Source: Kocuria marina (lineage in GTDB: Bacteria > Actinomycetota > Actinomycetes > Actinomycetales > Micrococcaceae). Taken from it: a DNA stretch of 64,000 bases. Under the pieces are notes generated by a model. The model ran no database searches and was not told the DNA's origin. It was given only the letters and a program-made list of their open reading frames with translations. Made by a program: the position numbers and the translations under genes. The first letter of the stretch is position 1. Each line of letters begins with the position of its first letter. Positions 1-64,000 of the stretch are shown here, in pieces. The stretch covers positions 1 through 64,000 of the forward strand of contig NZ_JROM01000022.1 in assembly GCF_000786655.1 (NCBI RefSeq). The letters run 5' to 3'.

Positions 1-80
1 GATGACCCGACGCAGCTGTCAACGATCACCCGGTGGGTCCCACAGCCAACACTGTCAACGATCTCCTGACGCTAGACACC
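1..80. repeat. Direct repeats, possible end of an IS21-like element
   Basis: CTGTCAACGATC occurs twice, at 16-27 and 52-63, 36 bp apart, just before a GACGCTAGACA stretch. Several copies of a terminal motif at an element end are typical of IS21-family insertion sequences. No transposase is visible here; it would lie left of the window. This is pattern memory only. It could equally be an operator with two half-sites. Confidence 0.25.
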
Positions 81-104
81 CCATCCTCCGCGCTGTGATC
101 GACG

Positions 105-136
105 AAATGCGCCCCGTGTCAGCACGGGGCGCATTT
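105..136 (+). terminator. Rho-independent terminator
   Basis: Perfect 14-bp stem (105-118 with 123-136) and a 4-nt loop, followed by a T-rich tail on the + strand. It probably ends a transcript entering from left of the window. Confidence 0.7.
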
Positions 137-188
137 CTCATTCATGAACGTCGGTGCGTGGGCGCGGGCCCTGCGTCGAACCTCGTGT

Positions 189-244
189 CGAATTCCTCGT
201 GGAGTAAAAGCAGCCTCGCATGAGCCAGGCTGCTTTTACTCCAC
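189..244. repeat. Dispersed hairpin repeat, copy A
   Basis: Perfect 17-bp inverted repeat (199-215 with 228-244) around a 12-nt spacer, flanked by CGAATTCCT at 189-197. The half-site GCTGCTTTTACTCCAC plus the AGGAATTCG flank recurs at 12446-12511 and 32177-32242. Copy A lies in the opposite orientation to the other two. It sits 51 bp beyond the stop of the next gene (296-688, minus), so it could also act as that gene's terminator. Confidence 0.6.
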
Positions 245-295
245 TTAATTTTCACCAGCGGAAGGGGTGGGAGGGTGGCCCCTCCACCCGAGGCG

Positions 296-688
296 TCAGC
301 GCTTCGGCGTGAACGACGTGGAGCACTTCCACGTGGTCTTGCCCGAGGTGGCGACGACGTCCACGACCACCTTGCGGTTCAGGGTGGCCCGGCCGATCGA
401 GTAGGTCGTCACGGCGGTGCCCTTGGTCGAGGCGACCGCAGTCTTCTTGGTCGTGGTGGTCTTGTACTTGGCCGTGGTGGTGACCTTGGCGCGTGCACCC
501 ACCTGAGAGACCTTCACGGAGGTCTTGGTGTACTGGCGGGGCTGCGTCACGGACATGCTGGCCTTGCACGGCTTGACCACGGCGGCCTCCGCCGGTGCGG
601 AGGAGCCCACGGCAACGGTGCCGGAGGCGAGGAACAATGCGATGAGCCCGGTCGTGACAGAGCGGCGGATGGAGGTTGCGGCGGACAT
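296..688 (-). CDS. Small secreted protein of unknown function
   Basis: A 130-residue protein. The start is set by AAGGA seven bases before ATG at 688; longer in-frame starts lack a ribosome site. Residues 1-35 form a clear signal peptide: arginine near the N-terminus, a hydrophobic core, then an AEAA-type cleavage region. The mature part (about 95 residues) is rich in Thr, Lys and Val, with Cys near each end that may form a disulfide. This resembles short beta-sandwich exported proteins of actinobacteria. No enzyme motif is visible and I do not recognise the family. It stands alone, with the hairpin repeat beyond its 3' end and about 100 bp of upstream sequence. Confidence 0.6.
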   Translation of the reverse strand: MSAATSIRRSVTTGLIALFLASGTVAVGSSAPAEAAVVKPCKASMSVTQPRQYTKTSVKVSQVGARAKVTTTAKYKTTTTKKTAVASTKGTAVTTYSIGRATLNRKVVVDVVATSGKTTWKCSTSFTPKR

Positions 689-786
689 GCGCGGATCCTT
701 CGTTAAGGGTGAGGAAGCCCGTGGCGGGCGTGTGATGACAGCTCCGCCGGCCTGTGCGGTACTCACCGATCAAGGGGGTGAGCACA

Positions 787-1236
787 TCATAGGAACAGGA
801 ATGACCCCTGAGTAATATCCGCCGAATAATTACGATCGCACATGTCTGCGCGGATCCGTCTCCGGTTCGCGAGGCCCCGGCACTGGTTGGTCAACCCGGT
901 CATCTTGCCCTCGACCGCTTGCATGGAGTTGTTGCCGTTCTCGAAGTTGCACAGCACCTGCTTCATGCCGCGCAGGTTACCGCTGAGCTCCTACGGTGCC
1001 GCCGAGCGCGGTCGCGCCACGGCCTCGCGGGCACCCGCGAGATCGTTGCTCACGTTGCCCGGCATGTTGGCCCGGAACGCGTCGATGTGCTCGCACGTCT
1101 CGGCGGCCGTGAGCGAACCGGTCACCGCGGCCATCCCGCCGAAGGGGTCGCTGCTGTCCGCGGAGTTCCCCAATCCACCCGTGGCGGCCGGGGAGTCCCG
1201 CGCCTCCGAGATCGCGGGGGCTGGCAGCATGATGCC
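787..1236 (-). pseudogene. Broken frame with internal amber codon, family unknown
   Basis: Read on the minus strand, one frame has protein-like composition on both sides of a TAG at 991-993. Upstream there is a helical, acidic stretch (AAETCEHIDAFRANMPGN). Downstream it continues in the same frame as LRGMKQVLCNFENGNN, then MTGLTNQCRGLAN, before degenerating. Spaced cysteines on both sides suggest one original exported or disulfide-bonded protein. No convincing start or ribosome site exists, and the 5' end abuts the terminator of the nuclease gene upstream. A nonsense-mutated remnant is the simplest reading. A chance open frame is the alternative, but the low-GC-style Asn, Phe and Met content argues against it. 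Confidence 0.4.
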
Positions 1237-1275
1237 GCCCGGCCGCGGTCGTGCGCAACGGGCCGGGCGGCGTCG
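1231..1275 (-). terminator. Terminator downstream of the secreted nuclease
   Basis: GCCGCCCGGCC pairs with GGCCGGGCGGC across a loop of about 15 nt, just past the stop of the gene ending at 1294. The proximal arm overlaps a copy of the recurrent GCGGCGTCGTC motif at 1267-1277. Confidence 0.6.
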
Positions 1276-1293
1276 TCGTACCGGAAGGGAGGG

Positions 1294-3249
1294 CTACTTC
1301 GTGCCCGCCCGGAACCCGGCGATGAACGGGTCGTGGTCGGAGGAGGCGACCTCGTTCGGGACGTAGTAGTCCAGGGCCGTGGTGCGGTACTGGGCGTACT
1401 GCAGCAAGGGCGACTGGCCCGAGTTGATGTTCCACGCGGCCGCGCCGGTCATGCGCTTGGCGAGCGACGGCGAGATCAGCATGTGGTCGAGCGAACCCAC
1501 CTGGCCCCCGAACACGTACGTGTAGTCGTCCTCGGCGGCCCGTGCGTACCCGGCGCGGTAGAACTCCTGCAGGGGGTCCTCCTGCGCGTACGAGTTGAAG
1601 TCGCCGAGCACGGCCACGTCCTGGGAGCCCGCGGCGGCCGTGAGTTCGGGGATCCAGTCGACGACGGCGCTCGCCTGCGCCACGCGCGACGCGTTCCAGG
1701 CACCCTGGCCGTCACCGGTGTCCCGGTTGGGACCGGTGCGGGGAGCGGAGCCCTTGGACTTGAAGTGGTTGACCACCACCGTGGTGGGTGCTGCGCCGTG
1801 CTTGCCGCCGCCCTTGGTCGCGGTGAACGTGGCCGCGATCGGGGTGCGCGCGTTCTCGAAGGCGCCGCCGGCCACGGCCTCGGAGCCGAGGGCCCGGGCC
1901 TGACCCACCTGCGTGACCTCGCGGGGCTGGTAGACGATCGCGTTGGTGATGAAGTCCTGCTCTGCGACCGGCTGCAGCTCGGAATCCGCCACGGGGACGT
2001 AGGCCCACTTAGTGTAGCCGGCCGCCTTGTTCAGCGCCTTGACCAGGGAGGCGAGCGCCTCGTCCTTGGGCTCGCCGAGCTTCGCGGAGTTTTCGACCTC
2101 CATGAGCCCGACCACGGAGGCATCCACCTTGTTGATCGCCGAGACCGTCTTGGCCTGCTGGCGCTCGAAGTCCGCGCGGTCGTAGGCCCCGCGCGCGTCA
2201 CAGCCCTGCGCCACGTTGTACGTGCCGTCCGTGGAGTAGTTCCCGCCGCGGCAGCCCTTGTCCTGCCCCACGGTGGTGAAGTAGTTCAGCACGTTGAAGG
2301 ACGCGATCCGCACCTGTCCACCCACCCCCGGCTTGGGGTCCGCCGAGCCGGAGAACCGGGCCGGTTCCTTGCCCGGGACCACCGGGGCGGTGGGCTGCAG
2401 GCGCCACTTGTCGAAGCGGTAGTCCACGATCACCGGGGCGGTGATCCGCGCGGTGTCGCCCACGGCCACGGGGTTCTCGGGGGTCAGGTACGGGACCTGG
2501 CGGGGTTCCTGGGTGGGCGAGGCCGCGAAGCCCCGGTTGGTGCCGTCGTCCAATGTGACCGAGATGGCGTCATTGCGCTGTGCCTGGGCGCGCGCCTCGG
2601 GGCTGTTCGGGCGTGCCACCTGAGTGGGTTGGGTGGGCAGCTCCTTGCCCGCGGACAGGCCCAGCTCACCGTAGCGGCCCACGCCATAGGTGTCCGAGAC
2701 CCGGAACTTCTCCTTGGGCAGGTAGAGCATGGATTCGAGGTTCTCGCGGTTCGCGGCGGTGGACGCCCAGTTGTTCGTCACGGGCTTCACTGCGGGGAGC
2801 TTGTCGCGCACCGGAGTGACCTCCACGTTGCCCGCGAGCTGGGTCAGGCCCTTGAACTCCCCGGCCACACCCGTGACCTGCACGCGGTCACCCACGGACA
2901 CCGTGGACTGGGTGGCTCCCGTGTACACGAACACGGCGTTCGAGGCCCGGGAGGTGTCCACGTGCCCACCGGTTCCGGGGGTCTGGATCACGAATCCGCC
3001 CAGGGTCCCCGGATCACCCGGGTACACGGCGGTGACGACGGAGGGCTCGGTGGTGACCGTCTGGCCCTTCAGGGGCGTCTCGTCCCCGGTGCCCTGGATC
3101 TGAGCGATCGACACGGTCCCGGTGGAACCGGAAGGCGCGGGGGCGGCCACCGCGGGTGCTGCGGCCAGGCCGCCGCACAGCAGGAGCGCGCCGGAGGATA
3201 CGGTCGCGATGCGGGTCCGCAGGCTGAACAGGGGTGATGTCACGGGCAT
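1294..3249 (-). CDS. Secreted ExeM/NucH-type endonuclease
   Basis: A 651-residue exported nuclease. ATG at 3249 is preceded by GGAGA at good spacing. A signal peptide covers about residues 1-35. The next ~250 residues form the beta-rich OB-like region of ExeM/NucH enzymes. From about residue 310 comes an endonuclease/exonuclease/phosphatase domain: RIASFNVLNYF, GLMEVENSA, VVVNHFKSKG, VAVLGDFNSY and a terminal SSDHDPFIAGF. These are the expected metal and catalytic Glu, Asn, Asp and His positions. There is no C-terminal anchor or sortase signal, so release into the medium is likely. The family degrades extracellular DNA for phosphate, nucleotide or biofilm turnover. A second EEP nuclease follows upstream at 3430-4683. 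Confidence 0.88.
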   Translation of the reverse strand: MPVTSPLFSLRTRIATVSSGALLLCGGLAAAPAVAAPAPSGSTGTVSIAQIQGTGDETPLKGQTVTTEPSVVTAVYPGDPGTLGGFVIQTPGTGGHVDTSRASNAVFVYTGATQSTVSVGDRVQVTGVAGEFKGLTQLAGNVEVTPVRDKLPAVKPVTNNWASTAANRENLESMLYLPKEKFRVSDTYGVGRYGELGLSAGKELPTQPTQVARPNSPEARAQAQRNDAISVTLDDGTNRGFAASPTQEPRQVPYLTPENPVAVGDTARITAPVIVDYRFDKWRLQPTAPVVPGKEPARFSGSADPKPGVGGQVRIASFNVLNYFTTVGQDKGCRGGNYSTDGTYNVAQGCDARGAYDRADFERQQAKTVSAINKVDASVVGLMEVENSAKLGEPKDEALASLVKALNKAAGYTKWAYVPVADSELQPVAEQDFITNAIVYQPREVTQVGQARALGSEAVAGGAFENARTPIAATFTATKGGGKHGAAPTTVVVNHFKSKGSAPRTGPNRDTGDGQGAWNASRVAQASAVVDWIPELTAAAGSQDVAVLGDFNSYAQEDPLQEFYRAGYARAAEDDYTYVFGGQVGSLDHMLISPSLAKRMTGAAAWNINSGQSPLLQYAQYRTTALDYYVPNEVASSDHDPFIAGFRAGTK

Positions 3250-3429
3250 GAGGGGTCTCCAGTCGAGGGTTTGTCGGGTGGGGGATCGGGATCGCACGCC
3301 CCGGGGCGGGGTTACGCAAACAGAGGATGCGAAAAAAGGGGGGCGTGGGAACAGGGGGGTGCGTGACAGGCGGTGACGGAAGCGGGCGGCGCTTCACACG
3401 AAGACCCGGGACGCGCCGTCGTGCGGGGA

Positions 3430-4683
3430 TCAGCGCCTGCCCGGGATCTTGACGTCCACCCACACGAGGCGGTGGTCGGAAGTCGGGAACGGGGACTCAC
3501 CGGTCAGCTCGGAACCGGGCCGGCCCGGAGCGGGCCAGAAGGCACCGGCGTCGAGCAGGGGCAGGTTCTTGGACGGCAACGCGTAGTCCACCCGTAGGTT
3601 CCCGGGGGCGGGATCGTCCGAGAAGTCCGCGGTGTCGAGTGCCGGGCGTGTCACGTGCGTCCGGTTGGCGCCGCCCTGGCGCGCGCTCGCCACCACGGCG
3701 CCCGTGGACGTGGGCTGCGGGTCGCGCACCCGGGAGTTGTCGAGCAGCTGCCGCGCGGCACCCGGGAAGGAATCGCCGTCGTTCGGGTCCGAGTTGTAGT
3801 CGCCCACGATCACGAAGCGCTCGCCGCGGGGCAGGCCGCCGCGCCGCCCGGCGTCGTCGTAGATGTAGCGCGCCGACTTGGTGCCCGTGACGTAATCGGC
3901 CCAGAACCGGATCTCGTCGTTGTTCCGGCGCCCGTTACGGTCCTCGAGGCCGTCGAAGCTGGGCGGCGTGGGGTGCGCGGCCAGCACGTGCACGGTCTTG
4001 TGGCCCACGCGCACGGGGACGTCCCAGTGGGACTTGGAGGACAGCCGCAGCTGCGCAGCCTGCTCCGGCGCGTAGTAGTCGGTGGGCAGGTGGTTGCCGG
4101 GCATGTCCTGCCACCGGAAGTGCTGGAACGTGCGGACCCGATCCCAGGCGATCGGGTACTTGGAGTAGATCACCATGCCGTACTGGCCCGGGAACAGCCC
4201 GAAGCCCCAGGCGTCGTCCGGTCCGCCCACCGTGCCGTCCTGGTTGAGGTCCAGACCGGACGGCACGCCCGTGTTCACCGGCGCCACGTAGTGGTAGGGG
4301 TAGTCCACGGGCGCGTGGCCGTTCTGGCTCACCGCCAGGTAGTTGTCGCGGAACGCCTGCGCGGCGCGTCCGCCCGGGACGTAGTCGAACTCGTTGAGCA
4401 GCACGATGTCCGGGTCGTTGACCTGGATGACCTGGGCGATGTTCCGGGCCTGCTGGTTGTCCGGTGTGGACAGGTCCCGCAGCAATTGCCCCTGCTCGCC
4501 CCGGTTCAGGGACGCGTTGTACGTGGCCACGCGCAGTCCGTGCTTGTCCCGGCTTTCGTGTCCTTTGGACGACGACGCCGCTCGCGGACCTTCCCCCGCG
4601 GCGGCCGGTGCCACGGTGGTCACGGCGAGCACTCCGGCCAGTGCCGCGGCCGAGACCGCAGTGGTACGAGAACGCAGACGCAT
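3430..4683 (-). CDS. Secreted endonuclease/exonuclease/phosphatase family protein
   Basis: A 417-residue exported protein; GGAGG six bases before ATG at 4683 fixes the start. The signal peptide (to about residue 30) ends in an APAAAG-type cleavage site. The rest is one EEP fold: LRVATYNASL opens the domain, VLLNEFDY carries the metal-binding Glu, VLAAHPTPP and FVIVGDYNSDPND carry the catalytic Asp/Asn pair, and SDHRLVWVDVK closes it. This class hydrolyses phosphodiesters in nucleic acids or phospholipids; the substrate cannot be fixed from sequence. A recurrent-motif copy at 4571-4581 encodes AASS right after the signal peptide. Gene order with 1294-3249 suggests shared use, though each has its own leader. 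Confidence 0.82.
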   Translation of the reverse strand: MRLRSRTTAVSAAALAGVLAVTTVAPAAAGEGPRAASSSKGHESRDKHGLRVATYNASLNRGEQGQLLRDLSTPDNQQARNIAQVIQVNDPDIVLLNEFDYVPGGRAAQAFRDNYLAVSQNGHAPVDYPYHYVAPVNTGVPSGLDLNQDGTVGGPDDAWGFGLFPGQYGMVIYSKYPIAWDRVRTFQHFRWQDMPGNHLPTDYYAPEQAAQLRLSSKSHWDVPVRVGHKTVHVLAAHPTPPSFDGLEDRNGRRNNDEIRFWADYVTGTKSARYIYDDAGRRGGLPRGERFVIVGDYNSDPNDGDSFPGAARQLLDNSRVRDPQPTSTGAVVASARQGGANRTHVTRPALDTADFSDDPAPGNLRVDYALPSKNLPLLDAGAFWPAPGRPGSELTGESPFPTSDHRLVWVDVKIPGRR

Positions 4684-4809
4684 GGCAAACCTCCAGGTCA
4701 GGACGAGATGACCCGAGGGTAGAGAGGGTGAACGACCAGGTCGTAGCGGGAAAGTGAAGATTTGGTGATCCGGGCGACATCGACCGTGGAGGTTCGTGCC
4801 GCCGCGCGG

Positions 4810-5103
4810 TCAGAGCTCCAGGACCCGCGCGTGGATCACGGAGCGGTGGTGCAGGGCCGTGCGCAGGGCCCGGTGCACGCCGTCCTCGAGGTAGAGCGTT
4901 CCCCGCCAGGACACCACGTGGGGGAAGAGATCACCGTAGAACGTGGAGTCCGAATCCAGAAGGGTGGCCAGGTTCAGGGTGGAGGTGGTGGTCACCAGAT
5001 CTCCCAGGCGCACCTGCTGCGGGGCCACCTTGGACCAGTCGGAGGGTGTGACCAGACCGTGGTCCGGATAGGGGCGATCGTCTCCCACGGCCTTGAAAAT
5101 CAT
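4810..5103 (-). CDS. Conserved actinobacterial small protein, ParB/VapB-like
   Basis: A 97-residue cytoplasmic protein; AGGGTGAG precedes ATG at 5103. It resembles a family conserved in Micrococcales that is sometimes labelled VapB-type antitoxin. The core LLDSDSTFYGDLFPHVV is followed by YLEDGVHRALRTAL, which recalls the D-G-x-H-R loop of ParB/sulfiredoxin-like folds. No toxin partner is adjacent: the neighbours are a secreted nuclease and a TetR regulator. Conservation is recalled from related genomes and the function is not known. Confidence 0.6.
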   Translation of the reverse strand: MIFKAVGDDRPYPDHGLVTPSDWSKVAPQQVRLGDLVTTTSTLNLATLLDSDSTFYGDLFPHVVSWRGTLYLEDGVHRALRTALHHRSVIHARVLEL

Positions 5104-5119
5104 GGACTCACCCTAAAGC

Positions 5120-5152
5120 CGTACGCCCCGGTCCGCAGAACCGGGGCGTACG
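5120..5152 (-). terminator. Terminator or attenuator between TetR gene and small ORF
   Basis: Perfect 13-bp arms (5120-5132 with 5140-5152) and a 7-nt loop. On the minus strand it lies downstream of the TetR gene and 17 bp before the start of the 97-residue gene, so it probably separates the two transcripts. Confidence 0.6.
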
Positions 5153-5260
5153 AGGCGGGCGGGCGTCGTCGTCCGCGGGGCCGAAAGCGCCCAGCGCGGA
5201 GGCGGGTGACAGGCGTCGGGGCCGGCAGTCCGGTCCCGATGGCGGGGCCGGACTCGGGAG

Positions 5261-5926
5261 TCAGGAGACCGCGCTCAAAGCGGGTGGCTGCGAGGGAAGC
5301 CGCACGGGACGGAAGTCGGCGTCGAACTGGGCGCCCAGACCGCGCTGGATGAACCGGACGGTGGCCAGGGTGCGTTCGCGCTGGGCGCGCTCGCTCTGCA
5401 CCGACTTGCTGCGATCCGCGGTGGAGGTGAGGGAGCCGTGGACCAGGTCGGACAGCTCGTCGGTGTCGCCCTCCGGGAGGTAGCCCTCGTCCATGGCGCG
5501 CTGCAGGATGGACGCGAGGAGGGACTGCAGTTGCTGCACGTGCTCGCCGAGCTTGGCGAAGTCCTCCGGGGACAACACGGTGCGCATGGCCTGGCCGGGA
5601 GGCAGGTGCCGGCGGCTGAGGTCCTCGATCTGGAACCGCACGTACACGCCCAACTGGTCCACGGGGTTTTCCACCGCGGCGAGTTCTCGATGCAGGTCCG
5701 AGACGAAGCGCTCGGTCTTGTCCAGGGCGTAGGCCACGAGCAGTTCGCCCATGTCCGCGAAGTAGTTGTACACCGCGGTGCGCCCCACCCCGGCGGTCTT
5801 GGCCACCTGGGTCATGGTCAGATCGGTGAGCCCGTTGCTGTACAGCAGGTCCCCGAACGCGTCGAGAACGGCACGCTGCGTGCGCTCGCGCTGGGCGGCA
5901 TTACTGGAAGCGGTGATGCGGGGCAT
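5261..5926 (-). CDS. TetR/AcrR family transcriptional regulator
   Basis: A 221-residue DNA-binding protein. The N-terminal helix-turn-helix spans about residues 12-60, with the typical TMTQVAKTAGVGRTAVYNYF recognition region. The C-terminal ~150 residues form the helical ligand-binding and dimer domain (FVSDLHRELAAVENPVDQLG). No ligand can be inferred. It is transcribed toward the 97-residue gene but a hairpin intervenes. It is separated from pdxK by a short gap containing another hairpin, so its target is not evident from context. Confidence 0.85.
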   Translation of the reverse strand: MPRITASSNAAQRERTQRAVLDAFGDLLYSNGLTDLTMTQVAKTAGVGRTAVYNYFADMGELLVAYALDKTERFVSDLHRELAAVENPVDQLGVYVRFQIEDLSRRHLPPGQAMRTVLSPEDFAKLGEHVQQLQSLLASILQRAMDEGYLPEGDTDELSDLVHGSLTSTADRSKSVQSERAQRERTLATVRFIQRGLGAQFDADFRPVRLPSQPPALSAVS

Positions 5927-6010
5927 GACGACACCTTACCTGATTCTGTCAGCAAAAGGGCGGGGCGCTGACGGGCCGTGTGTGTTCTTCCCCCATTCCA
6001 CCGCATGAGC

Positions 6011-6045
6011 GCGGGGAATGCCCCCTACTTCAGGGCATTCCCCGC
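6011..6045 (-). terminator. Terminator downstream of pdxK
   Basis: Perfect 13-bp stem (6011-6023 with 6033-6045) and a 9-nt loop, 33 bp beyond the pdxK stop. Confidence 0.6.
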
Positions 6046-6077
6046 AGGCTTTCAGGAACCTCGTCGGCGCCGTTCAA

Positions 6078-6905
6078 TCAGACCTCGGCGGCGAGCCCGC
6101 CCTGCCACAGGGAGTCGAACGGCAGGTGGGATCCCAGCCGGTGCCGGATGCCCGCGGAGACGAAGCTCTTGGCGGTGCGGGCGGCGTCGAGCGGGGAGGC
6201 GCCCTTGGCCAGCTCCGCGGTGACGGCCGCGGCCAACGAGCAGCCGGCGCCCGAGACCGGGACCTCGCCCACCTTGGGTTCGGACAGCACCTCAAGCGTG
6301 GAGCCGTCGTAGAACACGTCCACGGCGTCCGGGCCGGAGAGCCGCACGCCACCCTTCGCGAGGACGGTGGCCCCGGAGGAGTCGTGGATGCGCTGGGCCG
6401 CCTCCTTGAGGTCCTCCACGTCGTTGATCTCCTCCATCCCGGATAGGGACAGGGACTCGAAGTGGTTGGGGGTCACGAACGTGGCCAGGGGCAGCATCTG
6501 TGCCTTGAGCGCCTGATCGGTGTCGAGCGCGGCGCCCGGTTCCTGGCCCTTGCAGATCAGCACGGGGTCCAGCACCAGGTGGCGGGGCGCGAGGTCCTTC
6601 ATGGCCGTGGCGACTGTGTGGATCGTGTCCGGGGAACCCAGCATGCCGATCTTCACGGCGTCCAGGTCGTACGCCGCGGAAATGGTCTGCAGCTGGTTCG
6701 CCAGGGTCTGCTGGTCCACGGGCGTGAGGCGGTGGCCCCAGTCGTTCTCGGGATCGAACGCCACGATGCACGTCAGCGCGAGCGATCCGAAGACCCCCAG
6801 GGACGTGAAGGTCTTGATGTCCGCGAGCGCCCCGGCACCGCCGGTGGCCTCGGAGCCCGCGACGGTCATGGCAACGGGCGGTTGGTTACGTGTGGTTTCG
6901 CTCAT
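6078..6905 (-). CDS. pdxK: Pyridoxine/pyridoxal/HMP kinase (PdxK/ThiD family)
   Basis: A 275-residue ribokinase-fold enzyme phosphorylating vitamin B6 vitamers, possibly also hydroxymethylpyrimidine. MTVAGSEATGGAGALADIKTF matches the substrate and glycine-rich start of the family. AVKIGMLGSPDTI, HLVLDPVLICKG and TPNHFESLSLSGM follow in order, and PVSGAGCSLAAAVTAELAKG is the ATP/anion-hole motif. The GAGC active-site Cys and the overall pattern resemble Gram-positive PdxK (B. subtilis type) more than ThiD. No thi genes are adjacent, which favours B6 salvage. Its 5' end faces the queuine transporter gene across 121 bp. Confidence 0.8.
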   Translation of the reverse strand: MSETTRNQPPVAMTVAGSEATGGAGALADIKTFTSLGVFGSLALTCIVAFDPENDWGHRLTPVDQQTLANQLQTISAAYDLDAVKIGMLGSPDTIHTVATAMKDLAPRHLVLDPVLICKGQEPGAALDTDQALKAQMLPLATFVTPNHFESLSLSGMEEINDVEDLKEAAQRIHDSSGATVLAKGGVRLSGPDAVDVFYDGSTLEVLSEPKVGEVPVSGAGCSLAAAVTAELAKGASPLDAARTAKSFVSAGIRHRLGSHLPFDSLWQGGLAAEV

Positions 6906-7026
6906 GCACGCTATTGTGCTCCCGCGCGGGACGCGCCCGCGACTCGGCGCACCACCCCATTACACTGGGCTCGACGCCGGGTGGCAGACGACGTCCCTGA
7001 CCCTTCCGTACATCCCAAGGACACCC

Positions 7027-7773
7027 GTGTCTCACGCCACCCCGCCCCACACTTCCTCTTCCCGCACCGCCGCGCCCGCGCAGGGCGACCGGCAGTCCCT
7101 CTTCGCGCGCCGTCCCCGGACGTACTTCGACGTGATCCTGGCCGCGTACTGCGTGATCCTGGTGCTCTCCAACATCGGCGCGACCAAGGGCGTGCATTTC
7201 GGGCCCATCATCACGGACGGTGGGTTCTTCCTGTTCCCGCTGGCCTACGTGCTGGGGGACGTGGTCTCCGAGGTCTACGGTTTCCGGGCCGCACGCAAGG
7301 CGATCATCACGTCCTTCTTCTTCGGGGCGTTCTCCTCCCTGGTGTTCTGGATCGTGATCATCCTGCCGCCGGCGCCCTTCTACGAGAACCAGAGCGCGTT
7401 CGAGACGGTGCTGGGCCCGGTCCCGCTGATCGTGGCGGGTTCCCTGCTGGGTTACCTGGTGGGTCAGCTGCTCAACGCATACGTGATGGTCAAGGTCAAG
7501 GAACGCACCAAGGAGAAGCATCTTTGGGCGCGGCTGATCTCCTCCACCATGGTGGGCGAGCTCGTGGACACCGTGATCTTCTGCTCGATCGCCGCTCCCA
7601 TCATCGGGATCGACTCGTGGTCCGCGTTCTTCAACTACGTCCTGGTGGGCTATGTCTACAAGGTCCTCGTGGAGGTCGTGATCATGCCGGTCACGTACGC
7701 GGTGATCGGCTGGATCAAGCGCCGCGAACCCGGCTACGACACGCGCGCCCTCGAGGAGGCGAACGCGCGGTAG
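7027..7773 (+). CDS. yhhQ: Queuosine precursor transporter, YhhQ/VUT1 family
   Basis: A 248-residue integral membrane protein. GTG at 7027 has AAGGA five bases upstream. After about 35 polar residues it has some six hydrophobic segments. It carries the family signature around residues 75-95 (PLAYVLGDVVSEVYGFRAA), then FWIVIILPPAPF and the conserved VKERTKEKHLWARLISSTMVGELVDTVIF region. YhhQ proteins import queuine or preQ bases. The tgt gene on the other strand at 8695 would use the imported base, making a salvage pair. No preQ1 riboswitch is recognisable in the upstream gap. Confidence 0.85.
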   Translation: MSHATPPHTSSSRTAAPAQGDRQSLFARRPRTYFDVILAAYCVILVLSNIGATKGVHFGPIITDGGFFLFPLAYVLGDVVSEVYGFRAARKAIITSFFFGAFSSLVFWIVIILPPAPFYENQSAFETVLGPVPLIVAGSLLGYLVGQLLNAYVMVKVKERTKEKHLWARLISSTMVGELVDTVIFCSIAAPIIGIDSWSAFFNYVLVGYVYKVLVEVVIMPVTYAVIGWIKRREPGYDTRALEEANAR

Positions 7774-7778
7774 CGGGG

Positions 7779-7810
7779 CGCGAGCGGCGTCGTCGTGCCC
7801 CCGGCTCGCG
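7779..7810. terminator. Weak hairpin between convergent genes
   Basis: CGCGAGC (7779-7785) pairs with GCTCGCG (7804-7810). The loop contains a GCGGCGTCGTC motif copy at 7784-7794. It lies between the convergent transporter and MBL genes. Confidence 0.4.
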
Positions 7811-7837
7811 AGCCCGGGTAGGCGAGACGCCCCCGGA

Positions 7838-8698
7838 TCAGTAGCCCAGGTAGGTGAGCTGCGCGGCGATGGAACGCTCCGCGGCGCGACGCACCCCGGC
7901 GGGGACGTCCGCGTAGACGGCGTCCGTGATCGCCTCGACGCTCGCGTCGCGGCCGAGTCCGGCGACGATCTCCCGCACCTGATCCAGGCGTTCGAGCCGG
8001 TGCTCCGTGAGTTCCTCGCACACCTCCTGCAGCTCCGGCAGGGGTGCGCCGTGGGCGGGTAGCACCGTGGCGTCCGAGCGTTGCCCGAGCAGTTCGAGGG
8101 AGCGCAGATAGTCGCCCAGGGAACCGTCCGGGTGGTCGATCATGGTGGAACCGCGCCCCAGCACGGTGTCCCCGGTGATGACCGTCTCCGGCTCGTCGTG
8201 GGGCAACCGGAAGCACACGGAGTCGGAGGTGTGCCCGGGGGTGGCCAGCACGCGGATGCTCACGCCCGCGGCCAGGATGCAGTCGCCGTCCCGCAGGGGC
8301 TCGCCGCTGTCCCGGCAGAACTCGGGCAGGGCCGCACGCACGGGCGCACCGGTGATCTCGTGGAGTCGGTCGATGCCGTCCGTGTGATCCCCGTGGCGGT
8401 GCGTCACGAGGATCAGCACCACGGTCCCGGTCGCCGCGACCGCCTGCAGGTGCGCCTCGTCCAGGGGCCCGGGATCCACGACGACGACGTCCGGCCCGGG
8501 CCACTCGCCCCGGCCCTGCGCGGACGGGTGGTGGCCGTAGTTCGGGTGCTCCGGGCCGTCCCCCGGGGCGGAGAGGATCCACGTGTTGGTGCCGTCGAGG
8601 GTCATGGGCCCGGGATTGGGCGCGAGCACCACGCCGGCGCACGCGCTCACGCGGCGCAGGACACCTGGGGTGGCGTGCACGGGCTTGGGGTCGCTCAT
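7838..8698 (-). CDS. MBL-fold hydrolase, LACTB2/RNase-like
   Basis: A 286-residue metallo-beta-lactamase fold protein. The dinuclear zinc motif THRHGDHTDG lies at residues 99-108. The later ligand His is in LATPGHTSDS, the bridging Asp in VITGDTVLGRGS, and the last His in VLPAHGAPL. The C-terminal helical extension (HRLERLDQVREIV...) is the LACTB2-type winged-helix tail found in single-strand RNA endonucleases and related hydrolases. Its ATG overlaps the tgt stop by 4 nt, so the two are translationally coupled. Substrate remains open: RNA or a small thioester. Confidence 0.8.
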   Translation of the reverse strand: MSDPKPVHATPGVLRRVSACAGVVLAPNPGPMTLDGTNTWILSAPGDGPEHPNYGHHPSAQGRGEWPGPDVVVVDPGPLDEAHLQAVAATGTVVLILVTHRHGDHTDGIDRLHEITGAPVRAALPEFCRDSGEPLRDGDCILAAGVSIRVLATPGHTSDSVCFRLPHDEPETVITGDTVLGRGSTMIDHPDGSLGDYLRSLELLGQRSDATVLPAHGAPLPELQEVCEELTEHRLERLDQVREIVAGLGRDASVEAITDAVYADVPAGVRRAAERSIAAQLTYLGY

Positions 8699-10008
8699 CG
8701 CGGGCCTCCCGTTTCGGAAGGAACAGGGGAGGTCGACGGCGCGCCGTAGTACCTCGCCAGGAAATCGTCACGGTAGTCGAAGTACGTCCCCGCGTCGATG
8801 GCGTCCCGCGCGCCGGAGACGAGGTCCAGGATGAAGCGCTCGTTGTGGATGGACGCGAGTGTTGCGGCGTTGCGCTCCTTGGCCTTGAACAGGTGACGCA
8901 GGTACGCGCGGGTGTAGTGGGTGCACGTGTAGCACGGGCACGTGTCCGAGATGGGCGTGAAGTCGCGTTTGAAGCGGATGTTCGTGAGGTTGAACCGGCC
9001 ATCGGGGGAGTAGACGGCCGACGAGCGGGCCACGCGAGTGGGGGAGACACAGTCGAAGGTGTCCACGCCGTTGTCGATCGCCGTGAAGATGTCATCCGGT
9101 TCGGAGATGCCCAGCAGGTGCTTGGGGGTCTCTTCCGGCAGTTCCTCCGTGCACCACCGCACGATGGTCCCCAGCTGACGTTTCTCCAGGGCACCCCCGA
9201 TCCCGAACCCGTCGAAGCCCATCTCGGCCAGATCCCGGCAGGCCATACGCCGCAGGTCCTCGTACTGGGCGCCCTGGATCACCCCGAACAGCGCCTGGCA
9301 GGGTTTGTCCGCGCGGGCCTCGGTGAGCCTTCGGTGTTCGGCCACGCAGCGCAGGGCCCACTTGCGGGTGCGTTCCAGGGCGTCCTCCTGGTACTCGCGG
9401 GAATCGTGGAGTGTGGTCAGCTCGTCGAACGCGAACATGATGTCCGCGCCGATGTTGTGCTGCACCCGCATGGAGACCTCCGGGGTGAACCGGTGCAGGT
9501 CCCCGTTGAGGTAGGAACGGAACCACACGCCGTCGTCGTCCACGCGCGCCATGCGCTTGTGCCCGGGGGCGGGCTGCGCGCCCTCCGGGGACGGCGTGAG
9601 CGCGGACATGTCGATGACCTTGCCGAGCCCCGAACCCAGGGACATCACCTGGAACCCGCCCGAATCGGTGAACGTGGGGCCGGGCCAGTTCATGAAGGTG
9701 CCCAGCCCGCCGGCGGCGTCCAGGACGTCGTCGCCCGGCTCGAGGAACAGGTGGTACGCGTTGGCCAGCATCGCCTGGGCGCCCTCCGCCGCCATGGACT
9801 CCGGGAGCACGGCCTTCACGGCGGCCTGCGTGGCCACCGGGATGAACGCCGGGGTGCGGATGGGGCCGTGCGGCGTGGTGATGGTGCCCGTGCGGGCCTG
9901 GAACTGGCCGCCGTTGTCCCGGATGCGCTGCTGCGGAACGGGAGAATCACGCAGGCGCGTGTGGAGCCGGAAGGTGAACGGGGAGGGGGATTCGGTGCTG
10001 GACACCAC
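8695..10008 (-). CDS. tgt: tRNA-guanine transglycosylase (queuine-type Tgt)
   Basis: Exchanges guanine-34 for queuine/preQ1 in GUN-anticodon tRNAs. The nucleophile region TDSGGFQVMSLG, the second Asp in VIQGAQYEDLR, GFDGFGIGGALE, and the zinc site CPCYTCTHY with a downstream His are all present. Length (about 437) is normal plus a ~20-residue N-terminal extension. The start is uncertain. Both GTG codons at 10008/10005 lack a ribosome site but sit just after a TTGTCT...CACAAT promoter-like sequence, suggesting a leaderless message. A longer frame begins at 10083. It shares a 4-nt overlap with the MBL gene. Confidence 0.88.
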   Translation of the reverse strand: MVSSTESPSPFTFRLHTRLRDSPVPQQRIRDNGGQFQARTGTITTPHGPIRTPAFIPVATQAAVKAVLPESMAAEGAQAMLANAYHLFLEPGDDVLDAAGGLGTFMNWPGPTFTDSGGFQVMSLGSGLGKVIDMSALTPSPEGAQPAPGHKRMARVDDDGVWFRSYLNGDLHRFTPEVSMRVQHNIGADIMFAFDELTTLHDSREYQEDALERTRKWALRCVAEHRRLTEARADKPCQALFGVIQGAQYEDLRRMACRDLAEMGFDGFGIGGALEKRQLGTIVRWCTEELPEETPKHLLGISEPDDIFTAIDNGVDTFDCVSPTRVARSSAVYSPDGRFNLTNIRFKRDFTPISDTCPCYTCTHYTRAYLRHLFKAKERNAATLASIHNERFILDLVSGARDAIDAGTYFDYRDDFLARYYGAPSTSPVPSETGGPR

Positions 10009-10087
10009 ACCATTGTGCCGGTTGCGCGAAAGCGAGAGACAATGTGGTGTCCCCTCCACCCGATGCCGAAAGAACGAGCGCAATCCG

Positions 10088-10557
10088 GTGAGTCAGGTCA
10101 CAGAATTCTTCAGGGTCCCACCGTCCCAGCGCGACCACGTCCCGGCGGCTCGCATCGCCCTGTCCGTGGCCGTGCCCCTGTTGTTCCTGCTGGTCGTCGG
10201 GCGGACGGATCTGGCGATCTACGCGGCGTTCGGTGCCTTCACCTCCATCTACGCACGCAACGAGCCCATCCGTGCGCGGTTCAAGCACCAGACCCAGGCG
10301 GGGGTTCTCATCACGGCGTGCGTGATGCTCGGTGCGTTGCTGTCCAACCTGGGGGCGTCGGAACCGGTGGTGCCCGTCCCGGAGCATCACGGGCTGACCA
10401 CGGGACAGCTGCGGGCCCACGCCGGTCGGTTTTTCCTGGCCACGGGGCCGGCATCCTGGGCAGCCTCAGTGGGTTGTCCCACAGCTACTGGGCCATGGTT
10501 GCGGCGGACACCCAGGCGATCCCGCTCATGCGGCAAGCGGCCAACGGGGGCAAGTGA
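10088..10557 (+). pseudogene. FUSC-family membrane transporter remnant
   Basis: GTG at 10088 opens a frame with the FUSC/aromatic acid exporter start: ARIALSVAVPLLFLLVVGRTD, AIYAAFGAFTSIYARNEP and a second hydrophobic span ending near SNLGA. Around 10430-10460 the homology jumps to another frame, where ILGSLSGLSHSYWAMVAAD continues, and a stop follows at 10557. Normal family members exceed 330 residues; here only about 155 codons survive, with an internal deletion or frameshift and a missing C-terminal half. It probably once encoded an inner-membrane exporter. Confidence 0.7.
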
Positions 10558-10583
10558 CCCCCTCCGGGCAGGTCATCCGCCGT

Positions 10584-11126
10584 TCAGCGGCCCCAGCCCG
10601 CGTGGGCGATCGCCTGGCGGATGAGGTCCTCGCGCCCACCCTCGAACTCCTCCTGGACATCCGTGGACAGCGCCTCGTCCGGGGTCATCCACGACAACTG
10701 CAGCGCGTCCTGACGGGGCTCGCACTCACCGCGCACGGGGACGATGTAGCTCAGCGCCACCGCGTGCTGCCGGTCGTCGGTCAGCCCGGTCTCGGACGGG
10801 GACGGGAAGAACTCGGACACCGCGAACGGAACCGTGGTGGACGGCATCTGCGGCATGGCGAGCGGTCCCAGGTCCTTCTCGAGGTGACGCAGCAGCGCGG
10901 CGCGCACCGTCTCGCGGTACATCACGCGCCCCGAGACGAACGTGCGCACCATGCGGCCCTCGTCGTTGGGCGTGAGCAACAACCCGATCTCGGACAGGCA
11001 CCCGAGCGGGTCCAGGCGCACGGGGATGGCCTGCACGTACACGATCGGCAAGGACGCGCGGGCACGGTTGAGGTCGTCCTCGCTGAGCCAGCCAGGGTTG
11101 GGGTCCGGGGTGCGTACTGAACTCAT
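10584..11126 (-). CDS. NUDIX-like family protein (DUF4916)
   Basis: A 180-residue cytoplasmic protein found across actinobacteria. It begins with PGWLSEDDLNRARASLPIVYVQAIPVR, characteristic of the DUF4916 group assigned to NUDIX hydrolases. The C-terminus carries LQLSWMTPDEAL. The canonical Nudix box (GX5EX7REUXEEXGU) is degenerate: VRAALLRHLEKDLG replaces REAAxRELxEExG, so catalysis by the usual mechanism is doubtful. It convergently faces the FUSC remnant and may be co-transcribed with the GH76 gene (62-bp gap, minus strand). Confidence 0.7.
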   Translation of the reverse strand: MSSVRTPDPNPGWLSEDDLNRARASLPIVYVQAIPVRLDPLGCLSEIGLLLTPNDEGRMVRTFVSGRVMYRETVRAALLRHLEKDLGPLAMPQMPSTTVPFAVSEFFPSPSETGLTDDRQHAVALSYIVPVRGECEPRQDALQLSWMTPDEALSTDVQEEFEGGREDLIRQAIAHAGWGR

Positions 11127-11188
11127 GGTTCGTTTCTACCCTCGTGACGCCCCCGCGGGCCAGGAGCCCACGGCGTCAGCGGCCGAGT

Positions 11189-12367
11189 TCAGCGATCAGC
11201 CGAACGCGCGGCGGCTTCCAGCACGGTCCACGCCTGCACCTGCGTGCTGAGTTCCACCGGGGCGCCGACCCGCTGCGCCTGGTTCGCGTGCTGCGCCGGT
11301 TCGGGGGAGAACACCGCGACCGTCTCGCCCACCGTTCGCGCCGCGGCGGGCACCGTGAAGTCCTCGTCCGGGTCGAATTCCCGGCGCCCGTCCCACAGGG
11401 CGTCCGCGGTGTCGGTGACGAGCGCGCGGGCGGTGGTCCGAGCGTCGTCGTCCAGCAACGACGACGACGCCGCTTCGCCCAGGTAGCGCACCAGGATCCC
11501 CGTGAACAGCCCGGCGTCACCGCCGCCCTGACCGCGCAGGACGGGTGCACCGTGGGGGCCGGGGAGCGTGAACTCCCGGGCCGCGCCGTGGACGAGCCGT
11601 GCCGCCCGTTCGAGCCACAGCTCGCGCTCGACGGGGTCCTCGGTGAGCCCCGCGAGCTCGAGGGCCGCACCGAGGGCCGGGCCGCTGTTGTAGGTGTAGA
11701 CGTGCGGGTCCACGGACGTGATCTCCTCCCCGGAGCCCGCCGCGGCCATGCGGATGCCGTCCAGGAACACGCCGCGCTCGGCGTCGAAGAGGGTGTCGAA
11801 CAGCCACGTGAGCAGTGCGCGGGCCTCGGCGGTGCGGTGCATGCGCAGGAACGTCAGGGCCACCGGGGCGGTGGACGCCGTGTTCTTGTAGTCCCGCGTG
11901 GTGTTCCACCACGCACCGCCGCCCATGTTGTCGTCGCAACCGGAGGCGAGGCGCTTGGCCAGAGCGGCGCCGTCGTCCTGCACCGCGCGCGACGTGCGGC
12001 CCGTGGCGGCGACGTCCTCGTCCCGCAGGCGTCCGAGGGCGAGGGCCAACCAGGCCATGTCGTCGAAGAACACGTTGTTGGTCACCCGCCCGCCACTGTG
12101 CACGGCGATGCCCCGCAGCAACCGGTGCCCGCGGGAGCGGGCCAGCTCCGCGGTGTCCTGGTTGCCGGCCTGGTGCTCGCGGGCGGCGGCGTCCACGAAC
12201 GCGTCCAGCAGATGGGCTTGCCACCAGTAGTGCCACGGTCCCCGCCACGGGCGCGGGAACGCGACAGCCCCCAGGTACGTGCCCGGCACGCGCAACGCCC
12301 GCGAACCGAACAGGTGGTCCACGGAGTGCGCGGCCTTGGCGGCGCGGTGGGCGGGGGATTCGGACAT
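11189..12367 (-). CDS. Glycoside hydrolase family 76 protein
   Basis: A 392-residue (alpha/alpha)6-barrel enzyme. The adjacent catalytic Asp pair of GH76 is at residues 102-103 in NNVFFDDMAWLALAL. WWNTTRDYKNTASTAPVAL, DPHVYTYNSGPALGAALEL and FTGILVRYLGEA are further family landmarks. Characterised GH76 proteins are endo-alpha-1,6-mannanases. There is no signal peptide, so this one would act inside the cell or on imported oligosaccharides. One copy of the recurrent 11-mer (11463-11473) encodes AASSS in a loop. The 5' region contains hairpin repeat copy B. Confidence 0.82.
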   Translation of the reverse strand: MSESPAHRAAKAAHSVDHLFGSRALRVPGTYLGAVAFPRPWRGPWHYWWQAHLLDAFVDAAAREHQAGNQDTAELARSRGHRLLRGIAVHSGGRVTNNVFFDDMAWLALALGRLRDEDVAATGRTSRAVQDDGAALAKRLASGCDDNMGGGAWWNTTRDYKNTASTAPVALTFLRMHRTAEARALLTWLFDTLFDAERGVFLDGIRMAAAGSGEEITSVDPHVYTYNSGPALGAALELAGLTEDPVERELWLERAARLVHGAAREFTLPGPHGAPVLRGQGGGDAGLFTGILVRYLGEAASSSLLDDDARTTARALVTDTADALWDGRREFDPDEDFTVPAAARTVGETVAVFSPEPAQHANQAQRVGAPVELSTQVQAWTVLEAAARSADR

Positions 12368-12445
12368 CGCGGGGCTCCTGGGAGGACGGGTGGGGTGTGT
12401 GAGGAGTTTATCGCCCGGTGCTGCTGCGGCTCGCCCGGTGCCCCC

Positions 12446-12511
12446 GCTGCCTTTTCTGAGTTATCGCAGCTTTTCCCCGTGGTGGGGTGCTTTTACTCCA
12501 CTAGGAATTCG
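12446..12511. repeat. Dispersed hairpin repeat, copy B
   Basis: About 66 bp aligning end to end with 32177-32242. Both begin CTGC(T)TTTTCTGAGT, hold a variable middle, and end in GCTTTT(A/G)CTCCACTAGG followed by AATTCG. Only the right arm matches copy A perfectly. It lies in the 190-bp gap upstream of the GH76 gene. Confidence 0.6.
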
Positions 12512-12557
12512 CGTCGGGGCGTGCGCGGATCCCTGAGCACCTCCCCATACACTCGCG

Positions 12558-13137
12558 TCATGGGCCCCATCGATTCCCCGACATCTCGCTCTCACCAACG
12601 CCGCCTGCCCCGTTGGTTGGTGGTGCTGATGTCCCCTGGGTGTGGTCCTGGTTCTCAGCGTGGCCTCGGCCTGTCGCGGGCAAGGCCCGGACCAGGATGA
12701 GCGTGGGGCCCGGCCATTCGAGGTCCTCGTGCTCTTCCAGGGGAAGGAAACCCATCCTGGTGTAGAAGGCCCGGGTCTGGGCATAGGGGGCCGTTCTCGA
12801 AGGACGGCCCCACCGGGTGCACGGAGAGCAGCGTGCAGCCATCGGCGGACAGATCGTCCACCACCCGTTCCACGAGACGCCTGCCAATACCGGTCCCACG
12901 CACGTCCGGATGGACGGCCATGAGGTGGATCTCCGCGGATTCGGGGAAGTGGCGTCGGGTGAGAACGACTCCCACGGGCGCTCCGTCATCGAGGGCCATA
13001 AGACGTCCGTAGCTGTCATCCGCGGCGTCCGCGGCATAACCGTCGATGGCTTCGGGAATTCCGAACCACTCCGGGAGTGCCTCAAGGATCCGGTGCACGG
13101 CGTTGTCGTCGCGGTGTTCGATGATGTCGATGGCCAC
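12558..13137 (-). pseudogene. GNAT acetyltransferase with frameshift
   Basis: From ATG at 13137 the first frame encodes a clear GNAT domain: EWFGIPEAIDGYAAD, APVGVVLTRRHFP, then IHLMAVHPDVRGTGIGRRLV with the acetyl-CoA loop R/Q-x-x-G-x-G/A. After HPVGPSFEN, near 12793, the family pattern moves to the next frame (APYAQTRAFYTRMGFLPL, then WPGPTLILVRAL). The switch is at a GGCCCCC run where one extra base explains the shift. Read literally the protein is truncated. It could be a real pseudogene or a homopolymer sequencing error. Low-GC DNA begins just upstream. Confidence 0.7.
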
Positions 13138-13194
13138 CGGCCAAGCATGGCAGGATGGGCCACCGGCGAACCTCCCTGGGTTAGCTTCCGGAGG

Positions 13195-13448
13195 TTAGAC
13201 CGATACCAGCATCTGATTCCGGTTCTCATGGTAGGCGGCCTTCGCTCCTTCTGGTGTGGCGCAGTCCACGGCCTTGCGCAGACGCGCGTTGCCCCACACC
13301 GCACCCACTCCACCGTGACCAGCACGACCACTGAAACCGAGATGTAGGTAGCTGTCGAATAGATCAACTCGGTCTCGCGCCACCTCTTGAGCGCCTCGAC
13401 CATCGCATAACCGAGGGATTCACCCACCGTTCCTATTAAAGAAACCAT
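13195..13448 (-). pseudogene. Possible frameshifted small membrane protein
   Basis: Frame one reads MVSLIGTVGESLGYAMVEAL and then a hydrophobic span YISVSVVVLVTV. From about 13310 the neighbouring frame gives a plausible end, GAVWGNARLRKAVDC and ATPEGAKAAYHENRNQ, stopping at 13195. Joined, they make an ~80-residue single-span protein. This is inferred from composition only; I recognise no family. Confidence 0.3.
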
Positions 13449-13880
13449 TTCTTCGGACTGTACCCCACCATATTTTCGGATCCGCATCCGTTAGGCGTCT
13501 TTCCCGAAACCTAACGGATAGCACAATGCCAACACCGCCGCGATACGCGAACACCTTCGGGCGGCCCTGTGGCCCAACGCCATCCGCACCGCGTGGTCGC
13601 TAAAGCTTCGAGAGTACACACTGGACGTGATCCTGATTCTTCTTAGTTAGTGGCAGGATTGGAATCAAACCCAGGATGGTTGACCGTGGAGCCGGCCTCG
13701 CACCTGTTGCGGGTACCCGCTCGGAGAAATGGCTGATAGGGGCATGAAAAGTCGGATGTGCTCGGCCACCGCCGGCCGGCAGGGACGACCGTCGGGCCCG
13801 AGTGCTCGGCATGGCCCCAGTAAATGCACGAGGAGTAATCACTTGCGGGTGGAATAGGCGCGTGGTGCGCGAGCTCGTTT
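13449..13880. other. Gene-poor, lower-GC stretch
   Basis: About 430 bp with frequent stops in all frames and noticeably more A/T than the surroundings. Short open frames exist on both strands (for example 13643-14023, minus), but none has a ribosome site or recognisable motif. It looks like decayed accessory DNA adjoining the HEPN remnant. Confidence 0.5.
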
Positions 13881-14770
13881 ATGGCATCGACCCAGATCAC
13901 CCCACTTTGCCTGTTCATGTATCTGAGCGGATTGGAGGCCTGGGCGCAAGCTCCGATCGCGTCCCTGGAGAGCACTTCTGACCAAGCTGAGGAACGGTAG
14001 GAGTTCTTCTCCTTGCTGCGCATGAACCGGGCTGTGGTCGACCGGTACCGAGTGCGGATCGCCGGAGGGCCCGAGCGGCCGTTGGAGGTCGACGGCTGGA
14101 TGGTTGAAGATCCCCTAGACGATCAACGTCATGACGGCATGGCCGCTCGGAGGGGCGAGTCTGACGTCGAGCTCATTGCTGCCTGGCTGGAACGACGTCC
14201 AGAACTGGGGCGGGCTCCTGAACTGACAGCGAATGTTCTAGCTCGTGGCACGCATGGCGAACGGTTCGTGGACGCAGACTTCTCCACGATGGTCATGTCG
14301 CTGGAGGGGCTACACCGCACGCTTCACTCTGGGAAAACCGGTGCCCTGACAAAAGCTCAAGAAAAAAGGCCCGTCGCGCCATCGGGGACATCATCGCGAG
14401 GGTCAAGGATGAAGGGGAAATAGGCGATCTCCTAGCCTCCACCCTGAAGAATCGTGTCCTCAATAGCCAGTTGGGAGAACCCACACTTGAGCAGCGTATC
14501 CAGGACATCGTGGACGATGTACAGCCACTGGTGCCGACAATCTGTGGGACGGCTGCCGGGGCACACGACCTGTGGAAGAGAGAAGAGAAGAGTCTGCGGA
14601 ACAACTACGCCCATGGCCTGGAGAAGCAGACCCAGCTCAGGAAAAACCTTGTGCTTTCTACCTCGCTGACCGTCTTGGTGGCCTCCCGTTGCCTCGTGTA
14701 TGTCGGGTGCTCCCCGGAGAAGCTGGTGGAGTCGATCCCACTCACCGAGGGTGGAGGTAATTTGGTGCAC
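13881..14770 (+). pseudogene. ApeA-like HEPN-domain protein, broken
   Basis: Three segments of one protein can be followed. Frame one, from about 13881, meets an amber codon at 13998-14000 and resumes as EFFSLLRMNRAVVDRYRVRI, then VELIAAWLERRPELG and FSTMVMSLEGLHRTLHSG. At an A6 run (14362-14367) one base is missing and the frame continues as KARRAIGDIIARVKDEGEIG, PTLEQRIQDIVDDVQPLVP and KSLRNNYAHGLEK. RNNYAH fits the HEPN RNase R-x4-H motif. The layout (W..., S-L-E-x-x-H-R, long helices, RN-YAHG) is that of ApeA-type abortive-infection proteins. Two lesions and a missing N-terminal domain make it inactive. Confidence 0.55.
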
Positions 14771-14875
14771 TGGGGAAGAATACTGATGCCAGATTTCTAC
14801 GCCCCGAATGACCCGAGGGACGATCAACACACAACGGCCAAAGGTGACCCGATCCAGGGTGGTGAACCTGGGCCC

Positions 14876-15418
14876 TCAGCCCAGCGCCTCCCGCAGCACG
14901 GGTTCGCGGATCTGGTCCGCGAGCCACGGGCTGAACGCGAACGGGGCGCTCTCCACCGCGGCCACGAGGTCGTGCGGGGCGGCCCACGAGTACTCGGCGA
15001 CCTCGGACTCGGCGGGGTGGGGATCGTCGTCGGCGACGGCGATGAACACGGGGCAGAACTCGTTCTCCACGACGCCGGAGGCGTCCGTGGCCCGGTATCG
15101 GAACTCGGGCAGCACCACGGTGAGGTTGCGGATCTCCAGGCCGAGTTCCTGCTGGGCGCGGCGGGCGACGGCGTCCTCGAAGGACTCGTCCGGGCCCGGG
15201 TGGCCGCAGAAACTGTTGGACCACACGCCGGGCCACGTGCGCTTACCGAGCGCACGGCGGGTCACCAGGACCTGGCCGCGGGGGTTGAGCACGTGGCACG
15301 AGAACGCCAGGTGCAGGGGGGTGTCCTCGGTGTGAACCGTGGATTTCAGGGCCGTTCCGGTGGGTTGGTGCTGATCGTCCAGGAGCACCACGCGCTCCGG
15401 GCTGGTGTGCTCGCTCAC
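14876..15418 (-). CDS. idi: Isopentenyl-diphosphate delta-isomerase, type I
   Basis: Interconverts IPP and DMAPP for isoprenoid, carotenoid and menaquinone synthesis. The 180-residue NUDIX-fold protein has TWPGVWSNSFCGHPGPDESF with the active-site Cys, a Nudix-like helix AVARRAQQELGLEI, FRYRATDASGVVENEFCPVF with the second metal-site region, and YSWAAPHDLVAAV near the end. Length is normal for actinobacterial Idi. It is followed by the low-GC pseudogene patch. Its start is 62 bp from that of the divergent RluA gene. Confidence 0.92.
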   Translation of the reverse strand: MSEHTSPERVVLLDDQHQPTGTALKSTVHTEDTPLHLAFSCHVLNPRGQVLVTRRALGKRTWPGVWSNSFCGHPGPDESFEDAVARRAQQELGLEIRNLTVVLPEFRYRATDASGVVENEFCPVFIAVADDDPHPAESEVAEYSWAAPHDLVAAVESAPFAFSPWLADQIREPVLREALG

Positions 15419-15480
15419 GAGGCCGCCTCACGGTCATGTGTTAGGTTCCAGGCCATGGTAACCGCCGGATCGGACACGCA

Positions 15481-16479
15481 GTGAGACGACGCGTAAACCC
15501 TCCGCTACCCACGGTGCGCGGCGTGGGGCCCGCGCGGGTCCGGATGCCCGGCCCGGGTTCCCCGGACCCGGTCTTGCGGGCCCTGGACGGTCTCCCGACC
15601 ACGGCCGCGGACTACGTCCAGCAGCGTTTCCCGAACGACGCCGCGTGGTTCGCCCACGAGGTCGCCGCCGGTCGCGTCCGCGGGGACGACGGCGCCGTCG
15701 TCACCCCGGCCACCCCCTACGAAGCGGGGGCCTCGGTATGGTTCCACCGCCCGGTCCCGGACGACGACGCCGCGCCCATCATCCTCGACGTGCTGTACGA
15801 GGACGAGTGGATCCTGGCGGTGGACAAACCGCACGGGCTGTGCAGCACACCGAAGGGTGAGAACGTCCGCCGCTCCGTGGTCGTCGCCGCGCGCTGCCAG
15901 TTCCACGACGACGAGATCTCCGCACTGCATCGGCTGGACCGCTCCACGGGTGGGGTGCTGCTGCTGAGCAAACACGCGGCGGACCGCGGGGCGTTCCACC
16001 GCATGTTCCAGGAGCGCACGGTGACCAAGACCTATTGGGCCGTGGCCCGTGTCAACGATCGGGTGGGGGAGGAACCGGTCCGGGTGGAGTCCCGGATCCG
16101 CAAGATCCAGGGAGTCGTGCAAGCCTTCGAGGAACCGGGTGAGGTCAACGCCATCACGGACATCCGCCTGCTCGACCGCTTCACCGATGATGCGGGGCAG
16201 TGGGGCTGCTACGAGATCGCTCCGCTGACCGGGCGTACCCATCAGATCCGGGTGCACATGAACTCCCTGGGCCTACCGTTGCGCGGGGACAAGCTGTACC
16301 CGGTGCCGCGGGACGACTTCGACGTGGAGGACCCGGACAACCCCATGCAGTTGATCGCCCGCTCCCTGACCTTCACCCATCCCATGACGGGCAAGACGAC
16401 CACCGTGAACTCACGTCTGTCACCCAGCTCCCACGCGGCTCGTCGATCCGGGGCGTCCAGCGAACTCCCGGCGCACTGA
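15481..16479 (+). CDS. RluA-family pseudouridine synthase
   Basis: A 332-residue RNA pseudouridine synthase. The catalytic motif HRLDRSTGGVLLL lies at residues 150-162 with Asp153. The binding loop AVDKPHGLCSTPKG precedes it, and APLTGRTHQIRVHMNSLG with GDKLYP follow, as in RluA/RluC/RluD enzymes. The N-terminal 60 residues are short and not a clear S4 domain. The target (23S rRNA or tRNA) cannot be deduced. GTG at 15481 has no obvious ribosome site, so a later start is possible. The motif copy at 15763-15773 encodes DDDAA. Confidence 0.85.
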   Translation: MRRRVNPPLPTVRGVGPARVRMPGPGSPDPVLRALDGLPTTAADYVQQRFPNDAAWFAHEVAAGRVRGDDGAVVTPATPYEAGASVWFHRPVPDDDAAPIILDVLYEDEWILAVDKPHGLCSTPKGENVRRSVVVAARCQFHDDEISALHRLDRSTGGVLLLSKHAADRGAFHRMFQERTVTKTYWAVARVNDRVGEEPVRVESRIRKIQGVVQAFEEPGEVNAITDIRLLDRFTDDAGQWGCYEIAPLTGRTHQIRVHMNSLGLPLRGDKLYPVPRDDFDVEDPDNPMQLIARSLTFTHPMTGKTTTVNSRLSPSSHAARRSGASSELPAH

Positions 16480-16499
16480 CCTGCAAGGGCAAGGTTGAA

Positions 16500-16753
16500 C
16501 GTCCGTCGAAGGATGCCGAAACTTTCCGACCGAGCGTGACGTAACACACCGAAACCCGGCTACCCCGGGGTACCCTTACCAGCGGGTCCTCCCCCCTCAT
16601 CGGGCCCGTACAGGGGTTGTCGTACACACAGCCCCGAGTCGGTTGGCACATGCCACCACGAGCTGTCCCCCCACAGCGCGCACGTCTGTCACACCCTCGT
16701 GGTGTCATGCCACGGAGGTGCGGGCGCGTGCGCCCAACGACGAAATGGTCCCC
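16500..16753 (+). promoter_or_regulatory. Structured leader of the CAP/LGFP gene
   Basis: A 250-bp non-coding upstream region. Inverted repeat TGGCA...CCACCACGAG (16644-16662) pairs with CTCGTGGTG...TGCCA (16696-16712). GGAGG at 16714-16718 follows immediately, then a small GGGCGCGTGCGCCC hairpin (16723-16736), with ATG codons at 16745 and 16754. It does not fit the c-di-AMP riboswitch often found before actinobacterial cell-wall hydrolases. Confidence 0.4.
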
Positions 16754-17782
16754 ATGTCACATCACCGCATTCCTGCCATCGACGGGTGCTCCCCGACCCG
16801 ACGAGCCCTCACGAGCCTGGCCGCAGCCATCATTGCGGCTCTCATGATCCTGAGCGGGGGCCTGTTCACCGGCACCCCCGCGCAGGCCGCACCCTCCGAC
16901 ATCGTGTCCGTGTCCAGCAGCACGCGGGCGGCGGACGCCCAGAAGCTCCTGAACCTGATCAACCAGCACCGGGCGTCCAAGGGCTTGGCCCCGGTTAAGT
17001 ACTCCAAGTCGCTGTCCGGCATCGCCCAGAGCCAGTCCGACCGACTGGTCAAGCAAGAGGTCATCGACCACAGCAACCTGTTCCTCACGGACCGCCGGGC
17101 CGCCGGGTACAACGCGGCGGGGGAGATCCACGCGTTGTCGTGGCAGAACTCGGTTCCCGACCTCATGAACTGGTGGAAGGGATCCCACGCGCACAACAAG
17201 GTCCTCACGGATCCCCGGATGCAGGTCGTCGGGATCGGACTGACCTACGTGGATGGCCGGTTGTCCGGCACGGGTGAAGGCTGGCGCCTGGTGGGCACCG
17301 TGGATTCCTACGGCTACCCGGCCGGCAGCGGTCCCTCGGACGTCACCCGCACGGTCACTGCGGCCGCGCCGCGCCCGCAGGCCGACACCGTGGCCCCCGT
17401 GGCCGCGAAGCGCGTGGCACCCCCGGCCTACACCGTCAAGGGCGGCATCAAGAGCCGGTACCAGGCACTGGGTGGTGCCGCCAAGTTCGGCTACCCGACC
17501 ATGAACGAACGCGGCGGCCTGGTCAACGGCGGCGTCTACCAGAACTTCAGGGCCGCGGGCGGTGCCCAGTACAAGTTCATGTGGTCCCCGTCCTCCGGCG
17601 CGCACGTGATCAAAGAGACCGGTGCGATCGGCAAGCGCTGGAAGGCCGCCGGCTTCGAGCGCGGGTGGGGCTACCCCGTCACCGAGGAGTACCGCGTGGG
17701 CTCCGAGATGCGCCAGCGCTTCTCCAAGGGCTACACCGTCCACTGGTCCTCGGTCACGGGCAAGACCTGGGTCACCCGCTGA
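16754..17782 (+). CDS. Secreted CAP-domain protein with LGFP repeats
   Basis: About 342 residues; ATG at 16754 or 16745. A signal peptide (RRALTSLAAAIIAALMILS, cleavage after PAQA) leads to a CAP/SCP domain: LLNLINQHRASKGLAPV, IAQSQSDRLV, then AGEIHALSW, WKGSHAHNKVLTDPRMQ and VGIGLTYVDG. After a Pro/Ala linker the last ~110 residues are LGFP-type repeats (YQALGGAAKFGYPTMNE; WKAAGFERGWGYPVTEE), which bind the cell envelope. CAP proteins of this kind are wall-associated and of unclear enzymology. No sortase signal is present. Confidence 0.82.
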   Translation: MSHHRIPAIDGCSPTRRALTSLAAAIIAALMILSGGLFTGTPAQAAPSDIVSVSSSTRAADAQKLLNLINQHRASKGLAPVKYSKSLSGIAQSQSDRLVKQEVIDHSNLFLTDRRAAGYNAAGEIHALSWQNSVPDLMNWWKGSHAHNKVLTDPRMQVVGIGLTYVDGRLSGTGEGWRLVGTVDSYGYPAGSGPSDVTRTVTAAAPRPQADTVAPVAAKRVAPPAYTVKGGIKSRYQALGGAAKFGYPTMNERGGLVNGGVYQNFRAAGGAQYKFMWSPSSGAHVIKETGAIGKRWKAAGFERGWGYPVTEEYRVGSEMRQRFSKGYTVHWSSVTGKTWVTR

Positions 17783-17826
17783 CGCACCGCGAACCGGCAC
17801 GTCCGGATTCGCCGACGGCGCGCGCA

Positions 17827-17856
17827 CGGGGTGCGTTCCGGTCCTGACGGGCCCGG
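17827..17856 (+). terminator. Terminator after the CAP gene
   Basis: CGGGGTGCG (17827-17835) pairs with CGCACCCCG (17848-17856), followed by a CCCCTTTTC tail. Its position also serves the convergent nei gene. Confidence 0.6.
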
Positions 17857-17895
17857 GCGCACCCCGCAGCCGATCCCCTTTTCGTCAGCCCGTCA

Positions 17896-18999
17896 TTAGC
17901 TCTGGCAGCGCGGGCACCACACGATCTTGCGCAGGTGCTGCACCGCGGTGCCCGACGCCGTCGTGGTCCCGTCCGGCGCGGGGGCGGTGAGCAGAGCGTC
18001 GTCGATCTCCCCGCGCCGCAGCACCGCGCCGCACCGGCGACACGGCTGGCCGTCCTTGCCGTAGGCCCAAAACAGTGGGCGACCCTGCGGTGCCTGCCCC
18101 ACGGTCGAGCGCATCGAACGGTCCTTGTTCAGGTGCAGCAGCTTGTGCGCGAGCGTCACGATCTCGCGCAGCTTGCCCTCCGGCAGGGAGCCGACAGTCA
18201 CCCACGGATTGGTGCGCGACATGAAGAGCACCTCCACGCGATACACGTTGCCGATCCCCGCGAGGTTGCGCTGATCCATGAGCGCGGTGCCGATCGCCCG
18301 GTCCGGTTGCGCGCTCAGCCGCTCGAGGGCCTTCTCCAGGTCCCAGTCCGGGCCGAGGATGTCCGGGCCCAGGTACCCCACGAGTTGCTCGTCCTCCAGG
18401 CGGGTGGGCACCAGCCGGACGTCCTTGACGTCGAAACCCACGGCCTCCACGTCCTCGGTGCGCAGGATCGCGCGAATGGTGTGCGAGCCCTGCCCGATCG
18501 ACACGTCCGCGCTGAGCCGCGTCTTCACCTCCGCGCGCGATCGCACGCTGCCGCCCCGCCGGGCCTGCCCCCGCGGTCGGTAGGGACTCGCCCCGGGTCG
18601 GCTCGTGCGCATCCCGTTCCTCCCACGGGACGACGACGTCGCTCGCCCGCCTGTGCTCGATACGTCACCTGCACCGGGTGCCGCCTTCGCTTCCTCACCG
18701 GAGCCGGTTGTGGCGCCCCCGGCCGTTTCCCGGTCGAAGACCCGCCACGTGCCGTCCATCATGAGGTGGGAGTGCAGGGTGAGGGGCTCGGCCCCGGATT
18801 TCAGCTCGCCCGCATCGGGGGCCTCGGAGAGCCGGATGAGGATGTGCTTCCCCCGCGGCACCACGGCCACGACCGTGCGGCCGGAAACGTCCGACGTGGC
18901 GAGTGAGGGCACCCGGAAGTCCGAGCTCACGATCACGGACCCCTCCAGCGCTTCGCGCAGCATCTTGCACTGCCGGTAGACGGAATCACCTTCGGGCAC
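17896..18999 (-). CDS. nei: Fpg/Nei family DNA glycosylase (endonuclease VIII-like)
   Basis: Base-excision repair of oxidised bases. MPEGDSVYRQ gives the N-terminal Pro nucleophile and catalytic Glu. HSHLMMDGTWRVF, the H2TH region (IGTALMDQRNLAGIGNVYRVEVLF) and a C-terminal zinc finger (CRRCG...WCPRC) follow. The length (367) exceeds the usual ~265 because of two insertions. One is ~70 residues of Ser/Gly/Arg-rich sequence after WRVFDRE; the other is ~20 residues inside the zinc finger. Next to lhr it matches the mycobacterial nei2-lhr arrangement. Here a toxin-antitoxin remnant separates the two. Confidence 0.85.
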   Translation of the reverse strand: MPEGDSVYRQCKMLREALEGSVIVSSDFRVPSLATSDVSGRTVVAVVPRGKHILIRLSEAPDAGELKSGAEPLTLHSHLMMDGTWRVFDRETAGGATTGSGEEAKAAPGAGDVSSTGGRATSSSRGRNGMRTSRPGASPYRPRGQARRGGSVRSRAEVKTRLSADVSIGQGSHTIRAILRTEDVEAVGFDVKDVRLVPTRLEDEQLVGYLGPDILGPDWDLEKALERLSAQPDRAIGTALMDQRNLAGIGNVYRVEVLFMSRTNPWVTVGSLPEGKLREIVTLAHKLLHLNKDRSMRSTVGQAPQGRPLFWAYGKDGQPCRRCGAVLRRGEIDDALLTAPAPDGTTTASGTAVQHLRKIVWCPRCQS

Positions 19000-19073
19000 C
19001 TGGGCCTCCTAGGTAGGGTGGGGTGTTCAGTGTCGAACGGGAGTGGGCTCGGCGGCAGTTCGCAGCTGTGGCG

Positions 19074-19223
19074 TCAATGCCACCGTCGCAGCATTGCGGC
19101 GATATCAGGGAGATCGGCTCGGCCACTCGCCGTGGCCTCCAGCAACCCCACATCGCGTAATGGACCGACTCCGAGATCGTTGATCACCACGAGTAGGTCC
19201 TCGGTCGTGAGGTACCGCGTCAC
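19074..19223 (-). pseudogene. Truncated Doc/Fic toxin
   Basis: GTG at 19223 overlaps the antitoxin stop by 4 nt. The 49 codons begin TRYLTTEDLLVVINDLGVGP then LRDVGLLEATASG, the typical start of actinobacterial Doc proteins. It ends at 19074, before the HxFxxGNKR Fic motif that a ~125-residue Doc would carry. The toxin is therefore catalytically dead unless a partner supplies the rest. Confidence 0.65.
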
Positions 19224-19423
19224 CGCCCGAGCCGGTCCAACACATCGGCATAGCGTGCACGTGCACGCGCCGACGCTTCGGTCACCTGCCGCTCGTGACC
19301 TCTCCGGGCCGCAACTTCGTGGATGGCTCGGATCGTGGCTTCCTGACGGCTGATGCCGTCCGCTTCGGCCAGGGCGGCGAGAGCGCGTTCGTCGTCCTCG
19401 GTCAGCCGCAAAGTCATCGCCAT
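19220..19423 (-). CDS. Ribbon-helix-helix antitoxin of a Doc-type module
   Basis: About 67 residues (ATG at 19423, or 19417 six bases later). MTLRLTEDDERALAAL is a ribbon-helix-helix DNA-binding start. ISRQEATIRAIHEVAARRGH and ARARARYADVLDRLG form the helices and toxin-binding tail seen in antitoxins paired with Doc in actinobacteria. It appears intact while its toxin is truncated, so it may persist as an orphan repressor. Two GGTATCA repeats lie just upstream. Confidence 0.7.
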   Translation of the reverse strand: MAMTLRLTEDDERALAALAEADGISRQEATIRAIHEVAARRGHERQVTEASARARARYADVLDRLGR

Positions 19424-19432
19424 GCCCCTCAA

Positions 19433-19450
19433 GGTATCAAAGTGGTATCA
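19433..19450. promoter_or_regulatory. Tandem operator for the antitoxin
   Basis: GGTATCA at 19433-19439 and again at 19444-19450, 11 bp apart (one helical turn), directly upstream of the antitoxin start and overlapping the lhr stop. Tandem half-sites at helical spacing are typical of ribbon-helix-helix repressors that autoregulate TA operons. Confidence 0.5.
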
Positions 19451-22400
19451 GCCGGACCTGCCCCCGCCCACGGGAGCCCGCATCCGCACGCTGCGCGGGG
19501 TCTGGTAGAAGCCTCCGGCCAGCAGCCCGTCCCGCACGGCGGTCACGAGGTCCTCGGAGGAGAGCACCGAGTCGCCGTTGACCTTTTCCACCACGAGCGA
19601 GTCCATGGCCCTGCGCTGCACGAGCCCGGCCACGGCCTCCGCCGCGAGGCGCAGCAGGGCCGGGTCCGCCTCGAACGCGAGCGCGGTCTTCCCGCCGCGT
19701 TCCAGGTAGAGGATCAGCGCCCCGTCCACGAGCACCACCACGGCACCGGCCTTGCGTCCCGGGCGGTGCTTGGTGCTGGATTCGAGAGCCACCGCTTCGG
19801 GCCAGTCCAGCGCGGCACCGTAGGGGTTGGCGGGGTCCGTGGCCGCGAGGGCGAGGACGCGGGGTTCGGCCTTGCGAGCGGCGTCGTCGTCCGTGAAGCT
19901 GCGCAGCACGTCAACCGTTGCCGGTTGCGTGAACTGGGCGGCGCCGAGACCCTCGATGAAGTACCCGCGCCGCGCGCGGCCCGCGTCCTCGAGGGCACGC
20001 AGGACCTTGTAGACGGTGGAGAACCCACCGGGGACGTCCTCCACGGCCACGGGGCCGCGCGTGAGGATGCCGTAGCGATCGAGCAGCAGCTCGGCCTGGG
20101 CCTGCGCGCGCACGGTGGGGTTGAGTGGCTCGGGGCGCAGCACGGACCAGCGCCCGGCCGTGACACGGTCCTCACCGCCCCCCGCGGCGCGAACGACGCG
20201 AGCGCCGTCGCCGGACGCGGACGCCGCCGGATCCACACCGCCGGGGCCGCGGGATGCGGCCCGCAACCGCGCGGCGCCGCGCCGCCCGGCCGTACGGGAA
20301 CGGCCCGGGCGCTTGGGCGTCTTGTGCGCGGAGTGCCCGCCCGAGACGAGTGCGCGCACCGGGGCGTAGGTGTCATTGGTGATGAGCCCCGCCCACAGCA
20401 GGTTCCACAGCGCAGTGCGCAGCTGGGCCATGTCCACGGACACGCCCGCCTCGGCGAGCGGTTGGACGAGCTGCCACGCGAAGTACGCCCCACCGGCCCG
20501 CAGCACGGCGAGCAGTTCACGTTCCAGCGTGGAGTCCAGGGCCTCGGCGGCGGCCTCGAGCTGCGGGACGGGCGGCAGGGACAGTTCCGCGGACTCGGCC
20601 AGGTGGAACGCGACCCACCCGTCCTCACCGCCCAGGGACCCCGCACCCGAGAAGAGCACCTCGCCCGCGGCCATGAGCTCGTCCAGCATCGCGGGCCGGT
20701 AGTCCACCACGCGCTGCGCGAGCACGAGCGGTTCCCAGGCGGAGGCCGGGACGGGCACCCCAGCCAACTGGTCGATCACGGTGAGCACCCCGTCCAACCC
20801 GCGCAACTGATGCCCCGGCACGGCGTGCTGCCACGCGGGCAGGAACGTGGCGTAGACCTGCGGGTCCACGGGTTCCACGTCCGCGCGCAGGGCGGCCAGG
20901 GAACGGCGGCGCAGGGTGCGCAGCACCTCCACGTCGCACCATTCCGACTCCGACGCCGCGGGGTCCCCGCTCGGGCGGAACGCCCCCTCGCTCACGCGCC
21001 GCTGCTTAGCGAGCGAGCGCAGCGCGGTCTCGACCACGGCGGGCCCCAGGCTCAGGGCCCGCGCGGCCTCCGCCACGCTGAACGGACCGTGGGTGCGCGC
21101 GTACCGGGACACGAGGTCTCCCACGGGGTCCGCGACGGGTTCCAGGAACGCGAGGGGCACACCCATGGGCAGGGGTTGGCCCAGGGCGTCCCGCATCCGC
21201 GCGGCGTCCTCCACCGCGCAGTAGACCTCGCGCCCGCCCACGCGCAGGACGATCGCCCGGTTCGTGGACACCAGGGTGTCCAGCAGCTCGCGGGCGGCGT
21301 CCGCGCTGATGGGTTGGTACTCGGGGGCCACGTCCTCGGTCGCATCGGCGTCCTCGGTGTCGTCGGTCTCCGTGGCGTCGGTCTCCGGGGCGTCGGGGGC
21401 CTCCGGCGCGCTCTGCGCGGGGGACGACGCCGCTGCGGTACCTTCCGCGCGCAAGCGCAGTGCGGCGTCGTCGGCCGTCATGGGACCGAGCAGGCGCAAG
21501 AGGTCCGCCGCGCCCTCCACACCGCGCAACCGGCGGTCCGGCGCGAGGCGCTGCAGCTGCAGGACCGTGGTCTCGATGACCTCGGGATCCAGCAGCTCGC
21601 GTAACTCGGCGCGACCGAGCAGCTCGTTGAGCAGGGAGGGGTCCAGGGACAGGGCCGCGGCCTTGCGCTCGGCCAGGGGCGAATCGCCCTCGTACAGGAA
21701 CTGGGCCACGTACCCGAACAGCAGGGTGCGCGCGAAGGGGGAGGGGGTGTCCGTGGTGGTCTCGACCATGCGCAGTTTGCGCCCGGCCAGATCGCGCTGC
21801 AATTGCAGCAGCGCGGGGACGTCGTACACGTCCTGCAGGCATTCGCGCACGGTCTCGAGGATCACCGGGAACTGCGGGTACTTACGGGCCACGTCCAGCA
21901 ACTGGGCGGAGCGCTGACGCTGTTGCCACAGGGGCGTGCGCTTACCGGGATCCGCGCGCGGCAGCAGCAGAGCACGCGCGGCGTTCTCCCGGAACCGGGA
22001 CGCGAACAGCGCGGAACCACCCACCTCCTCGGTCACGGTGCGTTCGAGCTCGTCCGGGTCGAAGAGGAACAGCTCTGCACCGGGCGGTTCCTCGTCCGTG
22101 GCCGGAACTCGCAGCACGATGCCGTCGTCCGCGGCCTGCGCACTGGCATCCAGACCCCAGCGCTCGTCCAATCGAGCTCGGACCGCGAGTGCCCACGGGC
22201 CGTGCACGGGGGTGCCGAACGGGCTGTGCAACACCACGCGCCAGTCCCCGAGCTCGTCCCGGAACCGCTCGACCACGAGCGTGCGATCGTCCGGGACGTG
22301 CTCCGTGGCCTCCCGCTGTTCCGAGAGGTAGGCCATGAGGTTGTCCCGGGCCCACTCGTCCAGCCCGGAGGCGGCCAGGCGTTCGCGGGCCTCGGTGTCC

Positions 22401-24463
22401 TGCGCGCCCGCGAGCTCGCGGGTGAACCGGCCCGTGGCACGACCCAGTTCCACGGGCCGGCCCAGACCGTCCCCGTGCCAGAACGGGAGCTTGCCGGGCA
22501 CGCCCGGGGCCGGGGCCACGACCACCCGGTTGTGCGTGATCTCCTCGATGCGCCAACTCGAGGCACCCAGGGCGATGATGTCCCCCACGCGGGACTCGTA
22601 GACCATCTCCTCGTCCAGCTCACCCACGCGCTTGGGGGACTTGCTGTCCTGCTCACCCACGAGGAACACGGGGAACAGACCGCGGTCCGGGATGGTGCCA
22701 CCGCTCGTGACTGCGAGCCGCAGGGCACCGGGGCGGGCCTGCAGAGTCCCGGTCTCGCGGTCCCACACCAGCCGGGGCCGCAACTGGGCGAACTCGTCGG
22801 AGGGGTACCGCCCGGCGAGCAGGTCCAGCACGGCGTCGTACGCGGAGCGCGGCAGCGAACGGAACGGGGCGCTGCGGCGCAGGGTGTCGTACCAGCTCTC
22901 CACGTCCACGTCCTCCGCGGCAACCGCCGAGACCGTCTGCTGGGCCAGGATGTCCAGGGGGTTGGTGGGCACGGACAGCGGTTCCAGGTGCCCCGCGAGC
23001 ATCTGCTCAGCGATCACCGCCGCGTCCCGCACGTCCCCGCGGTGTTTGGGGTAGATCCGCCCGATCGAGACCTCGCCCACCTGGTGGCCCGCGCGGCCCA
23101 CGCGCTGCAAACCGGACGCCGCCGAAGGCGGGGACTCGATCTGGATCACCAGGTCCACGTGGCCCATGTCGATCCCGAGCTCCAGGGAGGAGGTGGCCAC
23201 CACGCACCGCAACCGCCCGGTCTTCAGGTCCTCCTCGATCAGGCCGCGCTGGTCCTTGGACACCGAGCCGTGGTGGGCGCGCGCGAGCACCGGGGACGCG
23301 CCCTCGTGGCGGTTGTGCTGGCGGGGGATGTCCGTGGGGGCGGAGTCGCGGGCCCGAGAAGTGCTGACCGCGCCCTCGCTGCACGCGGCGTCGTCGGCCT
23401 GCGCGGCGGCGCCGTCCAGGAGGTCGGAGAGCGCATCACCCAGCGCCACGGGATCGCCATCGTCCAAATCCGCGGGTCTCTCTTCCGCGGCGTTGGCGAG
23501 CCGGAACTCGTGGATCTCATTGAGTCGCGCAGTGAGTTTCTCCGAGAGGCCACGCGAGTTCGCGAACACGATTGTGGAACGGTGCGCCTCCACGAGATCC
23601 ACGATCCGTTCCTCCACATGGGGCCAGATGGATGCCGTGGCTTGGTGATCGGACGCCTCCAGGTTGCCGTCCAGGTCCCCGGACGACGGCGACGCCGCCG
23701 CCCCGCCCAACACGGTCATGTCCGGGATGGGCACGGACACCGTGAGGTCCCAGTCCTTCTCGGACGGCGGGCGCACCACGTCCACGGGCTGGGAGCCGCC
23801 CAGGAACCCGGCCACGGTGTCCACGGGTTCCACGGTCGCGGAGAGCCCAATCCGTTGCGCGGGACGTTCCAGGAGGTCGTCGAGGCGTTCGAGGCTCACC
23901 GCCAGGTGCGCCCCGCGTTTGGTCCCGGCCACCGCGTGCACCTCGTCGATGATCACGGTGTTCACGTGGCGCAGGGTCTCCCGCGCCTTGGACGTGAGCA
24001 TGAGGTACAGCGATTCCGGGGTCGTGATGAGCACGTCCGGGGGATGCGCCAACAGGGCGCGGCGGATCGCCTGCGGGGTGTCACCTGAGCGCACACCCAC
24101 CGAGATCTCCGGGGGCTCCCCGCCGGCGGCCTTGGCGGCCTGGGTGATCCCGATCAGCGGTGCGCGCAGGTTGCGTTCCACGTCCACGCCCAGGGCCTTG
24201 AGCGGGGAGATGTAGAGCACCGAGGTGCGGTCCTCCGCGTCGTCGGACCCGTCCGCCTTCTTGTCGGTCAGCAAGCGGTCGATCGACCACAGGAACGCCG
24301 CGAGCGTCTTACCGGAACCGGTGGGGGCCACCACGAGAGCATGGCGGCCCGCCGAGATGGCCTCCCACGCGCCGCGCTGGGCCGCCGTGGGCCCGCTGAA
24401 CGCGGCGTCGAACCACTGCGCGGTCGCGGGGGAGAAGAGGTTCAGGACGGGGTCAGGACCCAA
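19448..24463 (-). CDS. lhr: ATP-dependent helicase Lhr
   Basis: A 1671-residue superfamily-2 3'-5' DNA/RNA-DNA helicase linked to DNA repair. The Walker A motif APTGSGKT is at residues 46-53, DEVH at 173-176, LSATVEPVDTV is motif III, and ATSSLELGIDMGHVDLV plus QRVGRAGHQ are motifs V and VI. Winged-helix and beta-barrel domains and the long Lhr C-terminal extension follow. Linkers are Asp/Glu/Ala-rich or Arg-rich, and four copies of the recurrent 11-mer sit in them (19878, 21423, 21462, 23385). The start codon would be TTG at 24463, 11 nt inside the preceding lipoprotein gene, so translational coupling is likely. Confidence 0.93.
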   Translation of the reverse strand: MGPDPVLNLFSPATAQWFDAAFSGPTAAQRGAWEAISAGRHALVVAPTGSGKTLAAFLWSIDRLLTDKKADGSDDAEDRTSVLYISPLKALGVDVERNLRAPLIGITQAAKAAGGEPPEISVGVRSGDTPQAIRRALLAHPPDVLITTPESLYLMLTSKARETLRHVNTVIIDEVHAVAGTKRGAHLAVSLERLDDLLERPAQRIGLSATVEPVDTVAGFLGGSQPVDVVRPPSEKDWDLTVSVPIPDMTVLGGAAASPSSGDLDGNLEASDHQATASIWPHVEERIVDLVEAHRSTIVFANSRGLSEKLTARLNEIHEFRLANAAEERPADLDDGDPVALGDALSDLLDGAAAQADDAACSEGAVSTSRARDSAPTDIPRQHNRHEGASPVLARAHHGSVSKDQRGLIEEDLKTGRLRCVVATSSLELGIDMGHVDLVIQIESPPSAASGLQRVGRAGHQVGEVSIGRIYPKHRGDVRDAAVIAEQMLAGHLEPLSVPTNPLDILAQQTVSAVAAEDVDVESWYDTLRRSAPFRSLPRSAYDAVLDLLAGRYPSDEFAQLRPRLVWDRETGTLQARPGALRLAVTSGGTIPDRGLFPVFLVGEQDSKSPKRVGELDEEMVYESRVGDIIALGASSWRIEEITHNRVVVAPAPGVPGKLPFWHGDGLGRPVELGRATGRFTRELAGAQDTEARERLAASGLDEWARDNLMAYLSEQREATEHVPDDRTLVVERFRDELGDWRVVLHSPFGTPVHGPWALAVRARLDERWGLDASAQAADDGIVLRVPATDEEPPGAELFLFDPDELERTVTEEVGGSALFASRFRENAARALLLPRADPGKRTPLWQQRQRSAQLLDVARKYPQFPVILETVRECLQDVYDVPALLQLQRDLAGRKLRMVETTTDTPSPFARTLLFGYVAQFLYEGDSPLAERKAAALSLDPSLLNELLGRAELRELLDPEVIETTVLQLQRLAPDRRLRGVEGAADLLRLLGPMTADDAALRLRAEGTAAASSPAQSAPEAPDAPETDATETDDTEDADATEDVAPEYQPISADAARELLDTLVSTNRAIVLRVGGREVYCAVEDAARMRDALGQPLPMGVPLAFLEPVADPVGDLVSRYARTHGPFSVAEAARALSLGPAVVETALRSLAKQRRVSEGAFRPSGDPAASESEWCDVEVLRTLRRRSLAALRADVEPVDPQVYATFLPAWQHAVPGHQLRGLDGVLTVIDQLAGVPVPASAWEPLVLAQRVVDYRPAMLDELMAAGEVLFSGAGSLGGEDGWVAFHLAESAELSLPPVPQLEAAAEALDSTLERELLAVLRAGGAYFAWQLVQPLAEAGVSVDMAQLRTALWNLLWAGLITNDTYAPVRALVSGGHSAHKTPKRPGRSRTAGRRGAARLRAASRGPGGVDPAASASGDGARVVRAAGGGEDRVTAGRWSVLRPEPLNPTVRAQAQAELLLDRYGILTRGPVAVEDVPGGFSTVYKVLRALEDAGRARRGYFIEGLGAAQFTQPATVDVLRSFTDDDAARKAEPRVLALAATDPANPYGAALDWPEAVALESSTKHRPGRKAGAVVVLVDGALILYLERGGKTALAFEADPALLRLAAEAVAGLVQRRAMDSLVVEKVNGDSVLSSEDLVTAVRDGLLAGGFYQTPRSVRMRAPVGGGRSG

Positions 24464-25295
24464 AACCCTTGACCTGCAACTGGGAGACCTTGGGGTTGCC
24501 GCACGCTTGACCCGAGTAGGGCACCACGAGCGACTCGTAGCTGTCCGGCGGGTACACGCGCACGCCAGCGGCCTGGTGCGGGTTGCACACCTGACCGATC
24601 ACACCGGGCTGGGTGATCCGCACCCCGGCGCTCGCGGACGCGCCGGGCTGTAGGGTCACGGTGCCCGCACCCGAGGCGTCCTGGGAGGCCGGCGCACCCA
24701 CGGGAGCACCGTTCGCGTCCACGAAGGACACACCGGGGTAGCCGCTCAGGGTGCACGGCGCGGAGCCGTTGTTGGTGAGCGTGAGGGACGCGATGACCGA
24801 ACCCGCCGCGCCCTGCTGCGGCGTGAGCGATCCGGAGAGCTGCCGGGCACTGCACGTGCCGCCGGCGCGCTGGGCATCCGCCTTCGCCTGGTCGAACGGG
24901 CTCGCAGTGGGCATGCCCAGCTCGGGAGCGGACGCGAGGCGATCGGGCTCGGCGGACGGCTGCGCCGACTCCGCGGCCTGAGCGGTCTCCCGGTCCTGCG
25001 TGGTGGTCGAGGCATCGGTGGCTTCCGGAGCCGCGGCCTCGGTGGCCTCGGCGCTCGCGGACGCGCTCGCCGAGGGGCTCGCCGTCGGGCTCGGGGACGC
25101 GGACGTGGCACTCGGGGACGCCGCGGCGCTCGCCGAGACGGACGCGCCGGCGGGCGCGGTGTTCTGCTCCTGGGACGAGGCATCGTCCGAGGAACCGCAG
25201 GCCGAAAGGGCCAGCAGAGCGGTCAGCGCGGTGGCCGCGAGCAACGGACGGGTGGCGGTGTGGGTGCCCCGGGGGACGGGCAAGTGACTCCTCAT
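24453..25295 (-). CDS. DUF4232 lipoprotein
   Basis: A 280-residue predicted lipoprotein. The signal segment ends in a lipobox, LLALSACGSS. A low-complexity Ser/Ala/Pro/Thr linker of ~100 residues follows. From about residue 145 comes a DUF4232 domain: CSARQLSGSL, SLTLTNNGSAPCTLSGYPGV, LQPGASASAGVRI, and paired Cys near the end. DUF4232 is a beta-sandwich of unknown function common in actinobacterial envelope proteins. Its last codons overlap the start of lhr. Confidence 0.78.
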   Translation of the reverse strand: MRSHLPVPRGTHTATRPLLAATALTALLALSACGSSDDASSQEQNTAPAGASVSASAAASPSATSASPSPTASPSASASASAEATEAAAPEATDASTTTQDRETAQAAESAQPSAEPDRLASAPELGMPTASPFDQAKADAQRAGGTCSARQLSGSLTPQQGAAGSVIASLTLTNNGSAPCTLSGYPGVSFVDANGAPVGAPASQDASGAGTVTLQPGASASAGVRITQPGVIGQVCNPHQAAGVRVYPPDSYESLVVPYSGQACGNPKVSQLQVKGFGS

Positions 25296-25307
25296 GGCAA
25301 CAGTGTG

Positions 25308-28184
25308 CTACTTTTCCGCGCGTAATGCGGCATACATCACCTGTGCCAGGTGAACTCCTTGCGCGTCGGTGCCCTGGGCGATCTGCGTGCGGCACGAGAA
25401 ACCGTCCGCGAGCACGATCGAACCGGGCCCCGCGGCACGGATCGCGGGGAACAGGTTGCGTTCCCCGAGGGCCTGGGAGATCTCGTGGTGACCCGGTTCG
25501 AAACCCCAGTTCCCGGCGAGACCGCAGCAGCCACCGCCCACCACGGCGGTGTCCACCCCGAGCTTCTCGAGCACGCGCAGCTCCGGGGTGTAGTCGCCCT
25601 GGGCCTTCTCGTGGCAGTGCACCTGGCACACCGCGGTCCCCGGTCCCGCGTGGGTCTCCAGCGTGTCGAACGGCCAGTCCCCGCCGTCCTCGGCGTGGCG
25701 CGCACTGAACTCGCCGAGCGTCACCGTGAGGGCCTGGACCTTGTGGGCGCGCGGGTCCTCGGGCAGCAGCTCGGTGATGTCGTGCTGGAGCATCACCGTG
25801 CAGGACGGCTCCAGCCCGATGATCGGGTACCCGGCCTCGAGCAGCGGCTCCATCACGTCCAGGGTCTGCAGCAGGGTCCTGCGGGTCATGTCCAGCTGCC
25901 CGGTGGAGTGCCATGTGAGTCCGCAGCACACGTTGCCCATGGGCATGAGCACGCGGTAGCCCATGGCCTCCAGCACCGCCACGGCGGCCTTGCCGGGCCC
26001 GTCCGCGGAGAAGTTCGTGAACGTGTCCGGCCACAGCACCACGGACGGTTTCTCCGTCGACGACGCCGCGCGGCCGCCTCCGCGCGCCACCGCGCCCTGC
26101 TGGGTGCGGGCCGTGAACCACGACGTGAGCGGGGTGTCGTTGAAGCGGATCATCCGCCGCTCCGGTTCGATGCCGCCGAGCTTCTTGGTCAGTTCCTCGA
26201 TCGGACGGAAGCCTTCCAGGAAGTTCACCGCGCGCAGCGAACCGGGGACCCTGGTCACGAGCTTCATGAGCCACGGCATCCACCCCATGGTCAGGTGCGC
26301 CATGGGCCGGCGGTTCCTACCGATGAACGAGCCCAGGCCCTGACGGAAGTGGTGGTGCAGGAACTCGGCCTTGTAGGTGGCCATGTCCACGTTCACGGGG
26401 CACTCCGTGGCGCACGCCTTGCACGAGAGGCACAGGTCCAGGGCCTCGTAGGTCTCCTTGGACTTCCACCCGTCCGTGATGTGCTCACCGCGCAGCATCT
26501 CGGCGAGGGACCGCATGCGCCCGCGGGTCGAATGCACCTCGTCGTGGGTCGCGTGGAAGGACGGGCACATGGCCCCCGAGTCCGAGCGGCATGCGCCCAC
26601 GCCCACGCAGCGGTTGATGGCCTGGCCGAACGAGCCGTCGTCCGCGGAGAACGCATGCACCGGGGTCAGCTCGAACGTGCGCGCACCGGGGCCCGGGCGG
26701 ATGCCCCGGTCGAGGGGTTCGGGATCCACCACGACCCCGGGGTTGAAGACATTGTCGGGATCGAAGATCCGCTTGAACCGGGAGAAGGCCCCGCGTGCCT
26801 CGTCGGAGTAGATGGTGCCGAGCAGCTCCGAGCGGGCACGGCCGTCCCCGTGCTCCCCGGAGACCGAGCCGCCGTAGCGGTGCACGAGTTCCGCGGCGCG
26901 CTCGATGAACCGGCGGTAGTGGGCCACGCCCTCGTCCGTGTTGAAGTCGAAGGAGATCCGGATGTGCACGCAGCCCTCACCGAAGTGACCGAACGGGATG
27001 CCGCGCAGGTCCATCTCGTCCAGCAGCGCGTAGAGGTCCTTGAGGTAGGCCCCCAGATGGTGCGGGGGAACGGCGGAGTCCTCCCACCCGGGCCATGCCT
27101 CACCACCGTCCGGCAGCCGGGTCACGATCCCCGCACCGGCCTCGCGGATGCGCCACAGCGCGCGGGCCTCGGCGGGATCGCCCACGACCACGGAATCCAC
27201 CACGGTCTCCTCGACGAGTCCCGGAAGTGCCCGGGCCGCCTCGAACGCGGCCTCCTGGGTGTCCGCGCCCACCTCGCAGTAGAGCCAGCCGCCGCCCTCG
27301 GGAAGCTCACGGCCCGCGTTCTCCTGACCCGGGCGGGTGCGCAGGGCGTCCAGCAGGTCCGAGCCCATACCCTCGATCGTGGTCACGCCTGTGACGCGGA
27401 ACTTCGGGGCCGCGGTGGCCGCCGCAATGGCATCCGTGAAACCGAGCACCGCGAGCGCCGTGAAGCGCGGCTTGGCCACGAGTTTCACGGTGAGCCGGGT
27501 GATGATCCCGCACGTTCCCTCGGTCCCGGCGAACGCCTTGGCCACGTCGAAACCGTTCTCGTTCAGCAGGTAGTGCAGTCCGTAGCCGGAGACCTGGCGG
27601 GGGAACTGACCCAGTTCGGTGCGCAGCATGGCCAGGTGTCGGTCCCGCAACTGCGTGAGTTGGGAATCCAGCGCGGCGTCCGAGGTGCCACCCGCGTCCA
27701 GGGTGACCTCGCGCCCGTCGGCGAGCATGACCGTGAGTGAGACGAGGTTCTGCGCACTCGTGCCCCACGCGACCGAGTGGGAACCGCACGCGTTGTTGGC
27801 GACCATCCCGCCCACGGTGGCCCGCGAGTGCGTGGAGGGGTCCGGCCCGTAGGTCAGGCCGAACTCGCTCGCGGCGTCCCGCAACTGATCGCAGATCACG
27901 CCGGGTTCGATCGTGGCGGTGCGGGCGTGCGGATCGATCTCCAGGATGCGGTTGAAGTACCGGGAGGTGTCGATCACCAACCCGTCACCGATCGCGTTGC
28001 CCGCCACGGAGGTGCCACCACCGCGGGAGATCACGGGCCAGCCGTTCTCCCGGGCCGCGGCCAGCAGCTCACGGATCTCCTGGACCGAGCGCGGTTCCGC
28101 GACCGCCGCGGGCAGCCGGCGGTAGATCGAGGCGTCCGAGACGTAAGCGGCGCGCGTGGTGAGATCATCCCGGAGAGCAGTCAT
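25308..28184 (-). CDS. FAD-linked oxidase fused to Fe-S/CCG oxidoreductase (YdiJ-like)
   Basis: A 958-residue two-part flavo-iron-sulfur protein; ATG at 28184 begins MTALRDDL. Residues ~30-260 are a VAO-type FAD domain (SRGGGTSVAGNAIGDGLV, GPDPSTHSRATVGGMVANN). A FAD-oxidase C domain follows to ~530. Then come cysteine clusters CVGVGACRSDSGAMCPS and CLSCKACATECPVNVDM, and two CCG motifs (CCGLTWHSTGQ; GGGCCGLAGNWGFEPGH). This layout oxidises D-2-hydroxy acids (D-lactate or D-2-hydroxyglutarate type) and feeds electrons to quinone or a carrier. A 2Fe-2S ferredoxin gene lies 125 bp upstream. The substrate cannot be settled here. Confidence 0.85.
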   Translation of the reverse strand: MTALRDDLTTRAAYVSDASIYRRLPAAVAEPRSVQEIRELLAAARENGWPVISRGGGTSVAGNAIGDGLVIDTSRYFNRILEIDPHARTATIEPGVICDQLRDAASEFGLTYGPDPSTHSRATVGGMVANNACGSHSVAWGTSAQNLVSLTVMLADGREVTLDAGGTSDAALDSQLTQLRDRHLAMLRTELGQFPRQVSGYGLHYLLNENGFDVAKAFAGTEGTCGIITRLTVKLVAKPRFTALAVLGFTDAIAAATAAPKFRVTGVTTIEGMGSDLLDALRTRPGQENAGRELPEGGGWLYCEVGADTQEAAFEAARALPGLVEETVVDSVVVGDPAEARALWRIREAGAGIVTRLPDGGEAWPGWEDSAVPPHHLGAYLKDLYALLDEMDLRGIPFGHFGEGCVHIRISFDFNTDEGVAHYRRFIERAAELVHRYGGSVSGEHGDGRARSELLGTIYSDEARGAFSRFKRIFDPDNVFNPGVVVDPEPLDRGIRPGPGARTFELTPVHAFSADDGSFGQAINRCVGVGACRSDSGAMCPSFHATHDEVHSTRGRMRSLAEMLRGEHITDGWKSKETYEALDLCLSCKACATECPVNVDMATYKAEFLHHHFRQGLGSFIGRNRRPMAHLTMGWMPWLMKLVTRVPGSLRAVNFLEGFRPIEELTKKLGGIEPERRMIRFNDTPLTSWFTARTQQGAVARGGGRAASSTEKPSVVLWPDTFTNFSADGPGKAAVAVLEAMGYRVLMPMGNVCCGLTWHSTGQLDMTRRTLLQTLDVMEPLLEAGYPIIGLEPSCTVMLQHDITELLPEDPRAHKVQALTVTLGEFSARHAEDGGDWPFDTLETHAGPGTAVCQVHCHEKAQGDYTPELRVLEKLGVDTAVVGGGCCGLAGNWGFEPGHHEISQALGERNLFPAIRAAGPGSIVLADGFSCRTQIAQGTDAQGVHLAQVMYAALRAEK

Positions 28185-28251
28185 GCTCCAACTTTCACCC
28201 ACGCGGCGCCGCGTTACCAACTCGGTGTCACCGGTGACGGGGCCGCCGGTG

Positions 28252-28283
28252 ACGACACCGCCGGGCCGGGGCGGCGGCGTCGT
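28252..28283 (-). terminator. Hairpin after the ferredoxin gene
   Basis: ACGACACCGCC (28252-28262) pairs with GGCGGCGTCGT (28273-28283) with one mismatch. The right arm is a near-copy of the recurrent 11-mer. Confidence 0.45.
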
Positions 28284-28309
28284 GCTGTCACCGCGTCAGC
28301 GGCGGACGA

Positions 28310-28636
28310 TCACCACTCGGGGGCGATCGTGATCTCCGCGCCCGCGAGGTCCTCGGACCACTCCACCTGGCACGTGAGCCGGGAGTTGTCATGGCGGGTG
28401 TCGTCCAGCATCTCCAGGAGGTCTTCCTCCTCCTCGTTGGTCCCGCCCGTCTTCACGAACGTGTCCTGGTCCAGGTACGAGTGGCACGTGGAGCACGAGG
28501 CGTTACCACCGCACGTGGCGAGGATCGGGAACTTGTGGCGGGTGAGGCACTCCATGAGCGTCTCGTAGTCCTTCCACTCGACGCCCTCGGTGCGCTCGCC
28601 CTCGCGGTCGGTCACATTGATCAGGATGCTGCTCAC
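28310..28636 (-). CDS. 2Fe-2S ferredoxin
   Basis: A 108-residue plant/adrenodoxin-fold ferredoxin. The GTG start at 28636 has AGGAGG nine bases upstream. The cluster ligands are Cys in TCGGNASCSTCHSYLD (C-x5-C-x2-C) and the final Cys in SRLTCQVEW. The acidic patch TNEEEEDLLEMLDD resembles partners of P450 or ring-hydroxylating systems. No oxygenase is adjacent. The nearest redox gene is the FAD/Fe-S oxidoreductase downstream on the same strand, which may be its partner. Confidence 0.88.
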   Translation of the reverse strand: MSSILINVTDREGERTEGVEWKDYETLMECLTRHKFPILATCGGNASCSTCHSYLDQDTFVKTGGTNEEEEDLLEMLDDTRHDNSRLTCQVEWSEDLAGAEITIAPEW

Positions 28637-28837
28637 GCGGCTGGACCTCCTGGGGTTCTACCCCGTCCGGATACTTGCGGATTACTGGGAACTAGCGGCC
28701 ATTCTATGATCGGGCGTCAACTCCGGGGACATCGCATGGCGAAGTGTGATGAGGCCCGCACTCGCCCGGCCCCCGCTCGACCCCCGGCGGAGCCGGGCGG
28801 TTCCGGCCCGCCCAAGTCCTGGCGGACCACCGGCTTC

Positions 28838-29659
28838 TCAGCTCATCCGGCGCAGGGTCAGCGCCTGGGCCACCCGGCCGATCGGGCCGTGCTCGTCGAA
28901 CAGTTCCGAGTGGGTCAGGCCCACGCCGTCCCCGCCGAACTCCACGCGGGTGTCGAGTCCCACCCACGAGGACACCGGGGCGCGGAACATGTGGATGCTC
29001 AGGTCCACGTTAGGGAACGCCCACGGTCCGATCTCCGCGCGCGGGGCGATCCCGTTGGCGGCGTCCACCGAGCTGATGAACCGGGCGGTGGGGGAGGACT
29101 CCTCGCCCTCGACCACCGACTTGGTGATCCGCAGCCAGCCCGCGCCGTTGCCGGGTCGGGGCCGCCGGGCGATGCGTGCTTCGAGGGAGCCGATGAACCC
29201 GCCGCCCCACACCTCGGACATATTGACCGGCTCGCACTGTTCCACGGGGGTCAGCGGCTCGATCTCCCCGCCGGCCACGTCCTGGGTGTCCGAGGTCTTC
29301 AGCCGCCACAGGCTCAACCGGATGCAGTCCCGCCCGCCGGCGCTCATGGTCGCCTCGAGCAGTTCGATGGTTTTGCCCGGGCGCAGCACGCGCGTGTGCA
29401 CCTCGATCTCACCGCCGGGGATGAACCCCAGGATGTCGAACGAGAAACGCACCGGCAGCACGTCCTCCCGCGGGTGGTTGCGTTCGATCTCGTGCACCAG
29501 CAGCCCGGACGACGCCGCCATGTGCTGTTCCAGGGGGCTCCACGCTCCCTGCGTGTACACCGTGGTGCGGAAACCGTGCTCGCTCGTGCGCACGTAGTGG
29601 GCGTCCGGGACGTCCTCGCCGTTGGCGCCCAGGTGCCCGGGGGCTTCTTCGGTACTCAT
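28838..29659 (-). CDS. Acyl-CoA thioesterase, double hot-dog fold
   Basis: A 273-residue protein with TesB-like tandem hot-dog domains. The N-terminal half contains YTQGAWSPLEQHMAASSGLL, RFSFDILGFIPGGEIEV and RPGKTIELLEATM. The C-terminal half has DAANGIAPRAEIGPWAFPNV, DLSIHMFRAPVSSWVGLDT and GLTHSELFDEHGPIGRVAQ. The latter is the usual D/T-rich active region of this group. It probably hydrolyses acyl-CoAs. The following desaturase and ligase genes point to fatty-acid metabolism. The motif copy at 29508-29518 encodes AASS. Confidence 0.8.
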   Translation of the reverse strand: MSTEEAPGHLGANGEDVPDAHYVRTSEHGFRTTVYTQGAWSPLEQHMAASSGLLVHEIERNHPREDVLPVRFSFDILGFIPGGEIEVHTRVLRPGKTIELLEATMSAGGRDCIRLSLWRLKTSDTQDVAGGEIEPLTPVEQCEPVNMSEVWGGGFIGSLEARIARRPRPGNGAGWLRITKSVVEGEESSPTARFISSVDAANGIAPRAEIGPWAFPNVDLSIHMFRAPVSSWVGLDTRVEFGGDGVGLTHSELFDEHGPIGRVAQALTLRRMS

Positions 29660-29817
29660 GCGTGCTCCTGCCTGTCCTGACCGCGGGCGGGGCGGCGTCC
29701 GGTTCCCGGAACATGGCCGCCCACGGTGCGAGTGTGTGCCGGATTACACCCTAGGGGAGCGCCGCGGGAACACCTATCGGGCCCGCGGGGCGTGCGGGGG
29801 CGGGAGCGGCGTCGTCG

Positions 29818-30936
29818 TCAGGGCAGCGCGAGCCGGCACACCTTGCGCCACGCCTGGAAGACCTGCCGAGGCAGGGGGCCGGAGGTGTAGCGGATGCCGT
29901 ACTTACGGCAGATCTCCCGGACCCTGGGTGCGATGCGCGCCAGGTGGTTGGACGGCATGTCCGGGAAGAGGTGGTGTTCGATCTGGAAGGAGAGGTGCCC
30001 GCTCATGAAGTGCATGAGGCGTGAACCGTCGATGTTCGCCGAGCCCATGGCCTGGCGGCGGTACCAGTGCCCCCGGGACTCGTCGCGCACGTCCTCCTCC
30101 GTGAAGGTCTCCGCGCCGTCCGGGAAGTGGCCGCAGAAGATGACCGTGTGCGCCCAGACGTTGCGGATCACGTTCGCCGCCAGGAACCCCTTGATCGACG
30201 CCTTCCCCGAACCCGTGAGGGACGCCAGCAGCGGGGAGACCACGAAGTCCTTGGCGGACTGTCGACCCAGCTTCTTCATGACGCGCTTGAAGTCCTCGAA
30301 CGTGGCCCGCCCGGACTTCTTGCCGGCCAGGAACTGGTCCAGTTCGATGTCGTAGATCGCGATGCCCCACTCGAACGCCGGCGCCAGGCCCAGGTTGATC
30401 ACCGGGTTCAGCAGGTTCACGGGCTTCCACGGCTGATCGGGGTCCATGCGCAGCACGTTGTACCCCACGTCCCGGTCCTTGCCGAGCACGTTGGTCCACG
30501 TGTGGTGCGTTTCGTTGTGGGTGCGCTGCCAGCCCGCCGACGGCGCCACGAAGTCCCACTCCCACGTGGTCGAATGGATCTCCTTGTCGTTCATCCAGTC
30601 CCACTGACCGTGGAGCACGTTGTGGCCGATCTCCATGTTCTCCAGGATCTTGCCCACGCTCAGGCACCCCACACCGGCCCACCACAGGGGCTTGTGGCGC
30701 GAGAAGAGCATGCAGGCCCGCCCCGTCATCTCGAGGCTGCGCTGCAGTGCCACCACGCGGCGGATGTACTGGGCGTCCGACTGGCCGCTGCGGGAGAAGA
30801 CCTCGTCCCGCACGGCATCGAACTCGGCCGCGAGTTCCGCGAGCTCGGCCTCCGTGAGGCGCAGCGGATCGCGGCGCGGGGGTGAGCTCGTGACGGCCGT
30901 GGTGGCCGTGTGGTGGGCGGCGGGTGCGAGTGTCAT
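29818..30936 (-). CDS. Membrane fatty acid desaturase (DesA3-like)
   Basis: A 372-residue di-iron acyl-CoA or acyl-lipid desaturase. ATG at 30936 has AAGGA upstream. Histidine boxes are EIGHNVLHGQWDW, THNETHH and the terminal QIEHHLFPDMPSNHLA, with hydrophobic stretches between. The gene upstream in the same direction encodes an oxidoreductase with a C-terminal ferredoxin domain. This mirrors the mycobacterial Rv3230c-DesA3 electron-transfer pair for delta-9 desaturation. The gap of 118 bp is compatible with co-transcription. A recurrent motif (29806-29816) lies just past the stop. Confidence 0.88.
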   Translation of the reverse strand: MTLAPAAHHTATTAVTSSPPRRDPLRLTEAELAELAAEFDAVRDEVFSRSGQSDAQYIRRVVALQRSLEMTGRACMLFSRHKPLWWAGVGCLSVGKILENMEIGHNVLHGQWDWMNDKEIHSTTWEWDFVAPSAGWQRTHNETHHTWTNVLGKDRDVGYNVLRMDPDQPWKPVNLLNPVINLGLAPAFEWGIAIYDIELDQFLAGKKSGRATFEDFKRVMKKLGRQSAKDFVVSPLLASLTGSGKASIKGFLAANVIRNVWAHTVIFCGHFPDGAETFTEEDVRDESRGHWYRRQAMGSANIDGSRLMHFMSGHLSFQIEHHLFPDMPSNHLARIAPRVREICRKYGIRYTSGPLPRQVFQAWRKVCRLALP

Positions 30937-31054
30937 GGGGTTCCTTCGTGGGAGGGGGTTGCCGCCGGGTGGATCGTTCCCGGAGGGCGAGTCGGGTGGC
31001 ACCGGGTGTCGGTGCCGGAGGTTCGATGTAGGCGCTCGGCGCCGGGTGTGGGTG

Positions 31055-32107
31055 TCAGGCGTCGAACACGGCGTGGGGAGCGGGTCGGGTCACGCACGTC
31101 TGGACGGGACCGGGTTCACGGTGCAGCTCACCGGTGCGGATGTTGGTCACGGCCCCGTCCGTCAAGGGAACCAGACAACTATGGCAGATGCCCATGCGGC
31201 ACCCGTGGGGCAGCTGGTGTTGCGCTCGTTCGGCGGCCTCCAGGACGGTTTCGTCCGGGCCCACCTCCAGGGTCATGTCGGAACGGGTGAACCGCACCTC
31301 CCCGCGTTGGCCGCCGCTGAACTGCCTGGTGACATCGAAGCGTTCCACCACGGGCGTGCCGCCGTGGCTGCCCGCGAGGTCCTCCACGGCGCTGACGAAC
31401 GAGTCCGGGCCGCACGCGTACGTCACCCGGTCCGCGTGATCGGGACACAGCTCGGCCAGGGCGTCGGCGTCGGAGGCGTCGAGGCGGCCGCGTTCCTCGG
31501 TGAACCAGAAGACCGGTCGCAATCCCGGGAACTGGTCCGCGAGTTCCAGGATCTCGTCGTGGAAGATGCACGACTCCCGGTTCCGGGACACGTAGATCAG
31601 CACGACGTCGTGATCCGGCCTGCGCGGCATGAGGGTCTGCAGCATGGACATCACCGGGGTGATCCCGGAACCGGCCACCATGAACAGCAGTTCCGTGGGG
31701 GTGTCCGGGAGCAGGAACTGCCCTTCGGGGCGTTCCAGGTAGAGCACGTTGCCCGGGGCGGCGCGCTCAACGATGTGTTCGGACACCAAGCCCTGCGCCT
31801 TGACGGTGATCGACGGGTCACCGTGTTCGGGGGCGCTGATGGAGTACGGACGCCAAATCCGCTTCCCGTCCACTTCCACGCCGATCCGCGCCCACTGTCC
31901 CGCTCGGTGCGGGATCCACCCGTCGCCGGCGGTGAAGAACACGGTCACGGTGTCGGGGGTCTCGCGCCGCACGCGGGTGATGCGGCCTCGTGTGTAGTGC
32001 GCGCTCGACAGCGCACCGAAGATCTGCGCGAAGGACCGCGGGTCCTGGGGGTAGCTCAGGATTCCAGCGGCTGCACGAAAGAATCCCTTGATCCCGGGGT
32101 GGCCCAT
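31055..32107 (-). CDS. Ferredoxin reductase with C-terminal 2Fe-2S domain
   Basis: A 350-residue flavoprotein; ATG at 32107 follows AGGGGT. The FAD-binding barrel contains RPYSISAPEHGDP. The NAD(P)H domain contains MVAGSGITPVMSML and TYACGPDSFV. The C-terminal ferredoxin domain has CRMGICHSCLVPL (C-x4-C-x2-C) and the last Cys in VQTCV. It is the electron donor expected for the desaturase immediately downstream, as in Rv3230c with DesA3. Hairpin repeat C lies 70-135 bp upstream in the divergent promoter region. Confidence 0.88.
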   Translation of the reverse strand: MGHPGIKGFFRAAAGILSYPQDPRSFAQIFGALSSAHYTRGRITRVRRETPDTVTVFFTAGDGWIPHRAGQWARIGVEVDGKRIWRPYSISAPEHGDPSITVKAQGLVSEHIVERAAPGNVLYLERPEGQFLLPDTPTELLFMVAGSGITPVMSMLQTLMPRRPDHDVVLIYVSRNRESCIFHDEILELADQFPGLRPVFWFTEERGRLDASDADALAELCPDHADRVTYACGPDSFVSAVEDLAGSHGGTPVVERFDVTRQFSGGQRGEVRFTRSDMTLEVGPDETVLEAAERAQHQLPHGCRMGICHSCLVPLTDGAVTNIRTGELHREPGPVQTCVTRPAPHAVFDA

Positions 32108-32176
32108 ACCCCTGTTGTACCCATTAGTAAGTAAACGTGCAATATGCGTCCACCATGTGGGCGCCCCCTGCACCCC

Positions 32177-32242
32177 TCTGCTTTTTCTGAGTAGAAGCAG
32201 CATCCGGGCACCCCGAGCTGCTTTTGCTCCACTAGGAATTCG
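32177..32242. repeat. Dispersed hairpin repeat, copy C
   Basis: GAGTAGAAGCAGC and GCTGCTTTTGCTC form an imperfect hairpin, followed by CACTAGGAATTCG. It aligns over 66 bp with 12446-12511 and shares the half-site with 199-244. It lies between the divergent reductase and acyl-CoA ligase genes, so it may overlap promoters or an operator. Confidence 0.6.
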
Positions 32243-32390
32243 ACGGTGGCCGAGGGATGCCGCGGAGTGTGATCTGGACAACACCCCCGCACTTGGGCAC
32301 TGTGGCTACTACGCGCGCGGACCCGGGGAGCGCCGTCGTCCCCGGATCCCGCGCCGACTCCGAGGACCCGACCACGAGGGGAACCCCGCC

Positions 32391-33995
32391 ATGACCGATT
32401 CCGCACCGCACACGCCGCCACCCACCGAGGACGAACCGCAGGGCGAGGCCCGCGCCGACACCGTGGGGGCTCTGCTGCAACGGTCCGTGTCGCGCAACGG
32501 CGGTGCCACCGCGTTGCTCTTCGAGGACCGGCGCTGGTCGTACCGGGAGCTGGGGGACGCGGTCCGGCGCGTCGCGCGCCGCCTGGCGGATTCGGGTCTG
32601 ACCCCGGGGACGCGCGTCGCGGCGTTCGGCGTGAACTCGGACGTCTACGCGATCCTGTACCTCGCGTGCGCGCAAGCGGGGCTCGTCCACGTCCCCGTCA
32701 ACTTCGCGCTGAAAGGGGACGAGCTCGCCTACGTCCTGGAGGACTCCGGTGCCACCACGGTGATCGCCGATCCCGACCTGTTGCCGCTCGTGGCACAGGT
32801 CCGGGACTCCGGGCGAGCACGCGCCGTCGAACGCGTCCTGCCCATGCTGCCCGGCGGCGAGGACGACGGCGCCTCGCTCCAGGAGACCGCGCTCGATCCG
32901 CGGGCCGACGACTCTGCCGTCCGGGTGACGGTGCGCGACCACGATCTGCTGCAGCTGCTCTACACCTCCGGCACCACGTCCGCGCCCAAGGGCGCCATGA
33001 TGACGCACGCCGCTCTGTTGGCCGAGTACACGTCCGCGATCATCGCGCTGGACCTCACCGCGGACGACCGTCCGCTCGTGGCCATGCCGCTCTACCACTC
33101 GGCGGCCATGCACGTGTTCCTGCTGCCCTATCTCGCGCTCGGGGCGGCGGTGCGATTGACCCGGAAACCGGACATCGCCGAGATCCTGCGGCTGGTCGAG
33201 GCCGAGCACATCGGGTCGCTGTTCCTGGCGCCCACCGTGTGGGTACCGCTGAGCAATCATCCGGACCTGGAGGCGCGGGACCTGTCCTCGTTGCGCAAGG
33301 CGCAGTACGGCGCGTCCATCATGCCCGTCACGGTGCTGCAACGGTTGCGTACCCGCTATCCGAAGATCGGGTTCTACAACTGTTTTGGGCAGTCGGAACT
33401 CGGGCCCCTGTGCACCGTCCTCACGCCCACCGAGCACGATGCGCGGCCGGCCTCGTGCGGGCGCCCCGTGTTCAACGTGGAGGCGCGCGTGGTCACACCC
33501 GACGGTCGTCCCGCCGACCCCGGAGAACCGGGGGAGATCCAGTACCGGTCCCCGCAGCTGCTGACCGGGTACTGGAACAAGCCCGAGGCCACCTCAGACG
33601 CATTCGTGGACGGCTGGTTCCGTTCCGGGGACCAGGTGGTGCAGGACGAGCAGGGGTACATCCAGGTGGTGGACCGGATCAAGGACGTGATCAACACCGG
33701 GGGTGTCCTGGTGGCTCCCCGCGAGATCGAGGACTGCATCTACGAGCTGTCCGACGTCGCGGAGGTCGCGGTGGTGGGGCTCCCGGACGAGCGGTGGATC
33801 GAGGCCGTCACGGCGGTGGTCGTCCCCAAGGAGGGAGCAGAACTCACCGCGGAATCGGTGCGAGCCCACGTGAAAGCCCGGCTGGCCGACTACAAGGTGC
33901 CCAAGCGTGTGGACTTCGTCGCGGAGCTGCCCCGCAACCAGTCCGGCAAACTGCTCAAGCGGGAACTGCGCGCGGAACGGACGGACCGGACATGA
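32391..33995 (+). CDS. Acyl-CoA synthetase (FadD-like AMP-binding enzyme)
   Basis: A 534-residue ANL-superfamily ligase; ATG at 32391 with GAGGGG upstream. The P-loop-like LLYTSGTTSAPKGAMMTH, FYNCFGQSELGPL (A5), GWFRSGDQVVQDEQGYIQVV (A7-A8) and NQSGKLLKREL with the acyl-transfer Lys (A10) are all present. It activates a carboxylic acid to acyl-CoA through an acyl-AMP; chain length or aromatic substrate is not readable. Its stop overlaps the start of an enoyl-CoA hydratase gene by 4 nt, indicating a two-gene beta-oxidation-type operon. Confidence 0.88.
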   Translation: MTDSAPHTPPPTEDEPQGEARADTVGALLQRSVSRNGGATALLFEDRRWSYRELGDAVRRVARRLADSGLTPGTRVAAFGVNSDVYAILYLACAQAGLVHVPVNFALKGDELAYVLEDSGATTVIADPDLLPLVAQVRDSGRARAVERVLPMLPGGEDDGASLQETALDPRADDSAVRVTVRDHDLLQLLYTSGTTSAPKGAMMTHAALLAEYTSAIIALDLTADDRPLVAMPLYHSAAMHVFLLPYLALGAAVRLTRKPDIAEILRLVEAEHIGSLFLAPTVWVPLSNHPDLEARDLSSLRKAQYGASIMPVTVLQRLRTRYPKIGFYNCFGQSELGPLCTVLTPTEHDARPASCGRPVFNVEARVVTPDGRPADPGEPGEIQYRSPQLLTGYWNKPEATSDAFVDGWFRSGDQVVQDEQGYIQVVDRIKDVINTGGVLVAPREIEDCIYELSDVAEVAVVGLPDERWIEAVTAVVVPKEGAELTAESVRAHVKARLADYKVPKRVDFVAELPRNQSGKLLKRELRAERTDRT

Positions 33996-34783
33996 GCCGG
34001 GAGGACGCCGTGGAACACCCCGATGCCATCCGGGTCGAGCAGCGAACCGGCGTGGTACGGATCGTGTGGGACCGCGCGGCCACCGGCAACGCCGTGGACC
34101 TGGACCTCGCGCGAGAGACGCTGTCCGCCCTGCGATGGGCAGAAGCTGATCCCACCGTCCACGTGCTGACCCTCACGGGTTCGGGGCGGTTCTTCAGCGC
34201 GGGCGGCGACGTCAAGCGCATGGCCGGTCGTCCGGCTGCCGAGCGTCCCGGGTTCCTGCGTGAACTCGCCTCCGCGGCCCGGGATCTGGCCCTGGCCATG
34301 GTGCGCTCGCGGCTGCTCATCATCGCCGGGGTGAACGGCACGGCGGCCGGGGCCGGACTGGGGCTGATCCTCAACTCCGATTGGGCGCTCATCCGGGAGG
34401 ACGCCACCGTTCTCGCCGCGTACGCCGCGATCGGTCTGACCCCGGACACCGGTGTGTCCTATCTGCTGCCCCGCGCAGTGGGTCATCAGCGATCGGTGGA
34501 ACTGACCCTCGGGGGTCGTCGGCTCACCGGGGCGAAAGCGGTCGAGTGGGGGATCGCCGCGGAATCCGTCGCCGCGGAGGAGTTCACCGAGCGATTGACG
34601 GAGGTGGAGGACCGTTTCGTTGCGGGAGCTGTCGGTTCCTACGGGCCCACGAAGCAATTGCTGCGCCGCGGCGCCGTCGCGGAGTACGAGACCCACCTGG
34701 CGGAGGAGATCAGCGAGATCGCGGGGCGCTCCGGGACGCCGGAGTCAGCGGCCCTCGTGGAGGGCTTCGCGGGCCGGGGCTGA
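33992..34783 (+). CDS. Enoyl-CoA hydratase/isomerase family protein
   Basis: A 263-residue crotonase-fold protein starting at the ATGA overlap with the ligase gene. The oxyanion-hole segments are FFSAGGDVKRM and NGTAAGAGLGLILNSD, followed by AAIGLTPDTGVSYLLPR, where Asp occupies the position usually held by catalytic Glu. The family hydrates or isomerises enoyl-CoAs. The substitution makes the exact reaction uncertain. Confidence 0.85.
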   Translation: MSREDAVEHPDAIRVEQRTGVVRIVWDRAATGNAVDLDLARETLSALRWAEADPTVHVLTLTGSGRFFSAGGDVKRMAGRPAAERPGFLRELASAARDLALAMVRSRLLIIAGVNGTAAGAGLGLILNSDWALIREDATVLAAYAAIGLTPDTGVSYLLPRAVGHQRSVELTLGGRRLTGAKAVEWGIAAESVAAEEFTERLTEVEDRFVAGAVGSYGPTKQLLRRGAVAEYETHLAEEISEIAGRSGTPESAALVEGFAGRG

Positions 34784-34800
34784 ACCGGCCCCGGTCATGA

Positions 34801-34849
34801 ACGAGGCCCCTACTCCCCCGGAAATTCGGGGAGGCAGGGGCCTCGAAAT
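34801..34849. terminator. Bidirectional terminator
   Basis: CGAGGCCCCT pairs with AGGGGCCTCG, enclosing a second CTCCCCCG/CGGGGAG pairing, with AAATTT on the right side. It serves the hydratase operon (+) and tRNA-Ser (-). Confidence 0.7.
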
Positions 34850-34850
34850 T

Positions 34851-34940
34851 TGGCGGTGACGGTGGGATTTGAACCCACGTTGGCTTTGACACCAAACATC
34901 ATTTCGAGTGATGCACCTTCGGCCGCTCGGACACGTCACC
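34851..34940 (-). tRNA. tRNA-Ser (CGA)
   Basis: The cloverleaf reads from 34940. Acceptor arms GGTGACG/CGTCACC with an encoded CCA, D-arm GAGCGGCCGAAGG, anticodon loop CTCGAAA (anticodon CGA), a long class-II variable arm and a T-arm GGGTTCAAATCCC are all seen. The long variable arm confirms serine. Confidence 0.95.
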
Positions 34941-35003
34941 AACTCCCAGCACTTTACAGCCCGGGGCGCAACCCCTCCAAACCAGGGGTGTGCGCGTCCC
35001 GGT

Positions 35004-35486
35004 TCAGGGGTTGCGGTGGCCCCGGAAGAACTCGTGCAGCAGCGCGGCGCACTCGGCCTCGCGGACCCCGCCCGTGACCTCCACCCAGTGGTTCAGGCGC
35101 GGGTCACGCACGATGTCGAACACCGATCCGCACGCCCCCGCCTTGGGGTCCCATGCCCCGAACACCACGGTGGGCACCCTAGCCAGCACGATCGCCCCGG
35201 CGCACATGGCGCACGGTTCGAGCGTCACCACCAGGGTGCAGCCTTCCAGCCGCCAGGACCCCAGCGCGCGGGAGGCCTCCCGCAGGGCCAGGACCTCGGC
35301 GTGGGCGGTGGGATCGCCGTCGGCCTCGCGGCGGTTGTACCCGCGCCCGATGACCCGTCCGTTCGGGTCCAGGACGACGGCGCCGATCGGCACGTCCCCC
35401 GCGTCTTCCGTGGCCCGGGCCTCTGACAGAGCCAGGTCCATCCAGCCCGAGAGCTGGATGGACCTGGCGGTGTGCGGCAATGCCAC
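35004..35486 (-). CDS. tadA: tRNA-specific adenosine deaminase
   Basis: Converts A34 to inosine in tRNA-Arg(ACG). The 160-residue protein has the zinc deaminase signature HAEVLALRE and TLEPCAMCAGAIVLAR, plus VFGAWDPKAGACGS typical of TadA. tRNA-Arg(ACG), its substrate, is encoded at 42219-42291 in this same window. The gene stands between tRNA-Ser and a membrane-protein gene. Confidence 0.92.
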   Translation of the reverse strand: MALPHTARSIQLSGWMDLALSEARATEDAGDVPIGAVVLDPNGRVIGRGYNRREADGDPTAHAEVLALREASRALGSWRLEGCTLVVTLEPCAMCAGAIVLARVPTVVFGAWDPKAGACGSVFDIVRDPRLNHWVEVTGGVREAECAALLHEFFRGHRNP

Positions 35487-35492
35487 GCTGTG

Positions 35493-36161
35493 TCAGCGCT
35501 GGACGCGGTTCTGGTTGAACCACGCGGAGGTGGGGGCGCGGAACGCGGTCACGATCCACAGGATGTCCACCACGACCTTCACGATCATCAGGATGGCCAT
35601 GATGATGTTCCACGGCGCGGGGTAGATGAAGACGCCGAGCAGGCCGAAGATTCCGCTCAGGATGGCGATGGCCGCGAGGACGGTGCCCAGGATGCGGGCC
35701 CAGTTCTTGCCCTTCTTCAGGCCGTTGTAGACCAGGAAGTACAGCGCGAGTCCAATGATCAGGCTGATGATGCTGAACACGGGACCGGAGGTGGCGGCCG
35801 CTTGGCCCGCGGCCTGGTTGGCCATATCCGTGCTCAGACCCATGTCGCGGTACATCTGGGTGTAGTCCACGCTGCTCGCCGCGATCAGGCCGATGATGCC
35901 GTTGAGGACGTAGAGCCCCAGGGACGCCAGGGTCAGCTTGAGCAGCTTGTCCACCGTGGAGGGGCGGTCCATGGTGCCGGTGTACTGGTTGGGGTTGTAC
36001 TCCGAGGTGCCGTACTTGCCGCCGGTCATGCCGTACTGCTGGCCCTGGGGTGCGCCGTTGACCGCGCCCTGCCCGAGGGGCTGGGGCGGCACGGGCTGGG
36101 TAGCGCCCGGGTCACCGTAGGGAGGGTTGTACGGGTTGTTGTTGGGGGTGTCGTTGCTCAT
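35493..36161 (-). CDS. Four-span membrane protein of unknown function
   Basis: 222 residues. The first ~65 are Pro/Gln/Asn/Gly-rich and cytoplasmic-looking. Then come four hydrophobic segments (LTLASLGLYVLNGIIGLIAA; FSIISLIIGLALYFLV; ILGTVLAAIAILSGIFGLLG; IIMAILMIVKVVVDILWIV). No enzymatic motif is visible. It lies 54 bp downstream of the ABC permease gene on the same strand and may belong to that operon. Confidence 0.65.
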   Translation of the reverse strand: MSNDTPNNNPYNPPYGDPGATQPVPPQPLGQGAVNGAPQGQQYGMTGGKYGTSEYNPNQYTGTMDRPSTVDKLLKLTLASLGLYVLNGIIGLIAASSVDYTQMYRDMGLSTDMANQAAGQAAATSGPVFSIISLIIGLALYFLVYNGLKKGKNWARILGTVLAAIAILSGIFGLLGVFIYPAPWNIIMAILMIVKVVVDILWIVTAFRAPTSAWFNQNRVQR

Positions 36162-36215
36162 GAGGACTGTCCTTCCTGTGCATCTTGCGAGTGATACTGC
36201 GTGAGTGTCGGGGGA

Positions 36216-37499
36216 TTACTCGTACCGAAGGGCATTGATGGGATCCTGCCGGGCCGCCCGCATGGCGGGGATGGTTCCGGCGAGGAACGCGATGAACATC
36301 ACCGCGAGGATGATGATCACGGTCTTGAGCGGGTCGAACAAGAACAGACTCAGCCCGGGCAGCGAGGAAAGCAACCCGTTGGAGAGGATCCCGCTGAGGA
36401 TGCTGCCGGTGACCACGCCCACGGCGGCACCGATCGCGGAGCCCAGGAAACCGATGAAGATGGCCTCGAGGGAGAACAGGCCGAAGACCTTGCCACCGCT
36501 CATCCCCAGGGCCTTCATGAGCCCGATCTCGCGGGTGCGTTCCTGGACGGACATGAGCAGCGTGTTCACGATGCCGAACCCGGCCGCGAGCAGCGCGATG
36601 ATCGCGAAGGAGTTCAGGATCCACACGATCCCGTTGATCACGGCGCGGAACATCCCGAGCTGGTCCTCCACGGTCAGGCCCAGCATTTCCTCGTCCGCGA
36701 GCTGGGACTTGATGGGACCCACGTCGGCGCCCTCACTCAGGTTGGCCGTGGCGGTGAAGTACGTGTTGGGCGCGTCCCGGGGCGAGCCGGAGGTCTGGTA
36801 CTCGTAGAGCTTCTTGTTCAGATCCGACGAGGGGATGGGGTTGGTGGACGTGCCCGCGAGAGAGGCCTGGCTGATACCCGCCACGCGCACGTCGAAGTCG
36901 CGGTCCGCGCCGGCGGCGTTGCTCATGGCGATCGTCACGGTCTTGCCCACGGCGTCCTCGTTGGAGTCGAAGCCCAGGGGTTCCACCCAGGAGGCGGGCA
37001 GCAGGATCTCGTCCGCGGACCGGTCCGGGGTCTCACCGGCCTCCAGCTGCAGCCCTTCCGCTTCCGACGGCGAGCCCAGGCTCAGCTGGAACTTCTTGCC
37101 GTCGGGGGCCTCAAGGTAGGTGGGTGTGACCATGTACATGGGGTCCACGGACTCCACGCCGTCGATGTCCCTGATCTTGTCGATGTCGGCGTCCGTGAGC
37201 CCGGCGATCGAACCGAACCCCGTCTGCACATTGGCCCGGTCGGGGTTGTACTCGGTGGGCCCGTCCTCCTGGCCGGAGCCGGGGGTGGAGCGCTCGGGCA
37301 CCTTCTGGACGTACAGGGCGTTCTGGTTGCCGAACGCGGCCACGGTCTTGTCGATGTAGTCGTTGACTCCGGTGCCGATGCCCGAGGTCAGGGTGAGCGT
37401 GAAGGAGCCGATGAAGATGGCGATCACGGTCAGGATGGTGCGGGCTTTGGACCGGAACGTGTTGCCGATCGCCGTGCGCAGCAGATCGAGGAATTTCAC
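36216..37499 (-). CDS. MacB/FtsX-type ABC transporter permease
   Basis: A 427-residue permease. GTG at 37499 overlaps the ATPase stop by 4 nt. It has one N-terminal membrane span (ILTVIAIFIGSFTLTLTSGI), a ~230-residue extracytoplasmic MacB-PCD domain, and three C-terminal spans (IIALLAAGFGIVNTLLM; IGAAVGVVTGSILSG; IIILAVMFIAFLAG). The motif RTREIGLMKALGMSGGKVFGLF couples it to the ATPase. These systems export peptides, lipoproteins or drugs, or transmit mechanical signals; the substrate is unknown. Confidence 0.88.
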   Translation of the reverse strand: MKFLDLLRTAIGNTFRSKARTILTVIAIFIGSFTLTLTSGIGTGVNDYIDKTVAAFGNQNALYVQKVPERSTPGSGQEDGPTEYNPDRANVQTGFGSIAGLTDADIDKIRDIDGVESVDPMYMVTPTYLEAPDGKKFQLSLGSPSEAEGLQLEAGETPDRSADEILLPASWVEPLGFDSNEDAVGKTVTIAMSNAAGADRDFDVRVAGISQASLAGTSTNPIPSSDLNKKLYEYQTSGSPRDAPNTYFTATANLSEGADVGPIKSQLADEEMLGLTVEDQLGMFRAVINGIVWILNSFAIIALLAAGFGIVNTLLMSVQERTREIGLMKALGMSGGKVFGLFSLEAIFIGFLGSAIGAAVGVVTGSILSGILSNGLLSSLPGLSLFLFDPLKTVIIILAVMFIAFLAGTIPAMRAARQDPINALRYE

Positions 37500-38425
37500 G
37501 CGGTGGCTCCTGGCTGGTCGGTCGAGTGGTCGGGGGCGTCGGTGGCCCAGGGGGCGGCGTGCTTGCCCGGCCGTGCGGGTTCCTGCGCCGCACGCGCGAG
37601 CTCGGCGGCGTCGGCCTCGCTGAGGGTGATGACCTCGCCGGTCGCGGGTTCGGTGATCCGGATGGCCCCGGTGGCGTCGTCGGCGCGCACCTGCTGCGCG
37701 GCGGGGCGCGGCTGCCGGTCGACGACGTCGCTCGGGGCCTTCTCGGGGGTCGGCACGATCTGCCCGTCCATGAGGTAGATCTGCCGGGAGCACCGTTGCG
37801 CGAGGTCGAGATCGTGGGTCACGACCACCAGGGTGATGCCCTTGTCCCGGTTGAGCCCGAAGAGGATGTCCTCCACGACCTTGGACGTCGCGGAGTCCAG
37901 GTTGCCGGTGGGCTCGTCCGCGAAGATCACCGACGGCTCGTTGATCAGGGCGCGCGCGATCACCACGCGTTGTTTCTGACCGCCCGAAAGATCGGTGGCC
38001 TTGTTCTCGGCCTTGTCCGCCATGTCCAATTGTTCGAGCGTTTCCATGCCGCGGCGTTTACGCTCACCGGCGGGGACACCCGCGATCTTCAGGGGGAGCG
38101 TGACATTTTCCAGCACGCTCTGATTAGGGGTCAGGAAGAATTGCTGGAACACGAAACCGAATGCGGAATTGCGCAGTTCGTTGAGTTCCTTGGCGTTGAG
38201 GTCCCCGGTGGGCTTGCCCTCCAGGGCCACGACCCCGTGCGTGGGGGCGTCCAGCAATGCCAACAGATGCATGAGGGTGGATTTACCCGAACCGGATTTC
38301 CCCACCACCGCCACGGACTCGCCCTTGCCGATTTCCAGGTTGATCCCCTTGAGGGCGTCGAACCTGGTTTCTCCTCTGCCGTAGATCTTGACCAAATTCT
38401 CCGTTTCGAGAACCGGAGCCGTCAT
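37496..38425 (-). CDS. MacB-type ABC transporter ATP-binding protein
   Basis: A 309-residue ATPase starting at ATG 38425. It shows Walker A ([10 protein letters not shown]), Q-loop ([13 protein letters not shown]), signature ([15 protein letters not shown]), Walker B ([13 protein letters not shown]) and the H-loop (VVVTHD). The core ends near residue 225; an unusual ~80-residue Ala/Pro/Asp-rich C-terminal tail with no motif follows. It pairs with the overlapping permease gene. Confidence 0.9.
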
Positions 38426-38581
38426 ATGAGGTGTCCCTTCCGAGGATTGCCTTGCGCAGAACCGTGTCGAGTCTCCCATACGACCCTATGGCACGTCCTC
38501 GTCCCATCGGCTGATCTTGGGCGGCGTGTGATGAATCCGTGACATCCCGGGGGTGTGGCGGTGGCTGCTAGATTCTGGGGT

Positions 38582-39217
38582 ATGCGAGTCACTGTCTTGG
38601 ATCACCCCCTGGTCGCCCACAAACTGAGCGTGCTGCGCGACAAGGACACCTCCTCCCCGGTGTTCCGGTTGCTGGTGGAGGAACTGGTCACCCTGTTGGC
38701 GTACGAGGCGACCCGGGACGTGCGCGTGGAACCGGTCACCGTTCAGACCCCGGTGGCCGAGACCCAGGGGATCGCGCTCGCGCACCCGCGGCCGCTCGTG
38801 GTGCCCATCCTGCGCGCCGGTCTGGGGATGCTCGAGGGCATGACCCGTTTGATCCCCACCGCGGAGGTCGGGTTCCTGGGGATGGCGCGCGACGACACCA
38901 CGCTGGACATCATCACCTACGCCGAACGGCTGCCGGACGACCTCACGGGCCGTCAGGTCTACGTGCTGGATCCCATGCTCGCCACGGGCGGCACGCTGAG
39001 CGAGGCCATCAAATTCCTCTACCGCCGCGGTGCCGAACAGATCACGTGCGTGTGCCTCCTGGCCGCACCCGAGGGTCTCGAGCGTTTGCGGCGGGAACTG
39101 GACGACAACGAGGTCAACGTGGTCCTGGCCTCCGTGGACGAGCGCCTGGACGAGAACGCGTACATCGTCCCCGGTCTCGGGGACGCGGGCGACCGCCTGT
39201 ACGGCGTCGTGGACTGA
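38582..39217 (+). CDS. upp: Uracil phosphoribosyltransferase
   Basis: Salvages uracil to UMP with PRPP. The 211-residue protein shows [14 protein letters not shown], the PRPP loop [18 protein letters not shown], and a terminal [16 protein letters not shown] that closes the uracil pocket. Length and motifs are standard. The start is ATG at 38582 with the typical [14 protein letters not shown] opening. Confidence 0.95.
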
Positions 39218-39325
39218 GGGCCCACCGGCCCGGTCCTTGCGGGGCGCCCTGAACGGGCAAATGATCCCCCATCTTGGCGAGAAAGCAACCTATTTCGCCA
39301 CGGGATCGTATGAATCGAGGGCCAG

Positions 39326-39356
39326 TCTCACTATGTGAGAAAAAAACAGGTATATT
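39326..39356 (+). promoter_or_regulatory. AT-rich promoter with palindrome before winged-helix gene
   Basis: In the 233-bp gap 39218-39450 an inverted repeat TCTCAC-TAT-GTGAGA (39326-39340) precedes an A7 tract and TATATT (39351-39356), a good -10 sequence. The low-GC patch stands out sharply. The gene 95 bp downstream encodes a DNA-binding protein, so autoregulation is possible. Confidence 0.4.
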
Positions 39357-39450
39357 ACTTGCCAGTCCAGACGCGCGTCACAGAACATGAGGATAACGCC
39401 GTTTTCCAGGGAATTCACGGGAACGGGGGCATCACGAGGCAGGGGTTCGA

Positions 39451-40251
39451 ATGTCAGGCGCACCGGGTTACGTCCACATCTCGCAGCGGCACCGACTGGG
39501 TGGAGCCCAGTCCACGGCCCGACCCCGCGGGGCGCATCGCATGGTGGGGACCGCTGAGGATTTCCGACACCTGCGTTCCGTCGCCGCCGAACACGGCGCC
39601 GATTCGCGCCTGGAACGTCAACCGGGCGCGGGGCAGCAGCCCACCGAGGCCCGCGGCTTCGTGATCTACGTGGGCGTGGACGAGCAGGCCGCCGCCGACC
39701 GCGGGATCAACCTCGTGCAGCTCGTGCAGGACGTCCGCCAGTTCATCAGCTCCGCGGTCCCGGAGTCCGATTCCTACGCCGCCGTGGCCCTCGCCCCGGT
39801 GCACGCGGAAGGCACGGACCTCGAGGTCGTGCGCAGCGCCCTGGGTGATCCCACGTTCTCGGACCCCGTGATCGAGCCCATCGCGCCGCTGCCCGCGGCC
39901 GGTGCCGGGAGCGCGATCGACCACCAGCGCGTGGGTGTGCTGATCGACCTGTCCCGCCGCGAGGTCTTCCTGGACGGCGACCTGCTGAACCTGACCCACC
40001 GCGAGTTCGAGCTGCTCAACTACCTCGTGGAGAACGGCACCCGCACCGTGGGCCGCACCGAGCTGCTCGACAACCTCTGGGACGACGCCGAGGAAGTCCC
40101 CTCCGAGCGCACGATCGACGTGCACGTGCGGCGGCTGCGCTCCAAGCTGGGGCGGTTGGCCAACACCGTGCGCACCGTGCGTGGCCAGGGGTACCGGTTC
40201 TACGACCACCCCGAGGTCGTCGTGTGGGCCGCGCCCGAATACTCCATCTGA
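39451..40251 (+). CDS. Winged-helix transcriptional regulator, OmpR-type, no receiver
   Basis: 266 residues. The last ~100 form an OmpR/PhoB effector domain (LTHREFELLNYLVENGTRTV, SERTIDVHVRRLRSKLG, VRGQGYRFYD). The N-terminal part has no phospho-acceptor receiver. It has a disordered start and a ~100-residue conserved domain (GFVIYVGVDEQAAADRGINL, YAAVALAPVHAEGTDLEVV) seen in related Micrococcaceae proteins. No histidine kinase is nearby. It presumably senses something other than phosphorylation. Confidence 0.8.
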   Translation: MSGAPGYVHISQRHRLGGAQSTARPRGAHRMVGTAEDFRHLRSVAAEHGADSRLERQPGAGQQPTEARGFVIYVGVDEQAAADRGINLVQLVQDVRQFISSAVPESDSYAAVALAPVHAEGTDLEVVRSALGDPTFSDPVIEPIAPLPAAGAGSAIDHQRVGVLIDLSRREVFLDGDLLNLTHREFELLNYLVENGTRTVGRTELLDNLWDDAEEVPSERTIDVHVRRLRSKLGRLANTVRTVRGQGYRFYDHPEVVVWAAPEYSI

Positions 40252-40344
40252 TCCTGCTCAGTCGCGAGGCCGCGCATACCCGCGAGCGCGCCGTCGCGCT
40301 GCTCCCGTGACCGGGCTGTGCCCCGCCGTGACACACTGGGGCCC

Positions 40345-40866
40345 ATGGCACCCCACGACCTCAAGCACCTGGTGATCATGCGGCACGGGGAAGCGGACTT
40401 CCCGCGGGGCGTCCCGGACCACGACCGCCCCCTGGTGCCACGCGGTGCCCGTGAGGCCGCGGACGTGGGGCGGTGGCTGGCCGAACATGCCGCACCGGAC
40501 ATGATCCTGGTGTCCCCGGCGCTGCGCACCCGCCAGACCGTCACGTGGGTGTGCCACGAACTCGGGGAGAAGGCCCCCACGCCGCAGTTGTGGGACGGGC
40601 TCTACGACGCCACGGACGCGCAGATCATCGCGGCCGTGAACCACGCCCCGGAAACCGTGCGCACCCTCATGGTGGTCGCCCACATGCCCGAGGTGCTGGA
40701 CACCGTCCTGCGCCTGGCCTCCCGTGACTCGGACCAGGACGCCATGATGGATGCCGCCACGGGCTTCCCGACCGGGGGCACCGCGGTGCTCGAGGTCCCC
40801 GGGGACTGGGCCGTGCTCGACGGCGCCGACGCCCGCCTCACGCGCTTCCACGCCCCGGGGGTCTAG
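40345..40866 (+). CDS. SixA-like histidine phosphatase
   Basis: A 173-residue histidine-phosphatase fold. KHLVIMRHGEADF carries the RHG nucleophile. LVSPALRTRQT and LMVVAHMPEVLDTVLRL provide the second Arg and His. Size and pattern match SixA (phosphohistidine phosphatase) rather than phosphoglycerate mutase. The substrate in actinobacteria is not established. ATG at 40345 is chosen because MAPHDLKHLVIMRHGE is the usual N-terminus. Confidence 0.83.
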   Translation: MAPHDLKHLVIMRHGEADFPRGVPDHDRPLVPRGAREAADVGRWLAEHAAPDMILVSPALRTRQTVTWVCHELGEKAPTPQLWDGLYDATDAQIIAAVNHAPETVRTLMVVAHMPEVLDTVLRLASRDSDQDAMMDAATGFPTGGTAVLEVPGDWAVLDGADARLTRFHAPGV

Positions 40867-40949
40867 TAGAACCCGCACGGTTCCACGCGCCGCGGGGATG
40901 CAGCTCATGCGGAGCCCCCTCGGGTGTGGAGTTCACCCCGGGCCGGTCC

Positions 40950-42122
40950 TCAGCTCCTGGACTCGCAGGCCACACCGTCCCCGTCGCCGTCCAGGCCGGG
41001 GCGGTACCCCGGTGTGCCGGCGTAGAGCGGGGCCATCCCCGCCGCGCGCGCCTCGGCGCAGCGTGAGAAGTAGACGTCCGCACCCGGAACGCCCGGGACC
41101 CCCGCACCGGGCGCCTCGGCCTCCGGGACGGCAGCGTCCGCAGGATCGGATACCGCGCCCGCACCGGGTGCGGCCGGAGCTGGTGCCACAGGAGCCGATG
41201 CCTCCGATGTCGAGGGCGCCTCGGCCGCGGGCGCTTGCGCAGCCGGCGCCTCGGTCACGGGGGCCACGGGTGAGTCCGCGGGATCCGGGATGGGACGTGC
41301 CTCCGGCAGCGGCTGCTCGGGGCACGTGTCGAGCACGCGCACCATGGCGTTCTTCTCGGCGTCGGTGACCCACAGCTCGTAGCGCTGCTTGACCGCGATC
41401 TGGGTGGCCACGTACTCGCAGCGCTCGCCGGTGCGCGGCGGCAGCCACGTGGCGGCGTCCGCGTCCGACTTGGTGTTGTTGCTCGGCCCGTCCACGGCGA
41501 GCAGGTTGAGGGGGTCGTTCGCGAGTTCGGTGCGCCGCGCGGCGTCGAGCTGCTGCGCGCCCTTCTGCCACGCGTCCGACAGCGCGACCACGTGATCGAT
41601 CTGCACCTGTGAGCTCGTGGCCTGCCCGGCCACGAAGTCGATCGTCTCGCCGGTGTACGGGCTCTCGAGCGTCCCGGAGCTCACGTTGCACCCGTGCGTC
41701 CCCGGCTTGACGGCGATCCCCGTGAGGTCCCGGCGCAGGATGTCGTTGCGGGTGTCGCAGCCGTTGTGATCGGTGTCCGCCCAGCGCGGGCCGAACTGGT
41801 CCCTCGAGTAGTCGGTCTTGGGTGCGCGCCCCTTCACGGGCAGCTCCCCGAGCGCGGCCAGCGCGGTCCCGGCCGCCGCGTGCTCGGTGGGGTCCTGCGG
41901 GGACGACGACGCCGCGGGGGACGTCGCGTCTCCCGCGCCCCGGGTGGGGGAGGGGGACTGCGTGGCGGGCGGCGTCGTCGCCGGGGCCGCAGCACTCGTG
42001 GTCGCGGAGGCGGACGGGGAGGGTGTGGCCGAATCGGTGGGGGCCGCGCACCCCGTGAGGGCCAGCGCGAGGGCCGCGGCGCCCAGGGCGAGACGGCGAA
42101 CGGGGGTCGTGAGAGGGGACAC
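40950..42122 (-). CDS. Secreted HNH nuclease lipoprotein with excalibur domain
   Basis: A 390-residue exported protein. The signal ends in a lipobox LALTGCAAP. A Ser/Thr/Pro/Ala linker of ~60 residues precedes a DUF1524/GmrSD-like HNH domain (DTRNDILRRDL, GETIDFVAG, QIDHVVALSDAWQ with the catalytic His, NDPLNLLAVDGPSNNTKSD). A second Ala/Pro/Glu linker leads to a C-terminal excalibur calcium-binding domain (RPGLDGDGDGVACES). This is the third exported nuclease of the window. Recurrent 11-mers at 41905 and 41969 lie in the linker, read as AASSS and ATTPP. Confidence 0.88.
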   Translation of the reverse strand: MSPLTTPVRRLALGAAALALALTGCAAPTDSATPSPSASATTSAAAPATTPPATQSPSPTRGAGDATSPAASSSPQDPTEHAAAGTALAALGELPVKGRAPKTDYSRDQFGPRWADTDHNGCDTRNDILRRDLTGIAVKPGTHGCNVSSGTLESPYTGETIDFVAGQATSSQVQIDHVVALSDAWQKGAQQLDAARRTELANDPLNLLAVDGPSNNTKSDADAATWLPPRTGERCEYVATQIAVKQRYELWVTDAEKNAMVRVLDTCPEQPLPEARPIPDPADSPVAPVTEAPAAQAPAAEAPSTSEASAPVAPAPAAPGAGAVSDPADAAVPEAEAPGAGVPGVPGADVYFSRCAEARAAGMAPLYAGTPGYRPGLDGDGDGVACESRS

Positions 42123-42175
42123 GGCGGTACCTCGATCCTGGAGCCGATCCTGATACCGAGGCGCGGCGGTGAATG

Positions 42176-42209
42176 AGAAGGACCCCGCATCCTGGGGGAT
42201 GCGGGGTCC
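42176..42209 (-). terminator. Terminator of tRNA-Arg
   Basis: GGACCCCGCATCC pairs with GGATGCGGGGTCC across a short loop, followed on the minus strand by TTCTCATT. Confidence 0.7.
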
Positions 42210-42218
42210 GACAAGAAG

Positions 42219-42291
42219 TGCGCCCGATAGGATTCGAACCTACAACCTTCTGATCCGTAGTCAGATGCTCTATCCGTTGAGCTACAGGCGC
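42219..42291 (-). tRNA. tRNA-Arg (ACG)
   Basis: Reads from 42291: acceptor GCGCCTG with CGGGCGC (one non-Watson-Crick pair), D-arm with GTAGCTCAACGGATAGAGC, anticodon loop CTACGGA (ACG), T-arm AGGTTCGAATCCT. CCA is not encoded. A34 is the target of TadA, encoded at 35004. Confidence 0.95.
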
Positions 42292-42605
42292 TCCTGAAGC
42301 AACGACCGAGGCCCTTGCAACGGGTAATAACTTACACCCGCCGGTGCCCGGCGACAAATCGCGCCGGAGTGGTGCCCGCGCGGTGCCGGGGCGGCTGGGC
42401 GGTGCGAGCCGTATGGTCGGGGCCGCGATGTGGTGTAACTCGCGTTCCGGAAGGGCCCCCCGCGATAGACTCCAGGCACACCCGCGCGCAACCCCCTGCG
42501 AGGTCGGCCCCCGGAACCGTTCCACAGTGACGTGGCAAGCATGAACGGACGGCGCACCTCGGCGGGAAGCGGCACGTACGACGGCCTCAACGAGGAGACA
42601 TGTCA
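42292..42605 (+). promoter_or_regulatory. Upstream region of pckG
   Basis: A 314-bp gap without coding content. Possible -10 elements are TGTAACT near 42432 and TAGACT near 42468. I see no CRP/GlxR-like palindrome and no riboswitch. Confidence 0.3.
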
Positions 42606-44471
42606 ATGGCTGACAACGGCACAGCAACCACCGGGACCACCGCCCTGAACCGCGAGGTCCAGCAGTCCCTGGACAATCCCCCCACGGATTACCGGGAGCT
42701 CGTGGACTGGGTGCGTGGGATCGCCGAGCTGGCCCAGCCGGATCACATCCACTGGGCGGACGGCTCGGAAGCCGAATGGACCCGGCTCACCGACCTCATG
42801 GTGGAGGCGGGCACCCTGGTGCGGCTCTCGGACGAGAAGCTCCCCAATTCCTTCGCGGCGTTCTCGGACCCCGAGGACGTGGCCCGCGTGGAGGAGCGCA
42901 CCTTCATCTGCACCAAGACCGAGAAGGGTGCCGGTCCCACCAACAACTGGGAAGACCCCACGGTCATGAAGGAGACGCTGACCAAGCGTTTCAACGGGGC
43001 CATGCGCGGTCGCACCATGTACGTGATCCCGTTCGTAATGGGTTCCCTGGACGCCCAGAAGCCCCAGTACGGCGTGGAGATCACGGATTCGCCCTACGTG
43101 GTGTGCTCCATGCGGATCATGGCCACGATCGGCACGCCCGTCCTCGAGAAGATGTCCCGTGACAAGGCGGAGTTCGTGGAGTGCGTCCACTCCCTGGGTG
43201 CCCCGCTGCAGCCCGGTGAGCAGGACGTGCCGTGGCCGTGCAACCCCGCCAAGTACATCGTGCAGTTCCCCGAGGACCGCGCCATCTGGTCCTTCGGTTC
43301 CGGTTACGGCGGCAACGCGCTGCTGGGCAAGAAGTGCTACGCGCTGCGCATCGCCTCGGCGATCGCCCACGACGAGGGCTGGCTGGCCGAGCACATGCTC
43401 ATCCTCAAGATCACGGACCCGCAGGGCGAGTCCCACTACATCGCGGGAGCGTTCCCGTCCGCGTGCGGCAAGACCAACTTCGCGATGCTCGAGCCCACCA
43501 TCGAGGGCTGGAAGGCCGAGATGGTCGGGGACGACATCGCCTGGATCCGCTTCGGCAAGGACCACACCCCGCGCGTGGTCAACCCCGAGGCCGGCCTGTT
43601 CGGCGTGGCACCCGGTACCGGGTGGTCCACCAACCCCAATGCCATGCGTGCGATCGAGCGCGGCAACACCATCTTCACTAACGTGGCGCTGACCGACGAC
43701 GGCGGCGTGTGGTGGGAGGGCATGACCGACGACGTCCCCGAGCACCTCACGGACTGGAAGGGTAACGACTGGACCCCCGAGTCCGGCCGCCCCGCCGCGC
43801 ACCCCAACTCCCGGTTCTGCACCCCCATCAAGCAGGTGGAGATCCTGGCCCCCGAGTACGACGACCCCGAGGGCGTGCCGCTGTCCGCGATCATCTTCGG
43901 TGGCCGCCGCAAGACCACCGTGCCCCTGGTCTCCGAGTCCTTCGGGTGGGAGCACGGTGTCTTCCAGGGCGCCACGCTGTCCTCCGAGACCACCGCGGCC
44001 GCCAAGGGCGCCGTGGGTGTGGTGCGCCGTGACCCCATGGCCATGCTCCCGTTCATCGGTTACAACGCCAATGACTACCTGGAGCACTGGCTGGACACCG
44101 GCGCCCGCGTGGGCGAGGAGAACATGCCGCGGATCTACTACGTCAACTGGTTCCGCCGCACCCCGGAGGGCGGTTTCGCGTGGCCCGGTTTCGGGGAGAA
44201 CTCCCGCGTGGTCAAGTGGATCGTCGAACGCCTCAAGGGCACCGCGGAGGGGCACGAGACCCCCGTGGGTGTGGTCCCGGGCAAGGAGGACCTGGACCTG
44301 ACCGGCCTGGACATCTCCGACGCCGATCTCGAGGCCGCGCTGCGCGTGGACAAGGACGAGTGGCTCAACGAACTGCCCGGGATCGACGAGTGGTTCGCGC
44401 GCCTCGGTGACGTGCCCGAGGTGATCCTCGAACAGCGCGCCGGGCTCGAGGACCGGTTGCGCAACAGCTGA
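42606..44471 (+). CDS. pckG: Phosphoenolpyruvate carboxykinase (GTP)
   Basis: Converts oxaloacetate and GTP to PEP, CO2 and GDP, the entry to gluconeogenesis. About 621 residues, normal for the GTP class. The substrate loop contains [14 protein letters not shown]. The Cys-containing kinase-1a motif is [13 protein letters not shown], the metal site is in [10 protein letters not shown], and [12 protein letters not shown] and [19 protein letters not shown] are guanine/PEP contacts. ATG at 42606 has GAGGAG eight bases upstream; the ATG at 42600 is too close. It is monocistronic, ended by the hairpin at 44524. Confidence 0.96.
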
Positions 44472-44516
44472 CGCCGGTCTCCCGATCCGCGTGGTCACGC
44501 GGTCGGAGCCATCCTG

Positions 44517-44522
44517 TATAAT
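44517..44522 (+). promoter_or_regulatory. -10 element of nsrR
   Basis: Perfect TATAAT, rare in this GC-rich DNA, 77 bp before the nsrR start; no good -35 is visible. The predicted transcription start falls in the following hairpin. Confidence 0.45.
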
Positions 44523-44523
44523 C

Positions 44524-44558
44524 ACGCCGCGCGGCCACACCGGCCGCGCGGCGTCGTC
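44524..44558. terminator. Terminator of pckG / leader hairpin of nsrR
   Basis: Perfect 13-bp stem, ACGCCGCGCGGCC (44524-44536) with GGCCGCGCGGCGT (44542-44554). The right arm carries a copy of the recurrent 11-mer (44548-44558). Confidence 0.6.
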
Positions 44559-44598
44559 GTCGGTGGGCTGAGGACGGGCCGATGACGAAGGGACAACT

Positions 44599-45087
44599 GT
44601 GCGGCTGACGGCTTTTTCGGACATCGCGCTGCGGGTGCTGCTGCTCATGGGAGGGCTGCCCCCGGACACCATGATGTCCACGCAGCGCATCGCGGACGGC
44701 GTGGGGGCGCCGTACAACCACGTGGCCAAGACGGTGGCCAAACTGCGCGGGATGTCCCTATTGTGCTCGCAACGCGGGCGCGCTGGTGGGGTCATGCTCA
44801 CGGACGAGGGCCGGGAGGCCAGCGTGGGGCAGGTGTTGCGCATCCTGGAGGCGGACACCGCGATCGTGGAGTGCGAGGCGGACGAGGTCGCGTGCCCGCT
44901 CAACCACGGCTGCCGGCTGCGCCGGGCCCTGGCCGGGGCGCGAGAGGCCTTCTACCGGGAACTGGACGGCATCACCATCGCGGACCTCGTGAACCCCCGC
45001 CAGGTGGGCCCCATCGCGGTGCAACTGGGGCTGCGTCCCCCGAGCGTGCGAACCCCCGTCACCAGGGATGGAGCGTCGGTTCTTTAA
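44599..45087 (+). CDS. nsrR: Nitric oxide-sensing Rrf2-family repressor NsrR
   Basis: A 162-residue winged-helix iron-sulfur repressor. GTG at 44599 has AAGGGA upstream. MRLTAFSDIALRVL supplies Asp8, and QRIADGVGAPYNHVAKTVAKL is the recognition region. Cys92, Cys99 and Cys105 lie in ECEADEVACPLNHGC. Asp8 plus three cysteines at almost the same spacing ligate the [4Fe-4S] cluster of Streptomyces coelicolor NsrR. NO destroys the cluster and releases DNA. The next gene is hmp, with an NsrR-type operator in between. Confidence 0.9.
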   Translation: MRLTAFSDIALRVLLLMGGLPPDTMMSTQRIADGVGAPYNHVAKTVAKLRGMSLLCSQRGRAGGVMLTDEGREASVGQVLRILEADTAIVECEADEVACPLNHGCRLRRALAGAREAFYRELDGITIADLVNPRQVGPIAVQLGLRPPSVRTPVTRDGASVL

Positions 45088-45108
45088 CGTGCATTTCAAA
45101 TGCTAAAT
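45086..45108. promoter_or_regulatory. NsrR operator upstream of hmp
   Basis: GTGCATTT-C-AAATGC centred at 45097 gives a pseudo-palindrome matching the known NsrR box (ATGCATTT-n-AAATGCAT) in most positions. It starts at the nsrR stop codon and overlaps the likely hmp promoter, so repression in the absence of NO is expected. Confidence 0.75.
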
Positions 45109-45143
45109 TGACTCTCGTCACACCGCGATGAGAGGAAATCATC

Positions 45144-46334
45144 ATGCTGTCCCAGAAGTCCCGCCCGGTCATCGAGCAAACCATCGGCGTGATCGCCGAG
45201 CGGATCCCCGCGATCACCCCCGAGTTCTACAAGTCCATGTTCAACGCCCGCCCCGATCTGCTGGACGGCATGTTCAGCCGTTCCAACCAGAAGAACGGCA
45301 CCCAGCCGCAGGCGCTTGCCGGTTCCATTGCGGCCTTCGCCTCGCACCTGCTCAACCACCCGGACTCCTACCCGGACGAGGTGCTCTCGCGCGTGGCCCA
45401 CAAGCACGCGTCCCTGGGGCTGCTGCCCGAGGAGTACCCCACCGTCCACGAGCACCTGTTCGGGGCCATCGCCGCGGACCTGGGTGACGCCGCGACCCCC
45501 GAGGTCGTGGCCGCATGGGACGAGGTGTACTGGCTCATGGCGGATGCACTGATCAAGCTTGAGAAGGGCCTCTACGGTCAGCAGGCCAATGACGTCATGT
45601 TCGCGCCCTTCAAACTCGTGTCCAAGGAGGACATCGCCGAAGGCGTGGTGGCGTTCGAGTTCGAACCCGCGGACGACACCCCGCTGACCCGCTCCATCCC
45701 CGGTCAGTACGTGACCATCCAGGTCAAGGTCAAGGACGGGATCCGCCAGCCCCGCCAGTTCACACTGGTGCCGTCCCAGGAGGGCCACCGCCGCGTGGTG
45801 ATCCGCAAGGATCCCCACGGCGAGGTCACGCCCATCCTGCACGAGGACATCAACGAGGGCGACGTCCTGGAGATCTCCAACCCCTACGGTGACGTGGTGT
45901 TGGACGAGGGCCACGGCTCGCTCGTGCTGGCCTCGGCCGGCATCGGCACCACGCCCATCGTCGCGTTCCTGGACCGCCTGGCCAAGGAGGGTTCGCAGCG
46001 CAAGGTCACCGTGCTGCACGCGGATCACTCCAAGGAACGCTGGCCCGGCCGCCAGATCATGGAGCGTCTCGTGGACAGCCTGCCCAACGCCACGATGATC
46101 ACCTGGATGGAGACCCCCGGTGAGGGCGACCACGAGGGCTTCATGAACATCGCGGACGTGGACCTGGACGTGGACGAGGACACCAACGCGTTCATGTGCG
46201 GCCCCCTGCCCTTCATGAAGGCGCTGCGCTCACAGCTCATCGAGAAGGGTGTGCCGGGGCGCAACATCCAGTACGAGATCTTCGGTCCCGACCAGTGGAT
46301 GCTCCACGACGAGGCGCGCGCCGCGAACGCCTGA
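45144..46334 (+). CDS. hmp: Flavohemoprotein, nitric oxide dioxygenase
   Basis: Converts NO and O2 to nitrate using NADPH. 396 residues in three domains. The globin covers 1-~138, with proximal His88 in VAHKHASLG and distal pocket Tyr29/Gln54. The FAD-binding barrel contains QPRQFTLVPS. The NAD(P)H domain contains ASAGIGTTPIVAFLDRL and NAFMCGPLPFMKAL. It is controlled by NsrR from the adjacent gene and ended by the strong hairpin at 46349. Confidence 0.95.
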   Translation: MLSQKSRPVIEQTIGVIAERIPAITPEFYKSMFNARPDLLDGMFSRSNQKNGTQPQALAGSIAAFASHLLNHPDSYPDEVLSRVAHKHASLGLLPEEYPTVHEHLFGAIAADLGDAATPEVVAAWDEVYWLMADALIKLEKGLYGQQANDVMFAPFKLVSKEDIAEGVVAFEFEPADDTPLTRSIPGQYVTIQVKVKDGIRQPRQFTLVPSQEGHRRVVIRKDPHGEVTPILHEDINEGDVLEISNPYGDVVLDEGHGSLVLASAGIGTTPIVAFLDRLAKEGSQRKVTVLHADHSKERWPGRQIMERLVDSLPNATMITWMETPGEGDHEGFMNIADVDLDVDEDTNAFMCGPLPFMKALRSQLIEKGVPGRNIQYEIFGPDQWMLHDEARAANA

Positions 46335-46348
46335 GCCTCCCCGACATG

Positions 46349-46391
46349 ACGACGACGCCGCGTGGCCACCCGGGCCGCGCGGCGTCGTCGT
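46349..46391. terminator. Bidirectional terminator built from two motif copies
   Basis: Perfect 14-bp arms, ACGACGACGCCGCG (46349-46362) and CGCGGCGTCGTCGT (46378-46391), with inner GC pairing, then TGTTCTCC. Each arm contains the recurrent 11-mer, in opposite orientation. It lies between convergent hmp and manB. Confidence 0.8.
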
Positions 46392-46478
46392 GTTCTCCGG
46401 GCCGTGCCGAGCCGCCCGAAACGGGCGGAGGGGAGGGCCGGGCGGGAGCCGCGGGCCGAGCCCGCGGCACCCAGGAAC

Positions 46479-47888
46479 TCAGATCTGCCGGACGAGCTTC
46501 AGAACGGTGTCCCGCACGGACTCCATGGCGGCGGTGTCCGGGGCCTCCACGTTGAGCCGCAGGAACGGCTCGGTGTTGGACGGACGCAGGTTGAACCACC
46601 AGCCCTGCTCGGGGTGGGTGAACGTGGTGCCGTCCATGTCCTCGACCTGCACGGCGGGGTCCGTGGCTGCGAAGTGTGCCCGGACGCGGTCCACCGCGGC
46701 GGCCTTGTCCTCGATTTCGGAGTTGATCTCCCCGGAGGCCACGTAGGGGTCGTACGTGCGCATGAGATCGCTCAGCGGCGCGTCCTGTTCACCCAGCGCG
46801 GCCAGCACGTGCATCGCGGCGAGCATGCCCGTGTCCGCGTTGAAGAAGTCCTTGAAGTAGTAGTGCGCGGAGTGCTCACCGCCGAAGACGGCGCGCTCGG
46901 AGGCCATGACCGCCTTGATGAAGGAGTGGCCCACGCGCGTGCGCACGGCACGCCCGCCCGAGGCCTCGATCCGCTCGGGGACCGCCTTGGACGTGATGAG
47001 GTTGTGGATCACCACGGGCCGGTCCTCACCCGCGGCGCGGGCCCGGGTGATCTCGCGCTCGGCGACGATCGCGGCCACCGCGGACGGGGAGACGGGATCA
47101 CCGTTCTGGTCCACCACGAAGCAGCGGTCGGCGTCGCCGTCGAACGCGAGCCCGATGTCCGCACCGTGCTCGCGCACGGCCCGCTGCAGGTCCTCGAGGT
47201 TGGCGGGCTCGAGTGGGTTGGCGGGGTGGTTGGGGAATGTGCCGTCCAGCTCGAAGTACAGCGGGACGATTTCGAGCGGCAGTGGGTCCAACAGTGCGTC
47301 CCCGAGCACCGCCGGAGTGGTCAGCCCGGCCATCCCGTTGCCCGCGTCCACCACGACCTTGAGGGGGCGGATCCCGGAGAGGTCCACCAGGCTGCGCAGG
47401 TAATGGGCGTAGTCACCCAGTACGTCCCGACGCGAGACCTGGCCGCGGTGCTCGGAGGCCGGGATCTCCCCGGCGTCCAGGTAGCGCTGCGCGACGTCGC
47501 GGATCTCGTACAGGCCGGTGTCCGAGGAGACGGGGACGGCTCCGGCGTTGGCCATCTTGATGCCGTTGTACTCGGCCGGGTTGTGGCTCGCGGTGAAGGT
47601 GACGCCGGCGCTGTCCAGGGTGCCGCACGCGAAGTACAGCTCGTCCGTGGAGATGCTGCCGATCACCGTGACGTCCGCACCGCGGCGAGTGGCGCCAGCC
47701 GCGAACGCCTCCACGAACTCGGGGGAAGAGGGGCGCATGTCGCCACCCACGACCACCCCGGAGCCGGCCAGGCCCAGGACGTCCACGAACGCGGCACCGG
47801 TGGCGCGCACGCTGTCCGCGGTGATGCTCTCGCCCACGATGCCGCGGACGTCGTACGCCTTGAATGATGAGGAAAGATCTGTGGTCAC
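46479..47888 (-). CDS. manB: Phosphomannomutase/phosphoglucomutase
   Basis: Interconverts hexose 1- and 6-phosphates for GDP-mannose and glycan synthesis. 469 residues of the alpha-D-phosphohexomutase family. AYDVRGIVGE opens it, GVTFTASHNPAEYNGIKM holds the phospho-Ser, FDGDADRCFVVDQNG is the metal loop, GEHSAHYYFKDF binds sugar, and RPSNTEPFLRLNVE binds phosphate. It is divergent from manA across 70 bp, so the two may share regulation. Confidence 0.92.
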   Translation of the reverse strand: MTTDLSSSFKAYDVRGIVGESITADSVRATGAAFVDVLGLAGSGVVVGGDMRPSSPEFVEAFAAGATRRGADVTVIGSISTDELYFACGTLDSAGVTFTASHNPAEYNGIKMANAGAVPVSSDTGLYEIRDVAQRYLDAGEIPASEHRGQVSRRDVLGDYAHYLRSLVDLSGIRPLKVVVDAGNGMAGLTTPAVLGDALLDPLPLEIVPLYFELDGTFPNHPANPLEPANLEDLQRAVREHGADIGLAFDGDADRCFVVDQNGDPVSPSAVAAIVAEREITRARAAGEDRPVVIHNLITSKAVPERIEASGGRAVRTRVGHSFIKAVMASERAVFGGEHSAHYYFKDFFNADTGMLAAMHVLAALGEQDAPLSDLMRTYDPYVASGEINSEIEDKAAAVDRVRAHFAATDPAVQVEDMDGTTFTHPEQGWWFNLRPSNTEPFLRLNVEAPDTAAMESVRDTVLKLVRQI

Positions 47889-47958
47889 CGTCCCGATTCT
47901 ACGTGAGCGGGATCGGTGAACCCCGGTAGTCCGGCGTTTTCCGGGGCGCTGTGGTTAC

Positions 47959-49167
47959 ATGTTCGACATGGCCGAGTTCTTGAGGATGACCAATCCGATC
48001 CAGCACTACGCGTGGGGATCGCGATCGGTCCTCGCCGGCATGCAGGGGCGCTCCGCACCCACCGAGGAACCCGAGGCCGAGCTGTGGATGGGTGCCCACG
48101 CGAGCGCTCCGTCCCGGGTGACCCTCGACGGGGTCCAGCGCGGCCTGGACGAAGTGGCCCCCGACCTGCCGTTCCTCCTGAAGATCCTCGCGATCGCGGC
48201 GCCGCTGTCCATCCAGGTGCACCCGTCCGAGGAACAGGCCCGTGAGGGGTTCGCGCGGGAGAACGCCGCGGGCGTCGCGCGGGACTCCGCGCACCGTAAT
48301 TACAAGGACGAGCGCGCCAAACCGGAGACGGTCGTGGCGCTGTCACCCATGTGGTTGCTCGCGGGTCAGCAGGATCGGGCCGACCTGAAGCGTCTCTCCC
48401 GGGAACTAAACCTCCCGTGGCTCGCGGACGCCGCGGCGTCCGAGTGTCCCGTGCAGTACGCGCTCGAGCTCGCCGACGACGCCGCTGCCGCCGCCGTGCG
48501 CGCGTGCGTCACCGCTGTGGATACCACCCCGGCCACCTCGCCCCGCGGCGAGGACGCGGACGAACCCCGGTTGTCCGCGGAGGCCGATCCCGTGGAACGC
48601 GCGACGCACCTGATCCGGTTGTTGACCCACCACTACCCGGGTGACCGGGGTCTGCTCGTGGCCCTGTGCATGAACATGGTGCACCTGGCCCCCGGCCAGG
48701 CCCTGTTCACCCCGGACCGACAGGTGCACGCGTACCTCAGCGGCACCGCGGTGGAGATCATGGGGTGCTCGGACAACGTGCTGCGCGCGGGTCTGACCGC
48801 CAAGCACGTGGACGTCCCGGAACTGTTGCGGGTCATGGCCACTGCCCAGCAGCCCGTGAGCGTCCTGGAGCCGCGCGAGGCCGAGGACGGCGTGGTGCGG
48901 TACCCGCTGTGGGATCCCGCCCTCTCCCTGGCCGCGGTGCGCGTGAGCCCGCAGCGCCCCGTCACCCGGGAGCTCGCGGGGGTGTGCATGGTGCTCGTGA
49001 CCGAGGGGGACGTGGAGGTCTCCGCGCGCTCCGCCGGTGACGCGGACGCGGAGGGTGTGCGGGCGACGTCGGGCGAGTCCTTGATCTGCCTGGACACCCC
49101 GAGCACGGTGACCCTGAGCGGGGACGGGCGCGTGTTCCTCGTGGAGGCGGTCACGCCCGCGCGCTGA
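47959..49167 (+). CDS. manA: Mannose-6-phosphate isomerase, class I
   Basis: Interconverts fructose-6-P and mannose-6-P. 402-residue cupin enzyme. MTNPIQHYAWGSR starts the domain, SIQVHPSEEQAREGF and HRNYKDERAKPETVVALSPM provide zinc ligands, and LFTPDRQVHAYLSGTAVEIMGCSDNVLR is the classic signature with the active-site Arg. The start is uncertain between 47959 and 47986. Motif copy 48475-48485 encodes DDAA. Confidence 0.92.
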   Translation: MFDMAEFLRMTNPIQHYAWGSRSVLAGMQGRSAPTEEPEAELWMGAHASAPSRVTLDGVQRGLDEVAPDLPFLLKILAIAAPLSIQVHPSEEQAREGFARENAAGVARDSAHRNYKDERAKPETVVALSPMWLLAGQQDRADLKRLSRELNLPWLADAAASECPVQYALELADDAAAAAVRACVTAVDTTPATSPRGEDADEPRLSAEADPVERATHLIRLLTHHYPGDRGLLVALCMNMVHLAPGQALFTPDRQVHAYLSGTAVEIMGCSDNVLRAGLTAKHVDVPELLRVMATAQQPVSVLEPREAEDGVVRYPLWDPALSLAAVRVSPQRPVTRELAGVCMVLVTEGDVEVSARSAGDADAEGVRATSGESLICLDTPSTVTLSGDGRVFLVEAVTPAR

Positions 49168-49274
49168 GGGCCTCGGAGGGGTTGCGGGTCTCACCCTTTA
49201 GGTTGTCGCGTAATTTCCTGTTTAAGCGTTCAATAGATGGGCACCCTTTCTACGACCCTGACATTGGAGCGCGC

Positions 49275-49826
49275 ATGGACCGGCGGATCGAACGCACCCG
49301 TGCGGCAGTGGTGGAAGCCGCCGTCGAACTGGTCGCGCGCCGGGGCTCCCAGGTGGGGATGACCGAGATCGCGCAGGCCGCGGGCGTCAGCCGTAAGGCC
49401 GTGTACGAGAACTTCGGCTCGCGGGACCAGGTGCTGCTCGGCGCCACGCAATCCTTGCTGGCTCGCGTGCCCTTGGACCCGAGCACCCTGCAGAACCGCG
49501 AGGCCAGCCCGCTGGACCTGGTCCTGCCCCCGCTCGTGGCGCACCTGGACGAGCACCAGGAGTTCTACCGGGCCGTGCTGTGCGGGCCCGGGCCCTCCCT
49601 GGCACGCGGGGCGGTCGCGGAACACGCCATGACGGGTCTGCGCAGCCTCCGGGAGGATCACGAGAGCGGGGAGGAGCGCGGCGTCGTCGAGATCCGGGAC
49701 CGGTTCGTGGTCCACGGTCTACTGGGCGTGCTCGCGGACGCACTCGCCGAACAGCAGGACGCGGACCTGTTGACCCTTGCCCGGGTGCTCAACGCGAGCC
49801 TCGCCAACGGCGGCCCCGAGAACTGA
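49275..49826 (+). CDS. TetR family transcriptional regulator
   Basis: 183 residues; GGAGC seven bases before ATG at 49275. Helix-turn-helix GMTEIAQAAGVSRKAVYENFG at about residues 29-49. The C-terminal region contains the regulator tail (LVLPPLVAHLDEHQEFYRAVL). The upstream frame is open further but lacks a start signal. A target is not evident; the following SDR gene (199-bp gap) is a candidate. The motif copy at 49678-49688 reads as GVV, a frame unlike the other copies. Confidence 0.82.
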   Translation: MDRRIERTRAAVVEAAVELVARRGSQVGMTEIAQAAGVSRKAVYENFGSRDQVLLGATQSLLARVPLDPSTLQNREASPLDLVLPPLVAHLDEHQEFYRAVLCGPGPSLARGAVAEHAMTGLRSLREDHESGEERGVVEIRDRFVVHGLLGVLADALAEQQDADLLTLARVLNASLANGGPEN

Positions 49827-50025
49827 GGTCCCGCAGGGTATGACGGGCCCGTGGGGCCGGGGCGTTCCGGCACCGCCGGGCGCGGCGGACCCCCGTATCG
49901 AGCGGCGGCAGAGCTACCGGGTGGGCCCCGGGGGTTCGGAATAATCCGCCGCTGCCGCATGCTGTACTGGATGTCGGGGGCACGCGCTGTCCCCGCGACA
50001 CCCGTTCCGACAGGAAGGACCCGCA

Positions 50026-50688
50026 ATGTCCGAGATCACGATCATCGGTGGCCACGGCAAGGTGGCGCTGCAGCTGAGCCGATTGCTGTCCACGCAGGGG
50101 GACACCGTCAACGCGGTGATCCGCAAGCGGGAGCAGAGCCAGGACGTGGAGAACACCGGGGCCACCCCGGTCGTCGCGGACGTCCAGGAGCTGGACGTCC
50201 AGGCCATGACAGAGCTGTTCTCCGGCCAGGACGCCGTCGTGTGGTCCGCGGGCGCGGGCGGGGGCGACCCCGAGCGCACGTACGCCGTGGACCGGGACGC
50301 CGCGATCCGTTCCATGGATGCCGCACAGGCCGCCGGCGTCACGCACTACGTCATGGTGTCCTACATGGGCGCCGGCCAGGACCACGGGGTCCCCGAGGAC
50401 AACGACTTCTACCCCTACGCGCAGTCCAAGGCGGATGCGGACGACCACTTGCGCGCGAGCTCCCTCGAGTGGACCATCCTGGGCCCCGGGGCGCTCACCG
50501 ACGACGACCCCTCGGGGGAGATCACGCTGGGCCGCGCCGGCAGCGACGACGAGAAGAAGACGGCACGCGGCAACGTGGCCCTCGTGGCCGCCCGGGTGCT
50601 CGCCGATCCGCGGGGTACCGCCAGGAAGTTCATCGAGTTCTCCGACGGTGACACCCCGATCGCACAGGCGCTCGAGAACCTGGGCTGA
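50026..50688 (+). CDS. NAD(P)-binding atypical SDR family protein
   Basis: A 220-residue Rossmann protein of the NmrA/SDR-a5 type. The dinucleotide motif is IIGGHGKVALQLSRLL near the N-terminus, with VVADVQELD, AVVWSAGAGGGDPERTY and VMVSYMGAGQ as successive strands. YAQSKADADDHLR replaces the YxxxK motif. Such proteins are NADPH sensors or reductases; no substrate is known. AAGGA precedes ATG at 50026. Confidence 0.8.
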   Translation: MSEITIIGGHGKVALQLSRLLSTQGDTVNAVIRKREQSQDVENTGATPVVADVQELDVQAMTELFSGQDAVVWSAGAGGGDPERTYAVDRDAAIRSMDAAQAAGVTHYVMVSYMGAGQDHGVPEDNDFYPYAQSKADADDHLRASSLEWTILGPGALTDDDPSGEITLGRAGSDDEKKTARGNVALVAARVLADPRGTARKFIEFSDGDTPIAQALENLG

Positions 50689-50710
50689 TCTGCAGCCTTT
50701 GTCAGTCGTG

Positions 50711-50760
50711 ATCGCCCGGTCCGTGGCGGGCCCCACCGGGGTCCGCGTGGGCCGGGCGAT
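50711..50760 (+). terminator. Terminator after the SDR gene
   Basis: ATCGCCCGG (50711-50719) pairs with CCGGGCGAT (50752-50760), with inner GC pairing and a TTTCTCCC tail. Confidence 0.55.
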
Positions 50761-50929
50761 TTCTCCCGCCCGGTCGCGGCAGATCGGGCCCCGCAAATCA
50801 GACCCTGATGGTTCGGGCTCCTGCAGCTCGGCCCGACAGCCGGCCCCGGCGCCCGGTCGTGATAGCCGCTCCGGACCTGCGGGCCCTGTCTGCCGGGTCG
50901 CTCCGACCGGGGTCTTCTAGGCTGGGGGC

Positions 50930-51268
50930 ATGGAGATGCCGTCGATTCATCCCGCCGCGTCAGCCGGCCGCAATCAGGACAAGCTGGACCTGAACGGGAC
51001 CCTCGCCCTCACCGCCGTGGTGCACGGGACCGTGCAGGGCGTGGGGTTCCGCTACTGGTGCTGGCGCCAGGCCGAGAAATTGGGACTCGTGGGAAGTGCC
51101 ACCAACAACCCGGACGGCACCGTGACCGTTGTGGCCGAGGGTCCGCGCTGGGCCGTGGGTGAGCTGCTGCAGGCGCTCATCTCCCGGGACACCCCCGGTG
51201 CGGTGATCACCGTGGACGAGCACTTCGGCCCGCCCACGGGGGCGTTCACCGACTTCAGCACGCACTGA
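50930..51268 (+). CDS. acyP: Acylphosphatase
   Basis: A 112-residue enzyme hydrolysing acyl phosphates. VHGTVQGVGFRYWCWRQA carries the catalytic Arg and phosphate loop, and VGSATNNPDGTVTVVAEG the catalytic Asn. ATG at 50930 or 50936 starts a ~20-residue extension before the domain. Confidence 0.9.
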   Translation: MEMPSIHPAASAGRNQDKLDLNGTLALTAVVHGTVQGVGFRYWCWRQAEKLGLVGSATNNPDGTVTVVAEGPRWAVGELLQALISRDTPGAVITVDEHFGPPTGAFTDFSTH

Positions 51269-51282
51269 CCCGCGGGCGGAGT

Positions 51283-51480
51283 TCACCTGCCGTTGATCTG
51301 CGTTTCGTGGCGCGGCACGCGGACCTCGTGAATATGTCCTTCGTGCGCAGCGCGGACGATGTCGCGGATCTGTTGGAACAGCTGTCCGAGCTCGATGCCA
51401 CGTCCAAGGACGTGACACTGAAGATCGAGACGGTGGGCGGTTTCGAGCAGCTGCCCATGATGTTGCTCGCGGCCATGCGG
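51283..51480 (+). pseudogene. Pyruvate kinase-like fragment
   Basis: About 65 codons matching the TIM barrel of a pyruvate kinase-like protein: DLRFVARHADLVNMSFVRSA, then DVADLLEQLSEL, and VTLKIETVGGFEQLPMMLL. The canonical enzyme has LSFVRSxxDV and the K-x-E strand at this point. Homology stops at both ends, and the following ~180 bp hold no coherent sequence. It is a gene scrap between acyP and the next gene. Confidence 0.55.
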
Positions 51481-51659
51481 TGGCAGGACTCCGGTGTGAG
51501 CCGCGCGTGGGACGGGGCCGGGGCGGCGTCGTCGGCCGCGCGCACGATACACCGGGGGGCCGGGCACGCCGAAAGCCCTGCGCGCTGTGGAATAGTGGTG
51601 CTGATGTCTTCGGCGGTACCCGCCGAACACCCCCAACCCGTTTCGAGGAGTGGTCGTTG

Positions 51660-52469
51660 ATGGACTTGAACCCCCTGAACAAGGCGTTCGACGAGAACGG
51701 CAAACCCAAGCCCGGTGTCAACAAGTTCCTGGACCACGTGCTGCGCATCCAGCAGCCGTGGGTGGTCAAGGCGCTCAAGCGGGAACGTGCGCAGCACCCC
51801 AAGGAGACGCCCGCCCAGATCGCCAAGCGCGCCGAGAAGCTCTACCTGCGCTCCGTGACCGTGGGCGGCGGCGCCGTGGGTGCCACCGCGGCGGTCCCCG
51901 GGATCGGCACCATCGCGTCCCTCGGGCTGTCCTCCGCCGCCGTGGCGGGTTACCTGGAGGCCACGGCCCTGTACGCGCAGGCCATGGCCGAACTGCACGG
52001 GGTGGAGCCCAAGGACGAGCAGCAGAACCGGACCATGATCATGGCGCTCATGCTCGGCGAGGACGGCAGCGCGCTCATGGGCCAGTTGCTGTCCAGCTCG
52101 TCCGCGAGCAAGAGCCTCACGAGCAAGTGGGGCCTGATGCTCGGCAAGTCCCCGGACAGCTCCAAGCGCTTCGACGTGGGCCGCTCGATCCGCAACATGT
52201 TCGTCAAGCGGTTCCTGGCCCGCCAGTCCGGCGCGGTGCTGGGCCGTGCGCTGCCGTTCGGGCTGGGTGCCGTGGTGGGTGGCGGCGCCAACCTCGCCAT
52301 GGCCCGCCAGGTCATCAAGGCCTCGCGCGAGGCCTTCGGGGAGTTCCCGGACGAGTTCCCGCCCAACCTGGCCCTGGGTGAGCGCGCGGAGAAGTTCGAG
52401 GACGGTTCCTCCGACGGTGATCGGAAGGAACTGGAGCCCGACACGAAGGGCCGGAAGAAGCGCAAGTAG
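51660..52469 (+). CDS. EcsC-like membrane-associated protein
   Basis: 269 residues; GAGGAG nine bases before ATG at 51660. A basic N-terminal part is followed by a glycine-rich hydrophobic stretch (GAVGATAAVPGIGTIASLGL) and helix YLEATALYAQAMAELHG. A second one is ALPFGLGAVVGGGANLAMAR, followed by VIKASREAFG. This two-part pattern resembles the EcsC family. The tail is charged and ends in lysines. The function is unknown. Confidence 0.6.
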   Translation: MDLNPLNKAFDENGKPKPGVNKFLDHVLRIQQPWVVKALKRERAQHPKETPAQIAKRAEKLYLRSVTVGGGAVGATAAVPGIGTIASLGLSSAAVAGYLEATALYAQAMAELHGVEPKDEQQNRTMIMALMLGEDGSALMGQLLSSSSASKSLTSKWGLMLGKSPDSSKRFDVGRSIRNMFVKRFLARQSGAVLGRALPFGLGAVVGGGANLAMARQVIKASREAFGEFPDEFPPNLALGERAEKFEDGSSDGDRKELEPDTKGRKKRK

Positions 52470-52526
52470 GGCGCACGACCCCGGGCGGGGACCGCTCCGG
52501 GCCCCGTGAGACCCCCGAATACATCC

Positions 52527-52577
52527 GTGTCCCGGAACAGCACGTGATCACGCATGGAGCGTGCTGTTCCGGGACAC
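52527..52577. terminator. Long perfect hairpin between convergent genes
   Basis: 18-bp perfect arms (52527-52544 with 52560-52577) and a 15-nt loop that itself holds TGATCA. It probably terminates both the EcsC-like gene and purB, but it is longer than other terminators in the window and has no T-tail. Confidence 0.5.
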
Positions 52578-52686
52578 AGCTGTTTGGTGCTGCATCCGCC
52601 CTGCCCGGAGCCGCTCCGGGGGCGGGACCGGGCGGCGTCGGGCCGGGACCGGGTGGCCCGGTGATGCCCGGGTGGGGACCGGCGGC

Positions 52687-54120
52687 TCAGTCCAGGTAAC
52701 GGTCCACGAGCTGTTCGGCCAGGCCCGTGTACTGCCCGGGGCCCAGGTCGCTCAAGCGCCGGGCGGTGTCCTCGGAGAGGCCGAGGCCCGCGATGAACTC
52801 GCGCATCCGCTCGGCGTCCACGCGGTGGCCGCGGGTGAGTTCCTTGAGCCGCTCGTAGGGGTTGTCCATGCCCTCGCGGCCCGCAATGGCCTCCGCCCGC
52901 ATGGCGGTCTGCACGGCCTCACCCAGGACCTCCCAGTTCTGGTCCAGGTCCTCGGCCAGGACCTCCTGCGCCACGTCCAGGCGGTCGAGGCCCTTGAGCA
53001 CGTTGGACACCGCCAGCAACGAGTGACCGAACGCCACCCCGATGTTGCGCTGGGACGAGGAGTCCGTGAGGTCCCGCTGCCACCGCGAGGTCACGAGGGT
53101 CGCGGCGAGCGTGTCCAACAGAGAGCAGGAGATCTCCGCGTTGGCCTCCGCGTTCTCGAAGCGGATGGGGTTGACCTTGTGCGGCATGGTCGAGGAGCCC
53201 GTGGCACCTTCCACCGGGATCTGGTGGAAGTACCCGATCGAGATGTAGGACCACACGTCCGTGCACAGGTTGTGCAGGATCCGGTTGAACCGGGCCATGT
53301 CCGCGTAGAGCTCGGCCTGCCAGTCGTGGGACTCGATCTGGGTGGTCAGCGGGTTCCACGTGAGCCCCAGGTGGCTCACGAAGGACCGGGAGATCTCGGG
53401 CCAGTCCGTGTCCGGGGCCGCGGCGGTGTGCGCCGCGAACGTCCCGGTGGCGCCGTTGAGCTTGCCCAGGAACTCGGTGTCCGCCACGCGCTGCACCTGG
53501 CGGCCCAGGCGGTGCGCGAACACCGCGAGTTCCTTGCCCAGGGTCGTGGGCGTGGCCGGCTGGCCGTGGGTGTGGGACAGCATGGGAGTGGCCTTCGCGT
53601 CCCGCGCCATCGTGGCCACCGCCGCGACCAGTTCGCGCGCCGCGGGCAACCACACGTGGTTGATCGCATCGCGGATGCCGAGCGCGTAGGAGAGGTTGTT
53701 GATGTCCTCGGACGTGCACGCGAAGTGCACGAGCGGCGTCAGGTGCTCGAGGCCGAGCTCCGGCAGCCTGCGCCCGATGTAGTACTCCACCGCCTTGACG
53801 TCGTGCACCGTGACGGCCTCGATCTCGGCCAGTTCCGCGACCGACGCGGCGTCGAAGTCCGCGACGATCGCGCGCAGACCGCTCTTCTGCTCGTCCGAGA
53901 GGGGTTCCAGACCCGTGAGCGCTCGCTGCTCGCACAGGTGGATGAACCACTCGACCTCCACGTGCACCCGTTCGCGGTTCAGCGCCGCTTCCGAGAGGTA
54001 GTCCACCAGCACGGCGGTCTGGGGGCGGTAACGGCCGTCCAGCGGTCCCAGCGCGATGGCGGGTGACTGCTGGCTCAGGGCCACACGTCCGGAGGGGAGG
54101 GTCTGCGCGGTGTTCGACAT
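52687..54120 (-). CDS. purB: Adenylosuccinate lyase
   Basis: Cleaves SAICAR and adenylosuccinate in purine synthesis. 477 residues of the fumarase/aspartase superfamily. RYRPQTAVLVDYLSEAALNR near the N-terminus, THGQPATPTTLGKELAV with catalytic His, and the signature GSSTMPHKVNPIRFENAEAN with catalytic Ser are present. The length and the VHVEVEWFIHL segment fit the long bacterial type. GAGGG upstream supports ATG at 54120 over the one nine bases earlier. Confidence 0.93.
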   Translation of the reverse strand: MSNTAQTLPSGRVALSQQSPAIALGPLDGRYRPQTAVLVDYLSEAALNRERVHVEVEWFIHLCEQRALTGLEPLSDEQKSGLRAIVADFDAASVAELAEIEAVTVHDVKAVEYYIGRRLPELGLEHLTPLVHFACTSEDINNLSYALGIRDAINHVWLPAARELVAAVATMARDAKATPMLSHTHGQPATPTTLGKELAVFAHRLGRQVQRVADTEFLGKLNGATGTFAAHTAAAPDTDWPEISRSFVSHLGLTWNPLTTQIESHDWQAELYADMARFNRILHNLCTDVWSYISIGYFHQIPVEGATGSSTMPHKVNPIRFENAEANAEISCSLLDTLAATLVTSRWQRDLTDSSSQRNIGVAFGHSLLAVSNVLKGLDRLDVAQEVLAEDLDQNWEVLGEAVQTAMRAEAIAGREGMDNPYERLKELTRGHRVDAERMREFIAGLGLSEDTARRLSDLGPGQYTGLAEQLVDRYLD

Positions 54121-54302
54121 GGCCCTCATTCTTTCACGCGCCGGGGCGCCCCTCGCCGCGGTGAACGCCCTGCACCGCGGCCCTCGGGACGGCCGCGCGG
54201 AGCCTGGACTCACATGCTTCCGGGGCCGCCCGAGCGCAGGGTCGCCGCTCCCTAGCCTGGTCCCGTGGCGCCCGCGTGGTGGGGCGCGGGAAGGAACCGG
54301 TC

Positions 54303-54722
54303 ATGATACAACTCGCGAGCCCGGTGTTCCCGGGAACGTCCCCGTCGGCGGTCTCGGCGCTGGTCCACGAACGGCTCTGCGTCGTGGCACGTCATTACGA
54401 CGACGCCGCGGAGCACCTCGCGGGGCTCGCCTCCCGGATCGCGTCCCTCGCGGAAACCCACGGCGCCTGGGAGGGCCCGGGCGCCAGATCCTTCCGGGCC
54501 CGTGCCGATCGCCACGAACAGGAACTGCGCGGCGCGTCGCAGCGCTGCCGCGAAACCGCTCAACTCGTGCGAACGGGGGCGGCCGCGCTCGCGGAACGGG
54601 TCGCGGCGGTGGAGAGCATCGCCCAGGTGGGGGCTCCCATGGCCGCGGCACTGAGCACGGTGCTGGGCGTGGGACTCGCGATGGGTCACGCTGCGAGCGC
54701 GTCGTGGGGTGGGACGCCGTGA
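54303..54722 (+). CDS. WXG100-like helical protein
   Basis: 139 residues; AAGGA seven bases before ATG at 54303. It is almost all helix, with a W-E-G turn at residues 56-58 (THGAWEGPGARSFRARAD) between two amphipathic helices. This is the pattern of ESX/WXG100 proteins, extended at the C-terminus by a hydrophobic Ala/Gly segment (GAPMAAALSTVLGVGLAM). The next gene starts inside its stop codon and encodes a lipase-like protein, so they are probably translated together. No ESX secretion ATPase is in the window. Confidence 0.65.
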   Translation: MIQLASPVFPGTSPSAVSALVHERLCVVARHYDDAAEHLAGLASRIASLAETHGAWEGPGARSFRARADRHEQELRGASQRCRETAQLVRTGAAALAERVAAVESIAQVGAPMAAALSTVLGVGLAMGHAASASWGGTP

Positions 54723-56935
54723 CCGCGGCGACGCGGACGGTGCGAGGCCCGAGCACCGGACCCTCGGAGGACGCAGCTGTGCCGGCCGCGGGTGAGGAAC
54801 AGGCCGGGAGGTCGGCCGTGCCGGTCTCGGGAGGTGGCCCCGCCGCCGTGCCGGTTGCGGAAGATGTGGGCGCCTCGTCCCCGCGGGACACCGCCGTGAG
54901 CATGGAACACGGCGTGACCGAGGTCCATGGGCGGGCCGAGGACCTCCAGAGCGAACTGTTCACCCCGGGTTCCGGGGAGCGTCCCGCGCCGGACGGCTAC
55001 GCAGACCCGGAACGGGTCATAGCCGCCGCGGAAGGCGCGAGAACCAGCATGGAGGTCTCGGGTGGTGTCCCGGGCGGCGGCGCGTTCAGCGTGAACACGG
55101 ACGTCATCTCGGGGATCGAGGGCTCGCTCGCCGGGGTGGCCGAGACCGTGGGCGGCGCCCTCGCCGGGCTCGTCCCGGTCACCGCCGAACTGCACCTGTG
55201 GTCCCTCACGGGTCAACCGTCCCTGGCGGGTGCGGGGGCGCTCGCCGATCTCGTGAGCCGCGATCTGCTCGGGCAGATGGCCGGGCTGGAGGCCTCTGCC
55301 GCACGACTGGTTCTCGCGCGACAGAACTACGAGACCGTGGAGAGGGCATTGACGTCCCTACTGGCGGGGCCGGTGTGGGACTTGCCCCTGTACGGTGTGA
55401 CCCGCCCTCTGGCCCGGGATTGCGGTCGGACCCTGGAGGACCTGGACGTCGCACTGGCTCGCGCGGGGATCGACTCACCGCACGAGTTCCTCGAGCGGGT
55501 CCAACCGTGGCAGTACGGGCTCATCATCCGGGGAGGTGGGCCGCGCGGGACCGACGCCCTCATTCGCGGTCCCGGCCTGGACGATCTCATGGAGGGGCTG
55601 CTTCGGTACCCCGTCGTGCCCGGCGGGGAAGCCTCCGGGGCCCACACCGCCCCGGGAGCCGGTGCGGGCACCTCGGGAGCCGGTGCGGACGTACCAGGGC
55701 CCGGCGCCGTCGTGGCGGAGCCGGACGGGAGAACCGGCGGTGCGGCGTCGTCGGCGCCGAGGCCCTTGACGCTGGGCCAGCACGCGCGAGCGCTGGCCGT
55801 GGGGCTGCTCACCGCGTACGGCAGGTCCGAGAAGACCACCGGAGGTGCGGGCGACCCGTTGCGGGATGCCGCGGGGGAGGACCCCGGGGTGCTCGAGGCC
55901 ATGCTCGCACCCGCCGCGGCAGCCGTGCTGCCGGCTTCCCTGGCGGGCATCGCGTGGTGCACGCCGTATCGCAACGGGCGCCGGTTGACCCCGGCAGAGG
56001 CCTTCGACCGCGGTGTGCCGGCTGCCCTGCGACCGGCGCTCGGGCCGCGCGCGTTACGCGAGGCGCGCCGGGAGGTGTTCACCGGGGTGACCCCCGCCAA
56101 TGCCGCCCGCCACCACATGACGGGCATGCCCGAGCGGCCGCTTCCGGCCGGGGTGCGGCACGCGGGGGCCGTGCCCACCACGATCGCGGGGACCGCCGCG
56201 GCGCTCAAGGACGCCAAGAACATCGTCTCGGGCGCGGGCCCGGACGGGGCGCAGGTCGAGAACAGCACGGTCATGGTGCAGAAGGCCACGGACGGGAACG
56301 GGAGGACGGCGTACTCCGTGGTGCTGACCGGGACCGAGAAGTGGGAGGACAGTCCCGGCGTGCATGATCTGAAGGGGATCGGGCAGGGCATCACGGCGCA
56401 ACCGGACGCCGCCCTCACCGAGCTGCCCCAGGCGCAGCGCATGGCCGTGCAGGCCCTGCAGGACGCGGGCATCCGCCCCGGGGACACCGTGGTGCTCACG
56501 GGCCACAGTCTGGGCGGGATCGACGCCGCGGGGCTGGCCGCGAACCGCGCGTTCCGTGAGCGCTACGACGTCGCCGCGGTCACCACATTCGGTTCGCCCG
56601 TGGGGGACTTCGAGATCCCCGAGGGCACGTCCGTGATGGCCGTGGAACACGTGGACGACGTCGTGCCCACCCTGGACGGCGTGCCCAACCCGGATGCCGG
56701 CCACCGATCCACGGTGCGCGTGAACACCCCCTACCAGGATGCGCTGACCCTGAAGCAGGGGGTCGCGGGGGTCGGGGCGCATGAGATGTACGTGTACACG
56801 GTGGGCGCCCAGGGGATCACCGATTCGCGCCACCCGGCCGTGGTGGCTCATGAGCGGCGGCTCGCGGACGCGGTGCCCCATGGGCCCGGGACGCGCACCG
56901 AAACGTACGTCTACCAGGGACGGGAGGAACACTGA
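54719..56935 (+). CDS. Large lipase-domain protein paired with a WXG-like protein
   Basis: 738 residues from GTG at 54719 (4-nt overlap). Residues 1-110 are disordered and acidic/Ala-rich. ~120-240 form long helices (SGIEGSLAGVAETVGGALAG; GLEASAARLVLARQNYETVE) recalling secreted ESX substrates. A linker of Gly/Ala repeats lies near 310-345. The C-terminal ~250 residues are an alpha/beta hydrolase of lipase-3 type. The nucleophile elbow GHSLGG is at 595-600 (Ser597), likely Asp646/647 in VDDVVP, and His688 in AHEMYVY. There is no Sec signal peptide, consistent with type VII export or intracellular action. Esterase or phospholipase activity is inferred. Confidence 0.7.
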   Translation: MTAATRTVRGPSTGPSEDAAVPAAGEEQAGRSAVPVSGGGPAAVPVAEDVGASSPRDTAVSMEHGVTEVHGRAEDLQSELFTPGSGERPAPDGYADPERVIAAAEGARTSMEVSGGVPGGGAFSVNTDVISGIEGSLAGVAETVGGALAGLVPVTAELHLWSLTGQPSLAGAGALADLVSRDLLGQMAGLEASAARLVLARQNYETVERALTSLLAGPVWDLPLYGVTRPLARDCGRTLEDLDVALARAGIDSPHEFLERVQPWQYGLIIRGGGPRGTDALIRGPGLDDLMEGLLRYPVVPGGEASGAHTAPGAGAGTSGAGADVPGPGAVVAEPDGRTGGAASSAPRPLTLGQHARALAVGLLTAYGRSEKTTGGAGDPLRDAAGEDPGVLEAMLAPAAAAVLPASLAGIAWCTPYRNGRRLTPAEAFDRGVPAALRPALGPRALREARREVFTGVTPANAARHHMTGMPERPLPAGVRHAGAVPTTIAGTAAALKDAKNIVSGAGPDGAQVENSTVMVQKATDGNGRTAYSVVLTGTEKWEDSPGVHDLKGIGQGITAQPDAALTELPQAQRMAVQALQDAGIRPGDTVVLTGHSLGGIDAAGLAANRAFRERYDVAAVTTFGSPVGDFEIPEGTSVMAVEHVDDVVPTLDGVPNPDAGHRSTVRVNTPYQDALTLKQGVAGVGAHEMYVYTVGAQGITDSRHPAVVAHERRLADAVPHGPGTRTETYVYQGREEH

Positions 56936-56979
56936 CGCACCGACGAAGTGGGGCGGTCCCTGGCGTTAGCATGGCAGCT

Positions 56980-58140
56980 ATGGAAACTTCCACGCCCGCT
57001 TTCGGATCGCAGGGGTCACCGCAGCGGACCACGCGCGTTACGCCGCGGGCGGCGCTCGGCAAGCTCCCCGCGTACGCCGCGGGCAAGTCGGCCGCCGAGA
57101 TCCCCGGTCTCGTGGCCTACAAGTTGGCATCCAACGAGAACCCCTTCGGTCCCGTTCCGGCTGTCCGGGACGCGCTCGCGTCCTTCGACGCCTACAACCG
57201 CTATCCGGATCCCGCCGCGAGCGCCCTGCGTGAGGCCCTGGCGCAGTACCTGGACGTCCCCGCGCAGGACGTCGTGGCCGGTGCGGGCAGCCTGGGCGCA
57301 CTCAACCAACTGCTCGCGGCCTTCGCCGGTTCCGGGGAGGACGGTCGCCCGGACGAGGTGATCCACGCGTGGCGCTCGTTCGAGGCGTATCCGATCTCGG
57401 TGGGTCTGGCCGGCGCGCTCGGCGTGCAGGTGCCCAACCTCCCGGACGGCTCGCACGATCTCGACGCGATGGCCCGCGCCGTCACCGACCGCACGCGGGT
57501 CATCCTGCTGTGCACCCCCAACAACCCCACGGGCCCCAGCCTGCGCGACGACGCCGTGCGCGAGTTCCTGAAGCGGGTCCCGTCCCACGTGGTGGTCGTC
57601 GTGGACGAGGCGTACTGGGAGTTCCAGCGCGCCGAGGGCCTGGCCGACGGAATCGAGCTCTACCGTGATCACCCCAATGTGGTCTCCCTGCGCACGTTCT
57701 CCAAGGCCCACGGTCTGGCCGGGCTGCGGGTGGGTTACACCGTGGCCCAGCAGGAGGTCACGCAGTACCTGCGCCAGAGCGCGCCGGCGTTCAGCGTCAC
57801 GGAGGTGGCCCAGCTCGCCGCGATCGCGTCTCTCACGCACATCGACCAGGTCGAGGAACGGGTCCAGCGGGTCGTGAACGAACGGGAGCGCGTGCTGCGC
57901 GGGCTCGACGACCTGGGCTGGCAGTGCCCGCCCACCCAGGCGAACTTCGTGTGGCTGCCGCTCGGGGAGCACAGCGAGGCGTTCTCCCAGCTGTGCGATC
58001 AGCACGCCCTGTCCGTGCGGCGTTTCGGTGCGGAAGGGGTGCGCGTGAGTTTCGGGGAGCCCGAGGCGAACACCCGGTTCCTGGAACTGTGCGCCGCGTT
58101 CCCGCACCCCAGCACCATGCCCCTGCCCGGGCAGCCCTGA
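56980..58140 (+). CDS. hisC: Histidinol-phosphate/aromatic aminotransferase
   Basis: A 386-residue fold-type I PLP enzyme. YKLASNENPFGP near the start, LCTPNNPTGPSLRDDAV, VVVVDEAYWEFQ, and SLRTFSKAHGLAGLRVGY with the Schiff-base Lys are present. HisC and the aromatic aminotransferase Pat are hard to tell apart by motif. The position before 2-oxoacid dehydrogenase genes and outside a his operon makes a Pat-like role plausible. ATG at 56980 or 56971; neither has a clear ribosome site. Confidence 0.82.
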   Translation: METSTPAFGSQGSPQRTTRVTPRAALGKLPAYAAGKSAAEIPGLVAYKLASNENPFGPVPAVRDALASFDAYNRYPDPAASALREALAQYLDVPAQDVVAGAGSLGALNQLLAAFAGSGEDGRPDEVIHAWRSFEAYPISVGLAGALGVQVPNLPDGSHDLDAMARAVTDRTRVILLCTPNNPTGPSLRDDAVREFLKRVPSHVVVVVDEAYWEFQRAEGLADGIELYRDHPNVVSLRTFSKAHGLAGLRVGYTVAQQEVTQYLRQSAPAFSVTEVAQLAAIASLTHIDQVEERVQRVVNERERVLRGLDDLGWQCPPTQANFVWLPLGEHSEAFSQLCDQHALSVRRFGAEGVRVSFGEPEANTRFLELCAAFPHPSTMPLPGQP

Positions 58141-58234
58141 GACCGTTACGAGTACCGAGACCCCCGCGCACGCCCGGATCGCCGTGACGGCGGCGAGACG
58201 GCAGGCGAGGACAGCGGAAGGACCGACACCACCC

Positions 58235-59416
58235 ATGGCATCACGCACCCACGCAGGCGCCGTGCCCAGCACGCTCCCGCGGCACCAGATCCTGGACGAA
58301 CAGGGGGCGATCGCGGACGACCCCCTGTTGTCCCCGTACGTCGCGGACGTCACGGTCGAACAGTTGCAGCACCTCTACCGTTCCATGACCGCGGCGCGGC
58401 GCGTGGACGAGGAGGGGACCTCGCTGCAGCGCCAGGGCCAGCTCGTGCTGTGGGTGCCCCTGCGGGGTCAGGAGGCCGCCCAGGTCGGATCCGTGTGGCC
58501 CACGCTGCCCACCGACCGGATCTTCCCGTCCTACCGCGAACACGCCGTGGCCTTCGAGCGCGGTTTGGCGCCGTCCGATCTGATGCGGTTGTTCCGCGGG
58601 ATCACGGCCGGGGGTTGGGACCCGGAGGAACACAACCTGAACCTCTACACCATGGTGCTCGCCTCCCAGGTCCCGCACGCGGTGGGTTACGCCATGGGAA
58701 CCGCCCTGGACCGCAAGGCCGCCCAGGATGCGGGCACCCCGCCGGAGACGGACCCGGAGGCCGTGATCGCGTACTTCGGGGACGGCGCGAGCACCGAGGG
58801 CGAGATCCACGAGTCCATGGTCTTCGCGGCGTCCTACGACGCCCCCGTGCTGTTCTTCATCCAGAACAACCAGTGGGCCATCTCCGTCCCGTTCGCGACC
58901 CAGTCCCGTGTGCCCCTGGCCACGCGCGCGGCCGGTTACGGCTTCGAGGGGTTGCGCGTGGACGGCAACGACATCCTGGGCGTCGTCGCCGCCACGCGGT
59001 ACGCGCTCGAGAAGATCCGCGCGGGGGAGGGGCCCGTGCTGATCGAGGCGGAGACCTACCGCATGGGGGCCCACACCACGGCGGACGATCCCACCAAGTA
59101 CCGCGAACGGGACGAGGAAGAACAGTGGGGTCACCTGGATCCCGTGGACCGGCTGCGGGCCCACTTGCGGGACGCCCACGGGGTCGAGGACGAGTTCTTC
59201 GAGACCGTGGCGCGCGAGAACGACGAGATCGCGCAGCGCATGCGCGCGGACGTCCTGGCCATGACCCCGCCCCGGTTCGAGGACTCCTTCGCCAAGGCGT
59301 ACGCCGAGCAGCATTCACTGGTGGACGCCGAACGCGCCGAGTACCTGGACTACCAGGTGGGCTTCGCACCCCAGGACGAGATGGACACCCACGACACCCG
59401 AGGAGCCGGCGCGTGA
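58235..59416 (+). CDS. 2-oxoacid dehydrogenase E1 alpha subunit
   Basis: 393 residues. The thiamine diphosphate motif is AYFGDGASTEGEIHESMVFA through FFIQNNQWAIS. RIFPSYREHAVAFERG and YRMGAHTTADDPTKYR (phospho-loop) are typical of the heterotetrameric pyruvate or branched-chain enzyme. In mycobacteria the homologous PdhABC operon is a branched-chain oxoacid dehydrogenase. That activity would supply primers for the branched fatty acids characteristic of Micrococcaceae. It overlaps E1 beta by 4 nt. Confidence 0.88.
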   Translation: MASRTHAGAVPSTLPRHQILDEQGAIADDPLLSPYVADVTVEQLQHLYRSMTAARRVDEEGTSLQRQGQLVLWVPLRGQEAAQVGSVWPTLPTDRIFPSYREHAVAFERGLAPSDLMRLFRGITAGGWDPEEHNLNLYTMVLASQVPHAVGYAMGTALDRKAAQDAGTPPETDPEAVIAYFGDGASTEGEIHESMVFAASYDAPVLFFIQNNQWAISVPFATQSRVPLATRAAGYGFEGLRVDGNDILGVVAATRYALEKIRAGEGPVLIEAETYRMGAHTTADDPTKYRERDEEEQWGHLDPVDRLRAHLRDAHGVEDEFFETVARENDEIAQRMRADVLAMTPPRFEDSFAKAYAEQHSLVDAERAEYLDYQVGFAPQDEMDTHDTRGAGA

Positions 59417-60387
59417 CACAGTTGACCGTGGCCAAGGCCATCAATGCCGGGCTCGCACGGGCCATGGAGGAAAACCCCAAGGTCATGCTCATGGGGGAGG
59501 ACATCGGCTCCCTGGGCGGCGTGTACCGCGTGACCGAGGGACTCAAGTCCAGGTTCGGTGCGCACCGAGTCCTGGACACACCCCTCGGTGAAGCGGGGAT
59601 CGTGGGCACCGCGGTGGGTCTCGCCGAGCGCGGCTACCGGCCCGTGTGCGAGATCCAGTTCGATGGGTTCACTTTCCCGGCGTTCAACCAGATCACGACC
59701 CAGCTGGCCAAGATCCACGCCCGCTCGGACGGGCAGCTCACGGTTCCCGTGACGATCCGCATCCCGTACGGAGGTGTGATCGGCTCCGTGGAACACCACT
59801 CGGAATCCCCGGAGGCGCTGTTCGCCCACACGGCGGGACTGCGCCTGCTCGCGCCGTCGAACGCGCAGGACGCCTACTGGATGTCGCAACAGGCCATCGC
59901 GTGCGACGACCCCGTCATCATCTTCGAACCCAAGCGCCGGTACTGGCTCAAGGGCGAGGTGGACGAGAAGACTTCCCCGGGGGACCCGTTCAAGGCCTCC
60001 GTGATCCGCGAGGGTGAGGAAGCCACGATCGTGGCGTGGGGACCGCTCGTGCCCGTGGCGCTCGCCGCCGCCGAGGCCGCCCGGGAGGACGGGCGCAACG
60101 TGGAGGTCATCGACCTGCGCAGCCTGTCACCCATCGACTTCGACACCGTCACGGCGTCCGTGCGCAAGACAGGTCGCCTGGTGATCGCCCACGAGGCCCC
60201 CACGTTCGGTGGTCTGGGCGGGGAGATCGCCGCGCGCGTCACCGAGCGTGCGTTCTACTCGCTCGAGGCTCCCGTGCTGCGCGTGGGCGCCTACCATCTG
60301 CCCTATCCTCCCGCCGCCGTGGAGGAGAACTACGTCCCGGATCTGGACCGGGTGCTCGAAGCACTCGACCGTTCCTTCGCCTACTAG
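59413..60387 (+). CDS. 2-oxoacid dehydrogenase E1 beta subunit
   Basis: 324 residues from GTG at 59413. VMLMGEDIGSLGGVYRVTEG, DTPLGEAGIVGTAVGLAERG, CEIQFDGFTFPAFNQI and EVIDLRSLSPIDFDTV are the conserved E1 beta blocks, including the thiamine-activating Glu. HEAPTFGGLGGEIAA and APVLRVGAYHLPYPP close the protein. It forms an alpha2beta2 tetramer with the preceding gene product. Confidence 0.92.
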   Translation: MTQLTVAKAINAGLARAMEENPKVMLMGEDIGSLGGVYRVTEGLKSRFGAHRVLDTPLGEAGIVGTAVGLAERGYRPVCEIQFDGFTFPAFNQITTQLAKIHARSDGQLTVPVTIRIPYGGVIGSVEHHSESPEALFAHTAGLRLLAPSNAQDAYWMSQQAIACDDPVIIFEPKRRYWLKGEVDEKTSPGDPFKASVIREGEEATIVAWGPLVPVALAAAEAAREDGRNVEVIDLRSLSPIDFDTVTASVRKTGRLVIAHEAPTFGGLGGEIAARVTERAFYSLEAPVLRVGAYHLPYPPAAVEENYVPDLDRVLEALDRSFAY

Positions 60388-60441
60388 AGCATCCACCCCA
60401 TCGTGATCCGGCGCGAACACGGTGGCCCGGAGGGAGAAGTC

Positions 60442-62016
60442 ATGTCCCAGGTATTCACACTGCCCGACGTGGGTGAGGGTCTGACCGAGGCCGACATCCT
60501 GGCCTGGAAGGTGTCCGAGGGGGACACCGTGTCCGTCAACCAGGTGCTCGTGGAGATCGAGACCGCCAAGTCCGTGGTGGAACTGCCCTCCCCGTTCGAG
60601 GGCACGGTCCAGGAGATCCTGGTCGGCGAGGGGGACACCGTGGAGGTGGGCACCCCCATCATCTCGGTGAGCTCCGCGGACGACGCTCCCGCCGGCGCCA
60701 CGGACCCGGGCTACACGGGTTCCGCCCCGGAGGACGGTCTCGCCGACGCTCCCGTGCCGGACACCGCGGCGTCGTCCGGTGAGGAGGCGACGTCGGGTTC
60801 GGGGCGCAGCATGGACTCGGCCCAGGGCAAGGCGCTCGTGGGTTCGGGCCCCAAGGCGGACCCGGTGCGCAGGCGGCGTCGTACCCGCGTGGGCATGCGC
60901 ACGGACGCCGAGGCCCCCCAGGGACTCAGCGCGTCGACCTCCCGCGCCGACGACGCCGCGGGGCCGGGCGACGAGCGTAAGCACGGGTGGGCGGACCGGT
61001 TGTCCAAGACGGGCCTGGGAAGCGCGGCCGCGGATCTCGCCGAGAAGGCCGGGAAGATCCGGGACCGCGGGGAGTCGTGGTTGAAGTCCCGGGACGAGCC
61101 CGCCCAGCAGTGGCCCGCCTCGGCGTCGATCCCGCGCCGGCCGAACCTGGCCAAGCCCCCGGTGCGTAAAGCGGCCAAGGAGATGGGCATCGACCTCGCG
61201 GACGTCCAGGCCACCGGCGACGGCGGCCAGGTCACCAAGCGCGATCTGCTCGCCTACGCGGCGCACCTGCGCGAGGTGGAGGACGGACCGGACACGTTCT
61301 GGACCCACACCGGTCAACCGACCAATGCGCGCGAGGAACGCATCCGCGTCAAGGGCGTGCGCAAGGCGACCGCCCAGAACATGGTCAAGTCCGCGTTCAG
61401 CGCGCCCCACGTGTCGATCTTCGTGGACGTGGACGCCTCCCGGACCATGGAGTTCGTCAAGCGGCTCAAGCAGTCCCCGCACTTCGAGGGTGTGAAGGTC
61501 ACGCCGCTGTTGATCCTGGCCAAGGCCGTGATCTGGGCGGCCGCCCGCAACCCGCAGGTCAATGCCACGTGGACCGACACCGAGATCATCATCAAGCGCT
61601 ACATGAACCTGGGCATCGCCGCGGCCACGCCCCGGGGTCTGCTGGTGCCCAACATCAAGGACGCGCAGGACCTCAGCCTCCGGGAACTGGCCATCGCGCT
61701 GCACGAGTTGACGCAGACCGCGCGTGCCGGGCGCACCCAGCCCGGGGACATGCAGGGCGGGACGCTGTCCATCACGAACATCGGTGCACTGGGTATCGAT
61801 ACGGGAACCCCGATCATCAACCCCGGTGAAGCGGCCATCGTGGCCTTCGGGACCATCAAGCAGAAGCCGTGGGTCGTGGACGGGGACGTCATCCCCCGCT
61901 GGATCACGACTCTGGCGGGTTCGTTCGACCACCGCGTGGTGGACGGTGACCTCTCCGCACGGTTCATGGCGGACGTGGCCCGGATCCTCGAGGAGCCCGC
62001 GCTGCTGCTGGACTGA
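60442..62016 (+). CDS. 2-oxoacid dehydrogenase E2 acyltransferase
   Basis: 524 residues; GGAGA before ATG at 60442. One N-terminal lipoyl domain ([20 protein letters not shown], lipoyl-Lys in ETAKS) is followed by a ~120-residue disordered linker and a peripheral-subunit-binding domain ([31 protein letters not shown]). The catalytic domain ends in [17 protein letters not shown] with the His-Asp pair. Two recurrent 11-mers (60766, 60949) fall in the linker in different frames (AASS and DDAA). E3 is not encoded here. Confidence 0.92.
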
Positions 62017-62145
62017 CGGCTAGCTCGACGGCGCGGCATGCTCGCCGGGACGTCCGCGGGCGCGCCGGTCTGCGCAGGTGACGGGTGCACCCGCGCTCGG
62101 GCCGGGGCGACGTCGCGGGCCCCGCGCCGCAAGCGCGGCACCCGT

Positions 62146-62811
62146 TCAGCCGTGGTCGCCCGGGTCCGCCCGGAAGCACCCGGCCAGGTGACCCGGCGCC
62201 CGACCGATGCGCTGCAACCACCGGTGGGCGGTGACCGGGCCCACCAGGACGATGCCGTGGGAGCGCAGCACCTGGGACAGCTTGCGGGACTCCGCGGTGC
62301 TGTCCGCAAGCGCGAGCGCGTCGACCGGCGCGGCCTCCGAGGCGTCGTCCGGGAGGGGCACCCCGGCCTCCTCCAGGATGCCGAGCCACCGTGGCACGTC
62401 CCAGTCCTGGCACACCTCCGCGTTGTGGATCACGGCCTCGATCTTGGCGCGGTTGCGGATGAGCTCGGGGTTGACGAGGAGGTCGTCCACGTCGTCCTCG
62501 TCGAACAGGGACACCCGGGCCGGTTCGAGGTCCGCCATGTGGAGGTACCACGCACCGTGGCGCGCCGACTGCGACCACCGGGCCAGGCCGGAGTCCACGA
62601 GTTCCAGGGTGAGCGTGGCGAAGTACTCGTCCGCGCTCGAGGGGGTCGTTCCCCAGTCGTGGTCGTGATCCGCGAGCGCGCCGGGGGTGCTCACGGCCCA
62701 CGGGCAGCGGTGCAAGCCGTCCCCGCAGTGCACCACCCGGAAGGCGGCGTGGGGCGTGGAGACTGAGGTGTCCTGGGCGTCTGCGGAGGTGGTCTCCGGT
62801 GATGTCGTCAT
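62146..62811 (-). CDS. DNA-3-methyladenine glycosylase I-like protein
   Basis: 221 residues related to Tag. HRCPWAVS with the first zinc Cys, DHDHDWGTTPSSADEYFATL corresponds to the Y-H-D-x-E-W-G block, and LVNPELIRNRAKIEAVIHNA is the helix-hairpin-helix part. A C-terminal GIVLVGPVTAHRWLQRIG aligns with the family's F-V-G-P-T-x-x-Y-x-x-x-Q. In the first block Asp-Trp-Gly replaces Glu-Trp-Gly. Base specificity may therefore differ, so I withhold the tag symbol. Confidence 0.75.
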   Translation of the reverse strand: MTTSPETTSADAQDTSVSTPHAAFRVVHCGDGLHRCPWAVSTPGALADHDHDWGTTPSSADEYFATLTLELVDSGLARWSQSARHGAWYLHMADLEPARVSLFDEDDVDDLLVNPELIRNRAKIEAVIHNAEVCQDWDVPRWLGILEEAGVPLPDDASEAAPVDALALADSTAESRKLSQVLRSHGIVLVGPVTAHRWLQRIGRAPGHLAGCFRADPGDHG

Positions 62812-62926
62812 GGCAGCACGCTAGGACCGGCGGTGTCCAATGATCTGGGCGCGCCGACACCCGGGGATCACCGGCGGGCGAACCCGCCCGAAGCCCGCGC
62901 TGTGCAGGGCGATTGCCGCGGGGCTC

Positions 62927-64000
62927 TCACTCACCCAACGTGTTCTTGTGCACCGCACCGTTCTTCATGATCAGCGCGAGGGACTTCCCGGGGTCGGCCA
63001 GTATCGACAGGTTCTCGAGCGGGTTGCCGTCCACCACCAGCAGGTCGGCCCACGCGCCAGCGCGGATCACGCCCAGGGGCGCCTCACTGTACGGGCTGCG
63101 CTTGCCGCTCAGCCCCAACAGTTCGGCGTTGCCGGAGGTCACGATCTTCAGGGTGCCGACGGCGCCGAAAACCTTTTCGAAGCGCGTCATCAGCACCGAC
63201 TGGATACCCAGCTTCCCGGGCTGGAAGAGCATGTCCGTCCCGAAGGCCACGCGCACCCCGCGGTCCTTGGCCCACTGCGCCACACGGTCCCAGTGGGACG
63301 TGGGTTCGGCCTTCTTGATCTGCTCCTCCGTGAGGGGGTTGTCCCCCTTCTGGAAGGGTTGCAGGGACAACCACGCATTGTTGCGGGCCATCTCGTCCAG
63401 GGTCTCCTCGTCCACCAGGTGGCCGTGTTCGATGGACTTCACACCGGCCCGGATGGCCCGCTTGATGCCCTCCGCGGTGTAGACGTGGGCGCACACGTAC
63501 GTGCCCCAGTCCGCTGCGGTCTGCACGGCCGCGCTGATCTCCTCGGACGCGTACTGCAGGGTGTCCAGGGGGTCGGTGTCCGAGATGACGCCGCCGCCCA
63601 GGGCCAGCTTGATCTGGCTCGCACCGCGCTTGAGCTGGGCGCGCACCGCGGCCTGCACCTCCGCGGGACCGTTGGCCACGGCGAACACGCCGATCTCGTC
63701 GAAACGGGAGGGCCGTCCACCGAGCGTTACCGGGGCGGCGTACGCGGGGCTGAAATCACCGTGTCCCGCCGTCTGGGAGATCAGTGCACCGCTGGGGAAG
63801 ACCCTCGGCCCCGGGACGGACCCCGCGTCGATGGCCTTCTTCACCCCGAACGTGGGTCCCCCGACATCACGCACGGTGGTGAAACCGCGCAGGAGCGTGG
63901 ACTCGGCCTCCGCGACGGCGTTGGCGTACATCAGTCCCGTGTCCGCCTCCAGCATGGCGTCCATCGTGTTGGGGGCGAAGATCATGTGCCAGTGCGCATC
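62927..64000 (-). CDS. Amidohydrolase family protein, 5' end outside window
   Basis: At least 358 residues of an imidazolonepropionase/prolidase-like amidohydrolase. The open frame runs off the right edge at the metal motif DAHWHMIF (H-x-H). TTVRDVGGPTFGVKKAI, IKLALGGGVISDTD, CAHVYTAEGIKRAI and IEHGHLVDEETL carry further metal ligands. VAFGTDMLFQPG holds the catalytic Asp, and GVIRAGAWADLLVVDGNPLE is the conserved C-terminal sandwich. The substrate could be a dipeptide, lactone or N-acyl compound. The stop is at 62927. Confidence 0.85.
   Translation of the reverse strand, partial: DAHWHMIFAPNTMDAMLEADTGLMYANAVAEAESTLLRGFTTVRDVGGPTFGVKKAIDAGSVPGPRVFPSGALISQTAGHGDFSPAYAAPVTLGGRPSRFDEIGVFAVANGPAEVQAAVRAQLKRGASQIKLALGGGVISDTDPLDTLQYASEEISAAVQTAADWGTYVCAHVYTAEGIKRAIRAGVKSIEHGHLVDEETLDEMARNNAWLSLQPFQKGDNPLTEEQIKKAEPTSHWDRVAQWAKDRGVRVAFGTDMLFQPGKLGIQSVLMTRFEKVFGAVGTLKIVTSGNAELLGLSGKRSPYSEAPLGVIRAGAWADLLVVDGNPLENLSILADPGKSLALIMKNGAVHKNTLGE

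What the first reader, a model, noticed from the sequence alone, without database searches (positions are those of the whole stretch)
1267..60959. A 24-copy, strand-neutral 11-mer (GACGACGCCGC) that behaves like a DNA uptake signal
The exact 11-mer or its complement starts at: 1267, 7784, 19878, 21462, 23385, 29806, 41969, 44548, 46379, 49678, 51523, 55742, 60766 (as GCGGCGTCGTC on +); and 4571, 11463, 15763, 21423, 26059, 29508, 41905, 46351, 48475, 54399, 60949 (as GACGACGCCGC). A hand estimate at ~72% GC predicts well under one copy. Orientation is 13:11, arguing against KOPS or Chi. In genes it is read in at least four frames (DDAA, AASS, ATTP, GVV), so protein-level selection cannot explain it. 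It favours linkers, loops and intergenic DNA, and some copies pair as terminators. Many extend to GCGGCGTCGTCGT. Uptake sequences in Neisseria and Pasteurellaceae show all of these traits. Micrococcus, in the same family, is naturally transformable. To my knowledge no uptake sequence has been described for Actinobacteria.
Basis: partly seen in the sequence, partly recalled or inferred. Interest (0 to 1): 0.85.

Follow-up and report, generated by a model that had tools for sequence, protein, structure and literature searches.

The report
DNA-uptake-like signal in Kocuria genomes
An 11-letter DNA word is scattered hundreds of times, on both strands, through the genomes of one group of Kocuria bacteria, in the same pattern as the tags that some other bacteria use to recognise and take up DNA of their own kind; whether it does that job here still has to be tested.

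Summary
All 24 copies lie at the stated coordinates (0.46 expected), and the 3.07-Mb genome holds 633, 315 forward and 318 reverse (reversed-pattern control 14). In a 428-kb sample it is the top 11-mer under order-4 and order-5 Markov models. Copies inside genes exceed synonymous-codon shuffling (77 vs 16.1±3.1). Density is three times higher between genes, and close pairs are mostly head-to-head (14 convergent, 1 divergent, 3 tandem). The excess marks one clade of Kocuria: 12 of 12 genomes hold 335-823 copies, the other 15 hold 15-141. One position drifts between subclades. Samples from both halves of a complete chromosome are strand-neutral, against Chi and KOPS. Between species, copies stay intact 2.7 times as often as matched DNA, but hardly so between the two closest genomes. 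The genome carries comEA, comEC, dprA and two tad loci; comEC and two tad loci are needed for transformation in Micrococcus luteus. Best reading: a DNA uptake sequence that arose independently in an actinobacterium with a Flp/Tad-type competence apparatus. No uptake experiment exists; function is inferred.

The parts
1267..1277 (-). motif GACGACGCCGC, intergenic by my gene caller, extended form
4571..4581 (+). motif, in gene 3430-4683(-), extended form
7784..7794 (-). motif, between 6868-7773(+) and 7838-8698(-), extended form
11463..11473 (+). motif, in gene 11189-12367(-), extended form
15763..15773 (+). motif, in pseudouridine synthase gene, extended form
19878..19888 (-). motif, in lhr-like helicase gene 19448-24463(-), extended form
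21423..21433 (+). motif, left arm of convergent pair inside the lhr-like gene
21462..21472 (-). motif, right arm of that pair
23385..23395 (-). motif, in the lhr-like gene
26059..26069 (+). motif, in FAD-linked oxidase gene
29508..29518 (+). motif, in acyl-CoA thioesterase gene
29806..29816 (-). motif, intergenic by my gene caller, extended form
41905..41915 (+). motif, left arm of convergent pair in GmrSD_C/Excalibur gene, extended form
41969..41979 (-). motif, right arm of that pair
44548..44558 (-). motif, intergenic, downstream of PEPCK gene, extended form
46351..46361 (+). motif, left arm of hairpin between convergent genes 45144-46334(+) and 46479-47888(-), extended form
46379..46389 (-). 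motif, right arm of the same hairpin, extended form
46349..46391 (.). hairpin of the two copies: 19-bp unbroken stem, MFE -45.9 kcal/mol for 46341-46400, z -6.26
48475..48485 (+). motif, in phosphomannose isomerase gene
49678..49688 (-). motif, in gene 49182-49826(+)
51523..51533 (-). motif, intergenic by my gene caller
54399..54409 (+). motif, intergenic by my gene caller, extended form
55742..55752 (-). motif, in lipase-like gene 54779-56935(+)
60766..60776 (-). motif, in 2-oxoacid dehydrogenase acyltransferase gene 60442-62016(+)
60949..60959 (+). motif, in the same acyltransferase gene

Best explanation
GACGACGCCGC (full consensus about gg(A/c)CGACGACGCCGC(g/t)) works as a DNA uptake sequence of one clade of Kocuria. 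A surface component of the competence apparatus, by analogy with Micrococcus luteus a Flp/Tad pilus or minor pilin acting before ComEA and ComEC, binds DNA carrying the word more readily, so DNA of the same clade is taken up and recombined preferentially. Biased uptake and recombination then accumulate the word over the whole chromosome. Shown here: the genome-wide, strand-neutral, clade-specific excess, its independence of codons, the intergenic preference, the convergent pairs, the cross-species conservation with turnover, and the presence of competence genes. Inferred: that the cells are competent, that the word affects uptake, and which protein binds it.
For: 633 copies genome-wide, 315:318. 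Top 11-mer in 428 kb at Markov orders 4 and 5, second at order 3 behind its own one-base shift; 125 vs 1.96 at order 3 and 10.1 at order 5. 13-mer ACGACGACGCCGC 58 vs 0.14; beyond about 3 bases of flank only weak composition bias remains. CDS copies 77 vs 16.05 (sd 3.1, largest of 100 shuffles 26); all 37 DDAA tetrapeptides of the sample use the motif's codons, and DDAA is 37 vs 6.8 by composition. Intergenic 0.68/kb vs 0.22/kb in genes; pairs closer than 60 bp: 14 convergent, 1 divergent, 3 tandem, unrelated loops. Intergenic density: convergent 2.12/kb, codirectional 0.59, divergent 0.34. G026, G012 and G018 also show intergenic preference and CDS excess; in 547 kb of G012, 0.76/kb vs 0.20/kb, pairs 6 convergent, 2 divergent, 2 tandem. 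Clade A is one split with 100/100 support in a ComEC tree of 23 of 27 genomes; 12 of 12 members hold 335-823 copies, the 15 other Kocuria 15-141. Drift at position 2 in the subclade G018/G007/G002/G001. Pooled conservation 121 of 313 vs 45.3 expected. comEA-comEC, dprA and two tad loci present. M. luteus needs comEC and both tad clusters for transformation (PMC4322843, passages).
Against: No uptake data. comEC, dprA and T2SSE-family ATPases are also present in the Kocuria without the motif (14, 15 and 15 of 15), so machinery does not track the motif; that fits a specificity added later but is not positive evidence. About 206 copies per Mb is fewer than the roughly 1900 10-mers per N. meningitidis or N. 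gonorrhoeae genome (PMC3630211, passage). Between G000 and its 96%-identical sister G008 conservation shows little excess (17 of 24 vs 0.665; reverse 17 of 21 vs 0.679), and pairs with G018 show 0-2 intact copies each. After masking the word, (GAC)3 is still 45 vs 8.5 expected, so part of the enrichment is a wider GAC-run or near-motif excess that I did not resolve. A paper on K. rhizophila 301 calls the competence system 'either incomplete or highly divergent' (PMC13388538, passage). Convergent-gene preference is weak in G012 (0.96 vs 0.76 and 0.59 per kb). Gene calls are from a simple model of my own, not an annotation.
Confidence: 0.68

Rival explanations
1. The word is the binding site of a clade-specific chromosomal DNA-binding protein (nucleoid, repair or segregation factor), kept for a function unrelated to DNA import.
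For: Selection or drive clearly acts on the DNA, copies occur in every one of the 28 stretches of G012 sampled over the chromosome, and no uptake experiment exists.
Against: Known oriented or localised signals do not fit: strand-neutral on both halves of G012 (40:47 and 30:34) and equal density (0.279 vs 0.272 per kb). Site turnover and convergent inverted pairs are described for uptake sequences (PMC3630211 passage for the pairs) and need an extra reason here.
Confidence: 0.17
2. It is a transcription-terminator or RNA-hairpin module; single copies are decayed halves.
For: 14 of 18 close pairs are convergent in the G000 sample; six folded examples have z from -2.1 to -6.3; intergenic regions between convergent genes are richest in G000.
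Against: At most 28 of 125 copies are in convergent pairs, and 5 of the 14 pairs lie inside called genes. 77 of 125 copies lie inside called genes in all six frames with a codon-independent excess. No T-run in the 14 plus-strand bases after the nine intergenic pairs. Loops are unrelated.
Confidence: 0.06
3. Codon use and acidic or alanine-rich linkers of a G+C-rich proteome make the word common.
For: DDAA and AASS frames make up 61 of 77 copies inside genes. Genomes outside the genus reach 193 copies in the family and 416 in the order. In genus g3 (G083) the similar GGACGACGCCG is 21 of 22 inside genes, without pairs.
Against: Synonymous shuffling accounts for 16 of the 77; 48 further copies are intergenic. 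Three low-copy Kocuria (G006, G017, G013) have 0 intergenic copies and 2, 3 and 2 in genes vs 1.1, 2.6 and 1.1 shuffled.
Confidence: 0.03
4. Chi-like or KOPS-like oriented recombination or segregation signal.
For: Over-represented short words with such roles exist (recalled, no call).
Against: No strand bias: contig C3, with GC skew of one sign, 41:35; sampled halves of G012 40:47 (p 0.52) and 30:34 (p 0.71).
Confidence: 0.03
5. A dispersed mobile palindrome (REP/BIME or MITE).
For: Inverted pairs with short loops.
Against: Similarity stops within a few bases of the 11-mer and loops are unrelated; Y1 transposase (PF01797) in 0 of 27 genus genomes, with 5 of 14 control genomes positive; 77 of 125 copies are inside genes.
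Confidence: 0.02

Closest known systems
DUS of Neisseriaceae (10-12 bp, minor pilin ComP)
   Same: Short non-palindromic word in hundreds of copies, inverted pairs, variants that follow phylogeny (PMC3630211 passages)
   Different: Different phylum and word; lower density; Tad/Flp loci rather than a known ComP (ComP not searched); uptake effect unproven; drift rather than clean dialects
USS of Pasteurellaceae (9-bp core)
   Same: Genome-wide word that lets cells tell self DNA from foreign (PMC7811141, start of abstract in listing)
   Different: Different word and phylum; the AT-rich flanks of USS (recalled) are not seen here
Flp/Tad-dependent natural transformation of Micrococcus luteus
   Same: comEA beside comEC and two separate tad loci are present (PMC4322843 passages)
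   Different: The term 'uptake sequence' occurs 0 times in the three M. luteus papers searched; Kocuria competence is not shown here
Chi and KOPS
   Same: Short words over-represented genome-wide (recalled)
   Different: Those are strand-biased (recalled); this is neutral

Membership tests
DNA uptake sequence (DUS/USS) | short word over-represented across the genome | tested here: met
   633 copies; 125 vs 1.96 in 428 kb
DNA uptake sequence (DUS/USS) | no strand preference along the chromosome | tested here: met
   315:318; 40:47 and 30:34 in samples of the two halves of G012
DNA uptake sequence (DUS/USS) | intergenic preference and inverted pairs near gene ends | tested here: met
   0.68 vs 0.22 per kb; 14 convergent, 1 divergent, 3 tandem pairs; convergent intergenic 2.12/kb in G000, weaker in G012
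DNA uptake sequence (DUS/USS) | excess not explained by codon use | tested here: met
   77 vs 16.05; G026 32 vs 7.4, G012 30 vs 8.2, G018 7 vs 1.5
DNA uptake sequence (DUS/USS) | shared by a clade, with dialects | tested here: met
   12 of 12 in one clade, 0 of 15 outside above 141; only drift at position 2, no clean dialect switch
DNA uptake sequence (DUS/USS) | competence machinery present | tested here: met
   comEA, comEC, dprA, two tad loci; presence only, and also in Kocuria without the motif
DNA uptake sequence (DUS/USS) | even spacing (as the finding predicted) | tested here: not met
   gap coefficient of variation 0.80-1.10 after merging clusters; not in my view a defining feature
DNA uptake sequence (DUS/USS) | DNA with the word is taken up or transforms better | not testable with these tools
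   needs a bench assay
DNA uptake sequence (DUS/USS) | a dedicated receptor binds the word | not testable with these tools
   no receptor identified
Chi / KOPS | orientation bias relative to replication | tested here: not met
REP/BIME elements | conserved palindromic unit and RAYT (Y1 transposase) | tested here: not met
   flanks and loops unrelated; PF01797 in 0 of 27
restriction-modification target | methylated at the word | not testable with these tools
   no methylome held
intrinsic terminator | hairpin followed by T-run at gene ends | tested here: inconclusive
   hairpins strong; 9 of 14 convergent pairs lie between called genes; no T-run in the 14 plus-strand bases shown after these nine; minus-strand sides not examined

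The most novel reading that the evidence does not exclude
A clade of Kocuria has evolved, independently of Neisseriaceae and Pasteurellaceae, a self-recognition uptake sequence read by a Flp/Tad-pilus-dependent competence machine in a monoderm actinobacterium, with the word drifting between subclades.
Probability: 0.62. Interest if true: 0.9.

Novelty: new variant of a known kind. Interest (0 to 1): 0.78.

Why it matters
If true, uptake sequences are not peculiar to two Gram-negative families but arose at least once in Actinomycetota with a different type of pilus, which would allow a comparative test of why bacteria evolve a preference for their own DNA. The complete genome among the carriers has the published length of K. 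rhizophila DC2201, a derivative of the quality-control strain ATCC 9341 (PMC12500396, passages), so the idea can be tested directly in a laboratory strain.

Tried and rejected
Even spacing: not found; one 25.6-kb desert (G000 C3:97011-122654) shows no evident prophage on reading the start of each called protein, but no family search was run on it. A second dialect in genus g3 (G083: GGACGACGCCG 209 copies): rejected, because in 220 kb 21 of 22 copies are inside genes and none are paired (a first gene calling of G083 failed, its G+C3 cut-off being too high, and its intergenic figures are void). Another word in low-copy Kocuria: 7 of 15 such genomes sampled at about 84 kb each; no listed 11-mer exceeds 14 copies (G006, CGACGACGACG, 1.29 expected), against 24 copies of the motif in the 64-kb window; G009's top 11-mer is a poly-C run and G020 shows an unexplained ACGACG excess. 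Four genera other than Kocuria were sampled at 20-60 kb per genome without a comparable word, except G083 above and a CGAGGTGGCA repeat in G244. Tracking of the motif by comEC, dprA or T2SSE ATPases: none, as they occur in 26, 27 and 27 of 27 genus genomes. Naming relatives by a genome-contig scan: none of the 80 loci kept (of 593) is a Kocuria. The ComEC tree used wrong reading frames for several rows and is discarded; one search replaces it with 23 of 27 genomes (G015 has no ComEC match; G003, G013 and G023 have one there, but gave no BLAST hit to the G000 protein in my script and were dropped), so 12 carriers and 11 of the 15 others are in the tree.
Full report
What was checked. The 24 copies are at the stated coordinates. 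The window is contig C15:1-64000 of a 3,066,141-base genome in 62 contigs, with 315 forward and 318 reverse copies, the reversed-pattern control giving 4 and 10. In a 428-kb sample of this genome (window plus L031-L050) the 11-mer is the most over-represented 11-mer under order-4 and order-5 Markov models and second under order 3, where the word shifted by one base leads; there are 125 copies against 1.96 expected at order 3 and 10.1 at order 5. Flank counts give gg(A/c)CGACGACGCCGC(g/t); ACGACGACGCCGC occurs 58 times against 0.14. Single-base changes at positions 3, 4, 6, 7, 9 and 10 leave 0-7 copies each, near expectation; changes at positions 1, 2, 5, 8 and 11 stay above it, position 8 largely through the register of the GAC repeat. 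After masking the word, (GAC)3 is still 45 against 8.5 expected; this residue is unexplained.

Not codons. Of 125 copies 48 are intergenic and 77 inside genes, 0.68 against 0.22 per kb. Shuffling synonymous codons within genes gives 16.05 (sd 3.1, largest of 100: 26) against 77; a pooled shuffle that keeps codon-junction dinucleotides gives 17.8 (sd 3.3, largest of 30: 26). DDAA occurs 37 times against 6.8 by composition and all 37 use the motif's codons; AASS occurs 33 times against 6.3, 24 of them as the motif. So the word seems to shape protein sequence, not the reverse.

Anatomy. Neighbouring copies closer than 60 bp are 14 convergent, 1 divergent and 3 tandem, with unrelated loops. Five of the 14 are inside called genes and nine between genes. 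Six folded examples have z-scores from -2.1 to -6.3. Intergenic density is 2.12/kb between convergent genes, 0.59 codirectional, 0.34 divergent. Close pairs in G026 are 5 convergent only, in 152 kb of G012 4 convergent only, in G018 1 convergent (with the 9-base core CGACGCCGC: 9 convergent, 2 divergent, 1 tandem). In 547 kb, 28 stretches, of the single 2,697,540-base contig of G012 there are 151 copies (2.56 expected), 58 intergenic (0.76/kb) and 92 in genes (0.20/kb), pairs 6 convergent, 2 divergent, 2 tandem; the preference for convergent gene pairs is weak there (0.96, 0.76 codirectional, 0.59 divergent per kb).

Orientation. In the G012 samples the two halves give 40:47 (p 0.52) and 30:34 (p 0.71) and densities of 0.279 and 0.272 per kb. 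The origin is assumed near base 1; the share of plus-strand coding is mostly above one half before and mostly below after about 1.35 Mb in the same call, which fits. In G000, contig C3 has GC skew of one sign throughout and 41:35. Chi and KOPS are therefore unlikely.

Distribution. Among 27 genomes of the genus, 12 have 335-823 copies and 15 have 15-141. The 12 are exactly those with 82-100% identity to the window's adenylosuccinate lyase (G001 in two pieces of 82 and 87%); the other 15 have 74-78%. In a ComEC tree of 23 of the 27 genomes the 12 form one group with 100/100 support (rooted at the midpoint for drawing only). In 245 genomes of the family (18 of this genus) the largest count outside the genus is 193 (G183). 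In 149 genomes of the order the largest is 416 in 3.8 Mb (G295), whose copies I did not place in or between genes. Three low-copy Kocuria (G006, G017, G013; 80-116 kb each) have 0 intergenic copies, and 2, 3 and 2 in genes against 1.1, 2.6 and 1.1 shuffled. The ratio of the word to the variant GCCGACGCCGC is 1.7-2.7 in the subclade G018, G007, G002, G001 and 3.6-5.7 in the other eight carriers (my division of counts): drift, not a clean dialect switch.

Conservation. In the region orthologous to the window, over the ordered pairs of six carriers without G000/G008, copies are intact in 121 of 313 aligned cases against 45.3 for G+C-matched 11-mers. The pairs share sites and are not independent; single ratios run from 0 to 5.2, those with G018 on small counts. 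Between G000 and its sister G008 (96% identity) the excess is small (17 of 24 vs 0.665, 17 of 21 vs 0.679). Constraint at single sites is thus weak and turnover high, which fits a word kept by biased uptake and recombination.

Organism. The contig length of G012 (onwards) equals the published size of K. rhizophila DC2201, 2,697,540 bp (PMC6161389, passage); from this I infer that the genus is Kocuria. The species of G000 is not identified.

Machinery. G000 has comEA (SLBB and HHH domains) beside comEC, dprA, and two loci with T2SSE ATPases of TadA type: one with two T2SSF proteins and a TadE-like pilin, the other with at least one T2SSF protein and a small DUF4244 protein whose TAEYAVIVLAA segment resembles the M. 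luteus Flp segment printed in PMC6370729 (passage). In M. luteus loss of comEC or of tad genes of either cluster abolished transformation, tadB loss nearly so (PMC4322843, passages only). A K. rhizophila paper lists comEA, comEC and dprA but judges the system incomplete or highly divergent (PMC13388538, passage). comEC, dprA and T2SSE ATPases also occur in Kocuria without the motif, so specificity, if real, was added in one clade.

Literature. In the held library 'uptake sequence' with 'Kocuria' gave 0 papers; Kocuria with natural transformation and competence gave 2, of which I read passages of one; 'uptake signal sequence' with Actinobacteria and competence gave 1 review of pathogens (listing only); 'DNA uptake sequence' with Micrococcus luteus and natural transformation gave 1 review, whose uptake-sequence passage shown concerns Neisseria. 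Of 132 papers I saw 15 listings. Three M. luteus papers hold 'uptake sequence' 0 times. Inverted DUS pairs and dialects congruent with phylogeny are described for Neisseriaceae (PMC3630211, passages). The library lacks most subscription journals, so absence there is weak evidence of novelty.

Verdict. The uptake reading is the best supported and most of its testable predictions held, with the exceptions told above, but it remains without a functional test.

Noticed in passing
G009 C1:129181-129270 and C1:163086-163805 (L077, L076): The ComEC domain of G009, a low-copy Kocuria, matches in two pieces about 34 kb apart, suggesting a broken or rearranged comEC.
   Followed up: no
G020 stretches L114-L117 with L052: ACGACGACG occurs 23 times against 0.22 expected by order-3 Markov. 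Unexplained.
   Followed up: no
G244 stretches L228, L229, L233: CGAGGTGGCA occurs 13 times in 60 kb against 0.36 expected; a repeat or another genome-wide word.
   Followed up: no
G083 stretches L225-L227, L236-L243: Longer words such as ACCTCCCTTAAAC (8) and AACGCCAGCCCCG (9) recur in 220 kb; they look like an interspersed repeat.
   Followed up: no
G295 (order-level relative, 3.8 Mb): 416 copies of the same 11-mer, 188:228; whether coding-driven or a second uptake-like signal was not tested.
   Followed up: no
G000 C3:97011-122654: A 25.6-kb stretch without the motif, G+C 64-68% in 5-kb bins between 95 and 120 kb, ordinary-looking genes.
   Followed up: partly
window and L031-L049: (GAC)3 stays over-represented (45 vs 8.5) after the motif is masked; near-motif variants or a wider GAC-run excess.
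   Followed up: no
window 40950-42122: A gene for a GmrSD_C plus Excalibur domain protein carries a convergent motif pair.
   Followed up: no
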